DNA of 64,000 nucleotides from contig BSYQ01000009.1 in assembly GCA_030272585.1 (NCBI GenBank), positions 1,736,001 to 1,800,000 on the forward strand. The letters run 5' to 3'. A program made the translations under genes and the position numbers. Within the stretch, counting starts at the first letter, position 1. Each line of letters opens with the position of its first letter. A model generated the notes under the pieces. The model worked only from the letters and a program-made list of their open reading frames with translations. It did no database searches and was not told the DNA's origin. The stretch is from Bryopsis sp. KO-2023 (taxonomy: Eukaryota; Chlorophyta; Ulvophyceae; Bryopsidales; Bryopsidaceae). Below are positions 1 to 64,000 of the stretch, piece after piece.

Positions 1-3000
1 AAGAGCAGGATTGCTCACAAATCGACCCCATAAACAAACAAAAAAAAGCCTCTTCCACTATCTTTTGCCTTTGTGTCCTCACAGTCCTGGCAAAATTCTG
101 TTGCTTTATTCTGTCCAGAAACCAAAAACTGCAAAAAGTGTTTGGAGGGGGTTTTCCATGTTGGCTGCCTCCACCCAAAGCTTTGGGTGTGTGTCGATGC
201 CCCATCCTGCAAATAAATCGAAACATTCCATCCACATTTCTGCTCATGCACAACAGTTGCTGTAGATTGATCAGACGCTCAAACAAGCCCAGGCTCCCTA
301 GCCCAGGCTACCATACCAGGAGCATGGGTTCATGCCATCATGGGTGCCATCTCAGAGCCAAGGGCAGTTCAATCTTTTCTAGTGGAGGCTGCGCAGTTTT
401 AGCTGCCAAAAAGTCATTGCCAAAACAAAACCCTGAATATCAAAGGGAAGAAACTGGTCAGAAACTAGAAGTAGCCTTTTCTGTGCATTTTCCTCGTTTC
501 GATTTTTCTAGAACAGTAAAACATCCTCCTGGATTTTTCAAAAACAAACATTCAGAGAAGCATGATGATTTTTAGTGGGGCTCAAAATTTATGCAGCCAA
601 AAACACACACACATACAAAAACAAAAACATCCCTTCGTCCAGCTGCGTGTGAATTTTCTCAAAAGACTTTCGCAAGCCTGAGGGCGATTGGCGTTGCCGA
701 AGGGGGTCATGCTGGTGGCGGCTCCATCCACCGACAGTCTGTCAACGATGATCCCCTTCTCGTTCACCAGCAGCCAAAGGGGGGGTCACTCCAGAAATAG
801 AGACCCCGCTGCAAGGGCTATCCTGAACAAGCGACTCGTCGATCCTGCTGGGTGGGGATGAAAAATGGTCTGGTGGGCTGCTGAAATCGTCGATTCGAAC
901 CCCTCGTTAGCCGGAAAATGTCTTGTGCGAGGTTGGACGCCAAGCCATCGACACCAGTGAGGTTTTGGGAAATTCCTGGGGAGCTCTATTCCAGGCAGAC
1001 CTGGATCTATTCACAGCGAGTGTTGTTGAGAGTGCTGTTGCTGCTTCAGTGTGCAGAATAAATCAGATGGATCGGTGATGTGCAGTGTCAAATTCGATGG
1101 TTGTGTCGTGTCACAGCAGCAGGTATTACCTGGCCATTTTGGGGCGTAACACCAAACCTTATTTTGGGCGTCAATTCACGTCATGAGATTTTACAAATTT
1201 TCTTCTCTGTCCAATTCCCCCTTCCAACCAAATCAAACAGAAAAAATAAAACAACAAGATGTCCCTTTCATCACCAAAAATTTGCAGTCAAAGGTTTCTT
1301 TCAATTCCTCCACTGCAAATTTTATTTCCGTTTGCAAAGCAAAACCCCTTTTCAGCAAGTTTGGAGCAAGAAATCTCCAAATGACCAAATGACCAGAACT
1401 CACTCCTCCTTCCAACCAGATCAACCTCTGCAAAAAATGATTCCACTCCGTTTCAACACAAAAGACAAGACATCTTTTCACAAAAAAAAGAAAGAAAAGC
1501 AGATTCATGTCGACATCCTTTTGGATGCACTGAATCAAACCTCTGCCCCCCTTTTCCTTCTCCACAATAAACAACCTTATTCAAGTCTTTCCATGTTTTT
1601 CCCAGATGGGCAAAAAACAAAAAAAAGACAAGAAATATGATCCAACAAGTAATGTCTGGGTTGGTCCACATTTGAACCACCTTTTCCTTCCTTTTCTCTT
1701 TTTTTTTTTTTTGGAGTCTTCGACCCCTTTTTTTTTTCCCTGCATTTTTCTGAACCTTTGGAGGGTTTGTTCCTCCAAAGACCAGGTGTCAGACACTTTC
1801 AGCAACAGTCAATCCTTCCTGAAGAATTCTTGTTTTCTCCCACACTCCATTCCCTTTTCTCAAATCGAACTACTGCAGCTCATTTTCTCACAATTTTCAG
1901 TGAAAAAAGTTGATTGCATTCATTCGTTCACTTCCACCCAGATCGCTTTCAGAAAAAAGAATTTCAAAAGAAGCAATCAAAATTAATTTTCAGTTTTTTT
2001 AATTGTTTTTTTTTTCGCTGACCGGTTACTGTCTTTTGACCGGCACCACGAGTTTTTCCCAAACTCCCCAATCCCACCCCACCTCGAAAAAAATAGAAAA
2101 AAAAACATCTGTTACGCATGATGCGCAATACAATGTTTGTAATAATTGGAATTTGTAAAGAAAAACAGGTTGCTTTGGTGTTCATCCCCATTAATTCTTG
2201 CAGTTCAAATTCCCCAGTCAAAAGACATTCAAAAAAAAAGATAAGATCATTTTTCAGACCTCACATCACGATAATAGAATACAGCCCTTTTTGGGCCCTT
2301 TCTCAAACAATTGTTATTTTTTTTCCCACCCTAGATCAATGGCAGTGAGGCCTCCTGCATAAGATCGCCAACGAAACGACGGCCGCACCCACAATCGCAC
2401 TCACAACAGGGAACCTGAAGTGAAGAACAAAAAAATCAATCTAAACTTTTGTTCGTGTGAATGGATGGGGGAATTTAAACATCAGTCAGACAAAAATGAA
2501 AACTGTTTTGACTGTACATTATGGTATGAATGACTAAGCAAGATCAGCCAGATTTCACCTTCTTCGGAGCCCGCCTTGATTGCCAGTTGCCCGCTGTTCC
2601 ACCTGAGGAACGCTCCTCCGCATTCCTGCCCACTCCGAATCCTCCACCACCACGTACCGGTCTTCTCTTTCCGGACAGCCCTCGGTCCATGCCTGATGCA
2701 ACATTCAAAATCATGGAATTATTCAGCAGCAACAGCAGCAGCAGCACAATAAGATGAAAAATGTTTTTTCCCGATCTGTTGATTCTGGTGAAGTAGAATT
2801 TGCATGGAATCAATACCTGGTCCCATGAGCGCTTCAAGCCTGGCAGCAATGGCTCCTCCCACATGTGAGCCCCAGCGTCTTTTTCTTTTTGATCATACTG
2901 CTGGGCTGGGGGCTCGAGGAACATTGCCGCTGAGAAACACATTTCACTCGTCAGGCGTTTTTACTCGAGTTGCACGGCGACCAGAAACATCTGGTATTTT

Positions 3001-4440
3001 CGAGGGATTGCGATAATTTTCCTCCCATTCGTCATTGAACAAAGCACATAACTCCACTCTGGAACTTCCAAAAATAAACTGTGGATCAAATCAAGAAATT
3101 CTGAGGAAATAAAGTTCTAAAATGGGATGCTCACCTCGCTCCTCGGGATCCAAGCTAAAAATGGACCTACGGCCACCGCCAGGGGACGGGGTTGCTTCTT
3201 CCCCGGACGATTCCCCTGCAGACATACTTTTTGGTCAATTTAATGTTTCCTGATCGATCAAAATGGCACTAGGTCGAGTAAGTGATTCTGGACACATTTG
3301 ACACTGCCATGACAGTTGAAGGATCCAGGATTTCGCTGCACATTGAGAATAGCCTCCTCTTGCTGAAGGCAACGACACGCAACCAGCATCTCTCTAGATA
3401 TACAATCGTACAGACAAACCAACACTAGGAATTCACGTATCGCTAACGTGTGTACAAACAAACGCGTTCAGATGACGATTACTAAAAATGGAAACGCAGA
3501 CAATGAGATGGGTTGCGGCTGACCCGTAGAACGCCGACACAAAGAAACAACACAAGAAACAAGAAGTTACGACTTACCCCTCCAGCACTGCAGCCTTGAT
3601 AGCGGAGATCCAGGTGCAGTAGGGGAGGGAGGCGCCCGGCACTTCACTGAACAGCGGCGGTCAGTGAAGCGCGCGACGGGGTCCGGGGACTGCGGAGGAA
3701 GCACCATCTGAAGCCTTATATCAGGAAGCACAACAGTCCATCTCGGTTAGGTGATAGTCAGACAAAAAAAACGAAGCTTTTGCGTCGGGCGTCAGGTGCA
3801 AGAAGTCGGCACGTAAACACGAACGAGTTTGGTTGGGATTTTCGACTGCGTTAAGCAGGTGGAGTGCGCTCTCTCTCTCTCTCTTAAACTCTTCAAGAGT
3901 AAGATACAGAGGTACCAATAGGCGAGGCTCCCTCGAAAACTGTTCAAGGAAAATCAAGCAGGGGTGCAACCGATCAAGGAAAAAAAAATGCGGTTGCGAT
4001 CAGCGAACGAGCAAGGACGTGAAGGGGACGCTTACCTTCGCTTGTTTCGGAACAAAACAAAATTTGTAGACGGAAGGCAAGCGAGATCGAGGTTTTCACA
4101 GGTGCAGCTTGGTGGGGTTTTTCACCTGTTCAGGATGGGCAATTCGTATCACTGGCGCGAAAAATTCGAGGAAATTCGCCAGGTGTAATACAGTACAAGT
4201 CTTGGGACGATGTTGCGACTGGTTTACTTGCATGGGGATTTTGTTGTCTGCATTCCTCATCCTATTATTGAAACCCACACGGGGTTAAAAACGCGCTGCG
4301 GCTCATTTGAACCCGTCGTGTCTTTCACTAGGTGGCAATGTTTAGTTCCGCCTTTTCGCAACGTTACACATGCACTGAGAAGCAGACGCGCATGTTGTTC
4401 TTTTTCTTCTCGACCCTTGCATGAAGATTGGGTGAAGCTA
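1..4440. repeat. Left arm of a ~4.4-kb inverted repeat
   Basis: This stretch reappears in reverse complement at about 34790-39242. Position 1 pairs with about 39242, so the arm may continue to the left of the window. The outer 3.5 kb is nearly identical between the arms apart from small indels and substitutions. Similarity falls noticeably inside about 4030 and is lost near 4440. The arm holds one spliced gene (2336-3225). Bases 1-2335 are rich in T, A and C runs and contain no gene I can support, although a short conserved open stretch around 690-790 (minus strand) could be an exon. Bases 3226-4440 hold a CT microsatellite near 3870 and a GC-rich hairpin near 3640-3675 with stem CTTCACTGA/TCAGTGAAG. 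Confidence 0.9.
2336..3225 (-). CDS. Putative tail-anchored membrane protein, left-arm copy
   Basis: Unrecognised small multi-exon gene. The first exon starts MSAGESSGEEATPSPGGGRR and ends at a strong GTGAGC donor (3134). A middle exon carries a charged segment with FLEPPAQQYDQKEKD and WEEPLLPGLKRSWDQ, followed by a GTATTG donor. The next exon includes EDRYVVVEDSEWAG. The last exon encodes FPVVSAIVGAAVVSLAIL followed by CRRPHCH and a stop, a single C-terminal hydrophobic segment of tail-anchored type. Most differences from the right-arm copy in the middle exon are at third codon positions or are a whole codon, which supports coding. The second-exon frame could not be made to join the first cleanly. 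A 14-nt indel separates the two copies there, so the 5' structure is uncertain and this copy or its partner may be damaged. Confidence 0.5.
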
Positions 4441-4546
4441 TATATCCTAAGGATAAGCTGACACGGAAAGCTGCTTCAGGAAATTTATCACGTCGCAACA
4501 GAAGCCCCTTATTGTTTAGAAGGTCGGGTGAATGATGTTATTGTGG

Positions 4547-5064
4547 TACAGTGCATTCCGCTTATTATGTCGTCGGCTACTGTAGCCCGCCGTCTTCTAG
4601 AGCAAAATCGTCAGGAACGGAATTTTCAGGGGGTGGGGTGCGTCGTTTAATCAATCTGGATTTCGGGTAATAAATCAAGGTGCTCGCGAATTTCCAACGA
4701 GAATCGTCAAACGAGAGGACGCGCGGTAGAAAGGGAATGCGAAACAGTCGAACAAAACAAACGGAATACAAAATCGTCAAATTTTTGTCTATTTTTGGAC
4801 GTCATATTTGTTGCGATGGTAGTCGAACTGGAGCGCAGAGGCTATGAAAAGATGGAGGAGTACGAGAATGCCCAAGACGGCGTCATGGCGTTCCTTCGAC
4901 AGCAGTTGAAGCGCCAGGGCACTATTAAGGAGTTTTTTAGAGTTGATTCGACTGTGGACGCGTCTGGGAAAGAGGAAATGTCGGATTCCGTATTGTAAAT
5001 CTGTCGCGTATTAAATCAAAAAAGTCGCCGCCCGAATGTGTTGGATTAAGCGGAATGCACTGTA
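4547..5064. repeat. 18-bp perfect inverted repeat flanking a small gene
   Basis: TACAGTGCATTCCGCTTA at 4547-4564 is repeated in exact reverse complement at 5047-5064. The two copies bracket the small plus-strand gene almost exactly, with the upstream copy ending just before a candidate ATG at 4567. An 18-bp perfect match 480 bp apart is unlikely by chance. It could be the ends of a short non-autonomous element or paired regulatory or RNA-structure elements. No target duplication is evident. Confidence 0.6.
4567..4998 (+). CDS. Small protein with a canonical PIP box
   Basis: The firm part is an open frame with ATG at 4816 and stop at 4996-4998, about 60 residues, charged and probably helical. 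It ends in a segment containing QGTIKEFF, an exact match to the PCNA-interacting (PIP) box Q-x-x-[ILM]-x-x-[FY]-[FY], followed by a short acidic tail. A TAG acceptor at 4820-4822 and an upstream ATG at 4567 opening an Arg/Gln-rich short exon suggest a two-exon form, but the splice donor is not certain. Known PIP-box proteins bind the sliding clamp at replication forks, and that role here is inference from the motif. No enzymatic domain is visible. It could also be the last exon of a longer protein. Confidence 0.45.
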
Positions 5065-5460
5065 TTTGTTGAAACCATATTTTGCCTTTGAACCTGAGGC
5101 CTCAACAAACCAGCCGTTCCGCAGTTTCATTTCGAAGTTTTGATATCCTTCATATTGGTTGGCATCAGTGATCAGTTCTAGAACAAAGTAACTTATTACC
5201 CCAATGTAGATTTCCAAGGAGACAATAATAAATGTGGTTTCAGATGGCCTTGATGCAGTCCTAACTAGTTACAGAAAGGACAGTACAAATCAACAGCATA
5301 GAATATGCAGCTTTTGTCCACCAATCCCACTTGTGAAACCAATACCCAGAACCAGCAAACAATGTCGCATCCCCCCTTTTTAAACTCCGTCAAAAGCCCC
5401 TCATCATCTGCACAACATGACTCCCCACCCAGAGATGCACCAAGCATCCAACCCGGGGTG

Positions 5461-8400
5461 TTACAAATGATCCAGCTTTATTCTGTGTGCCACCATTCCA
5501 CTAACAATCTCTCCAAACCTACTGATCAGCCCATCCATGGCACTGCACCCTGCAGCAATGTTACCGAAGACCCTAGAGAGCTGAATTCCGTTTATGGCCT
5601 GGTGGTGTTGGCCTGCACCAGCAGCTGCCATATGAGCCAACATTCCATGCCCAGCACCGTTCCCAAACCCAACCGTATGGACTTGCAGTCCTTGATGCCC
5701 ACACACTCTGTACAGTTTCTGCATGGTCTGAACAGCCGTCCCACTGCCATCACAACCGTCTGACATGAACACCAACAATGGTGTGAGATGTGGGTGAGAG
5801 CAAAGATATGACTGAGCCAGCTCAAGTGCGGGGGTGAAACTCGTTCCCCCTCCCCTCTGGGCTGCAAGCCTGGGTTGGCTTTCAACTGTCTGTGCTGTGA
5901 ATATCACCCGTGGAGACCCGGCAAATTGAATTACTGTCACGAGATCCTCGCTTCCTTGGTCATTCGTGCGACAGTGAATGAAATAACTGTAAGCATTCAC
6001 CAGATCCACCCAAGGCTGGCCACGCATAGATCCCGATTCATCCAGACAAAATACGAAATGGAATCCTTGGATGCCAACTGGTACCTGTCCAAAACACAAG
6101 TATTGGTCATTGATGTGCAATGGGATCTCGAAAAGAAAAAAGAATCGTCGTATAAGGATGAGGTTTGAGCATCATGTGTGTGTGGCTTACCTTTGAGGCA
6201 TCAAAAAGATCGGTGGTTGTCAACTGCCTGCCGATTTTGTGGTCATCATAAAACCTCCGGAACTGTGCCTCCATCAATGCTGTTGTTTGTTCCTTAATAC
6301 GGCAAAACATCAACTCCAAATTTTTGCTCCACAACTCCTCCATCACCAGCTGAACTGTCAGTCCTGTCGGATCACCTCGGGGGTATCTTTGCAAACAAAA
6401 ACTCACGGTTCATCCAATTGCGGAAAGAAATGTACTTGTGTTGAAAATATCACTTCGCAGAACACGTCAGTCTTTCAGAGGGTGCTGTTTTCTTCTGGTT
6501 ACCTGTCATGTGGGTCAATGTTGCAATCACGGCCATGACCTGGGGCATCTGTGATTAGAATGACGAATTTTACCCTGCCTTCCCAGTCACCCAAGTTTGC
6601 AGCAGTCCTCAGAGCCCCCAGAACGTCTTCCGGACCATCTGCTCCACCTTGTGCAGTCAGTCCCTGCAGAAACCCGCGCAACTCTTCCACATTCCTTGTG
6701 AACTGCAGCACTTGTATGCGGTCAGCATCTCCATGATCTTTGTAAGCCACCATTGCAAAGCGCAGCTCAACTCTGATGCCTGGGTGCTCCTGGTTGATCT
6801 TCGGGATGATACCTCCAGTAATGACCTGGAAGCTCACAACAGAAAAGTTAATATTTTTCTTCATCGAATGAAAGCTGATAACAGAGACCCTTGCAATAGA
6901 GTTCTGACCTTGATCTGAGATTTGGCTGCCTCTATCCATGGTCCCATCGACCCTGTTGAATCGAGAACGAAGCACACGTCCACTGTCATGGCACTTGGTC
7001 TGTTCCCTGTCTTGAGTTTGGCGCTCCTTTCACCCCTCAGCTTCTCAAGCAGATCTGGGAAGGCACTCTTGTGATGTTTCAGAATATGCGCAACGCTCTC
7101 CCAAGGCCTCGTATCACTGGCCACCGGAGCAAACTCCGACCAATCTTCGCAATCATCCACCATATTCAGGCGCAGTCCACTTCCATGTGAGGAACCCTGC
7201 TCTTGGCACATCTTCAGGGCATCCGGAATTGCACAAGGCAGGACGGCAGTCAGCCATTTGTTGTAGCAATGTGGAACGAAAAACTTGTCAAACCCGACTC
7301 CGATGGCCAAAACCTCCACCAACTCTTCTTCAGCTCTCTCTAAAGCCTGTGCCAGTCTGACTCCACTTGTTCCAAACCCATCCGTGATGATGAAAATCTT
7401 CCGCGGGCCCTTGGGATTTGTTGCTTGAAACAGGCTCAATGCACACTCTATAGCATCAGCATCGAGGCTGGCATATTCATGATCGTGTCGGAGATTGCTC
7501 AACAAAGCAGCAATGGATGCTCCATCCCATGGAGTGTCCGGCAGCTTCACGACATATACACCAGCCCCAAATAGGACCACCGTGAAGTTTTCAATATCCA
7601 TGGACAAGAGCCCCTCCACGAACATGACTAATGCTTCCACGGAGCACTGAGCAAGATGACCCCCCATAGACATGGAGATATCCACCACAATTGTCACTGC
7701 ATACTGCCTCTTCCCACCAGACTTCTTGGCAGAGAAGTACTTTTTGTAGTTGAATTTGGTCGTCACAGCTTTGATCAGCCCCTGCAGGTGCAATGAGGTA
7801 CCCCTCTCGCTGGCCTTATTCCTGGTGTACACGTTCACAGGCAGACACTCCTCCAGGGCTTCCACCATGGAATCGATCTGGCCTGCAACCCTGCCGACCG
7901 CCTCACCCCACTTACTCTGAGCCTCTTTCATCACCCCAAGAAACGCCTCATCAGAATCCACCGCAGAATAGAAGTCATGAGTCTTGTCGATGGCCGCCTC
8001 CACCAACGAATCATCTTTTTCTGCTCGTGGAATGTCCCTCGCTTGATCCAGGAAGGGAATCTCCTCATTTCCACCACCAACCTGAAACATGGAAAGCTGT
8101 TGCATGCCCCCAGCCCCCTCCTCTTTCCCCTTGCTGTAACTCAGCTTCCCGACAGAGCCCAAAATCCCGACATCAATTTTTTGGGCTATTGCAGGCGATG
8201 AAATAGGTGGCTGGAATTTTTTGTCACCTCTTCCTTGCAGTGCGGTGGCATCTTTCAGCATTTTATCGAATTGCTTGATGATCAGGCCAGCCAGCAAGAA
8301 AGGCAAATCGTCCACCAACTCAACATCCAAAACCTCGTAGCACGAGGCAACGCTACCCCAAAGTCGTTCAATATCCTGCATGATTGATTCCTGCATCCCA

Positions 8401-9122
8401 TCCTTGAGATTCAATACCACAAGGTCCACCTCCCGCTCCTTCGTGACCTCTGTGTAATCAGCCGGATCTTTTTCTTGGGTGAGTCCATCGACAATCATCA
8501 GCATGACTCTGTGTCTGATTCCTTTTTCATTCTCGTTGATGGGGTGCGGCCAAACCTTCGCCGCAACATTAGCAAACCCAGTGGCTGGGTGTGTTGCTTC
8601 ATCATAAGAAAAGGAATCCAGTATCTGTTGACCCAGGCCGTTCGAAAAAGTCTGGCCGAATGTCTTCAGCATCCTCTGGCTCTTTTTCCCACCGAAACGA
8701 GCTATGGCAAAAGGCCATTCCAGGCGTCTGAATGTCTCGATGGCTAGTACCAGCGCTTCTGCAGCCTGATGGGCCTGTACTCCAGAAAAAAAGAAAAAAA
8801 ACACATATCCTGCTGAGGGCGTTCTGCTTGTAGAAAGCTACCTGCATTAATGCCAATATTGACAAGAAAAATACAGACACTTTCTGCTACCTTTGTGATC
8901 ATTGATCCCGAGTTGTCCACCAGCAGACACCATTCAAAAATGTGGTTCTCGCAAGTCTTCTGGTAGAACTGCTCCTGCTGGCTTCGAAACTCGTTCAACA
9001 CAAGTCTGCAGTACTTCATCAAAGGCTTTGACTCCACCAGCAGCTGGTACGTCCATTTTTCATGTCGATCAGAAAGATCCATCTGGAGCGGGTCTTCGAT
9101 AAGAGTCAGCGCTGTATCTCGC
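5461..9122 (-). other. C-terminal module of four vWA domains
   Basis: Four MIDAS-type motifs follow one another: WCLLVDNSGSM (about 8920), VTIVVDISMSM (about 7690), VCFVLDSTGSM (about 6970) and FVFCLDESGSM (about 6040). All satisfy D-x-S-x-S or the common D-x-T-G-S variant that coordinates a metal. The third domain, with YKDHGDADRIQV, TAQGGADGPEDV and ITDAPGHG, and the following RYPRGDPTGL segment resemble the vWA region of VwkA-type alpha-kinases, but no kinase domain follows. The fourth keeps LLVFMSDGCDG, the canonical second metal-site strand. The protein ends about 45 residues after the last fold. Confidence 0.85.
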
Positions 9123-12100
9123 CTGCAAAGCCACACCATTCTTGATAGAATGTCTGAAAATATAGATAAATGTGGCACATCCACCATTTCTTGAAGAACT
9201 CCATGAAATCGCATGCATACCTGAGAACACGGGTATCCTTGTAGATCTTTGAAAAGTCGCACTTCTTGATTTCTTCCTCTGTCAAGCGAGGGTTCACTTT
9301 GAAATTGGCTATGGCTTCGGTGATCTCTTCCTCGTCTGAGATCCCTCCACAGATTTCGGCACCCTCAGAGAAATCGATAGGCCCATCTGCAGCAACACGT
9401 GATCTACCTTTCCTTGCATTGCCTGCCTGGGCACGATGCACTGCCAAAGACAAACTTGTGCTTTCGGAAGCCCCAGCGATATTCCTGGCCGACAACTGCA
9501 AAATCTCAGAGCTCCCCGACGCACTGGATGCTGTGTCTTCGCTCCGACCACCAAATATGTCTGCGAAGTCTACATTGTCGATTGTAATGGACTGTTTCAA
9601 GATGGATGTCTGTGGGGAATCCAACACTATTCCGGAACAGATGCCATCCCCTTGACCACCGCCCATCATGCTGTGCAGATTTTGAGCATGGCGTTGCTCG
9701 CTTCTTCTTCGGCTGTTTGACAGCCCCAGTGATTCGATCTGGCCGGGGGTGTAGTCAGACATGACGCTATCATAGTTTTCAGCATCTCGAATTCTCCTCC
9801 TTGATTGAGATGGCATCTGAAAGTCGACATTCGTATGCAGTGCTGTGGCCGATCCCGACTGCAGCATTGAAATTGCTTTCTGGATGTCTTCATTGAGATT
9901 GCCTCCTGGGATCAAGCTGAGCAGTCGGAGAATCTCACCACAGGTGAACCTAATCTCTGTTTGCCCACCCTGGTGCCCATTCGCCATCCACATTCGAAAA
10001 CACTCCATTGCCATGCAAATCTTGATTCCAAGATGAACAACAGCGGGTTGAAGCGCTGGATCGGCTACCTTGTGGCCCAGGCTGATCATCTGACAGGCCT
10101 GCTGAAAGACGGACATCCACTCTTCTGCAGCATATTTTGCTTCAGCAAGTGCAGGAAGGATATGACCCGGCAACTCAGCATTAATCTCCACTTTGTTTGG
10201 GATGAGTCTAACGACACCAAACGCCTTGTCTGCAAGACGCTCAATCTCCTTAAGTTTCTGCACGATGGACTCCTCCACCTTTTCCTTAATGCAACTGTTG
10301 GATTCCTCCGTGAAACTGCTCACATCAGAGTCATTATCGTCCAGGTCGTCATTCTGGCCCTCAGACACCAAGCCTGTCTCAGGGAATGGGTACCAGCACC
10401 CCACAGATTCCTCGGCTTCTGCTGGTAGATACTCAACACTTTCGCTTTGACTGCCATCGTCCTCAGGGGAGGATACTTCTTGAATTTCTGGGGGTGCAAA
10501 GGGAATCTTCATGTATTTTGATTCCTGAAAGTCACTCCCTCCATACACCTTGCCCAATGCGAGCAGTAAACCCATCTTGGATGCTCTCCATCCCAGATCA
10601 GACTTTCCCCTGAACCGAAACATTCATATATTCAGCTACAACCAAAATTCCATTGAAATTCCACAAGGCCAATTCAGCTCATGTGAAAATGCGTCATTTT
10701 CAAAAACCCAACCTTGACAGCAGGCAACCCAGATATGCCCAGTAAACCTCCAGTGCTCCGCTCTGGTGCAAGCGACTTGCCAGTGAGTTTGAACTGCTGA
10801 GAGAGGCAATCGATCTGATCAACTGTTGAAGACACGAGATCCCTTCAAGGCCATCAGCTTGATTCCAGGTGTCTACAGCTCCATGCGCTGCCCTCAGAAT
10901 TCTGTGAACTTTCTGCACCTGTTTTTTCCGCTCCTGAAGCCCCAAATAAAAGAAATCAGAGCACCATTAGAAGGCTGTCGGCACTGCAAAACACTATTCT
11001 GTCATCGTTTGACTTACTTTCGACAATCCAGGAAGCAGGGATTCTTCCAAGTACCAGCGATTATCTCTGAAGGACTCTCGAATTGCCTCAGCAGTCTGCT
11101 GAATAGCTCCACTCTCCTCCTCGCTGACAGACAAACAGATCAATTCATGTTCGATTCTTGATGAGCTCCCCTCGTACTCGTCAGCATCCCCTGACTCCAG
11201 GATACCTACAGAATATATCAATGTCATTTATTGCTCATTCAGCATGCCTAGGATGGATTGCAACTTCCGCAACATTAAAAGTCAAGTGATTTTTGTCAGG
11301 AATATTGCTCCTGAGGAAACAAACAACGAAACAATTCTTCAACCTGATACAGCATCCACGGTGTCCAGAAGATCAAGGCTTTTCTCATCTATTGTCACCA
11401 AAGCTCGAGCTATGAATCCAACACTCTTGACGTCTGGGGTTTCACGCACATCAAAGCCATCCTCTTCCCCCCTTACTTCCACGCCTTTCATGAACATAGC
11501 AATTCGAACCACCCTGGTGCAAGCATTCCTTTATCAGAAATGCTGATCAATGGGTTTCAAATACTCAAAGAAAATGTAAAGTGCTGAGATGAGTAGCTGC
11601 TCTTACCTCAAAATAGTTATCATCCTGCTCCTTGGGGGTGTCGCAATAAGGTCCTTGAGAACTTCTGAAGCATCGAATATGGCCGGGACAATTTCTGTTC
11701 TGATGGCTTCTGGCAGGGCTATGCAGAAGATCCTTATCATTCCGTGGATAATCCTGCAGATTTCAACAACGGGATGCCTCTTATTTTTTTGATTATTTCA
11801 AATGAAATGTACATCGTAAATCTATTCCTTGAACAAAAAGTGCATCTCACAAAATTAATGCATGCTTTCATCATTGACGATGCCAAATCACGGGACTCAC
11901 CCATCAATTCCGTCCCTGCCAAATCCTCGCTTCAGATCATCAGCTGCCTTCATGATGTCGACCATTCTCTGAGCCTCCGTGGTCGAATATTTAAAAAGAA
12001 TCTCCCCAATTTTCTCCTTCTCAGCATTTGTCAGCGACCGACCGTTATCTGACTTTGGAAAATGCCTCACAGTTTCTAAGATCGCCCTCCAAATCTTGCT

Positions 12101-15100
12101 GGCCCCCTCTTTCGTCTGTGCTGCTTCAATAATCTGCATAACTGCCTCATTCACTGCATCGATGGCATGCTCACGAAAGCGGGACATCATTGGATACCTT
12201 TCCTCCGACGAACGTAGCAAACCCTTTGCCTTTGTGGTATCAAATCCCAACTTTTCTATGGCCTCCAACAATGTCCTCCCTTTTGATTTCTCCAGAGCTT
12301 CGCAGAAAGCTTTGATCGTGCCTTTCAAGGACTCATTGTCTGTGGATTGTGCTTGCAAAATTTGAAGCAGTCCAACGAGCATTCTGCTGCAATCCCCAGA
12401 GGACAGAGCCTGCACAATTTTTTGGCTTCCTGGATTCAACAAAGTGAACTCAAGGGATTCCATTGGAACCCTTTCATTATCAGCTCCTGAGGCAACGCTC
12501 AACAAGGCCGACACAACATCACCCTGTGGCTCCAATTCCCCAAATCCCAGCAGCAACTGAGAAACCCTGCAGGCGCCATCGTCCAGACGGCTGATACAAT
12601 CTTTCAAGACATCGAGGGAAGAGGTGTCCACAATATCCAAGGTATCCTGCATCATCCCCGCAATTTCTATCAAAGAGCAGTGGTCCTTGTCCGTATTGTG
12701 CAGCTCAGACCAGAGGTTGTCAGCAGCATCCTGGAACTTCTTAGCGATGGTGCTATTTGGCATGCATTCAACAATGCAAGTGCAAGCCGCCATCCAGTTG
12801 CTGTCGCTCTCCGAAGCGATTGCGCAGGCACAATACACCGACTGAGAAGGCTCTCTCAGGACCTCGGTCGGAATACAAATAGAATGCGGCGGGGCCGCAA
12901 TCTTCTTCTCGAGGAATGATTGCAATTTTCTCCGTTCATCTCCTTGCTTCAATTTGCAGTTCTCTCTCTTTGTCATGTAGTTCATCATAGACTCTGCAAC
13001 GGCGCCCGGGTCCCCGGGAATAGAACTCTCCAATCCTTTCAAGAGCTTCAACTGAGCAAGATTGCTGGCCCCATGACAGAAGTCATATGGCAAAAGTGGA
13101 AAGAGCAAGAGATGGGGCAGCGAGTCTTCGCTGAATTTCACAAGCTCATGAACGATGTCCAAGCTCAGAGATCCAAACTGTTGCCAATTGGGTAGGCCTT
13201 CCCTCCTTGAGTTTCGTATTGCGAGGAACAAATATTGGGAGGGCTTTCCAACATACCCCAATATGCAAATCTTGCGATGGTCCCCTTCACAATCAAAGTC
13301 GGCTCGGAAGTCATTGAGCGGAGAAAGCGTGACATGCTCTTCGAACCAGCCCGGAGATTCAGGAGCTTTGAATTTGATTCGAATACGGACATCACCCTTT
13401 GGGACTGCAAACTCCCCGTCATTTCTGGGAGCTCCACGCACGGACTCCACATGGACATCCTGCCCAGTGGTAGTCCTACCCAAGCTAGACATCCGCAGAG
13501 TTGATTCACCTATGTTTGAAATGCCAGTCTCCACCTTGATCATTTCGCCAGCTCCAAAGACTTGCCTGCAAACGATTGTTCTGGATCCTTTGATCTCCAT
13601 GTAGGGCGCTTTCATTTTGAAGTCCAGTTCGAATGGCAAAGGCACCCCTTCTTCTGTAAAGAGCTCAAGCTTTGATTTGGTTGCTGGCCTTATGCACATG
13701 GGATCAACCCACAGTCGCATTTCGACACCAGTGCTCCCTCCAGAATCAATGGTCACCACATGCTTCTCAAACACCATATCTTGGCTTTTGGGAGTGAGCA
13801 CTTTGGCTGCAACCACCCCATCATTTGAAATCATCAAAGTTTTCACGAGTTGGATTTGATTGTCGCGCCGTGGTAGTTTCTCTTTCGGGATCTGAATGGT
13901 GATCGTTGATGGCCGCACAGCAAGTTTTGCAGCTCCCCAGCTTCCCTGTGATAGACGTCCACAATTTGAAAATAACCTAAATATTAATATACCAAAGGCA
14001 AAAAAGCAAAGACGTGAGTGTGGAAAATATAAACAAAGAGAGAGCCGCCACCCCACATACCTTGAGCAAGAACTTCTGTTTTTCACATCCAAGCACCTCC
14101 AAATCAAAAGGATATTCCTGGGAGCCGCGTTTCTCCTCAAGGGAAATATACACTTTTGTTGCCCTGTCCGGAAAAATATCTCCTGACTTGCCTCCAATGA
14201 AATTCAAACCAGGGGCACTGGAATCAAACTTGAACTTCACTGGAACCTTCCCAGAGTTCTCAAGTTTCAGCCACGTTTCCAGTTTCTGACCAGATTTCGC
14301 TCCTGGCAGCTTTATACTTGAAAACTGCCTAACTGGTTGTCCATTCTGATCCAGGAGTCTGAAGGATGGTTTCAGGACGCTCGCCCTTGCACTGATGGTC
14401 TTCAAGTTCAAGCTGGAGTTCACTCCCACAATAACATCGCAAGAAGCATCGCCAACGAACGCACCAGGGTCCAATTTCAGCTCAAAAACCTTTTCCTCAA
14501 AACTGCCAAGCATAAATCGGGTTGGCTGAATGTCCCAATTGCAAGAAGGTGCTTCCTGGACCTGCGATTTGATCAGAAGAGTTGCACCCATCCTGTTCCG
14601 AATCGTGAAAGCTCTCGTTTGTTTTCCTGAATCTGCTGCAATATGTCCAAAATCAATCTTCTCACAGTCGAAATCGACGCACAGCCTCTCCACTGCTGCT
14701 TTCACAACCATCATCCCATTCGGACATGCATGGCCATAATCTATCGCCCACTTTCCCTTCAGCTTCCCCATCTGCCGCAAATCCAACGAGCAGCTGATGT
14801 CCATCGTGACATTTGGCAAGAGCCGAGCCTGTTGGGGAAAAATCATGAATCCAGGGGTGGTTTCCTCGCATGTGCTCTTGAATTTGAAGTCGATATCCTC
14901 CGATGTTTTGTTTACCAGCCTGACGGTCCTCACCATTTGCCTGGACTGGCTACGATCCCCCTCTTGGATGTGCAGAACAGTGCCAAAATCAACCACCAGC
15001 TTTGAAGGTGCAGACGATATAGCCCCCGAGTCTTCGACCAGCAGAACCTGCCCAAGTTCAGTGACGTGACATCCTGACAAGCACTCAGGGCCGATATTTC

Positions 15101-18100
15101 CAATGTTTGGAACCTTTTCCCGAATTTTCTCAATCTTCACCAGAGTCCGGACCATATTTTCGCGGGAAGTTGCAGTGTCAAAGGTCCATTTCATATTGTG
15201 GATGGCGTCCTGGTTCAGCGATCCCATTCCCGAAATTGACTTGGCCAAGTCTTGTATGTTGGTTTTCATTTTCTGGAATGCTTTTACGTCTGCAGGGGAG
15301 GACATCTCAAAGGCTTTGCACATCAGCCCAAGGAGAACAAGGCGGAATGCCTCAGTCAACACACGAGCTCCCAGATCTCCTACAAGCTTTCCAGACTCCT
15401 GACACTGACCAAAGGTTCTTTTCATGTCTTCAGTCCAGATCATTGACATAGGCATATCCTCGTGGGGGTTCCCAAGGCTAACGAGTAGGTGGGACGAACG
15501 ACCTGCACCTACACACCCTTCGCATCTTTTTATCAGTGCGGCAAGGTGTTCTGTGAGGTTAATGAGATCTTCCAGCGAATGAGGCCCCTTTTCGCTGGAC
15601 AGCATCTGAGCTGCCACATCGAAGAGTTTCTCAGAGTCATCTACTAGCCTGGTAACACATTCCATGCATTCCTTAACTGTCTGTGTGCATTCCATGTTCA
15701 AGAACACTTTCTTGTCATTAGCTTCTTCCATAGAAATTCTGGTTCGCTCCCTTGATGCTACTGTCTCCTCTGACTCTGGCCTTCGAGGTTCGCTGACAAG
15801 CTTCAATTTTCTGAACTCCTGCCAGGAGCTGTTGAAATTCCTGAACTTGATGTCAAATAATGTCTTCAGCTGGTAAATCAGGTCTTCATCGCCATCAATG
15901 TCCATTTTTTCGGCCGGCGAGCTGCCCTGATCTTGGTCTCTACTGATGGCTCCTTGATTTGAGTTCTGGGATTTATCGTCATGTTGGGCTTTTTTGCTGG
16001 ATCCTGTTGGCTTTTCCGTTCCCAGGTTGGTTGGACAGATGTATCCTACATGGATCCCATAGTGCAGATACCCATGAGGCCTACGGTGTCCGAATGCAAC
16101 TTTGTTCTCCTTGCTCCACTCCTCTACGTGTTTACTGATGGAAGGACCCCAAGGCTCGTCGTCTTCTTTCAGGAATTCAACTTTTATCTGCACGTCTCGT
16201 GGGGAATTCATTTGGAAAAGATTATCAATCTTCACCCCATTCAATCCTTGTTTGGGTACTGGCACCGTGCAACCCACAGCAACCTCATCGCCTTTCAAAC
16301 AAGTCACTTTGATTTTGGACACTTTGCTCAAGGTCCAACTCATGCCCGGTAAAGAAGGTTGATCCACCCCCCGAATTCGGAATGTGAAGGAACCTGGCCT
16401 TTTCTCAAGACCAAACCTTTGCAATGAAAAATTTGGCTCCTGTCTGATCAACCAGTCCTGATCATGAAGCAATTGATGTGCTTGATCATTGCAGAAGGCA
16501 GGGTCTCCTTCCCCTCCAATCTGGCAACAAAGTTCCAGAATTTCCTCCAGCTGTGCCCACAGATTTGATCTCATTTCCTCCTGCTTCTCATAGTCCTTGT
16601 TCCAAGACAAAAACCGCATCATCCTCTCACGAACTCCATGCAGTATCTTCGACACGATTCCTTTGCGCTTTTCCTGCCTCGCTGCAATCAATTGGTCACC
16701 CTGCTCGTTCCACGTATCACCCACTAGCGAGGCTCGGCGATGCAACTCATGAAGTTCTCCCAAATGGCGATCGATTGAAGCACCGTGCACTTTCTGCTTC
16801 CCAAACTCGAGAATCATCAGAACCCCATTGTTGAGGCGCTGTATGATCTCTGGAATGACGACACCCACAGCAGTTTCATGGAACAGAATCTCCATCTTGC
16901 TACTCAAAACCTCCAGGGCTGCATCTGATGTATTTTGAAACCAGTCGACAATGGTGTGGGCATCAAGCACGTCGCTTGCACCCTTCACCACTCCTGCAAT
17001 CATCTCTCCGACGCTGGGCACCCCATATTTTAGCAGGGCTGCAATTTCATGGCAAATTTGAATTGTGATATCGTCCACCCCATGGCATCGAAATACTGCT
17101 CTGAATTTCTGTATGTCAATTGCACTTGCAATTGTGAGCTCATACATAATCTGTGGCAATTGCGACTCATCCACGTTATCATTGCCTTGGAGCAGGACAG
17201 GAGATGTGCACTCAATCTTTCCCAGAGAACCAGAGAATTCTTGCGAAATGTGCAACAGGTGGCCAGCCACGAGTTCCCCCTTCAGAGCACGAAATCTCAT
17301 CATCACTTGATTGAGGAAATCTGCCAGGTTGGGGCGATGCAACGATAGCTCTTTGCACATGCGTTGGAGATCATGTTCCAGAATGGACACATCTTGCAAA
17401 TCATCTGCACAAGCCTTCGCTTTTCCCTGGAACTTCCTCCCAAGCACACGAGTCCCTGCCTCAAAAACCCCACATAGCGATTCGATCTCTGGCTGCCAAA
17501 CTCCAGCACCAATGAGATTTTCCCCCAGCACCACAAGAGCTTTGTGGGTATGCTCAGCATAGACAGCAGCAGGTAAGAACCCATCTCCGGTAACTTTGGT
17601 GGCATCGTTAATAGCTGAAATGACTTGCAGAAGGCTGCTTGGGTAGTCCAACAGAGCATGATGAGCTTGACACATCAAACTTTCTACCACACTACACAGA
17701 CCGTCTTGCATCGACTCCACCAGGTTCACCACCGCTTCGTTGCCCATGTCAGACTCCAACTCGAGGCCACGACCTGTGATCTCTGCTTTCAATTCGTTCA
17801 CATAGCTCCCCATTGGCTGCCTGAGATCGAGGTATCTACAATGCACCCATGTGAATTTGAGGACGAACATACGAGTGAACTCCAGCGAAGCACGGCACCC
17901 AGGATATCGATAAATACGGGTGTCGAGGGAGGCCATTCCCTTTTTCTCCACTTGCAGCAATTGGTCAGTTGCCTCGATGAATTCCTCCCTGTTTTCCTCT
18001 TCCTTGGTGATGTCCATGAGCATTGTGCACCAAGAAAGCAGCTCATTGGACAGCTTCCTTGTCTGTGAGGCGAGATCGTGAAAGCTTTCCAATACAACTC

Positions 18101-21100
18101 TGGCATCGTCTGCTCCTCCTTTGTCTCCTCTGATGCCCATTCTCACTTTCCTCAGATGTTGGCTTGCTCTAACTGCAGCTGTGGCAGCCATCTTGAATAC
18201 CCCAGCCATGAACAGAGCTCCCTTTCGGAAGGGGTCATTTACATCAATTTCGGAACACACCTCCACCACACAGCGATATCGCTCATCTATTTCCATGAGG
18301 ATGCCTTCGTGTGAATCCATACTCTCCCATTTCCCCACAGATTCAATATCAGCCATTTCCTCGATAACTCCTTTCAGATTCACTCTGTAAAAATCCAACG
18401 CCTCGTCCAAGGACAAATCGACATCTTTGGCTAGCATCTCCCAGTCTGCATCCAACCCATCTGCTTCCTGCAGTTTGCTGAGAAATGGCATCCCAATGCT
18501 AAAGAGTGAATACATTCGTTCGTGAATGGCATTTTTGACTGTTTCCTGCGTGGCTCTCCTTGCCTTAGCACACTCATCTTCCAAATCATCCAACATGCAA
18601 TTCAGGACATCGTTTTCAGACAGCATTTGCTCCAGATCCTTGCTATAGTCTCTCTCCTCAACAATCAACCTTTCTCTCCTAGAATCCAGAAGCTGCAAAT
18701 TGCCCCGCCTTGTACTGTATGCCGAAATTCCACCAAGCTCTGTTTCAACGTTCTGCCTCTCTTCTTTGATCTTCTTTACATGTTCCTCCTGGTCTGAGAT
18801 TTTCTTTCCAAGGGCTTTGATCTCCTCTCGATGCCTGTCAATCTTTTCTTCCTCCGGAAGCAATTTTGCCAGCTTAATGAATGGTTCAAATGAATCACCC
18901 AGGCACCCCCTCCAGATGACCGAAACCATGCTCATCAGGGTCACTGCAGAATGAACCTGGACAAACGCTTCAGGAAACAATGCAGCAAGTCCAAAACAAT
19001 CCGACGATATGGTCTCCACCAAATCCCCACAGCTCCGTCCGATTGCCTCACACATGGGCAGCTCCATGGAGGCATCAAAAACAGCCACCCTCTCCTCTCC
19101 ATTCACGTAGCAATATGAAGCAAGACCAGACATTCCAGTCGCAACATTGTCCAGCTCCGATACAAAAAACTCATCATCACTCAGTTGGGAACTCATGTGC
19201 TTCTCCAGCTCACAGTGTTCAGCAAAGGCTCTGCTGTTCCAGGGGAACAGCAAGGCTACGGGATCCGCCAAGCATAGCTCAGGTGGCTTCAGCAAGGCAG
19301 GTTTCTTCAATATTCCAGTGCATCCATTGAGCTCAGACTGCAGGGCCACCTGAAGTCCCTGCAAGTGTCGGAGTGCATTCCGCATGACCACCAAGTTGGG
19401 GGAGAGATCAACCTCGAGGTTTCTCAGAGGATCCAAAAGGCGCTTCAATCCCTCATGATCACAGACCATCGAGCTGCTGCATTCGTCCTCCACCAGCATC
19501 TTCACCCTCCAAGCGGAAAACTCCTGTAAGATCTTGGCCAGAATGCTACCCCATTCAGATCTCGATTCGATTTGTGCATGCATAATTTCCACCACAAGCT
19601 GAATCGACAAAACACCAGACCATGAGCTGAGGTCATGAGGCTCAACGGATCTGGAGTTACAGAGATCGATGCACTCTGAAATTGTCTGGCTCCACATCGC
19701 TTGCTGTATAGATGCACTCACATACTTGAGCAAACCATCCTGATCCTCTGTCAGACCACCACACATCATTTCCTCTCCGACGGCTTTTAGATAATCCAAC
19801 CCCTCGTGCATCTGTTGGATCTCCTGGGACGACGCTCTGCTTCCACCTCTCTGAACAGTGAGCTCTATGGTGGTGAGGGTGATATCAGTGTCGCTGAATT
19901 TGTGATGTAAATTCAGGTTGGCTTCAAAGGAATCCAAGCTTTTGAGCGAGTCTTCGTACTCCTCGACAGATTTCCTCAGATTAGCCTGGTCCACCCGATG
20001 CTTCACAAGTCCCAAATCCGACACTGGCGAATCTCCCAGGGACTGCAGGACGGCCATCTTCTGCAGAATCCTCTTCACTAGTCCCATGTGGACAGGTTTC
20101 ATTTCCTGGGCGAGTTTCAGCAGTGCCATGTACTTTTCGGTCAACTCATGCACCTCATCGTTTTCTGCAGGTGGCAAGACAGCCTCCCTGACATCATCCT
20201 TGGGTGGTTCGATACTGTCCTCGGCAATGACATCGATTCTGTTCTCCTCATAGATCTCAGAAATTTTCTTCATGACCATGTGCAGCCCATTGTCATGAAG
20301 GATTTGGGCAGGCATTCTGAGCGTTTCCACTATCTTGTCGAATTCCTCCTGACGATCCTCAAACACTGCAGGAGACATCCGGGATATCATCTTCAGCCCT
20401 TCATCACCCCCATCCTCTATTACCATGAGCACATCCTTCAGAAGGGACTCACAGAAGCTGATAGTACCATCCAGATTCAACCAGTACATCTCCACGTTCT
20501 CCTCGAGAGTGGCCAGTGTATACCCCATGAGTGTCTGCTGCACTTTCAAAACATATCCCATCGTGTCACGACAAGCCCTGTAGGCCCTCACGTCCATGGC
20601 TGAACTCGGCAGCTCCCTTTCCAACATATCCACCACGTGGAATCCCAGACTTTCTCTCACTTTGGCCAACGCCGTGGACAGCCAGCACAGTCTCGCTGTC
20701 TGATTTTCCTCTGCATCCGTGTACCGCATCTTGAACAGATTCACCTGGGCATTCAAATCACGTCGAGCCTCCTCCAATGCAGGGAGATAAAATGTGGATT
20801 CCAACTTCTGAAAGAAATCGGTTTGTTGACTAGCCTCCATGGGGTCTTCGATGCGGAAATCTTTTACCATCAACAGCTTTCTCAGTACTTCCGAAAGCTC
20901 ATCCTCCTTGGTACAAGTTTTGCCTTGTTTTCTGGTCATCACTTTTTTGTATGCAGAATGGATCTCGCTCATTGCGTCCTTCAGGGGTTGGGGCTCCACG
21001 GGAACTCCTCCCAATGTTTGAACGATTGTCACAATGCAGGAAAATGCTGCCTGGCCCAGATGACTCATGGGCTTTCCTAATTCGTCCGCACACATCAAGG

Positions 21101-24100
21101 TCTTTTCCATGAACTCGAAATCGTTCTTGCAGGGCATCGCGTCTATCCAATCACGCACCCAGCATCTATGGCTCTCCGAAATCCCTGCACAGAAATGATT
21201 GATCGAAGTGGCGATCTTTCCTGACTGCAGCCTTGTTTTTTCAACCACCACCAGCGAGAGTGGGTAGCAGCCCTCATCCACATCAGAGACCAGAAATAAT
21301 ACTTCGGAGCTGCCTCTCTTAGCCAATTTCACTGATTCACACTTCTGAGTCGCAGAAATTATTCGTGCTTTAGGCCGATCGAAGTCCAGATCTTTCACGA
21401 AATACATCCCAATCCAGAGCGCAGCCAGCTGACTGCGATGCACTGCAGACCCAGTGCTGTTAACCAGCTCACAAAACCGGCCGGTCAAAGTGACATCCCA
21501 GTCCAACCCGCGAGATCCTCCCTCCCGCTTCCACACTGCACGTGCCTCATCAAGGAACTCTTGCTGTCCATGAATTGCTGCAAAGAGCTCACAATGCAAC
21601 ACAAATCTGGCACTACGACTGTCCAATGCTTCCTGAAGACTCGCTTGGAGTTGATTCGCTCTTTCCTCATGCCTGCTGATTTCTTCCTTCAATTCATCTT
21701 GAAGCCGCTCAACTTCCTTCTTTTTGGTTTTAGACTCTGCCCTGGTTTCTGACGAGGATGGACCTTTGTCAGGTTTTCGGTCACAGTCAACCGCATTCAC
21801 AAGGGTGGAAATCCTGGATTGTAATTCCTTTGCTTTTTTGCTACCACTGCACAAGCCGACAAATCCTTGAACAATGGGTCCGAGATGCTTCTTAGCTTCC
21901 ACCACACAGTACGCCACCTCCATCTTCAGCATTTTTGAAACAAAGGCAGGATCGGCATCAGGCTCACTTGCCAGAGAGAATGGCACCGAGAGGCCGTTTT
22001 CCCACCCACGAGCAATGTGCTGGAGAACAATTTGATAGCTCTTCACCACAATTGGGTCTGTCTGGATGACCACCATTAACTTGTTCAGAATCCTAGGCAG
22101 CATCAGCTTCGAGTCGATGATCGGCTTTGCAAGCTCACTGTTGAGAGCATAGAGTGCCGCCTCCTCCTCAAAGTCAATCAGCGAATCCTCAAATGCTCTC
22201 TGGGTTTTGACAAATACGTCCAGCTCCAGGCAGGCGAAATGCTGCAGACTGGTTTTTGCATGAAGCAATCGATTGCATGCAGAGATGCCATCCTTCAGCA
22301 AGACCGACACCGCCTTGGTCCTGAGATTCGTGAAGGCATTGCTCCGCAAAATTGTCAGGAACGATTCAGCAACCCACACGATGCGCTTCAGGAAGCCAGA
22401 GCGATCTTTATAGTCCAGGAAAGAAGTCGCCCTGACAAAATCTACGATTCCAGCCTGGATTCGGGAGCTAGTGTAGTCCATTCCCTTTTGCAGCTCCCTT
22501 ATTTTAGAATCATCAATAGGATTCAAGGCACCGTGTTGTTCCATCACTTCCCTGACCTTGCCCATGGCTTTTGCAGAGCCTATTTCAGAAAAGGCTAGCT
22601 GCAGGCTGGCCTTTTCCAAGGGGTAGAGTCTCAGCATCGCCCTGCGCATCTCTGATTCAGCCATACCATCGCACAGAGATGCATTCTTCATAAAATACAA
22701 GGATTTTGTTGCAACTTGGATCAGCATGGCTTCCAGAGAGCACATGTGGACGGATATTTCATGGATCGAACGCTCCAGGGAACTCATATGACCGAGCTCA
22801 GAAGAAATTCTGTGAAACTCTGATGTGGGGGTGCCTTCCAGCCCCTCGCAAACGTACGCCAGCAATTCAAGAAGTTTTGCAGCCCCACTCTGCATGCCTG
22901 ATGTGTATGTTCGCCAAAGAGCCCAAGCAGTGCTCGAAAGCACAGGCTTCCCCTTCCTCATCCAATGCAAAGCCACCTGTGCAGCCTGAAGGAAAGACTC
23001 CACGTTTATCACAAATATCCTGTACTGATAAAGGGACACACATGGTGAGAAATTGCTTTCAGCGAAAGTAAACATGTGATGAAAACTGAATGGCCTGATC
23101 ATTCCTTGCCTGCTCCAAACTCCTGAAATTGACGCTCAGACCATTAGACGGTGTGATTTCCTTCCTCTCCACCATGTTCTTCACACCAGCATGGAATTGA
23201 AGCAGCATGGATGCAGCTATTCCTCCACCAGGATAGTCACAGAACTTTGCTGACACGATTGGTAAGAGGTCATGCGTCTTACAATTGTTTGGGGTCAGGT
23301 CAACATCCATCCCTGGAAGCTGAACAGAGACCATCCTGTTCAGGATGGCTGCCGAAAGCTTGTTGGTGTTGGGTCTCTTGGGGTCTGCAGTGGCAAAAAT
23401 CCGTGTGTCGCTGTCGATTCCACCTCCACCTCTCGATAAGCACTCGCCTGCATCAAACATTGGCAGAGTTATTTTCCCCTGTCCACCACCTTTCTGGGGG
23501 GCCTTTGGAGACTTGTCTACTGGTACATGTTCAGGAGCTGTTCACTTGGATGTATATGGTAGAGAATTGACATGATTAAAGTAATGTACGGCCTATCCTA
23601 CAATAATCCTAGCAATCCTGTCAACTTAGTCTGCGCACCATCTGCATGTTCGTACAGAACCAACACGGGGTCCTCTTCCAGCAATGAATTGAGACGCTCA
23701 ACTACTTCAGGGGGGGCACTGTTAATGTTGTCCAGAAGAATATAGTGCCCAAGCTTCAGAGCTTTGACCAGCTCCGATTCAACGAAAACAAATCCGATGC
23801 TGTCCTCCCCAAGTGCCACACATTCCTCCAGGTGGTCCAAGGTGTAGTTCAGACTCTTCAGCATAATGGCTGCGAGCATTCGCACTTCAGGGTTCATTCC
23901 CTCATCCTGGCATGTCGTGTCTAGGATCACCTTTAGGTGCCCCAGTGCATCGATACCTCGCTTGGCAAGTTCCTGTATATTAATGACCAGGACAATCCCC
24001 TCTCAAAAAGAACTCTCTTCTCAGATCATCCAAACATCGTTGGGGAGCCACATTTATTCTCGAGGGAACTGGGTTGAGAAAAGACGCAGGGCACTACGTC

Positions 24101-27100
24101 TGCTAGAAAGGCAACCTAAGCCATAATTTGAGGCATCATTACTCTGAATGCATTGATCATACCTTCTGCGATGCACCACTCTCAGCCTCAATTGTCAAGC
24201 TATATGCTTTTCTTAAAGCTTCAATAGAGCTGCTTCTGGCCTGTTCATTTTGGACAGGGACAATGTACAGCAGCAGGTGCTTTGATATGTCATCGATAAG
24301 GGTCGTTGCCTTCTGATTCAATTGCACCTGGAACGTTTTCTCTGTCAGGGGCATCCACTGACCTGCCATATCACACCACATTCCCTACATAAAAAACTCC
24401 CTATGCTGACGATTCATTTCCCCAGAACTCGAACATCAATCTTTTCAAATTCAAGATTTAGAGACTTGAACCGCACCAATCAAATCAGCTGTCTCAAAAT
24501 TCTGGTGAAGAGAAACTGTGAGCAATTGGCGGCCGCCCAGGCGAGCAAGCTCCCTCACAAGCGCAGTCTTTTTGGAGCAAGTATCGCCCTGATGGAAATC
24601 ACGAGTGAATAAAAACCTACAGGTCCCAACCAATGCTTCAAGATCTGGCATAAAAAGTAGGAGAGCAAATATCACGGTAGAGCAAACCCACCTGTAACAG
24701 GACAGTCCTCTTGCTTTGACATCCCATTGCAAGAATCTCCAATTCCTTGATGGTATTGAAAGAATGAACCAATCTCCCTTCATTCTGTTGACGCGACGCG
24801 TCCTTCTTGATGGCCAAATAAACAGAACCGATCCTCACACATCCAGGCACAGTACTGTCAACAGTAGCAGCACTTCCCTCCTCCATCACCGGCCTCGGTA
24901 AATGCTTGTCAATGATATCTTGCGCAGCTTGGCAGTCAGAACAATCGCTGAATCGGTGCTTGTACACCAGCTCCACAGCCCTCCTAAGGACGATCTGGCT
25001 GACATCCATCAAGTGCTCATTCCCCAGTCCATCCTCCTCCGATTCCAGAGGAGCCAACTGGTAATGTGCCATCTGATTCTTGATATTTCCTTCCACTATG
25101 TCCCTCACTTTTGTAAGGTCCCTCAAGTTGAATTCGTAGGGACCCCCTGATTTCCCCATCTCTTTTCTGGATACACGGCCCCGGATTTCAACGTGCAGAT
25201 TGAATATATCGTTCAATGACTGCTCTTTCAGGTACCCCCGTTGCACAATCTCGCAAAAAAGACTCTTCATTATGGCCCGAAGCTCCAGGTCACTATGGCC
25301 CTCCAAGTGCACCACCATGAACAAGCTCAAAAACGACCTGGACAGCCTCGACCGACCTCCTCCAAGACTGGCAGGATTCATCGTGGCAAAAATGTACAGC
25401 CCATCCAGTGGGATGACCTGATCTGTCCCTGGTACGTGAAAATGCCCCGACCTTCTTTCCAAGAGGGGAATCAGCACCTCCAAGACTTCTGGGGGTGCGA
25501 GATTGATCTCATCTAGCAGCACCCACTTTCGGGACTTCAGGGCTTCCACCAGTTTTCCATCGTGCCATTCAAACACCCTCCTGTTTTTCGAGAATCTGGG
25601 CATGATAGACCCCAACAGGTGCTGAACGCTGGTGTCTTTGGACAGATTGATCCTCACACATTCCGCTCCAAGCAAGCTCGCAACTTGACCAACCACAGCA
25701 GTTTTCCCTGGAAAAAAAGAGAAATAGACAGCTCGGGTCCCTCAAAACACGTGGAAAATTTTACGGGACTAGATGGTGCCTCATAAAGCAACTTAGTTCT
25801 GGAATAAAACATCAAACCGTAGGTAATTTATAGCACTACACCCTGGGCAAGGTTTGAAAGAGGACTAGAAACATACCAATTCCAGGTGGGCCCTCCAGAA
25901 GCGGGGCACTCCCCGCAGATATTGCAGCAAAGATTCTCGCAATATTCATCATGAAAGTGGAAGTTGCAGTGCACTTCAGGCGCTCGTGCAATTTTTCATC
26001 TGTCAAGTATGGTTCAGGTTCCATCAGCTTCCCTCCGATCCCAGCACATGTCAACTCAATGGCTCGAACGAACCCATCCTCCGAAAGCTTCACTCGAAAT
26101 GGAGGCAGGTCATTTTTCTCCAGCTTTTCTTCGATGTCCATGATCGACAGCACATTGCAATCCAATTCGAAGTGCTTCCACCACCTTTCCACGAGCTCCT
26201 GTTCTGCACCAGATGTCAAGTCATCGAGGTAAAAGAACTTTGCTCCCAGGAGGATCCGATGATCGATGGGCATGTCGGCATCTTGATTGCAAATGAAATC
26301 CACCCAGCGAAATATCTGGCGGACATCACTGCGTGCATTAAGCCTGGGGTCTTCCAGCACCAATTTTCTCAAATGCATGATTCGATTCGCAATTCTCTCC
26401 GCCTGTGCCGCGTTGCTGTGATCCAAATCCAACCGCTTCTTCAGCTCAAGATCAAGGACCTGTTGGAGCTCCTCCACAGTGTATTCTGGAAAAGAAATCG
26501 CAGTAAAGCGACTCTTGGTGGCTGCACTGAGATTGACTCGTCGCTTGGAACCGTCCATGTGCACGGTTGCCAGAATCTGCAAGGATTCCTTGGGTACACT
26601 GACTTCCGATGATTTCCAGCTGCCAGAACTTGAGGCTGTCACATCTTCTGGGAGGGAAAATACGGGGTCTGGCTCCAAAAGACTATTCAGCCGCTCCGTA
26701 ACAGATTGAGGACAGGCATCATAATCCTCTATGACCAGGATCTGCCCCGTGCTGACAGCACGTGCAACAGGACCATCATTGAACACAAAAAATGGATCTC
26801 CGTTTGATGAAGGCGCACGTTTGATGGCTGCCCAAACATTCTTGAATCGTTCCAGAAGCCTCTGCACCCCAAACTCCGCATTGTCAGGGATTACCCTATC
26901 AAACAGCTGGATCACCTCAGACATCACTGCCACCACCTCATCTGGAATAGTTAAGGCTGGTTGGTAGGGAAGCGATTGTGGCATTGCTGCAAGTGGATCA
27001 TCGAATTGCAGCCCCCCCTCACTGTAAACATCATCCCTGGACCCCGCATCCAGTTCAAGTTCCTAATATAGAACAGCAGGCATGTCAAAACCCGCATCTT

Positions 27101-30100
27101 CGAAACTGTTCCCATCTCCTCCTGACGACCTTCCACACTCTTTGTCCCCTTGACCAATAGGCATATCAAAACCTCCATCCTCAAAAGTGTCCTCATCATG
27201 TCCCGGCGTTCCTCCAGAATCTTCTGCACTCATCTTGCAAAAATCAAAATCATCCAAATCTGCCGCATCCTCGTCTTCTATTTTGTTTCCAGACCCTTCT
27301 GGTGCTGGCTCACCAAACCCATAATCATCAAAAACGGTGCCATTTACACTGCTATCCGAAAACCCAGTCAAACCCCATCCATTGCTGCCACCTGCTTGTG
27401 AGCTATGATCGATGTCATCCCCATCGCCGAGCAGTCCATGCAACAGACTCGTCTTGCTTTTGTGAGTGGATGGGATATCGGAACAGCTGTCAAACTCTAT
27501 TCCACCCAGGAAATCCCTGGTCGGCTCTTCCTCAGTGCATTCAGATGAGGAGACTCCCTTCCCAACCTGGTCAGCAAAGTCTGACAAAACATTTGGAAGA
27601 CTGCTGGTGAGCAGCACTGACATGTGCTCCTCCAAGCGACTCTTTCCAGAGCCATCCTCTTGATGCAACAGCGCATAGCGGGCATATACCTCGTTTCCCA
27701 ATGCAGGCAACAATTTCAGAAGCTCGGCAAAGGACATGGGATTCACATGGCCGAGCAAATCGTGGGCCTCTGTTTCTCCAGTGATGTGCAGGGTAACCGT
27801 GTGATCCGTACGGCCACAAATAGCTGCCCATGTTCTGATAAGCTCTGTTTTGAAGGATGTTGGACCGGACAGGAGAACCGGCTCCCTAGCAGAGATCGCA
27901 AATGCCAGCTGGACAAGCTTCCGAAGGAACGCACTCGGAGGCACAGATCCTCCCCGCCAATGCTTTGAGAGCGCCAAGTTGATGTCAGGCAGAGTCAAAT
28001 GCAAAGGGCCCTCTCTGAAACATACTTTGGATCCCACTGCATCAACTGAAACGGGCCACTCCTTGTCGTTGGGAAGGACAGCATTTTTCCACCCAGGCAC
28101 AGACTCTGCTGCCTCCACCACTTTCTTCCACTCGTTCGAGCCATGATGCTGGGGGTGAAGCAGGGAGAGGGCTACATGTGACCAGAAAGGGGGTTTTTCA
28201 GCCTTGGAGGCAAACATGGTAAATCGCCGCACAATCTTTATGATCTCTCGCATGGTGAATCCCACTTTACGCTCCTTCAATGCAAAGTAGAAATCTTCCA
28301 GTTGTGTTGCCACCTGGGAAACAGAAATTAATTAGCTCACGCATACACCACAGATGCAACAAAATCAATCAGGAGGGGGTGGTTTGAAAACAGCAGATGA
28401 CTAATCACCTCTGGGGTCATGGCATCTCCTTCGGGGAGTCCATTGAACCGCTTCTCGATAACCTCCCTGAGCTCACCCACAGGAAAGTCCCCAATCTGGA
28501 CCTCAAGAAACCGATTTCTGATATTGATGGGCAGCAAATTCCTGCCGGCCGTCCTGTGATCATTTTGAGTCGCAAAAAACCTGAAATCTGGATGCACCTG
28601 CACACACATCGAGGCTCCAGGGATATCGATGCTTGTGCAGCCTTCCAAAACCGGAGCCAAAGCTGATATGACGGGCAACGGTGCCAGATTCAATTCATCT
28701 GCCAGGAACCAGCTTCCCTCCTCCATCGCTTTCACCAAAATGCCCTTGCAGAAGGTAAACTTCCCATTCACTGGGAGCCATGTCCCAAAATAGTCTTGAA
28801 CCGTGGTGGTGTCTGAGTTGTTCAGAATCTCAACCTTTGCACCCTGAACAGGGAGTCCTCTTCGTAGCCCTGTCACCAGTGCTGTTTTACCCACAGCGGG
28901 GGGTCCCTCCAACAGCACAGGCCTATTCGCAGCCACACAAGCAAGAATCGCAGCGGCGTGCTCCTTCCTACTTTCCGTCAGTACCAGGTCAGAAGGGGGA
29001 AGCAGTTCCTCCAGAAACCTCAGTTCTTCCTCTGCACAGTCAGGCATGTCCAATGACTCATCCACGACCTTCTCCACCTTCTCCCTCAGCCTCTGATCTT
29101 TCAGCTGGACTCCGAATGTGAGGTCAAATGCAGCTTTGAGCGCCTTATCTAGAGATCCTTGGCCATGCATGCGCTTTTGCAGCAAGTATGCACTGTCGAT
29201 CATCTGTATGTAACTCCTCATTGTGAGTGACGCCAACTGGTTGCGTTCTGGAAGCAGTTTCTGGTGAATGTTCCAGCAGAGCGCAGCTACACGTTCCTGA
29301 GCAGCTTCGCCAGGGCAATCCATGAGAATGCCTGCCATCCCCTTGATCTCTTCCCTGAAGAGCTCATCGCTTTTGTCCATTGGGTCATCCACATGAATTA
29401 TCGAAAACCGGTTAGCAAGTGCCGGCGACAGCTCGTTGGAGAGCATGTCGCATCCGGATGAATTCTTCCCTGGGGGCGTGAAAGTGGCCAGGAATGAAAA
29501 TCCTTCTGCTGGACCCTCCCTGAGGCTGCCATCCCCCATCAGACAGCATTTGAACGGACCACCATCCCCCTTCTCTGAAAGACATAACATGGGGGGGACT
29601 TCCAGCGTGGGGTTGAGTCGCTCCAGCACGGCTGCTTCTGCCTGGCCCAGGTTATCAACCAACAAGAAACAGCCATTCGTATAGGCTCGTGTCAAGGGTC
29701 CATTCACCCACTGAATCTCAGCTTGTTTCGAATCACTTGAGCAGGGCAATCGCTGCCCAAGCAACGCCGATGGCTCGCTCTCTGGAGTCAGGACGATTTG
29801 CTCAATGTCCCTCCCAACAATGAATGCCAGTGCTTTCACGAGGGCACTTTTTCCGCATCCAGACTTTCCTTCCACCAAGACTGGATTACCGCTTTTCACA
29901 GCAAGCAAAATGAGGTTCAAAGCTTTCAGAAACCTTTCCCCCAGCATCAGGGGAGCTGCACTCAGAGCGTCGTCATTGACAGCAGGCTCTTCAGCTAAGA
30001 CAAACGCTTGCTCAAAAATCTGGATAATTCTTTTCCGAGCTTCCTCGTGCCTGAATTTGGATGCATACAGACTTGCTCCCATTGCTCCCAGCTGGTCGGC

Positions 30101-33100
30101 CAGTGCTGGGAGGAGCAGAGACTGGGATGCTCCTGCCTTGATCCACTCCCACAGCCACATGTCAGAAAAATCCATCTGCAGCCCATGCTTCAATATGAAA
30201 TCAGGGCTCATCACTAGGAGCTCTATTTCCCGATGAACGGCCTCACACTCTTTCAAAATATGGGCACCGTCCGGGTAAAAAACATGCCCCATTCTTTCTC
30301 CCCAAGCAGCCTCGTTGAGGATCCACCATCCATCTGAGCTCTTACGATCTCTGGAAAACATATCCAGGATTCTGCTGCTCTGCCATGATAAGGTCGGCTC
30401 ATAGAACCCAGCTTCGATCAACTCCTTTCGAACTACCTCCCCACCTTTGTGTCTGAATCTGGAGCCGTACACTAACCAAGCCAAGTCCATCGCATTTTGA
30501 CCTTCATGATTGCAGAGGAGATCGCACCACATCAGGAGCTCCCGGATGGTAATTGTTGCATAAGCTCCCTTTTCTGCAAACGATTGTTCCCTCATGCCTT
30601 CCACAATCTTCACATGAAACTCAACCATTTGCTTCGCCAAGGACCCGATTTCCTCCCTCTGGGGCTTCTCCCTATCCACCAGATACCCTTGGGACAGCCT
30701 GTGAATCACGATATCAACCCATTCCGACTCTGGGAGCTGCTTGAAAACCATCAACGAAAATCTAGAGAGGAAAGATTCACTCAATTTTTCCCTCATTGCC
30801 CTGAACAAACCAGCTGAAGGGTTTTCTGTACCAAACAGCCTGAAGTCCTCATGCCTTTCCAAAACCCTGACCGGCTCAAGAGCTGAGCTGTTGTCTCGAA
30901 TGATAAGCCTGCCAGTGTCCAAAGCATGTTCTATGCATTGCAATGTTTTCTCCTCTGCAAGGTTCAACTCATCCAACAGAACCCACAATCCTTTTTGGAA
31001 AGCATCAGCGAATGGCTGAAGCTCGAAGCAAATCTCTTGCTTCCCCAACCCATTCACTTTCAGCGACGTCCTTGCAAGGAGGTCATCTGGACCCACTCGT
31101 GAAGACATGTTGATCCGAACAAGGCTCTGATTGCATTGCCTCGCTGCCTCCATGACAGTCGCAGTCTTACCCACCCCTGTCGAGATATTTCACACCAAGT
31201 TCAGCAAGGTTATGATACTCCAAAATAGATCAGCTTCTGTTTGCAGCTCACAGAGTTCAAAAATTCTTGGTACCTGTTGCGCCCTCCAGCAGAATGGGAA
31301 TGCCATTGGAGGCAGCTTCCAACAGTCGATCCAAGTTTTTCTGAGTTGTCTTAGTCATCACCATGTCACTTTTCAAATTTTCTGGACCTCTTGTGGAACC
31401 ACCATCCTCCTCTACAAGATCATGCAAGACTTCAGTTTGATGCCCAGGTTCCTGTGCTCTCCTGAGGATGCGAGAAATCCGCTTGAGATCCAGGCTGGAA
31501 ACATTATTGGAAGCTTCTGGCACTGAGTGGCCTGTCAGTGATGTAAAAAAGCCCATGTCTTGGTCCCTTTGACTAGCTGCACCCTTGGCTCCACTCGCAT
31601 GAACACCCCCGCTTTTGGACTTGTATGAAACCTGCAGCAAATCCCTGTCTTCCTGGCTCAACTCCATCAAATCTCCCACAAGCCTCACTGCTGCATTCTT
31701 ATCGTCAGGATTCTTTGCCCCATCCAACAGGGACAAGATCAGGGGGAATTTTCGCTTCAGGGCTGAGGTGAGCGGTGATGATGATTCACTTTCAGAATGA
31801 ACCTGTGCCAGAGTGGGAAACCATGATTTCAAACCAGTTGATTCGGCATCCGCCGCCCTTTTTAAGATATTCTCAATGAAAAACCCCAGCCCAGATGACG
31901 GTCCCTCCTCCCGACTGTTCAGCGCTACATTGTCATGGTTGGCAAGCAGATGCACGCAAGCTTTCAATGCCAAAGTATCAGGATCATTCCTCAAGATGCA
32001 TTCACTCCACCCGGCAGCCAGTCTGGCCCCAACATCTTTCTGAACACGAACATCATCACAGATGGAAGCAGTGACTACAATGGAGTACACTGAGATGGGA
32101 TCTTCTCCCAAGTCGGCGTATGCAATCAAGCTCTCAAGGATGGTGGTGCTTCCCCCGGCTGTGATGGCTTTCGAGCAGCAAGCTCTCCCTTTCTCAGTTA
32201 CCAGAAGAGTATGAAACAGCTCAACTAGCTTGTCACTGTCCTGCACTTCTGCATGCTGGAAAACAGCTATGAGCATCTCAACGTCTGCAACATTGCAGCT
32301 TTCCACCCATGTGGCCACACTCTTTGCAGACATGCAGGATTCCAACAGCTCCAGCATATCAATTGATGACTCATGGCACATGCACAATCTCAAAACAGAT
32401 CTGACGATGGGCTGGCTGGAATGCAATGAGTAATGCATGGCCATGATTCGCATGCAATGAATCCATTCAATGATGGATCCATCTTCCATCTCGATGCTCT
32501 TAGCACCCAGAACCTCTTCAAGTTCGAAGAGCCCCTCGATTTTTTCAAGATCAACCCTCGAGCACAACGCGGCATTGTCGCTCCCAGAGAACAAGCATGT
32601 CATCAAATACAGCCTCTCCAGGATCCACTCCCCCGATCTGCTTTTTCGCTCAACAGACGATCGGCCCAGCAGCTCAAGCACACACAATATGAGCTCTACA
32701 GCATCATCAACACTCATTCCCGTCGCAGATTTGGCGAAAAACCGATGGAAGGTAGCCCACCACCATCCCTGCGTCTCAGATCGCAAACACGACACCAAAA
32801 GAGCGACAAAAAGATTCTTCACACCAGGAGATGCATCGTCCAGACAGCTTTCTAGCTGCAGCAAGATCGCTTCCAGAGCACTCTCCGATCTACGATCGAG
32901 CACCCGATCGAAGGCTTGGATGACGCGCTCGACAACGAACTTGCGAATGGGCTCCTCTTCGTGAACCGTGCTAATGATCATGGACGCGATCTTGCGAAAG
33001 ATATCCGCACATGCCGACGGCTCGCTGTTCGATATCAGATCCAGCACAAGACCTTCGCTCCCTTCCCTGGGCCCCACTTTCCCGTCGTGCGACGATTCCG

Positions 33101-33776
33101 CCTTGCCATCGCTCCACAAAACCTTGAATCTCCTCTCCGCAGAAAATTTTGTCCTCCCGACGGCGTTCAACTGTGCAGGATCCACCTGGACGATGCGCAA
33201 CGGGTTCAAAAACAACTTGATCAACCCCGTCGCTTTCGTGAGGTCGCCCTCCCAAACCCTCCTCTCTTCTCCGCCGACATCGTACACCCACTTCAGCAAC
33301 CGGCAGATCGCATCAGTTTCAACTGCGTCGCATCCCTGGACGTCAAACAGATCTCCAAGATACTCGATCGCCCCATCGCACTGGCTGGAGACTTTGGGCC
33401 TCACCGCCTCTTTTTTCTTCATGGACTTAACCACCTCCATGACTTTCAGCGCGGAGGGGTGGAACTCGATCTGGTCCACTAAGATCCTTCGCACCGTCGT
33501 CTCTTTCTCTGGTTGTCCTTGCAGTCCAGCGATGTACCAATCCAACAGTCTCGCCATTACGCACGACTTGGGGGTGCACGATTTCAACACTCGCACGCCA
33601 CAGAATTGCACAATGCATCGATAAAAAATGGACACCCCTTCCTCAGAAAAGGTGCTTGGGCAGGCCATCGCCCCCTCAACGTGACGTCTCACCACCGCCA
33701 CATCCACGGCATCATCAACCAGAGACTTTTGCAAGTCGCTGATGATGTGCACGAAAGTCTGGCCGTCGGCCGCCAT
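5461..33776 (-). CDS. Giant midasin-type AAA / vWA protein (~8,740 aa)
   Basis: Twenty exons, with ends (high-low) 33776-31274, 31176-28349, 28313-25877, 25707-24692, 24588-24466, 24384-24163, 23972-23639, 23447-23110, 22985-14061, 13945-11901, 11753-11607, 11513-11344, 11205-11018, 10933-10713, 10609-9221, 9122-8842, 8779-6909, 6825-6503, 6386-6191, 6126-5461. All phases agree and the sum, 26,223 nt, is divisible by three. Domain order: N-terminal region (1-830); six AAA modules of the midasin/dynein class with Walker A near residues 834, 1273, 1595, 1925, 2589 and 2928; a long linker; Ig-like domains near 5930-6560; four vWA domains near 7690, 8085, 8325 and 8540. Midasin is a ring ATPase that remodels pre-60S ribosomes through one C-terminal MIDAS domain. 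Four vWA domains, Ig-like domains and the length set this protein apart. One in-frame TAG (27063-27065) probably lies in an unannotated 93-nt intron. The function is unknown, and a mechanochemical remodeller is inference. Confidence 0.88.
12900..15010 (-). other. Ig-like (ASH/MSP-like) domain series in the giant protein
   Basis: The end of the large exon and the start of the following one encode beta-rich repeats with patterns such as LVVDFGTVL, TVRLVNKTSEDIDFKF, KIDFGHIAAD, AFTIRNRMGATLLI, WLKLENSGKVPVKFKF and GISNIGESTLRM. These resemble ASH/HYDIN/MSP-type immunoglobulin-like domains, which are common in ciliary, centrosomal and trafficking proteins. At least four units can be distinguished by eye. 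The family assignment rests on pattern only and needs a profile search. Confidence 0.5.
14061..22985 (-). other. Single 8.9-kb exon: linker of the giant protein
   Basis: This exon of 8,925 nt (2,975 codons) is uninterrupted. It starts at a CTTTCCTTCAG acceptor after a GC donor and ends at a GTATGTG donor. The encoded protein is mostly helical and charged, without strong similarity I can recall. It includes a predicted coiled-coil stretch (around 18560-18850, with alternating Glu/Lys/Arg heptads) and another Lys/Glu-rich segment near 21650-21750. In midasin the equivalent position is a long helical linker, so the placement agrees with that architecture, although here the linker is much longer. 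Ig-like domains begin near 15010. Confidence 0.7.
23110..31330 (-). other. Six-AAA (midasin/dynein-type) motor region
   Basis: Walker A motifs: AAA1 GATGVGKT (split by the intron at 31177-31273), AAA2 GKSGCGKS, AAA3 GPPAVGKT, AAA4 GPTSFKT (one residue short and lacking the Gly before Lys), AAA5 GPPGIGKT (split by the intron at 25708-25876), AAA6 GDTCSKKT. Walker B motifs: WVLLDELNLA (AAA1), FLLVDNLGQA (AAA2), WFLADELNLA (AAA3), ILVIEDYDACP (AAA4), WVLLDEINLAPPEVLE (AAA5), YILLDNINSAPPEVVE (AAA6). AAA5 and AAA6 carry midasin-like context (RINLSKDT, ETADLIGAVQ, IFATADP). AAA4 and AAA6 look catalytically weak, while AAA1, AAA3 and AAA5 keep the best active sites. Confidence 0.85.
27037..27400 (-). 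other. Acidic insertion within AAA4, with an in-frame TAG
   Basis: Between the Walker A (about 27880) and Walker B (about 26750) segments of AAA4 lies an Asp/Glu/Gly-rich insertion with short internal repeats (FEDGGFDMP, FEDAGFDMP). The otherwise continuous frame meets TAG at 27065-27063. A phase-preserving GT-AG intron of 93 nt (27037-27129, donor AAG/GTCGTC, acceptor GGGTCCAG) would remove it and fits the size of the other introns in this gene. Its donor is weak. Confidence 0.5.
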
Positions 33777-34290
33777 TTCGAAATTTTACTAACCTCAACA
33801 GTACAAAGACGACTAAAAAACAAAAAAACAAAAACAAAAAAAAACCCACAAAAAAACGTACACAAAACCAACAGAATTTCTCACTAGATACAACAAACAG
33901 AAGGGTTTAACATCGACATCCCCTCGTCCCTGGAAATCAACCGCCTCCCCTTCAGGAACCCCCCCAAAAAAAAGTGAAATGCTGAGATGGCGTTTTCAAA
34001 CACCAGTCCAGCTCCGGAGTTTGGGAACGAACTCGAGACGCTCCAAGGCGCCAAGCCCAAGCTTTCTCCGACAACAATAGTAGGAAAGTACGCTGACGAT
34101 ATCCAAAAGACGATATCAACGTGAAGTTCTGAACACCGAATGAGGTTTTGCAGGGAGCTCGCAACAAATAGTGCGTGTTGCACACGTTCAGGACGACTGC
34201 GATGCTGATTGATGGAGGTGACATAGACAAATTTATATTTTTTGTTTCATTTGTTGGGGGGGGGGGGTGTTCAGAGCAACCCCGTCTTTC
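33777..34290. other. Upstream region of the giant gene
   Basis: Between the start codon at 33776 and a MITE-like element there is an A-rich tract (33815-33870, mostly A with C) followed by mixed sequence and a 12-G run at 34256-34267. No gene, clear TATA element or other signal is supported. It presumably contains the promoter of the minus-strand giant gene. Confidence 0.4.
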
Positions 34291-34522
34291 GTCAGCATCA
34301 GTGAACCCCCGCCCCTGTTTCCTTTCCGCTCACTTCCGTCCCGAAAGGCGTGGCGATATTCGCTGGCGAGATGATAACGACAAGGGGACAGGCTACGTAG
34401 CTACGCAACATCGCCGCCCTTCCCCCCGGCAATGATAATGCTTTGTGGGGGTGCAGAAAACGAGCGTTTCGGAACGGAAGCGGGCGGAAAGGAAACAGGG
34501 GCGGGGGTTCACTGATGCTGAC
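34291..34522. mobile_element. MITE-like element with ~57-bp inverted termini
   Basis: The left end (from GTCAGCATCAGTGAACCC at 34291) is repeated in reverse complement up to 34522. The outer 39 bp match perfectly and the next 18 bp with a few changes. The whole is 232 bp with no coding capacity, typical of a miniature inverted-repeat element. A target-site duplication is not obvious. Confidence 0.6.
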
Positions 34523-34789
34523 AAAGATTCTCGCCAAAGATCCTTGCATTCGTCTGGGTGACCTCTGCATTCAAGCCAGACAGCACGCGTAAAATTGGTG
34601 CGATGGGGATTACTAGTGTGATGGGCGTGAACGGGACATGATGCCACAATCACGTGACTTGTTTTCTGAGTCTGTGGGCTGGAAGCTTCCTTTGTATAAA
34701 TCACATGTGTTTTTAAATGAAACAAAGACAATTTTCTGTCCAGCTCCTGCCCAGCCAATCGAACAGAAGAAAAGAAACAAGCTTCTGAT

Positions 34790-37700
34790 TCTTAGTGCGA
34801 AAAGAGGAAACAAAACATAGCCACCGAGTCAAAGACACCACGAGTTCGAATGAGCTGCAGTGAGTATTTAACCCCAGCTGCGCAGCTGCATGTGGCCTGT
34901 AGTGGGTTTTCAGAACAGAATGGGGAATGTGTACCACAAAAACACGAAAAAAACATGCAAGTAAACCAGCCGCAAAATCGTCCCAAGACTTGTACTGTAT
35001 GTACACCAGACGAGTTTCCACCGAATTTTTCACGACAGTGCTACGCATTGCCCAAACTGGCTTCCTGGCTGTCCACCCGGAACAACTGAATAAACCTCGC
35101 CACAAAGCTGCACCTCCGAAAACTCTGGTCTTCGGTTATCTTCGCTGACAAGCAAGACAAGCAAGGTAAGCGTCCCCTTCACGTCCTTGTTTCGTTCCCT
35201 TGTTCCAACCACACTGGCCGAAGCGGAAACGACCCTTTTTTTTGGCGTGCGAAGCCTCTCTCTCACTCTTTTCTCCTTAATTGGTTGGGATCAACCCCTG
35301 ATTGGTTGTCCTTGCACAGTTTTCTGGGGAGCTTCGCTAGCGTAAGAGTTTGGGAGGGAGAGAGAGCTCCACCTGCTTAACGCAGTCGAAAATCCCAACC
35401 AAACTCGTACGTGTTTACGTGCCGACTTCTTGCACCTGACGCCCGACGCAAGAACTTCGTTTTTTTGTCTGACTATCACCTAACCAAGATGGACTGTTGT
35501 GCTTCCTGATATGTGGCTTCAGATGGTGCTTCCTCCGCAGTCCCCGTCCCCCGTCGCGCGCTTCACTGACCGACGGTGTTCAGTGAAGTGCCGGGCACCT
35601 CCCTCCCCTACTGCACCTGGATCTCCGCTCTCAAGGCTGCAGTGTTGGAGGGGTAAGTCGTATCTCCTTGCCTCTTGTGTTGTTTCCTTGTGTTGGCGTT
35701 CTACGGGTGAGCCGCAACCCATCTCATTGTCTGCGTTTCTATTTTTAGTAATCGTCATCGGAACATGTTTGCGCACACGCCAGCGATACGTGAATTCCTC
35801 GTGTTGGTTTGTCCGCACGATCTTATATCTAGAGAGACGCTGGTTGCGTGTCGTTGCCTTTCAGCAAGATGAGGCTGTTCTCCCTCCATGTGCAGCGAAA
35901 TCCTGGATCCTTCAATTGTCGTGGCAGTGTCAAATGTGTCCAGAATCACTTACTTGACCCAGTGCCATTTTGATCGATCAGGAAACATTAAATTGACCAA
36001 AAAGTATGTCTGCAGGGGAATCGTCCGGGGAAGAAGCAACCCCGTCCCGTGGCGGTGGCGGGAGGTCCATTTTTAGCCTGGATCCCGAGGAGCGCGGTGA
36101 GTGTCCCATTTTTTGAACATTATTTCGTCAGAATTTTCTGATTTGATCCACAGTTCATTTTTGGAGTTATGTGCTTTGTTCAATGACGAATGGGAGGAAA
36201 ATTATCGCAATCCCTCGAAAATACCAGATGTTTCTGGTCGCCGTGCAACTCGAGTAAAAACGCCTGACGAGTGAAATGTGTTTCTCAGCGGCAATGTTCC
36301 TCGAGCCCCCAGCCCAGCAGCAACTTGACCAAAAAGAAAAACACGCTGGGGCTCACATGTGGGAGGAGCCATTGCTGCCAGGATTAAAGCGTTCATGGGA
36401 CCAGGTATTGATTCCATGCAAATTCTACTTCACCAGAATCAACAGATTGGGAAAAACATTTTTCATCTTATTGTGCTGCTGCTGCTGTTGCTGCTGAATA
36501 ATTCCATGACTTTGAATGTTGCATCAGGCGTGGACCGAGGGCTGTCCGGAAAGAGAAGACCGTTACGTGGTGGTGGAGGATTCGGAGTGGGCAGGAAAGC
36601 AGAGGAGCGATCCTCAGGTGGAAAAGAGGACTGCTGGCAATCGAGGCGGGCTCCGAAGAAGGTGAAATCTGGCTGATCTTGCTTAGTCATTCATACCATT
36701 ATGTACAGTCAAAACAGTTTTCATTTTTGTCTGACTAGTGTTTAAATTCTCCCATCCATTCACACGAACAAAAGTTTAGATTTTTTTGTTGTTGTTCTTC
36801 ACTTCAGGTTCCCTGTTGTGAGTGCGATTGTGGGTGCAGCTGCTGCTTCGTTGGCGATCTTATGCAGGAGGCCTCACTGCCATTGATCTAGGGTGGGAAA
36901 AAAAATAACAATTGTTTGAGAAAGGGCCCAAAAAGGGCTGTATTCTATTATCGTGATGTGAGGTCTGAAAAATGATCTTATGTTTTTTTTTGAATGTCTT
37001 TTGACTGGGGAATTTGAACTGCAAGAATTAATGGGGATGAACACCAAAGCAACCTGTTTTTCTTTACAAATTCCAATTATTACAAACATTGTATTGCGCA
37101 TCATGCGTAACAGATGTTTTTTTTTCTATTTTTTTTGAGGTGGGGTGGGATTGGGGAGTTTGGGAAAAAAATCGTGGTGCCGGTCAAAAGACAGTAACCA
37201 GTCAGCGAAAAAAAAAAACAATAAAAAAAAACTGAAAATTAATTTTGATTGCTTCTTTTGAAATTCTTCTTTCTGAAAGCGATCTGGGTGGAAGTGAACG
37301 AATGAATGCAATCAACTTTTTTCACTGAAAATTGTGAGAAAATGAGCTGCAGCAGCTCGATTTGAAAAAAGGGAATGGAGTGTGGGAGAAAACAAGAATT
37401 CTTCAGGAAGGATTGACTGTTGCTGAAAGTGTCTGACACCTGGTCTCAAAAGGCCTGGAAAAAACCCTCCAGAGGTTCAGAAAAATGCAGGGAAAAAAAA
37501 AAGGGGTCGAAGACTCCAAAAAAAAAAAAGAGAAAAGGAAGGAAAAGGTGGTTCAAATGTGGACCAACCCAGACATTACTTGTTGGATCATATTTCTTGT
37601 CTTTTTTTTGTTTTTTGTCCATCTGGGAAAAACATGGAAAGACTTGAATAAGGTTGTTTTGTTGTGGAGAAGGAAAAGGGGGGCAGAGGTTTGATTCAGT

Positions 37701-39242
37701 GCATCCAAAAGGATGTCGACATGAATCTGCTTTTCTTTCTTTTTTTTGTGAAAAGATGTCTTGTCTTTTGTGTTGAAACGGAGTGGAATCATTTTTTGCA
37801 GAGGTTGATCTGGTTGGAAGGAGGAGTGATTTCTGGTCATTTGGTCATTTGGAGATTTCTTGCTCCAAACTTGCTGAGAAGGGGTTTTGCTTTGCAAACA
37901 GGAAATAAAATTTGCAGTGGAGGATTTGAAAAAAACCCTTGACTGCAAATTTTTGGTAATGAAAGGGACATCTTGTTTTTGTTTTATTTTTCTGTTTGAT
38001 TTGGTTGGGAGGGGGAATTGGACAGAGAAGAAAATTTGTAAAATCTCATGACGTGAATTGACGCCCAAAATAAGGTTTGGTGTTACGCCCCAAAATGGCC
38101 AGGTAATACCTGCTGCTGTGACACGACACAACAATCGAATTTGACACTGCACATCACCGATCCATCTGATTTATTCTGCACACTGCAGCAGCAACAGCAC
38201 TCTCAACAACACTCGCTGTGAATAGATAGAGGGCTGCCTGGAATAGAGCTCCCCAGGAATTTCCCAAAACCTCACTGGTGTCGATGGATCGGCGTCCAAC
38301 CTCGTACAAGACATTTTCCGGCTAACGAGGGGTTCGAATCGACGATTTCAGCAGCCCACCGGACCAATTTTCATCCCCACCCAGCAGGATCGACGAGTTG
38401 CTTGTTCAGGATAGCCCTAGCAGCGGGGTCTCTGTTTCTGGAGTGATCCCCCCTTTGGCTGCTGGTGAATGAGAAGGGGATCATCGTTGACAGACTGTCG
38501 GTGGATGGAGCCGCCACCAGCATGACCCCCTTCGGCAACGCCAATCGCCCTCAGGCTTGCGGAATTCTTTTGAGAAAATTCACACGCAGCTGGACGAAGG
38601 GATGTTTTTGTTTTTGTATGTATGTGTGTGTGTGTGTGTGTGTTTTTGGCTGCATAAATTTTGAGCCCCACTAAAAATCATCATGCTTCTCTGAATGTTT
38701 GTTTTTGAAAAATCCAGGAGGATGTTTTACTGTTCTAGAAAAATCGAAACGAGGAAAATGCACAGAAAAGGCTACTTCTAGTTTCTGACCAGTTTCTTCC
38801 CTTTGATATTCAGGGTTTTGTTTTGGCAATGACTTTTTGGCAGCTAAAACTGTGCAGCCTCCACTAGAAAAGATTGAACTGCCCTTGGCTCTGAGATGGC
38901 ACCCATGATGGCATGAACCCATGCTCCTGGTATATGGTAGCCTGGGCTAGGGAGCCTGGGCTTGTTTGAGCGTCTGATCAATCTACAGCAACTGTTGTGC
39001 ATGAGCAGAAATGTGGATGGAATGTTTCGATTTGCAGGATGGGGCATCGACACACACCCAAAGCTTTGGGTGGAGGCAGCCAACATGGAAAACCTCCTCC
39101 AAACAGTTTTTGCAGTTTTTGGTTTCTGGACAGAATAAAGCAACAGAATTTTGCCAGGACTGTGAGGACACAAAGGCAAAAGATAGTGGAAGAGGCTTTT
39201 TTTTGTTTGTTTATGGGGTCGATTTGTGAGCAATCCTGCTCT
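34790..39242. repeat. Right arm of the ~4.4-kb inverted repeat
   Basis: This is the reverse complement of the left arm, with the outer boundary near 39242 where unique sequence begins. The inner 500 bases are clearly more diverged from the left arm than the outer part, so the inner boundary is approximate. It holds the second copy of the tail-anchored-protein gene (36006-36886). The remainder, 34790-36005 and 36887-39242, contains homopolymer runs, a (TG)n tract near 38620-38643 and the same hairpin as the left arm near 35560-35595. No further gene is supported there. A conserved open stretch around 38465-38570 (plus strand) is a possible exon of unknown affiliation. Confidence 0.9.
36006..36886 (+). 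CDS. Putative tail-anchored membrane protein, right-arm copy
   Basis: Inverted duplicate of the gene at 2336-3225. It has the same exon order: the MSAGESSGEEATPS start at 36006, a donor before about 36098, a middle exon with WEEPLLPGLKRSWDQ, an exon with EDRYVVVEDSEWAG, and a final exon giving FPVVSAIVGAAAASLAIL plus CRRPHCH and a stop. Relative to the left copy the middle exon shows one added codon and silent changes in neighbouring G, L and R codons. The C-terminal anchor has two Ala/Val swaps. A 14-nt deletion near the start of the second exon means that at least one copy needs a different acceptor or is broken. The function is unknown. A C-terminal single-span anchor suggests post-translational insertion into an internal membrane, which is inference. 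Confidence 0.5.
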
Positions 39243-39371
39243 TAAAATTGTTTCTCTTTGTAATTTCTACTTCCGTTTGGGGCCTGAGTGCGGGAAGATC
39301 AACAATCCACAACACTAATAGCGATATTCTACACCATCGTTTCCCACAACTGAAACGACCGAAATGAGGTA

Positions 39372-39427
39372 GGCTCGACCGGACCGGTGCAGAATAACCG
39401 GTTATTCGGCGCCGGTCCGGTCGAGCC
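39372..39427. repeat. 56-bp near-perfect palindrome
   Basis: A 16-bp outer stem (GGCTCGACCGGACCGG with its reverse complement) encloses an inner 16-bp perfect palindrome GAATAACCGGTTATTC, with only 4-nt mismatched bulges between. It lies about 140 bp upstream of the start codon of the pyruvate-kinase-like gene and just outside the right inverted arm. It could be a cruciform, a dimeric factor site or the relic of an element. Confidence 0.75.
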
Positions 39428-39568
39428 CACCTTCGCTCACTCGACAGAAACCCATTCGACAGAAACTCACGGTCAACTCACGTGCCCTTTAAAAACACAC
39501 TCTCCAATCGAAAATTCAACTCCGGGTCACTATTCAGTCAAGGAGAAACATCGTAACTGAGGAGAAAC

Positions 39569-42500
39569 ATGGTAATTATGAAAGTGGATTTGAAGCCTAT
39601 GGGAATTTTTGAAGCGTTGGCCTGCACAACGGCTAAGAGCGCAATAGAAATCAAGCCAGGCAAGTTTCCCGACAAAGCTTGCTCCCTTCTGTACGCACAA
39701 GGCAAGCACGGGCTGTGGTACTGCGCAGCTGCAATTCGATGGCATCTGAGTTACAACTAAGCGGTTTTACATTCTCGTCTTGTTTCAGGTATGCTCCTGG
39801 CATTCTCTGATAGTGGAAAGACGTTTCAGACGATTTCCAACTACAGAGCTTCTTGTCCCACTGTCGTCAACCCGGATCTGGTGAGACAATGTTCCGTCTA
39901 CTTCGCTACGGACGCGATCTTATCAAAAGAGCCTGTGAGTGGATACCTTCTCAACGCAATGGATTATGGAGCTGTGGTCGGCAGAGGCGATCTTGGGGCG
40001 GCAATCAGTCCTGAAAAGGTACTCTTGAAGGACAAGGAATTGATGGCCAAGCTTCTTTCTTTCCATATGCACCCTCAGAGGACTGGGGTGTCCTCTTTTT
40101 TTGCTGGTGCCGCAAGCTCCTTTGGAAACAATGTGTTAATAGATTTGCAAAATCCCCAACAACATTTGGATTTCGTCCAAAATCTAAACTTCTCCCTTTT
40201 CTCCCAGGAAAAATTGAGGACAGCTATGGGTCTGACGGCGGAGGCTATTCCAGAGATCGAAGACGCTGGAGAGGTTGGGGAAACAAATCCGACACTGGAC
40301 GAGGGAAGAATATCCTTCATTGACGACAAGCTCTCAAAAGTGTTCACAGTGTTGACAGAAATATCGGAGACAAGTGTGCAGGAGGGGGCCAGGAGTTTGG
40401 AACATGCATTGACCACACTGGCGGATGGCGAGGGCGAGGGTCCACCTGCCAGTCTTGTTTCAATGATTTCCTGCCTTCCTGAGCAGCTTGCGTCTCAGAA
40501 AGATGAAGGATCGGCCAGAACACACGAGGTCGCTGAGAGCGGCACTCTTGTGAACGACAGCGGTGTACCCATCCACTGCGGAGTAGCAACTGTCATATCT
40601 TCCACAGGGGAAGAGCGAGCAATATGGAAAGCTCGCGGTAGCAGGGGCGGATCCCACGCAGTTCACGCTGAGGAGGAAAGTCGAGGGAGGTGTGATAACA
40701 AGACCAGATGGGGCCAGAATTAACGCGACAATCGCGACTGTCAAGCACGACGGTAAAGACTACTGTGTCGACGTTAGTCTGCTGGAATTTGGCAATAGAT
40801 TGAATTATCTGGTCACGCAAGAAAATGGAAATGATGAGAGCGGGAAATATGTTGCGATCGTGGAACATGGCGGCCGAAGGTATGGCTTCGATTTGGCCAG
40901 GTTTGAAAACGCGGTTGGGAGTATGCCAATAGCACAACTGGTGGCGAAATACTCCCGCGGTTCGGTGGATCCTACCATACACAATGAGGCGACCGAGACT
41001 GTCTCAAAACAGACCATACAAACACTTGATGGGCGTTCGGAGCATCCCCTCTCTGAGATATTTTCCGAGCATGCCAGCCTCTCTTTCAAGGGGCAGCTTG
41101 TTCAGGATGAAGGAAGTGTCGATAGCGAAACGGTATTTACAACTGTTTCTCTGGCTGGGCCATCTGGAGAACGAGAGATGGCTGTTGTGAAGCACGCCGA
41201 CAAAACATGCTACGTTCCGCTTCACATTATGGAGCAATATCGAGACCCCAAAAAATTGGCGACCAAGGCAATTATGTCCAAGCACGGAATGTTCGTCCCC
41301 AATCCTGATCAAGAAGTTAGATGGATGATGTGTGGAGACGGCCGGGTTATTTGTACAAAAATCGCGATTCCTGGAGATTTTGGAGAGACGTCTTGCGATG
41401 TCACCACCGTCTTGCATGACAACGTGCATTGCTGTATAGGTCTGCCTACTTTCGAAAACTGTGGGATCGTTGCAGAACCTGGAACAGAGGCCCCTGCTAG
41501 TGGTGATTTGAAAGGTAGAATTCGGCGGCGGCAAGTTGCCATCGTTCCCTTCAATGGGAAACAACACAAAACAGAACTGGGAACCTTCGAAAGCTTTAGC
41601 AGGCAACCAGTGCTCTTCCTAATCGAGGAGTATGGAAAGCGTGTGCGAGAGATTTCCTCACGCTTCGATCCTACAAAATTTGAGGAGGCATCTCAGGAAA
41701 CTGGAAAAATAAAAAGGATGGAGGAGAGGTTGGCGACTATAGAAATTGATGACATTGCGAGGCAATTCGGCATCTCTACCCTCCGAATGAGCGAACACTC
41801 ACAGGAAGGAGGAGGAGATGTTCAGGAGGGGGAAGACGTCGAGCCTGTACTTGAGTCACAATCTGTGAAAGGGGTTTCCGGACAGACAATCACCTTTTTG
41901 GAAGAGAAGAGCCCTAGGGGATTGGGTGGTGGTGAGGAAAGGCAAGTGGCGTTGGTGAGATTCGAAGGTGCTCTGTGCGAGGTCGATTTGGATGTTTTCA
42001 AGCGCCTGGCTCGGTCTGTTCACGATAATGTGCTCCAGTATACTAGTTTGGTTCTGCGAGGATCTTTCTCAGTAGGACAGACGGACAGGTGGAGGAAGGA
42101 AGCTTCAGTTTTCAACTACAGGAATGTCACGGTGAGAATATTTTTTTCTTGAAATTCTGAGTTGCCTTTTGTTGAGGACCCAAGTTGCGTTATGAAACGC
42201 TGATTTTCATCCATCCAGGGATTTGATTTCTTTTTGTGTGGGATAATTGAAACGCCTTCAGGGAAGAGAGTTGTGCGGGTTTGTTCGCTGAAGGCGGCTG
42301 AGTTGAAGAGTCAGGCGGTTTTGTGTCCACCCTCGTGGGCTTGTATCTTGGAAACAAAGGGTCCCGACTTCAGGACAGCGATGCTCAAGGATCACGGACC
42401 GATCGAGCTTATTGCCGATCAGGAAATCATAGTGGAGGCCATGCGTCACAAGTACTGTGGTGCACTCGAAGGATACAAAAGCGAAACTGAAACGAGAATC

Positions 42501-43424
42501 TGTCTCTCATACGCTCGGATTTGCCAGAGTGTGTCAGAAGGTGCGACTGACAGACAGGGTCCAAAGGACTGCAAGCACCAAGTCTTGAAAGGAAGAGCCT
42601 CTGAAGTCACAAACATATATTCTTCATGTTTGACATTTAGGGGGTCTATTTCTACTGGCTGATGGAGCTGTCACCATGGAGGCTTTTCATGTGATCAACG
42701 CGAGGGAGCTGGGGAGACGAGCTCTGAGTACCAAAGAATTGGGAGAAAGAAGAATGTGCAATCTGCCTGGTGAGAATGAGCAGGCATGTTGTTTCTGTTT
42801 TTTTCCTCTGATTCTATCAGTATATATGAAGGTTGAAGGTTGAAGGTTCAACTGCATGTGCTCACGGAAAAGGACATTCACGATTTGAAGAGTTTCGTGC
42901 AGCACAGTTTCATTGCAGCAGGCAATCCTGGACCAACCCGAGCAGAAATAAACCAAGGTGTCGCCAATGCTATTGTGGATGCCACTTTCCCTGAGAAAGC
43001 TGTATCCACGATGACCGTGATATGTCGAAACGCTGACCAGTTGGTCTCTGAGTTTCTTCGCAATTCGACACCAAAGCCAAAGGCAGATGCGGAGGCTGTG
43101 GCGTCTGCAGCTGTGACGACTGCAATGGAGATCAAGGTGGCCACCTGATGCTCAGAGCATCCTTCAGATCTGTTTTGTTGTTTTCCCCACTGCAAAACAC
43201 TCCTCTTCCTCACGCAGGTCGACGATCAGAAAGGAAACACCAAAGAAGACAAGGGCAACCAGGAATTCAAAATAGCGAAAACTCGAAAACGCGTCTGGGT
43301 CAAAAAAAGTACCCCCAAGCGCCCTCCTTTTGTCGTCGGTGCCAAACGCAATCCTGGGTTTTCTGGAAAAGCACCCCTTTCGAGGGGTTCGAGAAAGTAT
43401 CTTCCACCAGGTCACCAGAGTTAA
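39569..43424 (+). CDS. Rearranged pyruvate-kinase-like protein with novel repeats
   Basis: Exons 39569-39659, 39789-40549, 40608-42131, 42219-42540, 42641-42769, 42821-43136, 43218-43424. Intron 1 has a GC donor (CCAG/GCAAGT). Exons 1-2 encode a pyruvate kinase C-domain start (EALACTTAKSAIEIKPG, LLAFSDSGKTF) and then an A-domain segment with GRGDLG and PEKVLL. Exon 3 encodes about six repeats of an unrecognised domain. Exons 4-6 carry N-terminal kinase segments (ETKGPDFRT, GERRMCNLPG, LTEKDIHDLKSF, PTRAEINQGVANA) and a second C-domain start (EAVASAAVTTAMEIK). The last exon is a Lys/Arg-rich tail. Segment order is therefore C-A-repeats-A-C. The ISKIE lysine segment and the SGET motif are absent, so glycolytic activity is unlikely. 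A threefold GAAGGTT repeat at 42828-42848 puts exon 6 out of frame. With one unit the model would give about 1,111 residues. Either the gene is recently disrupted or the assembly is wrong there. Confidence 0.7.
40720..42070 (+). other. About six copies of an unrecognised ~80-120-residue repeat
   Basis: Within the pyruvate-kinase-like protein a pattern hydrophobic-A-hydrophobic-V-x-H/F-x-G-K-x-Y/H-x-hydrophobic-D/E-L-x-x-F-E recurs. Examples are ATVKHDGKDYCVDVSLLEF (about 40733), VAIVEHGGRRYGFDLARFE (about 40852), MAVVKHADKTCYVPLHIME (about 41179), VAIVPFNGKQHKTELGTFE (about 41536) and VALVRFEGALCEVDLDVFK (about 41946), with a weaker copy near 41355-41460. Each is followed by a helical stretch ending in a variant of LVxxYG. 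I do not recognise the family. Confidence 0.55.
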
Positions 43425-43909
43425 GAAAGGGTGGGCGGAGGGGGTGCCAGACAGCCAGGGAGTGTCTAAAGTGTTGGGAAAATTGTGAGGAATCTGGAGA
43501 TTTTTGACCTTTAAAATTTACAAAGTTGCTCATTTCTTCAGAAATCGACTATAAAAATCATGAAAGGAAATAGGAAACATCTCACTTTTAGTGTCTCATT
43601 CGACCACACCAATTCATTCATATGGGAAAGATCATGGGTTTATTCCGAAAATAATAATAACTGTGAAAACGGAAGGAAATATCTTAGCTTCTCTTGAAAC
43701 CAAAATGGGATGATAAGAGACTCAATCAAAATTTCAATGACAAAAGAAGAGTTGCTCTCCTTGAGTAACATAGCAGCACGATTTTTGCCGTCAAGGCAAG
43801 AAAGAACGATAAGGGAAGGGTTGAATCACATCGTTTCACAACACTTCCATCCACGCGCTACATCTATTCAGGGATTGCATTATCTCTGTCCCAAGTATAA
43901 TCATCGAAA

Positions 43910-44177
43910 AGTGTTCAGGGTGGGACTCGAACCCAAATCAAAAGGCCTCGCCACCACTACGCGACAGCCAAGACTCTGGTCCAAAAAAAAATATTACAGG
44001 ACATCTCAGGCCAGAGCCTATAGCATCGGGGGAACACAAAGAAAACCCCTTATCTAGCAAGGTTTATGTCGCTTTAATCAAACTATCCAATCCATTCGAA
44101 GCAAATCATCAACATTTCTAGAAGCTAACTAAACCAAATATACGTAAAAATACTCTAGTCCACTGAGCTACCCGGAC
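43910..44177 (-). ncRNA. tRNA-like Pol III unit (SINE or degenerate tRNA)
   Basis: On the minus strand the unit begins GTCCGGGTAGCTCAGTGG (44177-44160), a good A box with a plausible D-stem (GCTC/GAGT). It ends with GGTTCGAGTCC (43933-43923), an exact B-box match, then CCTGAAC pairing with the 5' GTCCGGG at six of seven positions, and finally a TTTT terminator near 43910. About 190 nt separates the two halves, and the anticodon arm cannot be drawn well. A second A-box-like TAGTGG lies near the B box. A tRNA-derived SINE or a tRNA gene with a large insertion are the main options. Confidence 0.4.
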
Positions 44178-44881
44178 GGGGAGAAGTGAGCCACCGTATA
44201 TTGAGTCCTGGTGGCGGCTTTATATGCCGCGCACCCAAACCACAATGTTTAAAATCCACTGAAACTTCAATACATCGAGCCTGTCCCCTCCTTCCCCTCC
44301 ACTGAAACCCCAAAGCACTCCTTCAGTCAACTATTCCCTCTCTCAACTGAATCTCCAGTATGTGGATTCCACATCCAGTGGGTTGGGCTGAGACAAATCA
44401 TCGGAGGCACCCAGAAGTAGAAGCCCAGGGAGACTAGAAAGTAGTAGACACTTCGGCGCCGTCGAATAAAGACTTCCTAAAAACAACGGCGTAACTCCTT
44501 ATAGAAAATATTTTGAGCGAGAGTCGAGCTAAGTACACCCAGTTCGAGTCTATTTACGCTTAGCTCGCTCTAGCCGACGCACGGTCCTCAGTCTTGGCAA
44601 TCTGAACAAAACAGGTGGAAATCTGTTTAGACGAAACAAGACTGTAAAAACTTGAATTTTCACGGGGCCACAGAATCCATTGATCTCGAGAAAAAATTTC
44701 CTGAGCTGGAGACATAATTATGGTCCACCAGCGGTGATAATTAAAAAAATGTTGCTCTTTTACCCCCTCCCCACTGGTAACTGATATCCACAACTGCAGT
44801 TTTGAATTGTGATTTGTAATATCAGTTCTTTTGGGGATTTTTTTTTGGGGGGGGGGGGTCAAACAGAAAGCTTGGAACGAA

Positions 44882-44917
44882 CGGTGATTAATCACCGTTT
44901 GATGTGTGCATCAAACG
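44882..44917. repeat. Adjacent palindromes
   Basis: CGGTGATTAATCACCG (44882-44897) is a perfect 16-bp palindrome. It overlaps the start of CGTTTGATGTGTGCATCAAACG (44896-44917), a hairpin with a short loop. Flanking GGAAC/GTTCC adds further symmetry. It could be a factor-binding site or a relic of a foldback element. Confidence 0.5.
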
Positions 44918-45716
44918 GATGTGTTCCTTGCAAGAAACAATTTTTTTATAATTGAAAAACAGTTCTTTTTTCCTTTTTTTTTTCAAACGAAATTGAACAT
45001 CGCATCATGCATGGTGGATTGAATGACTCCTTGTAGCCAAGTACCAAGAAAGTCATTTGGATGAAAAAAACTCCAATAAAACAATCCAAGGTTATAATCT
45101 TTTTTTGCCCTTGTTCCAGCATCATGGAGGGTCATGGCTCTCTGTTGATGTGGGTTGTACTTATTGATCGATTGACCAAAATAATCCAGGGGAAAGGTCA
45201 TTGATCTTGGATGCAGGAACTGCCCTGCTGAAAGTCGGGCATCTTTGCTATCGCCTCAAACAAACGTTGATTTCGGTCGGCAGGAACAGGTCGCGGCTTT
45301 TTGTTGAGCCCGCTAGGTCCACGGCCGAAATTGTATACTTGTAAGTATAACTTAAAGTATATTATTATATTCTGGCTAGGTTTTGCGAACTACGCCAGCA
45401 CCAACCGTACATCAAAGACAAGGATAAGCCATAGTGTGGTTGCCTGAGGGTATTTTCTCTCTTATTATGTTTGCCCAGAATCTTACCCATCCAAAATCAA
45501 CAGTTTTCCAACTTACAGAAATAAAAAACAACGCTGGAATTGCAAACAAACTTGCAAACCATTCAAAATTTATTTCCTATCCAAAAAAGTATTGATACAC
45601 ATGACCTAGTCGAAGTGTTGAAAATGTTGAGCTCGTTAATATCGCTACATACCAAATCAAAAAAACCAAAAAAAACCAATCCAAACAAAAAAAATTAACA
45701 AATGCTCTGAGCTTAT

Positions 45717-48240
45717 TCAAGTGTCGAAATTTGAAATGTGAAAGGCTGCCTTCCTCCCGACAGCGATCGACGTAACGACGTTGTGTGCACGAACTGGCTC
45801 CGGGAAAACAGACGAGTCCGCCACAAAGACGTTTTCCGTGCGTTTGACCCTCATATTCTCGTCAGTGCACCTCCCCAAAGAGCACGAACCTGCAAAGTGC
45901 AACCCGACGCCTCCAGACGGCGTGTCGGTGAGAAACGCTCGAATCGACGCCGCATCGTCAAAAGGCGGAACCACCACCTGAAATTGACATGCCCCACGTA
46001 AGTCTTTTTGTCTTGAGCAACCGAACGCTCCGTGTTTCTGAATGCGATATTCTCTTATGGCGGCTTCTTGAGCTAAACTTGCCTTGAATCCTTCGTTCTG
46101 GAATGCTTTCATGAACGTGCGGAACGCCAAGGTCGCCTCACTCAGATCCTTTTCATTTGTCAGGTATACATCCAACCTGCAAAAGTCCCCAACTTTACAA
46201 GGCTGGTCCCCACACGAACAGTTCAGGTCCGGTGTGTAGATTCTCAGGGTATCCGTGGAGGTGGGTTTCAGGGTCAACATGAACGCATCGAAGCAGTTGG
46301 AGCAATCTTCTTGGATCCTTGGCTGAGCTAGGGCTGCTAGCTCGAAATCGGGGGCTGATCTTCCAGCCAATGCTAAGAAACCAAGTCTAGGGACCAGAAA
46401 TTGGGCAAGGAAGCCAGAGCGCTCGTTGAAGTAATTCGAAAGCGCTTCGGTGTCGTCGTAGTCTGGGATGAATCTGTATCAATCAAAAACGATGGAATGT
46501 TTTTTTTGTGTGTGTGAATTTGTAACATTCCCCTACACATACAAGGGGATAATGAATCTATGAATTGATGTAAATATTAAAGAAAAAAAAAATTTACACC
46601 TGTGCATCCAAAGTTCTCAGCTCTGGAAAAGAAAAACACAACCTGCAACTCAAGCACTGATCGAAACTGCAACATGCATGTCTGTCTGGAGTAAAACTCA
46701 TCATCTACTTTTAGGAACATGAGCCTGTGACAAAGAAACACACACTTGAATCTTGATGAATTGGAGAACAAACAGCAAGCTGTGTAGATTTTGGGTGAAC
46801 CTACTGGACATTTTCCGAGGTCTCCGGGGCCACGACTTTCATTCCACCAAGGTAATGGTCATGCACTCCTACCCCCACTTCTCTGTTTATGATCCAAAAC
46901 TGCTTTGGGTTGTGGACCAACCCATTCTTGTGCAATCTTTTGAGCTCCGCGATCGGGCCAATCCCAGAATACATCAAAAGTTTTGGGGTGTTCAGTGGCC
47001 CCGCAGTGACCACCACTTTTCCTCCTTCCTTCAGATTAATCATTTCTTCGTTTTCCAGTTCTACTCCTGAAGCACGGCCTCGTTTTGAAAAGACGATTCT
47101 CTTGACCGGGGAATTAGTCCTGAGTTTGATGTTATCTTGGGTATTGAGTGCGGGGAGGAGAAAAGCCTGCATATGATATATATATCAAATAAACACACAT
47201 CAGTTCAGAAGATACGGAGAGCAGGTTAAAACACTTGGCATTTCAAGGTCAGGGTCACCAATTTGGGTGTAGAAGTTTTCTGGGGCACAGTCAGACAGAT
47301 GGGAATTAGGTCCTAGATCAACACTGAAACATGAATACTCAAGAGAGAAGAACTAAGCTCACGTACCAGGCAAGAGTCGAATCTCTGACCATTTTTCGTA
47401 TAATGCTCGGTGAATGATGTCGTGTTCACTCTGACCGGGTTCTTCAAATCCGATTCTTTGAATCCCAAATGATTTTTCATGACTCGATTCAGTACATCCC
47501 CAGCTTCATGCAAATACAATTCCCCGTCCGCTGAGGTCACATGGCCGATGTTAGTTGCCTCCAGCACTTCACTGTAGAATGGCTCCATTTCATCGTAGCT
47601 CCAGCCCTGAGGCCACCCGTCAAAATCCTCCGGAGATCCAGAAAAGGATATTGCAATGTTCACAGCACCACTTCCTCCCACCCCTTTGCCTGAATTCGCA
47701 CACACCAAACACACGTTTGGGTCAAAATTCAATGAAATATACATAACTGAACTTGGTTGGCAGGAGTGAATTCCAGACGGTGATGAACGTGCGATCCAAT
47801 TTCAGAATGATTCCAAATCCAGCTATGTTTTCCATACATATTTTTTTGTTTCATTCCCTCGTAAACCGCCCCTATTTTCTACCTTGCGCAGCCCATGGAA
47901 CGGTATCCCACCAAAATTGGGGCCTGGCCGCAAAACCCTCCTCGGTGAGAAGCAAGGTTGCTTCCCCAGGAATATCAAATACAGTCACATTCGAATCCCC
48001 GCCGAAATCATGAAAGTAATCCTTCTGTTCTCTTCCACCGAAATCCCAGGTAGTGGGCTCCCCTGCCTCCAAAACCAGGACGCTTTTTGATCCGTTGCTG
48101 GCCAGGCTCGAGGAGACTGCACAGCCGGAGGCTCCAGCACCGACCACAATGTAATCCCATTCAGCCGCTGCTGTCCTCGTCAAAACAGCGAGCGACAGGC
48201 AAATTGCAGCCGCCACCTCTCGTGCATTTTTGAAAGTCAT
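45717..48240 (-). CDS. Secreted GMC oxidoreductase (HOTHEAD-like), copy 1
   Basis: Exons (high-low) 48240-47883, 47689-47367, 47166-46805, 46473-46083, 45977-45717, giving 564 residues with consistent phase. A hydrophobic N terminus ending in TRTAAA suggests a signal peptide. It is followed at once by the FAD-binding motif VVGAGASGCAVSS and LVLEAGEP. The GMC signature region is GKGVGGSGAVNIA. GKVVVTAGPLNTPKLLMYSGIG matches the second GMC signature. The C terminus LHFAGSCSLGRC supplies the active-site His, and VFPEPVRAHNVVT the region of the second catalytic residue, here Asn. Family members oxidise alcohols or related groups using FAD. The substrate cannot be told. Intron 4 appears to use a GC donor (AAG/GCAAGT), while the tandem copy uses GT at the equivalent place. 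The intron is 105 nt, so it could also be read through in frame. Confidence 0.85.
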
Positions 48241-49064
48241 GGGAAGAGCCAGACAAGTCGACCGTTGCAGCCGTTTGCAGTGTGTCCAGATTTTTGGTTC
48301 GGTTTTTGCGTTTTGCGTCAGCGTCAGCTTCCCCCCAAGCACCCCTTATGCAAGATTAGAATAGGATCAGGCCTCGGTGATCACAGGCTTTCTAGGAGGA
48401 GTCAGATGGGGACAGGGCTTGTTGTGGGTGTGGGTTGTCTTGTGGGTGTGGGTTGTGTTCGGTGGAAGAATGTTTTGGGGGGGCTGCCTTGGTTGTGGAT
48501 GGTTCGCCTTTGAAGCTGTGTGGATGCCTGTTGAAACACTCCACCTCTTTTGTCACTTTTCTGTAGCATTGGATCGTTGTCACAACGTGACACAATGTGA
48601 CACACATCTCCACTTAACTACAGTCAAAAACCATTTGTCATCAAATTGTCAATCAATAGATTACACTGCAGCCACTCTGCTCTGATTGATCACAATGTGA
48701 TATCACAATCCAATAAACAAGCACCTCCCAAGACCCCCCAAAAAAAACTTGATCAATTAAAAAATGAAACAAGCTGCCTTTATCTTGTTTTCACAAAAAA
48801 AAAATCCCAATAAAATGAAACCCTCTGACAGCCGTTCGCTTGGACCCTTCCAATTCCTGAGCTCTCTTTAGTTTCCCTTGCTCTTTTGGACAGACCTCCA
48901 ATCTTTGCCAAGGCTTAGTTCAACAACCCTCATCCTTCCGAGTCTCGATCACCGTATCCCTATGGGACGACTGCTTCACATATGCTGACAGCACCAATTC
49001 AGCCAGAAAAGCAACCATTCTTTTGAAAAAAAACTGAAACACTTGGGGGCAGGACGCTGCGGGA
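48241..49064. other. Spacer between the two GMC genes
   Basis: This holds the upstream region of copy 1 and the downstream region of copy 2. Near 48417-48470 there are tandem G/T-rich units (TGTGGGTGTGGGTTGT, twice) upstream of copy 1 that could form G-quadruplexes or act in the promoter. No gene is supported. Confidence 0.5.
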
Positions 49065-51746
<2,682 letters not shown>

Positions 51747-51873
51747 TCAATGAGAATACGAATTGGATTGAGGGGGGTACTATCCGTTACGTTGGGATTC
51801 CAAATATGTAAAGCTCGTAACTTTGGATCCATCTCCATGCATATCGGCGTGTCACAGTGGTGTGCGGAGGTCA

Positions 51874-52036
51874 TGTAGCAGGTTGGATGACCAGTGTGTT
51901 GGTTATGGGATCAATTACTGTTAAGGATAATTGGTAGTTGTGTTTAGTTGAGGAAAACAGTTGAGCCGAATGTGGCAAGACTTAAGGGACTGGTCTGAAG
52001 CACTTTGTAATTCTCTTGATACCCCTCACTTCGTAA
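51874..52036. repeat. Left terminal direct repeat (LTR)
   Basis: 163 bp, beginning TGTAGCAGGTTGG and ending CACTTCGTAA. I find no difference from the right copy on reading both. Confidence 0.85.
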
Positions 52037-52583
52037 GTGGTGGCCAAGAAGGGGAGGCCGTGTTTTCTGCAACCGGTCGATTGTGTGGCCCTTTTATCTC
52101 TTCTGAATTGCAGCCATCTGACTGCTTCCCTACGGTGTTGTGCCGGCGTGCACACGATACACCTAACCGCCACCAAGGACTCCGGCAAACGTGGTCGTGG
52201 AAGTGTCTTCAGGCAGCTTTCTGGACTGAGTATCCGTCGTGGTGGCTTTCTGCCAGCGACTTTCTTGCTGTTGTTTCGAGCAGCTTTTTCTGATTTCCTA
52301 TTGACGGCTGCGACGTGGAACGTTGCACGTGTTTGCAATTGGGCTGTGTGGCGGCGACCATTTTTCTTGCTGAGGGACGAAGTGATCATCAACGTTTTTA
52401 TTGGCGTGCACTCTGACATTTGGGTAGTGTTGAGGTTTTATCTGCTCGACACTGAAAGCTTCTCTTTTTGATCGTGGTAGACTGTCCTCTGGCACACCGC
52501 TCCTTCTCTCTCTTCCCAGTTGCTGGCTTTATGGACGTTCAACTGCTCGCCCAGTGCCCAACTCAGTCGTGAGCAAAAACAGC
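52037..52583. other. Leader of the LTR-like element
   Basis: From the left LTR to the first ATG. It starts with the putative primer-binding site and has no supported gene. Open stretches on both strands look random. Confidence 0.4.
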
Positions 52584-53983
52584 ATGGACGAGGCATCAGA
52601 CATTGGAGCAATTCTCTTCGAGAAATTGCGCTCAGTCGCTGAACGGTTGGATTACTCACTAGAAGAGCTAGTGAAGGGTTGGGATAAGCTTTTTCAAAAG
52701 CATATCGATGCTTGTGACGATGAGGATGAACAGTTTCGAACGGAAGAAGAAGCCCTTGCTTATTATCAAGAACTTAACGACCTGTTCGCTGAGTTTATCA
52801 AGGGCGTGATTGATCGGAAGGCGAGGCAAAATGTAGCAATGGCTCCACGGGCTATTATATGCTCTATTCTGCCGGGCTATTATATGCTCTATTCTGCCAG
52901 AGACTGAAACAGGAAGCGAGTTTGTCCACATTCAATTGCGGGGTGCTGAAAAGAAAGAGATAACCGAGATGGAAAGGGGGATCTCAGAGTCGAGTGTTTT
53001 TCCTGTGGAGCGTGGAGACCCTGTCGAAACCATACCTGCCGAATCGACAGAGCACCAGCAAATGGCTAAAACTGATGACGATGGCAACAAGCAGAGCAAC
53101 ATGCGCGAAAAGGCCAAAAGTATGGCCGCTCAGTCTTTGGAGGGTACATTCAAGAATAATGGCGCAGTGTCCGAGCTTGTCGAAGATATCGCTGAAGAGA
53201 ATGAGACAAGTGGCACCGAAGGAGGAGTCTCACCGCCCAGCGTTGTTTCTGTGGATGGTGGTAGTTCTGTATTCGAATCTGGCGATGGCGATGTGCAGAG
53301 CAACGACATCAAAGAGAACAAGGTTGGAAGTGTGATTGCTGGACCAACAGAGAAAAAGCAAACAGCGGAAGATGAGATTGCAACGTCGGAGTCGGGTGAA
53401 AAAAATATCGCAGTGAACGGGGTGAATGACATCAAAAAAGATATTTCACAGCCGAGTGTCGTTCCTGAGGAAAAAGGCAATAGCGGTGCTTCATCGAAAC
53501 CCAGCGATGGCAGTCGCCGGAACAGTGGCGTCAACGGAGTCTACAGTGGCACTGCTGTACCAGTGAGGCAAAAGAAAACAGCTTTACCTGATGGAGAGAA
53601 TGGGTTCCGCGAAATTCCACGGATGTTGCCTAAAGTCCGTTCTGAAAAGAATCGAGGTGCGTTCGAGGAATCGATTCACAGGAGCAAGGAAGGGGAAGGA
53701 ATGACACTGAAGTCAGTCGATGGTGACGTCCCTGAAGGATGTGGTTCGCGACTTTGGGATCCTGGACTGGGAAATGACGCTTCTGTTTTTCAAATTACAA
53801 TTGAACCTTTGGACGTCAAATGGGTTGGAAATACGTGCATGCTGCGACCAAGAATGAATGAGGATGCGCACAAAGGGCTTCAGCAAAACGACACAAGCAG
53901 GGCGCAATTTCGAATCAGTCTGTGGGACCCTGGAGGTGAAGAGATCGACTGGGTTGGAGAGAGAGGAGCAGTCAGTGTCGGAG
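52584..53983 (+). pseudogene. Acidic repeat protein gene inside the LTR-like element, frameshifted
   Basis: The ATG at 52584 opens a helical, acidic segment (EKLRSVAERLDYSLEELVKG). The frame is broken by a 25-bp tandem duplication (52849-52898) and continues in the next frame through a long low-complexity acidic and Ser-rich region. Three loose repeats of about 60-70 residues are seen there, each beginning with a variant of S-x-P-S-V-V. A more ordered C-terminal part (FQITIEPLDVKWVGNTC, QFRISLWDPGGEEIDWVG) follows, up to a strong donor GAG/GTAAGT at 53984. The following exon is not identified, and read-through would stop at 54055-54057. The product is not a recognisable gag or pol protein, and the donor suggests captured host sequence. 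Removing one duplication unit would restore a single frame. Confidence 0.6.
52849..52898 (+). repeat. 25-bp tandem duplication
   Basis: The unit beginning GGGCTATTATATGCTC and ending TCTGCC occurs twice in succession without a mismatch. Since 25 is not a multiple of three it shifts the reading frame of the surrounding gene. Confidence 0.9.
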
Positions 53984-54538
53984 GTAAGTTGCTGCCACTA
54001 TGGCAAGTGAAAAAAACTGAGGCATTAATTTTCTTTGCGATTGCTGGGAGGTTATGAAAGTGTGGGTAGTATTGAAGTTATCTTGATTTTCTTTGAGTTG
54101 CTGAACAAATTTTTGAGATTGAGATTCTTATTGGGGTATTGAAGTTGTATTGATTTGATCAGTGATTCTTTGTGGACGTAAAGAAAAAGAGGAAGGATAA
54201 AGTTTTTTGGGACTGAGTGTTTTGTTGCATGCACTGAGAGGCCCAGAAACAGTGGGTTATGAGATTGATTTTTTGCATCAGTATTTGACTGATTGCACAT
54301 TGAGTGGCAAGGGTACAGTTGAAAAAGGAAATAACAATTTTGGGGAGGATAGAACAGAACAGGGGGGTTGAAACAGTGTTTTTGTGACATGATGAATGTT
54401 GACGTCGCAAAAATGTACTCGGTATTATTCTGGGTCGAGAATAATACCAGTGCTACGGTATTATAATACCGTGGGTGTTACAGGGTATTAATAGGTATTA
54501 ACAATAACATCATCTTAATACCGCGAGCTGGGGTGAGA

Positions 54539-55047
54539 ATGACGTCTCGTCGCGACAACGCCTTCACTGAAATTGTCAAGTTGCTGCCGACAGTGGTGCT
54601 GTCCCAACTTCGCCGCCGTCCTCACGTCGTACTCAATGCGGAATGGAAATCGTCCAGTTCGATTCTGGAGCCGCATCTGGGAAAAAAACTTCAGCACCAG
54701 CATTGCGCCTGAAGTGTGCCGAGAAGCGGTCGATTCCTTGTCGGACGAGGTTGTCGCTTTTTTTCGCCTCGTTTCAGAGTTTCGAGGCGTTTGGGAGGAC
54801 CGGCGCGACCTTTTTTTTCCATCGTTGGCAAAAGTGTGCTGATTAGCGACGGAGCATGATGGCAGCACCGATGGCAGGCGCGGTAGATCAGGCGCGAAAG
54901 AGAGCGCGTTGCTATTGTGGCATCAGCATTCTTTTGCTCTTTGGGCTGTACTTCCCAGATCATTTTCTGCAGGAGGCTTCTAAGGATTTTACCATGGTGC
55001 AAGATAGGCTGAAGCAACACTCTGCCCATACCAAAAATTTGAACTGA
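54539..55047 (+). other. Small open reading frames inside the nested element
   Basis: ATG at 54539 gives about 57 codons. An overlapping frame (54573-54842) includes the protein-like stretch EAVDSLSDEVVAFFRLVSEF. A third frame from ATG 54856 to 55047 (63 codons) has a hydrophobic stretch (ISILLLFGLYF). Whether these are exons of one spliced gene is not decidable by eye. Confidence 0.3.
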
Positions 55048-55856
55048 GCTGGGGTAGCCTGATTGTGGTGGTGGAAATCAGAACAGTTTCTTTTGTACAG
55101 GTAGCAATTGTTGATTTGCAATTTTTTTTGCCAGGTTCAATTTTGGGAGGTCTTTCTTGTTATTTATTCCTCCCTTCCACGTGTTTGTACTTGAAATTAG
55201 CTCAAACTCTGTCTGCTGTGCTAGGGAAATAATATGGAGTCGTCGATGGAAAACGAAGGTTATTTTGCTGAGAAGTAGGTAAGCGGTTCTGTCATCCACC
55301 AGTCAAGAGACAAGGAGTGTTTTTAGTGGGAAAAGCCGTTGCAAAAAGGGAGTCAATATTTTAGTTTCAAAGCCCCAATCTGTTGAAGCTTTGAGAAATG
55401 TAACGATAGATTGATTCATGGTTTCGCAGGGGTGGCGGTGGGATGAACCCGTGAGGATAGGATCGAGGTGCATTTCAACGAGGTGGGTGGAACAACGTCG
55501 GCTTCGAGAGGGTTTTTTGTTTAATATATTTAGTTTCACTCAGTTTTGTTTTTATGTTTTTCTTTCCGGTTTGCTTTCAGTTTGAAGAAGTTTCGGAAAC
55601 CCTGGATCCTGCAGTGGGAAGGGGCACTGCAAGCCAACCCAATACCCCATGAATGATGGGGTGCTGGAGATGTGCATGGCAGAAAGCCAACTGGACCTAT
55701 GGTTGAAAGCATGCAACAGCCTTCCCCAGGTTTCCAAAATGGCCTCCTTGAACACTGTTGGTATCTATTTCCAGAACGACTGTCCCCCCCAGTAGTGCCC
55801 AATATTATCAAGTGCTTATTCATTTACTGAGATGTTTACTTGTTTTTCTGGGCAGG

Positions 55857-55965
55857 ATCCAAGTGAATGGGAGGAGGAAGAGAAGAATCCTTACACCTGC
55901 GAAAGGCTTCTGTTGATGTACGATCGCTGGAGGAAATTGCACAACTGCGACCCACTCTTGTAGAG
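55857..55965 (+). other. Possible terminal exon inside the nested element
   Basis: After a good acceptor (TTTTTCTGGGCAG, ending 55856) an open stretch reads DPSEWEEEEKNPYTCERLL and ends in a stop about 36 codons in. It has a protein-like composition, but no partner exon is confidently joined. Confidence 0.25.
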
Positions 55966-56778
55966 AGCAAGGCTGAGGCCAAAAAAGATTGCCACTCCGG
56001 TCGCTCATTCATGTGTGGGGAATTTGAGGACAGAGAACCTGGGGGGGTGAATTGCTGAACTGTAGCGGCTTTGAACGATTGTGAGTTCAGATTATGGTGA
56101 TGGACAAGAGCTCTTCTCAGGTTTTGATTAGATTGTGGTGGGAGAAAAGGTCTTGTATTGAGAGAGCAGGATGGTCAATGCCCAGTTCGATTCTGGGCCT
56201 GTCAATGCAATTTGGGAAATGTAATGAAGCAATTGTATTTTTTTAATTTTGACATTATGTCTGTGCATTCTGATATTGCCAACACCTAATGATATCGATT
56301 AATATTATTGCATTTCATTATCAATCCTATGGTGTTAATAACACCGTATGCACGGTGTTAGGAGACCGTGGTATTACTCGGTGTTAGACGGTATTAACAA
56401 CACCGCTAATACCCAGTCTCCCGCCTGAGTTTCAAAGACGTCAATCCAGGTATTACCGGTGTTATTAACATCGGTTAATACCGACAGTATTTAATACCGC
56501 GTGCGAGGTGTTATTAATACACGGTGTTAAGTTGGGAGACTAGACATTAACGTGTATTAATAATACCACGGTGTTACAGGGTATTAACGCAGTTTTAATA
56601 CCGAGTACATTTTTGCGACGGAGGCAAGACAGGTCAGGATATTGTTTTCTAGTGAGATTGACCAGAAGAGGGAGAGAAAACAAAAAAGAGTGTTGAGATT
56701 ATTCCAGGTCGATGAGCTGACCAATGTTTTTCTTTTGATCCAATCGTGAGGGCACGATTTCGGTTAGGCGGGGAGGCC

Positions 56779-56941
56779 TGTAGCAGGTTGGATGACCAGT
56801 GTGTTGGTTATGGGATCAATTACTGTTAAGGATAATTGGTAGTTGTGTTTAGTTGAGGAAAACAGTTGAGCCGAATGTGGCAAGACTTAAGGGACTGGTC
56901 TGAAGCACTTTGTAATTCTCTTGATACCCCTCACTTCGTAA
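56779..56941. repeat. Right terminal direct repeat (LTR)
   Basis: Second 163-bp copy, immediately followed by GGTCA, the duplicate of the five bases that precede the left copy. Confidence 0.85.
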
Positions 56942-56946
56942 GGTCA

Positions 56947-57480
56947 TGACCTAATATTCTTCCTGCTGTAAGAATCTGTCAAAATGACATTATGACGTGT
57001 TCCGTGGGTTTCTCGGGCCTTGACTACCGCGCTGTGAACTCTGATCTCTCCATCAAACCAATCCCCCAAACCACTTATAACTTTCCCTGGGCTATTCGTA
57101 CTGGCATAGGTTCCACAAGAATTTGGTTTGTGATGCAAACCACCAGGAAAAACGGATTGTTATAGGCATCATCTATCATTGTGGATTGTGATGCCTTGTC
57201 CACGAGGCATCATAAGAGTTCCCCTTGTGGAGACACCCGTCCACAATCACCGAATGCCAGTCGCACCACAAATCAATTTGATCTGCATCGTGAGGGCAAA
57301 GGATCTGTCGATGACGCTGCGTCTCGTTTCTTGGACTGATTGCGACAGGAGGGTTGGAAAACGGTGTATCTGTTCAGGTGGGGGACCTGTTTTCCACTCG
57401 TTGGAGGGAAAGACGACGTTCACTCTTTTGTCCTGGCCCAAAGGGTGGAACACCAAGTCGGAGAGATCGAATCGGTCAGG
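56947..57480. other. Upstream region of the fasciclin gene
   Basis: Unique sequence between the LTR-like element and the start codon at 57481. It contains an imperfect inverted pair around GATGCC/GGCATC near 57166-57210. No gene is supported. Confidence 0.4.
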
Positions 57481-60400
57481 ATGGCGGCGCTTATGATTCT
57501 TTTGATTGCCGCGGTCGTCACAGGTGAATTCTCAGTGTCTCTCTGCCCGTCGATTCTTCTAGGGTCCGCTTCCCCCTTTCTTTATACACCCGTTGGTTTC
57601 CCCCGGTCCCTTAGTTTTCCCAGAATCCAAAATTCCATTGCCTGATCAAGGAGAAACATTGTGAAATTTGCAGGCCAAGCTTCAGCACAATTCCCAACCC
57701 CTCCTGGCTTAGTAAGGCTAGGAAACCCTCCTGCAACTGCTCCTGGGGCTTTGAATCCGGCTGGGCTGGTACGGTTGGGTCCACCAGGAGCACCCGCTCC
57801 AGCCCCGGTCATTCCCACCTTCACCCGGCCAGCTGTTCAGTTTGTGCCACCCCCAGTGTCCTTCCCTACCCCAACCTTTACCCCCACCTTCACCCCTACC
57901 TTCACCCCGACCACGACATTTGTGGAAGAACCTACTACTGTCCCAGAGGTGATCGTAGAGGAACCCTCCATCCCTGAACCACCACCAGTTGAACCCGAAA
58001 GTGCTCCAGCGCCAACTCCTACACTTCCACCTCCATCTCCTCCTCCTCCAGCCCCTGCACCAGCGCCTACACCTCCCTCAGGACCTGCCGAGGGTGAATC
58101 TGGTTCGTCAAACAGTAACGATTCTTCCAATGATCAAGGGGATGATAAAGAAGGTGACCAGGACAGCGATCAGAAATCAAATGAAGGGGAAAGCGAGGCA
58201 GAGAAATCCTCTAAGGCTCCAGAGGAGCCCCCCCAAGACTCGGATGGGGTCGATGTGACATTGGACCCTGTTGCTTCGGATTCCGGATGTTCTGATGTTA
58301 TTGCGGTTGCTTCTGAGATCCCTAATTTGGCGACCCTGGTTAAGGCTGTGAAAGCTGCTGGGGTGCTGGACAAATTGTCGGGGTCTGACAAGGTTTTCAC
58401 CATTTTGGCTCCTTCTGATGAAGCTTTTGGGGCCACCCTGAAAGTGATCGGTGTTACGGAGGAGGAATTCTTGTCGAGCCCTTCCCTTCTCAAAAGGGTG
58501 CGTGTGTGTCCTCTTCCTGGGTTGCATTCTGGCAATCCCGGGGTAAAACGTATAGCTGTGAATGGAAATTTCCACAGATGGTTTGTTGAAAGACCAAGTG
58601 TTTTTTTTGGGGGGGGTGGCTGTCATAGACATATTGAATGAAAATGCTTAAGAATAGTCATCCATCTGTGAATCCTTGAAAACACAGAACGGAAAATTCT
58701 AGTCTGAGTATCATCAACCAAGCAAGGTTTTCTTTCTCAGAGGTTTCTCCAGGTAAATGGCAATAAAATAAAAAAAAATTCATGAGGATAAAAAAACTGT
58801 TTTTCTACCAGGTGCTGGCTTTGCACATAATTCCTGGACAGGCGCTGAGATCGTCTGAAATTGGCGATGGTCAATCCTATGATTCTCTTTCCGGAAAACC
58901 TGTCAAGTTCAGCGTTTTGGATCAAATAAATGAAATTTCCGTGACCGTCCCCAGTGGAGTCGAAGCTGATATCATTCTGAAAGATTTGGAGGCCTGTTCA
59001 ACCATCATTCACGTTATTGGGACTGTGCTCCTCCCGGAGCCATCCAAGGTTTGATCAGCTTAATTTAGTTGGTGTGATTTTTTTGGGAGGAAATTTTTAT
59101 CATTATTTTTTTCTAGTTTTGGGGGGGGAGCGCTGAGTTTGGAGTGTCAGGGTCTGATTGGGGGTGGAAAATTGATATAATGTGGTGGATGGAATCGGGA
59201 GTGCCTGTTTTTGATCCATTTTTTTGTTGAAACAAATATGTATTTATGTGATTCTTTGTCCTAATACAAAGAGAAGTAAAATCATCCTGTTCAAACACTC
59301 TTTGTTGTACTTTGTCAAATTATCTTTTTTTTATCATCTTTGGATCCAAAGATGTGTAAGAATCAGGGAATTTGAGGCCTCCATTTTGTTTTCTTTTTTT
59401 TAATTTGGTGAAGAATGCTTGCCAGCTAATATGTCTTGTTGTGATTTAAAAAAAAAAAAAAAACAGGACATGAAATCGAAGGGCGACCAAGAATCGGACG
59501 ATTCAGAAAAAGATGCCGAGAAGGATTCAGAAAAAGGTTCTGAAGAGGAGCCATCTGAATCTTCCGAGGATGAAGAAAAGGATGAAAAAGTTGAAGGTGA
59601 TGCAGGAAAAAAAAACACATCAATCAAAAATCGAGATATTCCTTAGACTGGCTGAAAAAAAAGTAAAAGAAATGGGTGTGCATGATTCAATTATTCTTGG
59701 CAGACGAAAGCTTTATTGAAGAGTGTTTTTGTTTGATCTTTAGGTGTGTTTTTTTTTATGTTGGATGAATTCTGTCTCATTTGGCTTTTTGATGTGCTCT
59801 TATTCCAGCACTGGCTCCTGTAGCAACTGGTGGTGGGGCGTGCCCTGATGCTTTCGATCCATTGAAAAGTAGAAGCCAATTTGGAACATATCTGGAGTTG
59901 ATCGAGGTACTAAATAACTATGGGGCATTGCTTCTTTTCTTTTTAAACTTATTTCTTTGGGAGGGGGGGGGTCAAATATGAATATTTTATGTCTTTTCAT
60001 GGGTTTTCGGCATTTTAATAGAGGTATTTTTTTTATGGCTTTAAAAAAGCACTAAAAGGTCCTTATCTTTTTTTTTGGCGATGCAGAAACTTGGATTTCT
60101 GGATCAACTTGGATCAACGAATACAGTTTTGGCACCTACTGATCTGGCTTTCGAAAAGTTGTTGGAAGATTTGCAACTGACGATGGAAGATTTCCTCAAT
60201 GAAAAGAGCAGAGGATTGGTGGAATCGGTGCGTTCGGCATAATCAAACTCGCTGGTTAAGCAATTGTTTCAAAAGAGTACACAGTAACGGTCCATTTTAT
60301 CTTATTTTTTTACTTTTATGTACATATTTATGATTCTTTGGTTTTTTTTGGGGGGATTTTCCCAGACAAATGCTTTTGAGACTTTGTCTTCTTTCTGTGG

Positions 60401-60734
60401 AAAATTTTGCATTGGAGATCGTTGAACGTTCCCAAAGCTTCCTGTAATCCTTCTTCTCGTTTTGGTTTATGCTTTTTGAGAGTATTTTTCTGGGGGTGAA
60501 TTGCCACAGATCTTGAGGTTTCATGTCATCAGCGGCAAGGTCATAAAGGCAGGCGATATGAAAGCAGGTGAAAATATCGCCACCCTGCTCGGCTCCGATA
60601 AGGTTTTCCAGGTGCAAAAAGCTGGGGAGGTCCTGACGACCGCCGGAAGCACCGGCACCATAACCACCACTGACCTGGAAAGCTGCATTGGGGTCATTCA
60701 TGTTATCGACACAGTCCTGATACCTGACCCTTGA
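57481..60734 (+). CDS. Secreted fasciclin (FAS1) protein with proline-rich stalk
   Basis: Exons 57481-57523, 57674-58497, 58812-59048, 59467-59596, 59809-59906, 60087-60227, 60510-60734, giving 565 residues with all phases consistent. The N terminus MAALMILLIAAVVTG is a signal peptide. A Pro-rich stretch (about residues 17-150, including PTFTPTFTPTFTPT and runs of P with A/S/E) resembles hydroxyproline-rich stalks of algal wall proteins. An acidic Ser/Glu/Asp segment follows. The first FAS1 domain has DKVFTILAPSDEAFGATL and the closing IIHVIGTVLLP. A second acidic spacer has its own exon (59467-59596). The second FAS1 domain has NTVLAPTDLAFEKLL, ILRFHVISGKV and VIHVIDTVLIPDP at the C terminus. 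Fasciclin domains mediate adhesion at the cell surface or matrix. No C-terminal anchor is seen. Confidence 0.88.
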
Positions 60735-61697
60735 AAAAAAAAAACAGAAGAAAAGAAAATTAAAAAGAACAGACAAGGGAAAAAAAAAAACGATCGGAAA
60801 CCATCTATGGAGCAGATTTATTTTAATTCTTTTCGAGATTTTTCGGAGGGGGGGGGGTATGATTTCGTCAGATGCAACCCACCCCCAGAGGGTTGGTTTT
60901 TTCTATTGAATGGTGCCATGTTGCCAAAATTTATGAAAAGGAAAAAAAAAAAGATTAGCGAAGTTTTTTTTTCTGGAGAGGAGCAATAAGGTGGTTCAAA
61001 AGGATGAGGGTCGTGACCAGAAAAGTGTCGGGGTCAAAAAATAAAATAAAAATCGGAGTTTGGTGCTGACAGGGGAGGGGCGATTAATTAAAATTGGGTG
61101 TACGAATTTGTTTTTGCTTTTTTTTGTGGATGTCATTCACTGGAAGGTGTTGGAAAGAGATCAGAGTTGGGAGGAAAAAAAAAGTAGAGTTGGTGTTGTT
61201 TCCGATCAATAATGCTGTTCGCATTGTGCATCAGGTCTGTAATCAAGGAGGGTTTTTTTCCATCGTTGCAAGATTTTGTGCAAAGAAAGCAAAAACAAAT
61301 TTGAACAGAAAGCTTTACTATCCAACCTGAAACCATTCACCAAAGAAAAAAACAAGCTATTTTATCTTCATCGCATCTATTCTATCCCATATGAACAGAA
61401 AAATCGTATTTCTTGGGGGTTAAAATCAAGCCTTTTGAAATCGGAAAACTATTGAGAAGAAGGAAATTGAAAGTAATTGTCGAGCCGTCGATGGATCGAC
61501 CAAAGAATACATGCTCCCGTTTTTTTTCTTGCCTTTTGGCTTTACGAACGGAAAAAAATAAATCGTTGAGAAAATGAAAAGACTAATTTTGGCTTGAAAA
61601 TATGAGATTCTGTCCGCGGCAGTGATTATTGGGCCTGGGGCCTTCTGATCCGCCCGCCTTCTGAAAGTTTTTTCGATCGGCCTCTCTTACTGGGGGT
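60735..61697. other. Intergenic, no gene seen
   Basis: Downstream of the fasciclin gene. It is rich in A and T/G runs (poly-A near 60733, 60780 and 60945) and contains no supported coding or RNA feature. Confidence 0.5.
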
Positions 61698-62766
61698 ATG
61701 CAGCACTGGGGCAGCGCTTTTCGCTTGATGAAGCATTCGGGGCGATTCTCTTTCTCTTTCGTCGGAGTCGCAACTCCATCGCAGGTGAGGGAGGTTTCGT
61801 TTTTTTTTTCTGTTGGGAGTCTTCAATACAGTGACGTCTCTAAAAACGTCCGCGAAAATCTTTGGGGCCTGAGGTACCCCTTGTCGGATATTGCTGTAAA
61901 TGACAACGCGCGCGTCAGCGACGAAGGTGCGAGTGGAGTCTTAATAATTGCGACGTGGGCGGACCTCGTTTTGCGTGGTCGACAGACATAAATTGATGAG
62001 GATGGGGTCGTGATGCGCTGAAGGACGTGTGCTGCTTTAATCAAGTCCTTTTCTGTATCCTGCTTTCCCAATGAACAACAACAAACAAGCAAAAAATATA
62101 ATTCAAAGGAGCAACTGTGAAATTCTGGGCTACCCTTCCCTACCCCCTTTTTTAATTCTAAACCCCGAGTCTGTTTTTAATGTTGTTGAAAATTACTGTG
62201 ATGCTGGTTATCACAGAGAAGCAGATGTGTTTCGACGAGAATACGAGCTGCTCCGAACGCATCCGGTGCATCGGGTGCATCTCAAAAATCCATTTCTATT
62301 CAACGATTGCAGCAAGGAATGGACTACGAACGGACAAAAGGTTTCGTGAATATCGTTGGAAAGACTGTACCCTTCAACGTCTTTCTGGTAAGATATGCTT
62401 TCCAGAGCACCAAAAATTAGGACGAAAACAATGCATTCATAATAGATTTTCTGCCCCCTCCCTCCCCCCCAAAAAAAAAGTTTAAGACAAATTGAGGGGT
62501 TTGAGTGTTCTTTTTTCAAACGAAAGATACATGCAGAGGATTCACCAATGGAAGAAAAAAATTCACATATTTTGGGTTGCATTGAGATGATGTTTTTTTT
62601 TGTGTCTGTCATGCAGGGTGCTGAGGTGGAAAAGTTGTCGGAGGCTGTGAACGGACAAGAGGAAATTTTTAGAAGATTTTCGAGGGGGGCTAGGATATAT
62701 GATGACATGCCCCCTGAGGAAAGAAAGCAGCTGATCGCCGATCTTTATAATTTCTTGGGAAAGTGA
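61698..62766 (+). CDS. 135-aa protein, probable organellar targeting, unrecognised
   Basis: Exons 61698-61784, 62217-62387 and 62617-62766, all joined in phase 0 at good GT-AG sites (CAG/GTGAGG, CTG/GTAAGA, acceptors TATCACAG and CATGCAG). The N terminus (HWGSAFRLMKHSGRFSFSF and the following Arg/Ser-rich stretch) has no acidic residues for about 50 positions and looks like a mitochondrial presequence. The body contains MDYERTKGFVNIVGKTVPF and ends IYDDMPPEERKQLIADLYNF before LGK and the stop, a helical charged C terminus. I do not recognise the family. A small mitochondrial assembly or structural protein is a guess from targeting and size only. Confidence 0.6.
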
Positions 62767-63242
62767 GTCGATGTTTGCTTGTTTTTTTTTCCAATTGTTT
62801 CATTTGAAGCAAAAAAAGAAAAGAGAAAACTGAAAGAATTTTATGTATCTATGTATTAGGAAGAAAAAAACCCATGCTTGAAAAACCAGTGGTATTATAT
62901 TGTCCAGAAGTTGTAATAAAAACGCCAATCCCTGTTTAGAAACGCTTTCTGGCCATCGCCTGGACCTCCCTGTATATTCCACCAATGCATGACTCTATTG
63001 TTTTGAAATTCCAAACAACAGATAGATCCTGCCAAAATCTGTTGTGGTGATGGATTGTTGCATCCTGATCATTTTCCAACACTCGGGTTTTTTTTTTCCT
63101 GTTTCACCCCGGACATTGTTGTAGCATTCAAGGCGATCCACGTGGGAATGGAAGTCCACCATCTCTCGACACAGGTCAGACCTCCACTTCAAACAAATCC
63201 ATGCTTCCCCTGGGGTCGTTTCAAAAACGGCCTCTGCAGAAC
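62767..63242. other. Intergenic or 5' region of the exonuclease gene
   Basis: Between the stop of the 135-aa gene and the ATG at 63243. A pyrimidine-rich tract near 63087-63100 followed by open sequence up to CACAG at 63172-63176 could contain an untranslated exon. Nothing firmer is seen. Confidence 0.35.
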
Positions 63243-64000
63243 ATGCCCAATCCATCAGATTTAGAAGCACCGCTTCCCAGCGGATCGAAAAAGAGCACCC
63301 CTTCTGTCCAACCGACAAAAACTGTAGCCAGCACTGGAAAGACGGCCCCGAAAAGAACAAAGGCAGTTCCTTTCACCCCAGACCCCCCTGGACCACCCCT
63401 CAGAAACAATGCAGCCCGGGAATCGACCTCCCGCTCTCAGTCAGACTCACCACCACCAGCAGGGCAGCGAAAAAAAATCGCCAAGGTGGATTTTTCCAAA
63501 GTGAAGCTGAACGAAAGGCTGATTTCGCAAGGGGTTGGGATGGTGGAAGACGATTCTGTCGTGGTTTTGGGGATGGATACAGAAACGAACGGCATGAAGG
63601 GGAGGATTTTGGAGGTGGCGGTGTGCAATTATAACACTGGGGCTGTGTGGAAAACGCTGATAAATCCAGGGGACGTGGTTTTCGATAAGATAGCGTTCAA
63701 GATTCATGGGATATCCCCAGAAATGTGTCAAGCGGCTGGAGTGCCAGATTCTGAGGAGGCTTACAAGCAAATGTTGGCCTGGATGTGCAAACAAGAGGTC
63801 CCAGGAAAGAAACTGGTCGTTACGACTTTCAATGGAAAAACGTGAGTGTCGGAAGAAATTCAATCGATAGGATCTGATTTCACCTGATTTCAATAGACTT
63901 TTTTATAAACCAAAGGAGGGTGGACTATCCTTGGCTTAGCGAACCCAGCATGATTCTGACCAGCCCTCCAGACATTCTGAAAACATATACGAAACATGAA
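63243..64000 (+). CDS. DEDDh-type 3'-5' exonuclease, 5' part (runs off the window)
   Basis: ATG at 63243. Exon 1 ends at 63841 (AAAAAC/GTGAGT) and exon 2 starts near 63919 and reaches the window end. About 100 residues of Pro/Ser/Lys-rich, probably disordered leader precede the nuclease fold. ExoI motif VLGMDTETNG supplies the first two acidic residues (D-x-E-x-T). LINPGDVVFDKIAFKIHGIS is typical of the region after ExoI in RNase T / PolC-epsilon-type exonucleases. TFNGKTVDYPWL across the intron fits ExoII (N-x-x-x-D). The third motif is beyond the window. It could act in DNA proofreading or repair, or in RNA 3' processing, and the visible part does not say which. Confidence 0.8.

What the first reader, a model, noticed from the sequence alone, without database searches (positions are those of the whole stretch)
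5461..33776. An ~8,700-residue midasin-like protein with four vWA domains and Ig-like domains
Seen: a 20-exon model in which every phase agrees and the coding sum is a multiple of three. It links six AAA modules, a very long linker, beta-rich ASH-like units and four MIDAS motifs (DNSGSM, DISMSM, DSTGSM, DESGSM). Known: midasin/Rea1 has six AAA modules, a linker and a single MIDAS domain in about 5,000 residues. Inference: this is a distinct giant paralogue or new family, perhaps using the AAA ring to pull on several metal-dependent ligands. I know of no described protein with this architecture.
Basis: partly seen in the sequence, partly recalled or inferred. Interest (0 to 1): 0.92.

Follow-up and report, generated by a model that had tools for sequence, protein, structure and literature searches.

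The report
Giant midasin-like ATPase of algae
A gene in the giant-celled green alga Bryopsis encodes an enormous ATP-driven machine related to the ribosome-assembly motor midasin but belonging to a separate, scattered and apparently undescribed family, with a different set of working ATP sites, cilia-type immunoglobulin-like domains and four metal-binding docking domains.

Summary
Confirmed, and wider than claimed. The window (Bryopsis sp. KO-2023) holds a 20-exon, 8,677-codon minus-strand gene: six AAA modules, long linker, Ig-like block, four vWA domains. Two other copies on the contig (83% and 63% identical) support the exons, and the public model BSKO_10123 equals residues 2201-8677 exactly. 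One flaw: this copy has an in-frame TAG at codon 2174, where its nearest copy has GAG; the public model starts just after it.

It is not midasin. The genome has a separate canonical midasin. In an unrooted tree of the AAA region a long, fully supported branch separates canonical midasins from this protein and relatives in Apatococcus, Mesostigma, bdelloid rotifers and a Prymnesium bin. These keep catalytic sites at AAA1, AAA3 and AAA5, with arginine fingers in AAA2, AAA4 and AAA6; midasin uses AAA2-AAA5. The D/E-rich segment is absent and the linker not recognisable. The second vWA folds like midasin's MIDAS domain; the Ig block matches cilium central-apparatus proteins and CEP192.

Best reading: a non-ribosomal ring-linker-MIDAS remodeller, perhaps microtubule- or cilium-associated (inferred). 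The same architecture already sits unnamed in databases; one probable rotifer relative was noted in print.

The parts
5461..33776 (-). whole gene, 20 exons, 8,677 codons plus stop: exons 33776-31274, 31176-28409, 28313-25877, 25707-24692, 24588-24477, 24362-24163, 23972-23639, 23447-23110, 22985-14061, 13945-11901, 11753-11607, 11513-11344, 11205-11018, 10933-10713, 10609-9221, 9122-8891, 8774-6909, 6825-6503, 6386-6191, 6084-5461
   Evidence: checked on two paralogues; residues 2201-8677 identical to BSKO_10123
27063..27065 (-). in-frame TAG at codon 2174 (GAG in the 83% paralogue)
31407..33776 (-). N-terminal region, residues 1-790, no Pfam family
30740..31379 (-). AAA1: GATGVGKT, LLDELN, intact (catalytic by sequence)
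29360..29947 (-). AAA2: Walker A intact, Walker B LVDN (degenerate), Arg finger kept
28460..28972 (-). AAA3: GPPAVGKT, LADELN, intact
26460..27917 (-). AAA4: Walker A lost (GPTSF-KTE), Walker B IED, Arg finger kept; holds a fast-evolving acidic insert (about 27437-26955)
25256..25967 (-). AAA5: GPPGIGKT, LLDEIN, intact; Arg finger lost (SLF)
23278..24763 (-). AAA6: Walker A degenerate (GDTCSKKT), Walker B LLDN; Arg finger kept; by alignment
15114..22976 (-). linker, about 2,600 residues, no recognisable similarity to the midasin linker
13289..15056 (-). about five ASH/HYDIN-type Ig-like units (three of them modelled: exon 9 part, 15149-14061; the last two seen by eye only)
8355..8953 (-). vWA1, MIDAS DNSGSM at 8917-8900
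7305..7919 (-). vWA2 with the preceding ring-docking-type loop, MIDAS DISMSM at 7682-7665; counterpart of the midasin MIDAS domain
6547..7016 (-). vWA3, MIDAS DSTGSM at 6962-6945
5575..6193 (-). vWA4, MIDAS DESGSM at 6042-6025 (DESPS in the 63% paralogue; domain lost in the 83% paralogue)

Best explanation
The gene encodes a member of a second eukaryotic midasin-class family: a single-chain AAA+ ring whose ATP cycle moves a very long linker and a ring-docking MIDAS domain (vWA2) so as to pull a bound protein out of a large assembly. Shown here by sequence and model: six AAA modules, a MIDAS domain of midasin type with the loop that docks midasin's MIDAS on its ring, ASH/HYDIN-type Ig units, three further vWA domains, and separation from canonical midasin. 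Inferred: ATP is hydrolysed at AAA1, AAA3 and AAA5 only, each completed by the arginine finger of the next module (AAA2, AAA4, AAA6), so that the ring works as three alternating pairs; the ASH units anchor the machine to a microtubule-based or similar scaffold; the extra vWA domains add docking points; the substrate is not the pre-60S ribosome, because a canonical midasin is present for that.
Against: No biochemical, expression or localisation data. This particular copy has an in-frame TAG. Of 32 non-Bryopsis AAA-bearing relatives, 21 gave no vWA hit and only 4 gave all four; truncated gene models may explain part of this, but seven of those without are over 7,500 aa. AAA2 keeps Walker A in 31 of 32, so it may still bind ATP, and AAA6 does in 12 of 32. 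The tree is unrooted with weak inner branches. Loss of the Pro-Tyr of the MIDAS loop does not argue for a non-nuclear place, because Bryopsis' own canonical midasin also lacks the Pro. The ASH fold also occurs outside cilia (OCRL).
Confidence: 0.6

Rival explanations
1. Specific version: a cilium or centriole machine that builds or remodels central-apparatus or basal-body structures in flagellated stages (gametes).
For: The best structural matches of the Ig block are cilium central-apparatus proteins and CEP192; rotifers and Mesostigma, which are ciliated or flagellated (recalled), carry relatives.
Against: ASH folds occur in non-ciliary proteins; my paper searches gave no title or abstract linking midasin-like proteins to cilia (of the three hits, PMC2837639 was looked at in passages, the held text of PMC7203096 has no occurrence, and PMC5043072 was not opened); the match of presence/absence with flagella was not tested; no animal other than rotifers is named among the family's listed hits, though many hits are unnamed.
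Confidence: 0.25
2. An ordinary duplicate of midasin with accessory domains that still acts in ribosome assembly.
For: Same overall ring-linker-MIDAS order; UniRef calls the Apatococcus relative 'Midasin'.
Against: A canonical copy exists, the tree separates the kinds, the active sites differ, the linker is not recognisable and the acidic segment is missing, and Pfam AAA_lid_5 and MDN1_4th are not in the printed lists of the relatives.
Confidence: 0.07
3. This copy is a recently inactivated or split gene; only the paralogues are functional. (Not exclusive of the main explanation, which is about the family.)
For: In-frame TAG at codon 2174 (GAG in the near paralogue) and the public model starting right after it; decayed pieces of the family on C1 and truncated, catalytically altered copies on C2.
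Against: No other stop in 8,677 codons of the model; changes on this lineage are no less constrained than on its sister before the TAG (29 non: 55 syn against 41:56) and after it (166:222 against 214:243); a candidate intron, with a weak donor, would remove the TAG.
Confidence: 0.25
4. A eukaryotic counterpart of bacterial MoxR-vWA conflict (immune) systems.
For: MoxR-class AAA coupled to several vWA domains; weak bpMoxR match (25 bits, cut-off 27); such systems are described in PMC7159879 (passages).
Against: No effector domain seen in the Pfam scans; the closest relative by sequence and fold is midasin.
Confidence: 0.05

Closest known systems
Midasin / Rea1 / MDN1
   Same: six AAA modules in one chain, long linker, C-terminal MIDAS domain with the ring-docking loop (vWA2)
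   Different: active sites 1-3-5 instead of 2-3-4-5, no D/E-rich segment, unrecognisable linker, ASH-type Ig block, three more vWA domains, other side of the tree
Rotaria magnacalcarata gene of 7,479 residues 'with partial similarity to midasin' (PMC7943196; passages read)
   Same: probably a member of the same family by size and species (P0018, 7,975 aa, is from R. magnacalcarata); not compared directly
   Different: noted there as the site of a retrotransposon insertion; no domains or family described in the passages
NorQ-NorD and other MoxR-vWA machines (PMC13036017, passages)
   Different: separate small subunits in bacteria
HYDIN, central-apparatus proteins and CEP192
   Same: arrays of ASH/PapD-like Ig units
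   Different: no AAA ring or vWA domains (recalled)
Dynein heavy chain and RNF213
   Same: giant single-chain AAA proteins (RNF213: PMC7311170, search listing only)
   Different: no vWA; different use of ATP sites (recalled)

Membership tests
canonical midasin (MDN1/Rea1) | six AAA modules in one chain | tested here: met
canonical midasin (MDN1/Rea1) | hydrolysis-competent AAA2, AAA3, AAA4, AAA5; AAA1 and AAA6 without Walker B | tested here: not met
   published pattern in PMC6286127 (passages)
canonical midasin (MDN1/Rea1) | recognisable midasin linker | tested here: not met
   hhalign 2% on 7 against 11 sequences; a sequence comparison, the folds may still agree
canonical midasin (MDN1/Rea1) | D/E-rich segment before MIDAS | tested here: not met
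   best 200 residues 24.5% D/E in this protein, 19-31.5% in 5 relatives tested, against 38-50% in 11 of 11 canonical
canonical midasin (MDN1/Rea1) | MIDAS domain with ring-docking loop (element II) | tested here: met
   vWA2; element described in PMC6624252 (passages)
canonical midasin (MDN1/Rea1) | PY-NLS in that loop | tested here: not met
   Pro-Tyr absent at the site in 18 of 18 family members aligned, present in 84 of 86 canonical; but Bryopsis canonical midasin lacks the Pro too, so this is a weak criterion
canonical midasin (MDN1/Rea1) | branches inside the midasin clade | tested here: not met
canonical midasin (MDN1/Rea1) | acts on pre-60S particles | not testable with these tools
   no biochemical or expression data held
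second (W-type) midasin-class family proposed here | DE at AAA1, AAA3, AAA5; no DE at AAA2, AAA4, AAA6; Arg finger lost in AAA5 | tested here: met
second (W-type) midasin-class family proposed here | four-vWA C-terminus | tested here: met
   this copy and C; also P0013, P0016, P0020, P0021, P0122-P0127; not seen in 21 of 32 AAA-bearing relatives, so not yet a firm family mark
ASH/HYDIN-type Ig domain | PapD-like beta sandwich of about 105 residues matching solved ASH domains | tested here: met

The most novel reading that the evidence does not exclude
A distinct class of giant eukaryotic AAA+ machine beside dynein, midasin and RNF213: a single-chain ring in which only every second site (AAA1, AAA3, AAA5) hydrolyses ATP, driving a linker, a docked MIDAS domain and a four-vWA tail on an ASH scaffold, present across distant eukaryotes and acting on microtubule-based structures rather than ribosomes.
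Probability: 0.4. Interest if true: 0.92.

Novelty: new variant of a known kind. Interest (0 to 1): 0.8.

Why it matters
Midasin is known as a ribosome-assembly motor. A parallel family with another active-site register suggests that the ring-linker-MIDAS design was used for a second job, and it is a natural comparison for how such rings couple ATP to force: the alternating 1-3-5 pattern, with two paralogues in the same genome that have lost catalytic residues at those sites, makes the question of which sites drive the stroke directly testable. It also gives a frame for very large proteins now labelled 'Midasin' or 'hypothetical' in algae and rotifers.

Tried and rejected
A first gene model from codon usage alone (18 exons) and a second with conservation weights (23 exons) lost or over-spliced coding stretches; I replaced them by a hand-curated model checked against both paralogues. 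Chimera of neighbouring genes: rejected, since three copies keep the same order and relatives in other organisms carry the parts in one protein. Viral origin: two scans of viral contigs gave no relative (short-peptide patterns from this protein, so weak). Other AAA_5 hits in the genome: of those outside the midasin-like loci I looked at two; the C7 one is a ClpB/Hsp100-like ORF and the C3 one dynein-like, judged from the translation and from recall. Linker similarity to midasin: none by profile. PY-NLS loss as proof of a cytoplasmic role: rejected because Bryopsis canonical midasin also lacks the Pro. Nine flanking ORFs of the window gave no related domain. Searches for prior description: (open-access library only, titles and abstracts of the listed hits); passages opened in PMC7159879, PMC7943196, PMC6431247, PMC6927961, PMC13036017, PMC6286127, PMC6624252 and PMC2837639. 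Only PMC7943196 mentions a probable relative; PMC6431247 mentions midasin homology inside a planarian retrotransposon polyprotein, which I did not compare; PMC6927961 mentions a SNP in a rotifer gene called Midasin. No genome paper for Bryopsis KO-2023 turned up. Midasin passages of PMC7203096 are not in the held part of its text.
Full report
WHERE AND WHAT. The window is C9:1736001-1800000 of a 91-Mb, 28-contig assembly. Database proteins encoded there are named BSKO_ of Bryopsis sp. KO-2023, an ulvophyte green alga (taxonomy) called giant and coenocytic in a paper listing (PMC12509668).

GENE MODEL. I rebuilt the gene from splice sites, then checked it on two further copies on the contig, aligned over 30 kb. 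The curated model has 20 exons from 33776 to 5461 and 8,678 codons including the stop. Projected onto copies B (C9:1633189-1605111, 83.4% identical, 8,495 codons compared) and C (C9:1372980-1344235, 62.7%, 8,565 codons), it shows no internal stop; introns are GT-AG in 18 of 19 here (one GC-AG), 18 of 19 in B and 19 of 19 in C. B's last exon does not fit: it has lost the fourth vWA domain. dN/dS is 0.30 (with B) and 0.24 (with C) overall, 0.13-0.18 in AAA1-3 and AAA4c-6, and 0.04-0.07 in vWA2. The public model BSKO_10123 (6,477 aa) is identical to residues 2201-8677 with no gap, which agrees with all junctions after the middle of exon 3; the public model of B, BSKO_10106 (7,695 aa), aligns from residue 843 to 8477 in one stretch. 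Exon 3 of this copy has one in-frame TAG (27065-27063) where B has GAG and C a gap. An intron ending at that TAG is possible but its donor is weak. Substitutions on this lineage look as constrained as on B's, before and after the TAG, so any inactivation is recent. No RNA from the locus was available.

COPIES IN THE GENOME. Besides the three C9 copies there are two convergent copies on C2 (D at 2.0965-2.118 Mb, E at 2.168-2.146 Mb). They match the AAA ring and most of the linker, skip residues about 3710-3855 and 6011-7212 and end near 7396, so they lack most of the Ig block and all vWA domains; P0003 (6,098 aa) is D. Their catalytic Walker B Glu is lost at AAA1 and AAA5 in both, and at AAA3 in D; E keeps that Glu. 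D-E dN/dS is 0.42-0.65 in the four large segments scored and 0.30 in a short one of 151 codons. Broken pieces of the C-terminal part lie on C1 near 0.977 and 1.370 Mb.

CANONICAL MIDASIN IS SEPARATE. Colinear matches to canonical midasins cover C1 5.642 down to 5.617 Mb, from AAA1 through parts of the linker and the acidic segment to a MIDAS domain and the C-terminus; the best genome hit of the midasin lid domain AAA_lid_7 and the only hit of MDN1_4th are there.

RELATIVES. A search with the linker region, limited by the tool to proteins of about 5,190-16,500 aa, returned three proteins, all Bryopsis. A search with the AAA region, same limits, returned 1,255 proteins, the best 120 listed. The top of the list is a set of 35 proteins of 5,263-7,987 aa (P0002-P0029, P0031-P0037) whose printed Pfam lists lack AAA_lid_5 (PF17865) and MDN1_4th (PF21108); the ones below are canonical midasins, which as far as the printed (partly cut) lists show carry AAA_lid_5. 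Named sources in the first set: Bryopsis, Apatococcus lobatus, Rotaria and Adineta (bdelloid rotifers), a Prymnesium bin, and 'Mesvir1' (Mesostigma viride, by recall of the prefix); most others carry no name. In an unrooted FastTree of 49 AAA regions (2,096 columns; P0008 left out as a near duplicate of P0007; 12 of the canonical proteins chosen, plus Bryopsis' own) canonical midasins are split from the rest by a branch of 1.94 with support 1.0; several inner branches are weak, down to 0.05-0.32. Rotifer sequences fall in several places, so old duplications or transfers are both possible. A search with the four-vWA region of P0013 returned 14 proteins: the family, plus one canonical midasin at E 1e-4.

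DOMAIN COUNT. With profiles made from the aligned C-termini, all four vWA domains were found in this copy, C, P0013, P0016, P0020, P0021 and P0122-P0127; three in B, P0005, P0019, P0128, P0129 and P0130; vWA1 alone in P0006, P0009, P0011, P0018 and P0035; none in the others scanned, and one in each of 12 canonical midasins, best matched by the vWA2 profile in 11 of 12. Of the ten non-Bryopsis proteins with four, six have AAA modules in the same chain (P0013, P0016, P0020, P0021; P0125 and P0126 begin within AAA5 or AAA6) and four begin in the linker or later (P0122-P0124, P0127). Of the 32 non-Bryopsis proteins used for the AAA tallies, 11 have at least one vWA and 21 have none. P0021 is an ORF from a transcriptome assembly, beginning inside AAA1, that carries AAA, ASH-type and vWA domains in one reading frame, which argues against separate genes.

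ACTIVE SITES. From the AAA alignment: Walker B DE at AAA1 29 of 29 readable (3 gaps), AAA3 32 of 32, AAA5 32 of 32; AAA2 has DN, DA or EN in 32 of 32; AAA4 has no DE and no standard Walker A in 32 of 32; AAA6 has DN in 30 of 32 and DE in none. The arginine finger is kept in AAA2, AAA4 and AAA6 in 32 of 32 and lost in AAA5 in 32 of 32. Thirteen canonical sequences show DE at AAA2-AAA5 and an intact AAA5 finger, the pattern published for Rea1 (PMC6286127, passages). Since each site is completed by the next module's finger, the family should hydrolyse at AAA1, AAA3 and AAA5 only. This is inference from sequence; AAA2 keeps Walker A in 31 of 32 and may bind ATP.

MECHANISM. Shown: parts and their conservation. 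Inferred: ring with three alternating hydrolytic sites; linker stroke; MIDAS docking on the ring to engage a ligand, as in midasin; ASH anchoring; extra vWA domains for further ligands. Copies C, B and D/E look like a series from complete to vWA4-less to tailless and catalytically altered; some copies may act as regulators or be decaying.

NOVELTY. I found no description of the family in searches of an open-access library; most subscription papers and preprints are not in it. PMC7943196 (passages) mentions a 7,479-residue rotifer gene of unknown function with partial similarity to midasin. The architecture is therefore in databases, unnamed or labelled Midasin.

CHECK. On re-reading the calls I narrowed the dN/dS range for AAA, the wording on the tree (unrooted), the count of four-vWA proteins that also carry AAA, and the splice-site counts, and opened one more paper.

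Noticed in passing
window 27063-27065: Public gene model BSKO_10123 starts just after an in-frame TAG, so it leaves out the N-terminal 2,200 residues (AAA1-AAA3 and part of AAA4) of this copy.
   Followed up: yes
C2:2096546-2118187 (+) and C2:2167914-2146300 (-): Two convergent tailless paralogues with altered Walker B residues at the predicted active sites; the 28 kb between them holds no vWA match, only the gene ends and a weak 29% match (E about 1e-4) to residues 7503-7600.
   Followed up: partly
L032 (C1:976001-980000) and L033 (C1:1368001-1372000): Decayed fragments of the C-terminal part of this family, with stop codons and a lost MIDAS motif in the first.
   Followed up: partly
L029 (C1:5608001-5618000): Bryopsis canonical midasin has LAY in place of the IPY of the MIDAS-loop nuclear signal.
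   Followed up: partly
window 27437-26955: Acidic insert inside AAA4 with repeated FEDxGFDMP-like stretches, varying in length among copies and evolving fast (dN/dS about 0.5).
   Followed up: no
window 45717-46478 (-): ORF with a GMC oxidoreductase C-terminal domain.
   Followed up: no
window 57646-58641 (+): ORF with a partial fasciclin domain.
   Followed up: no
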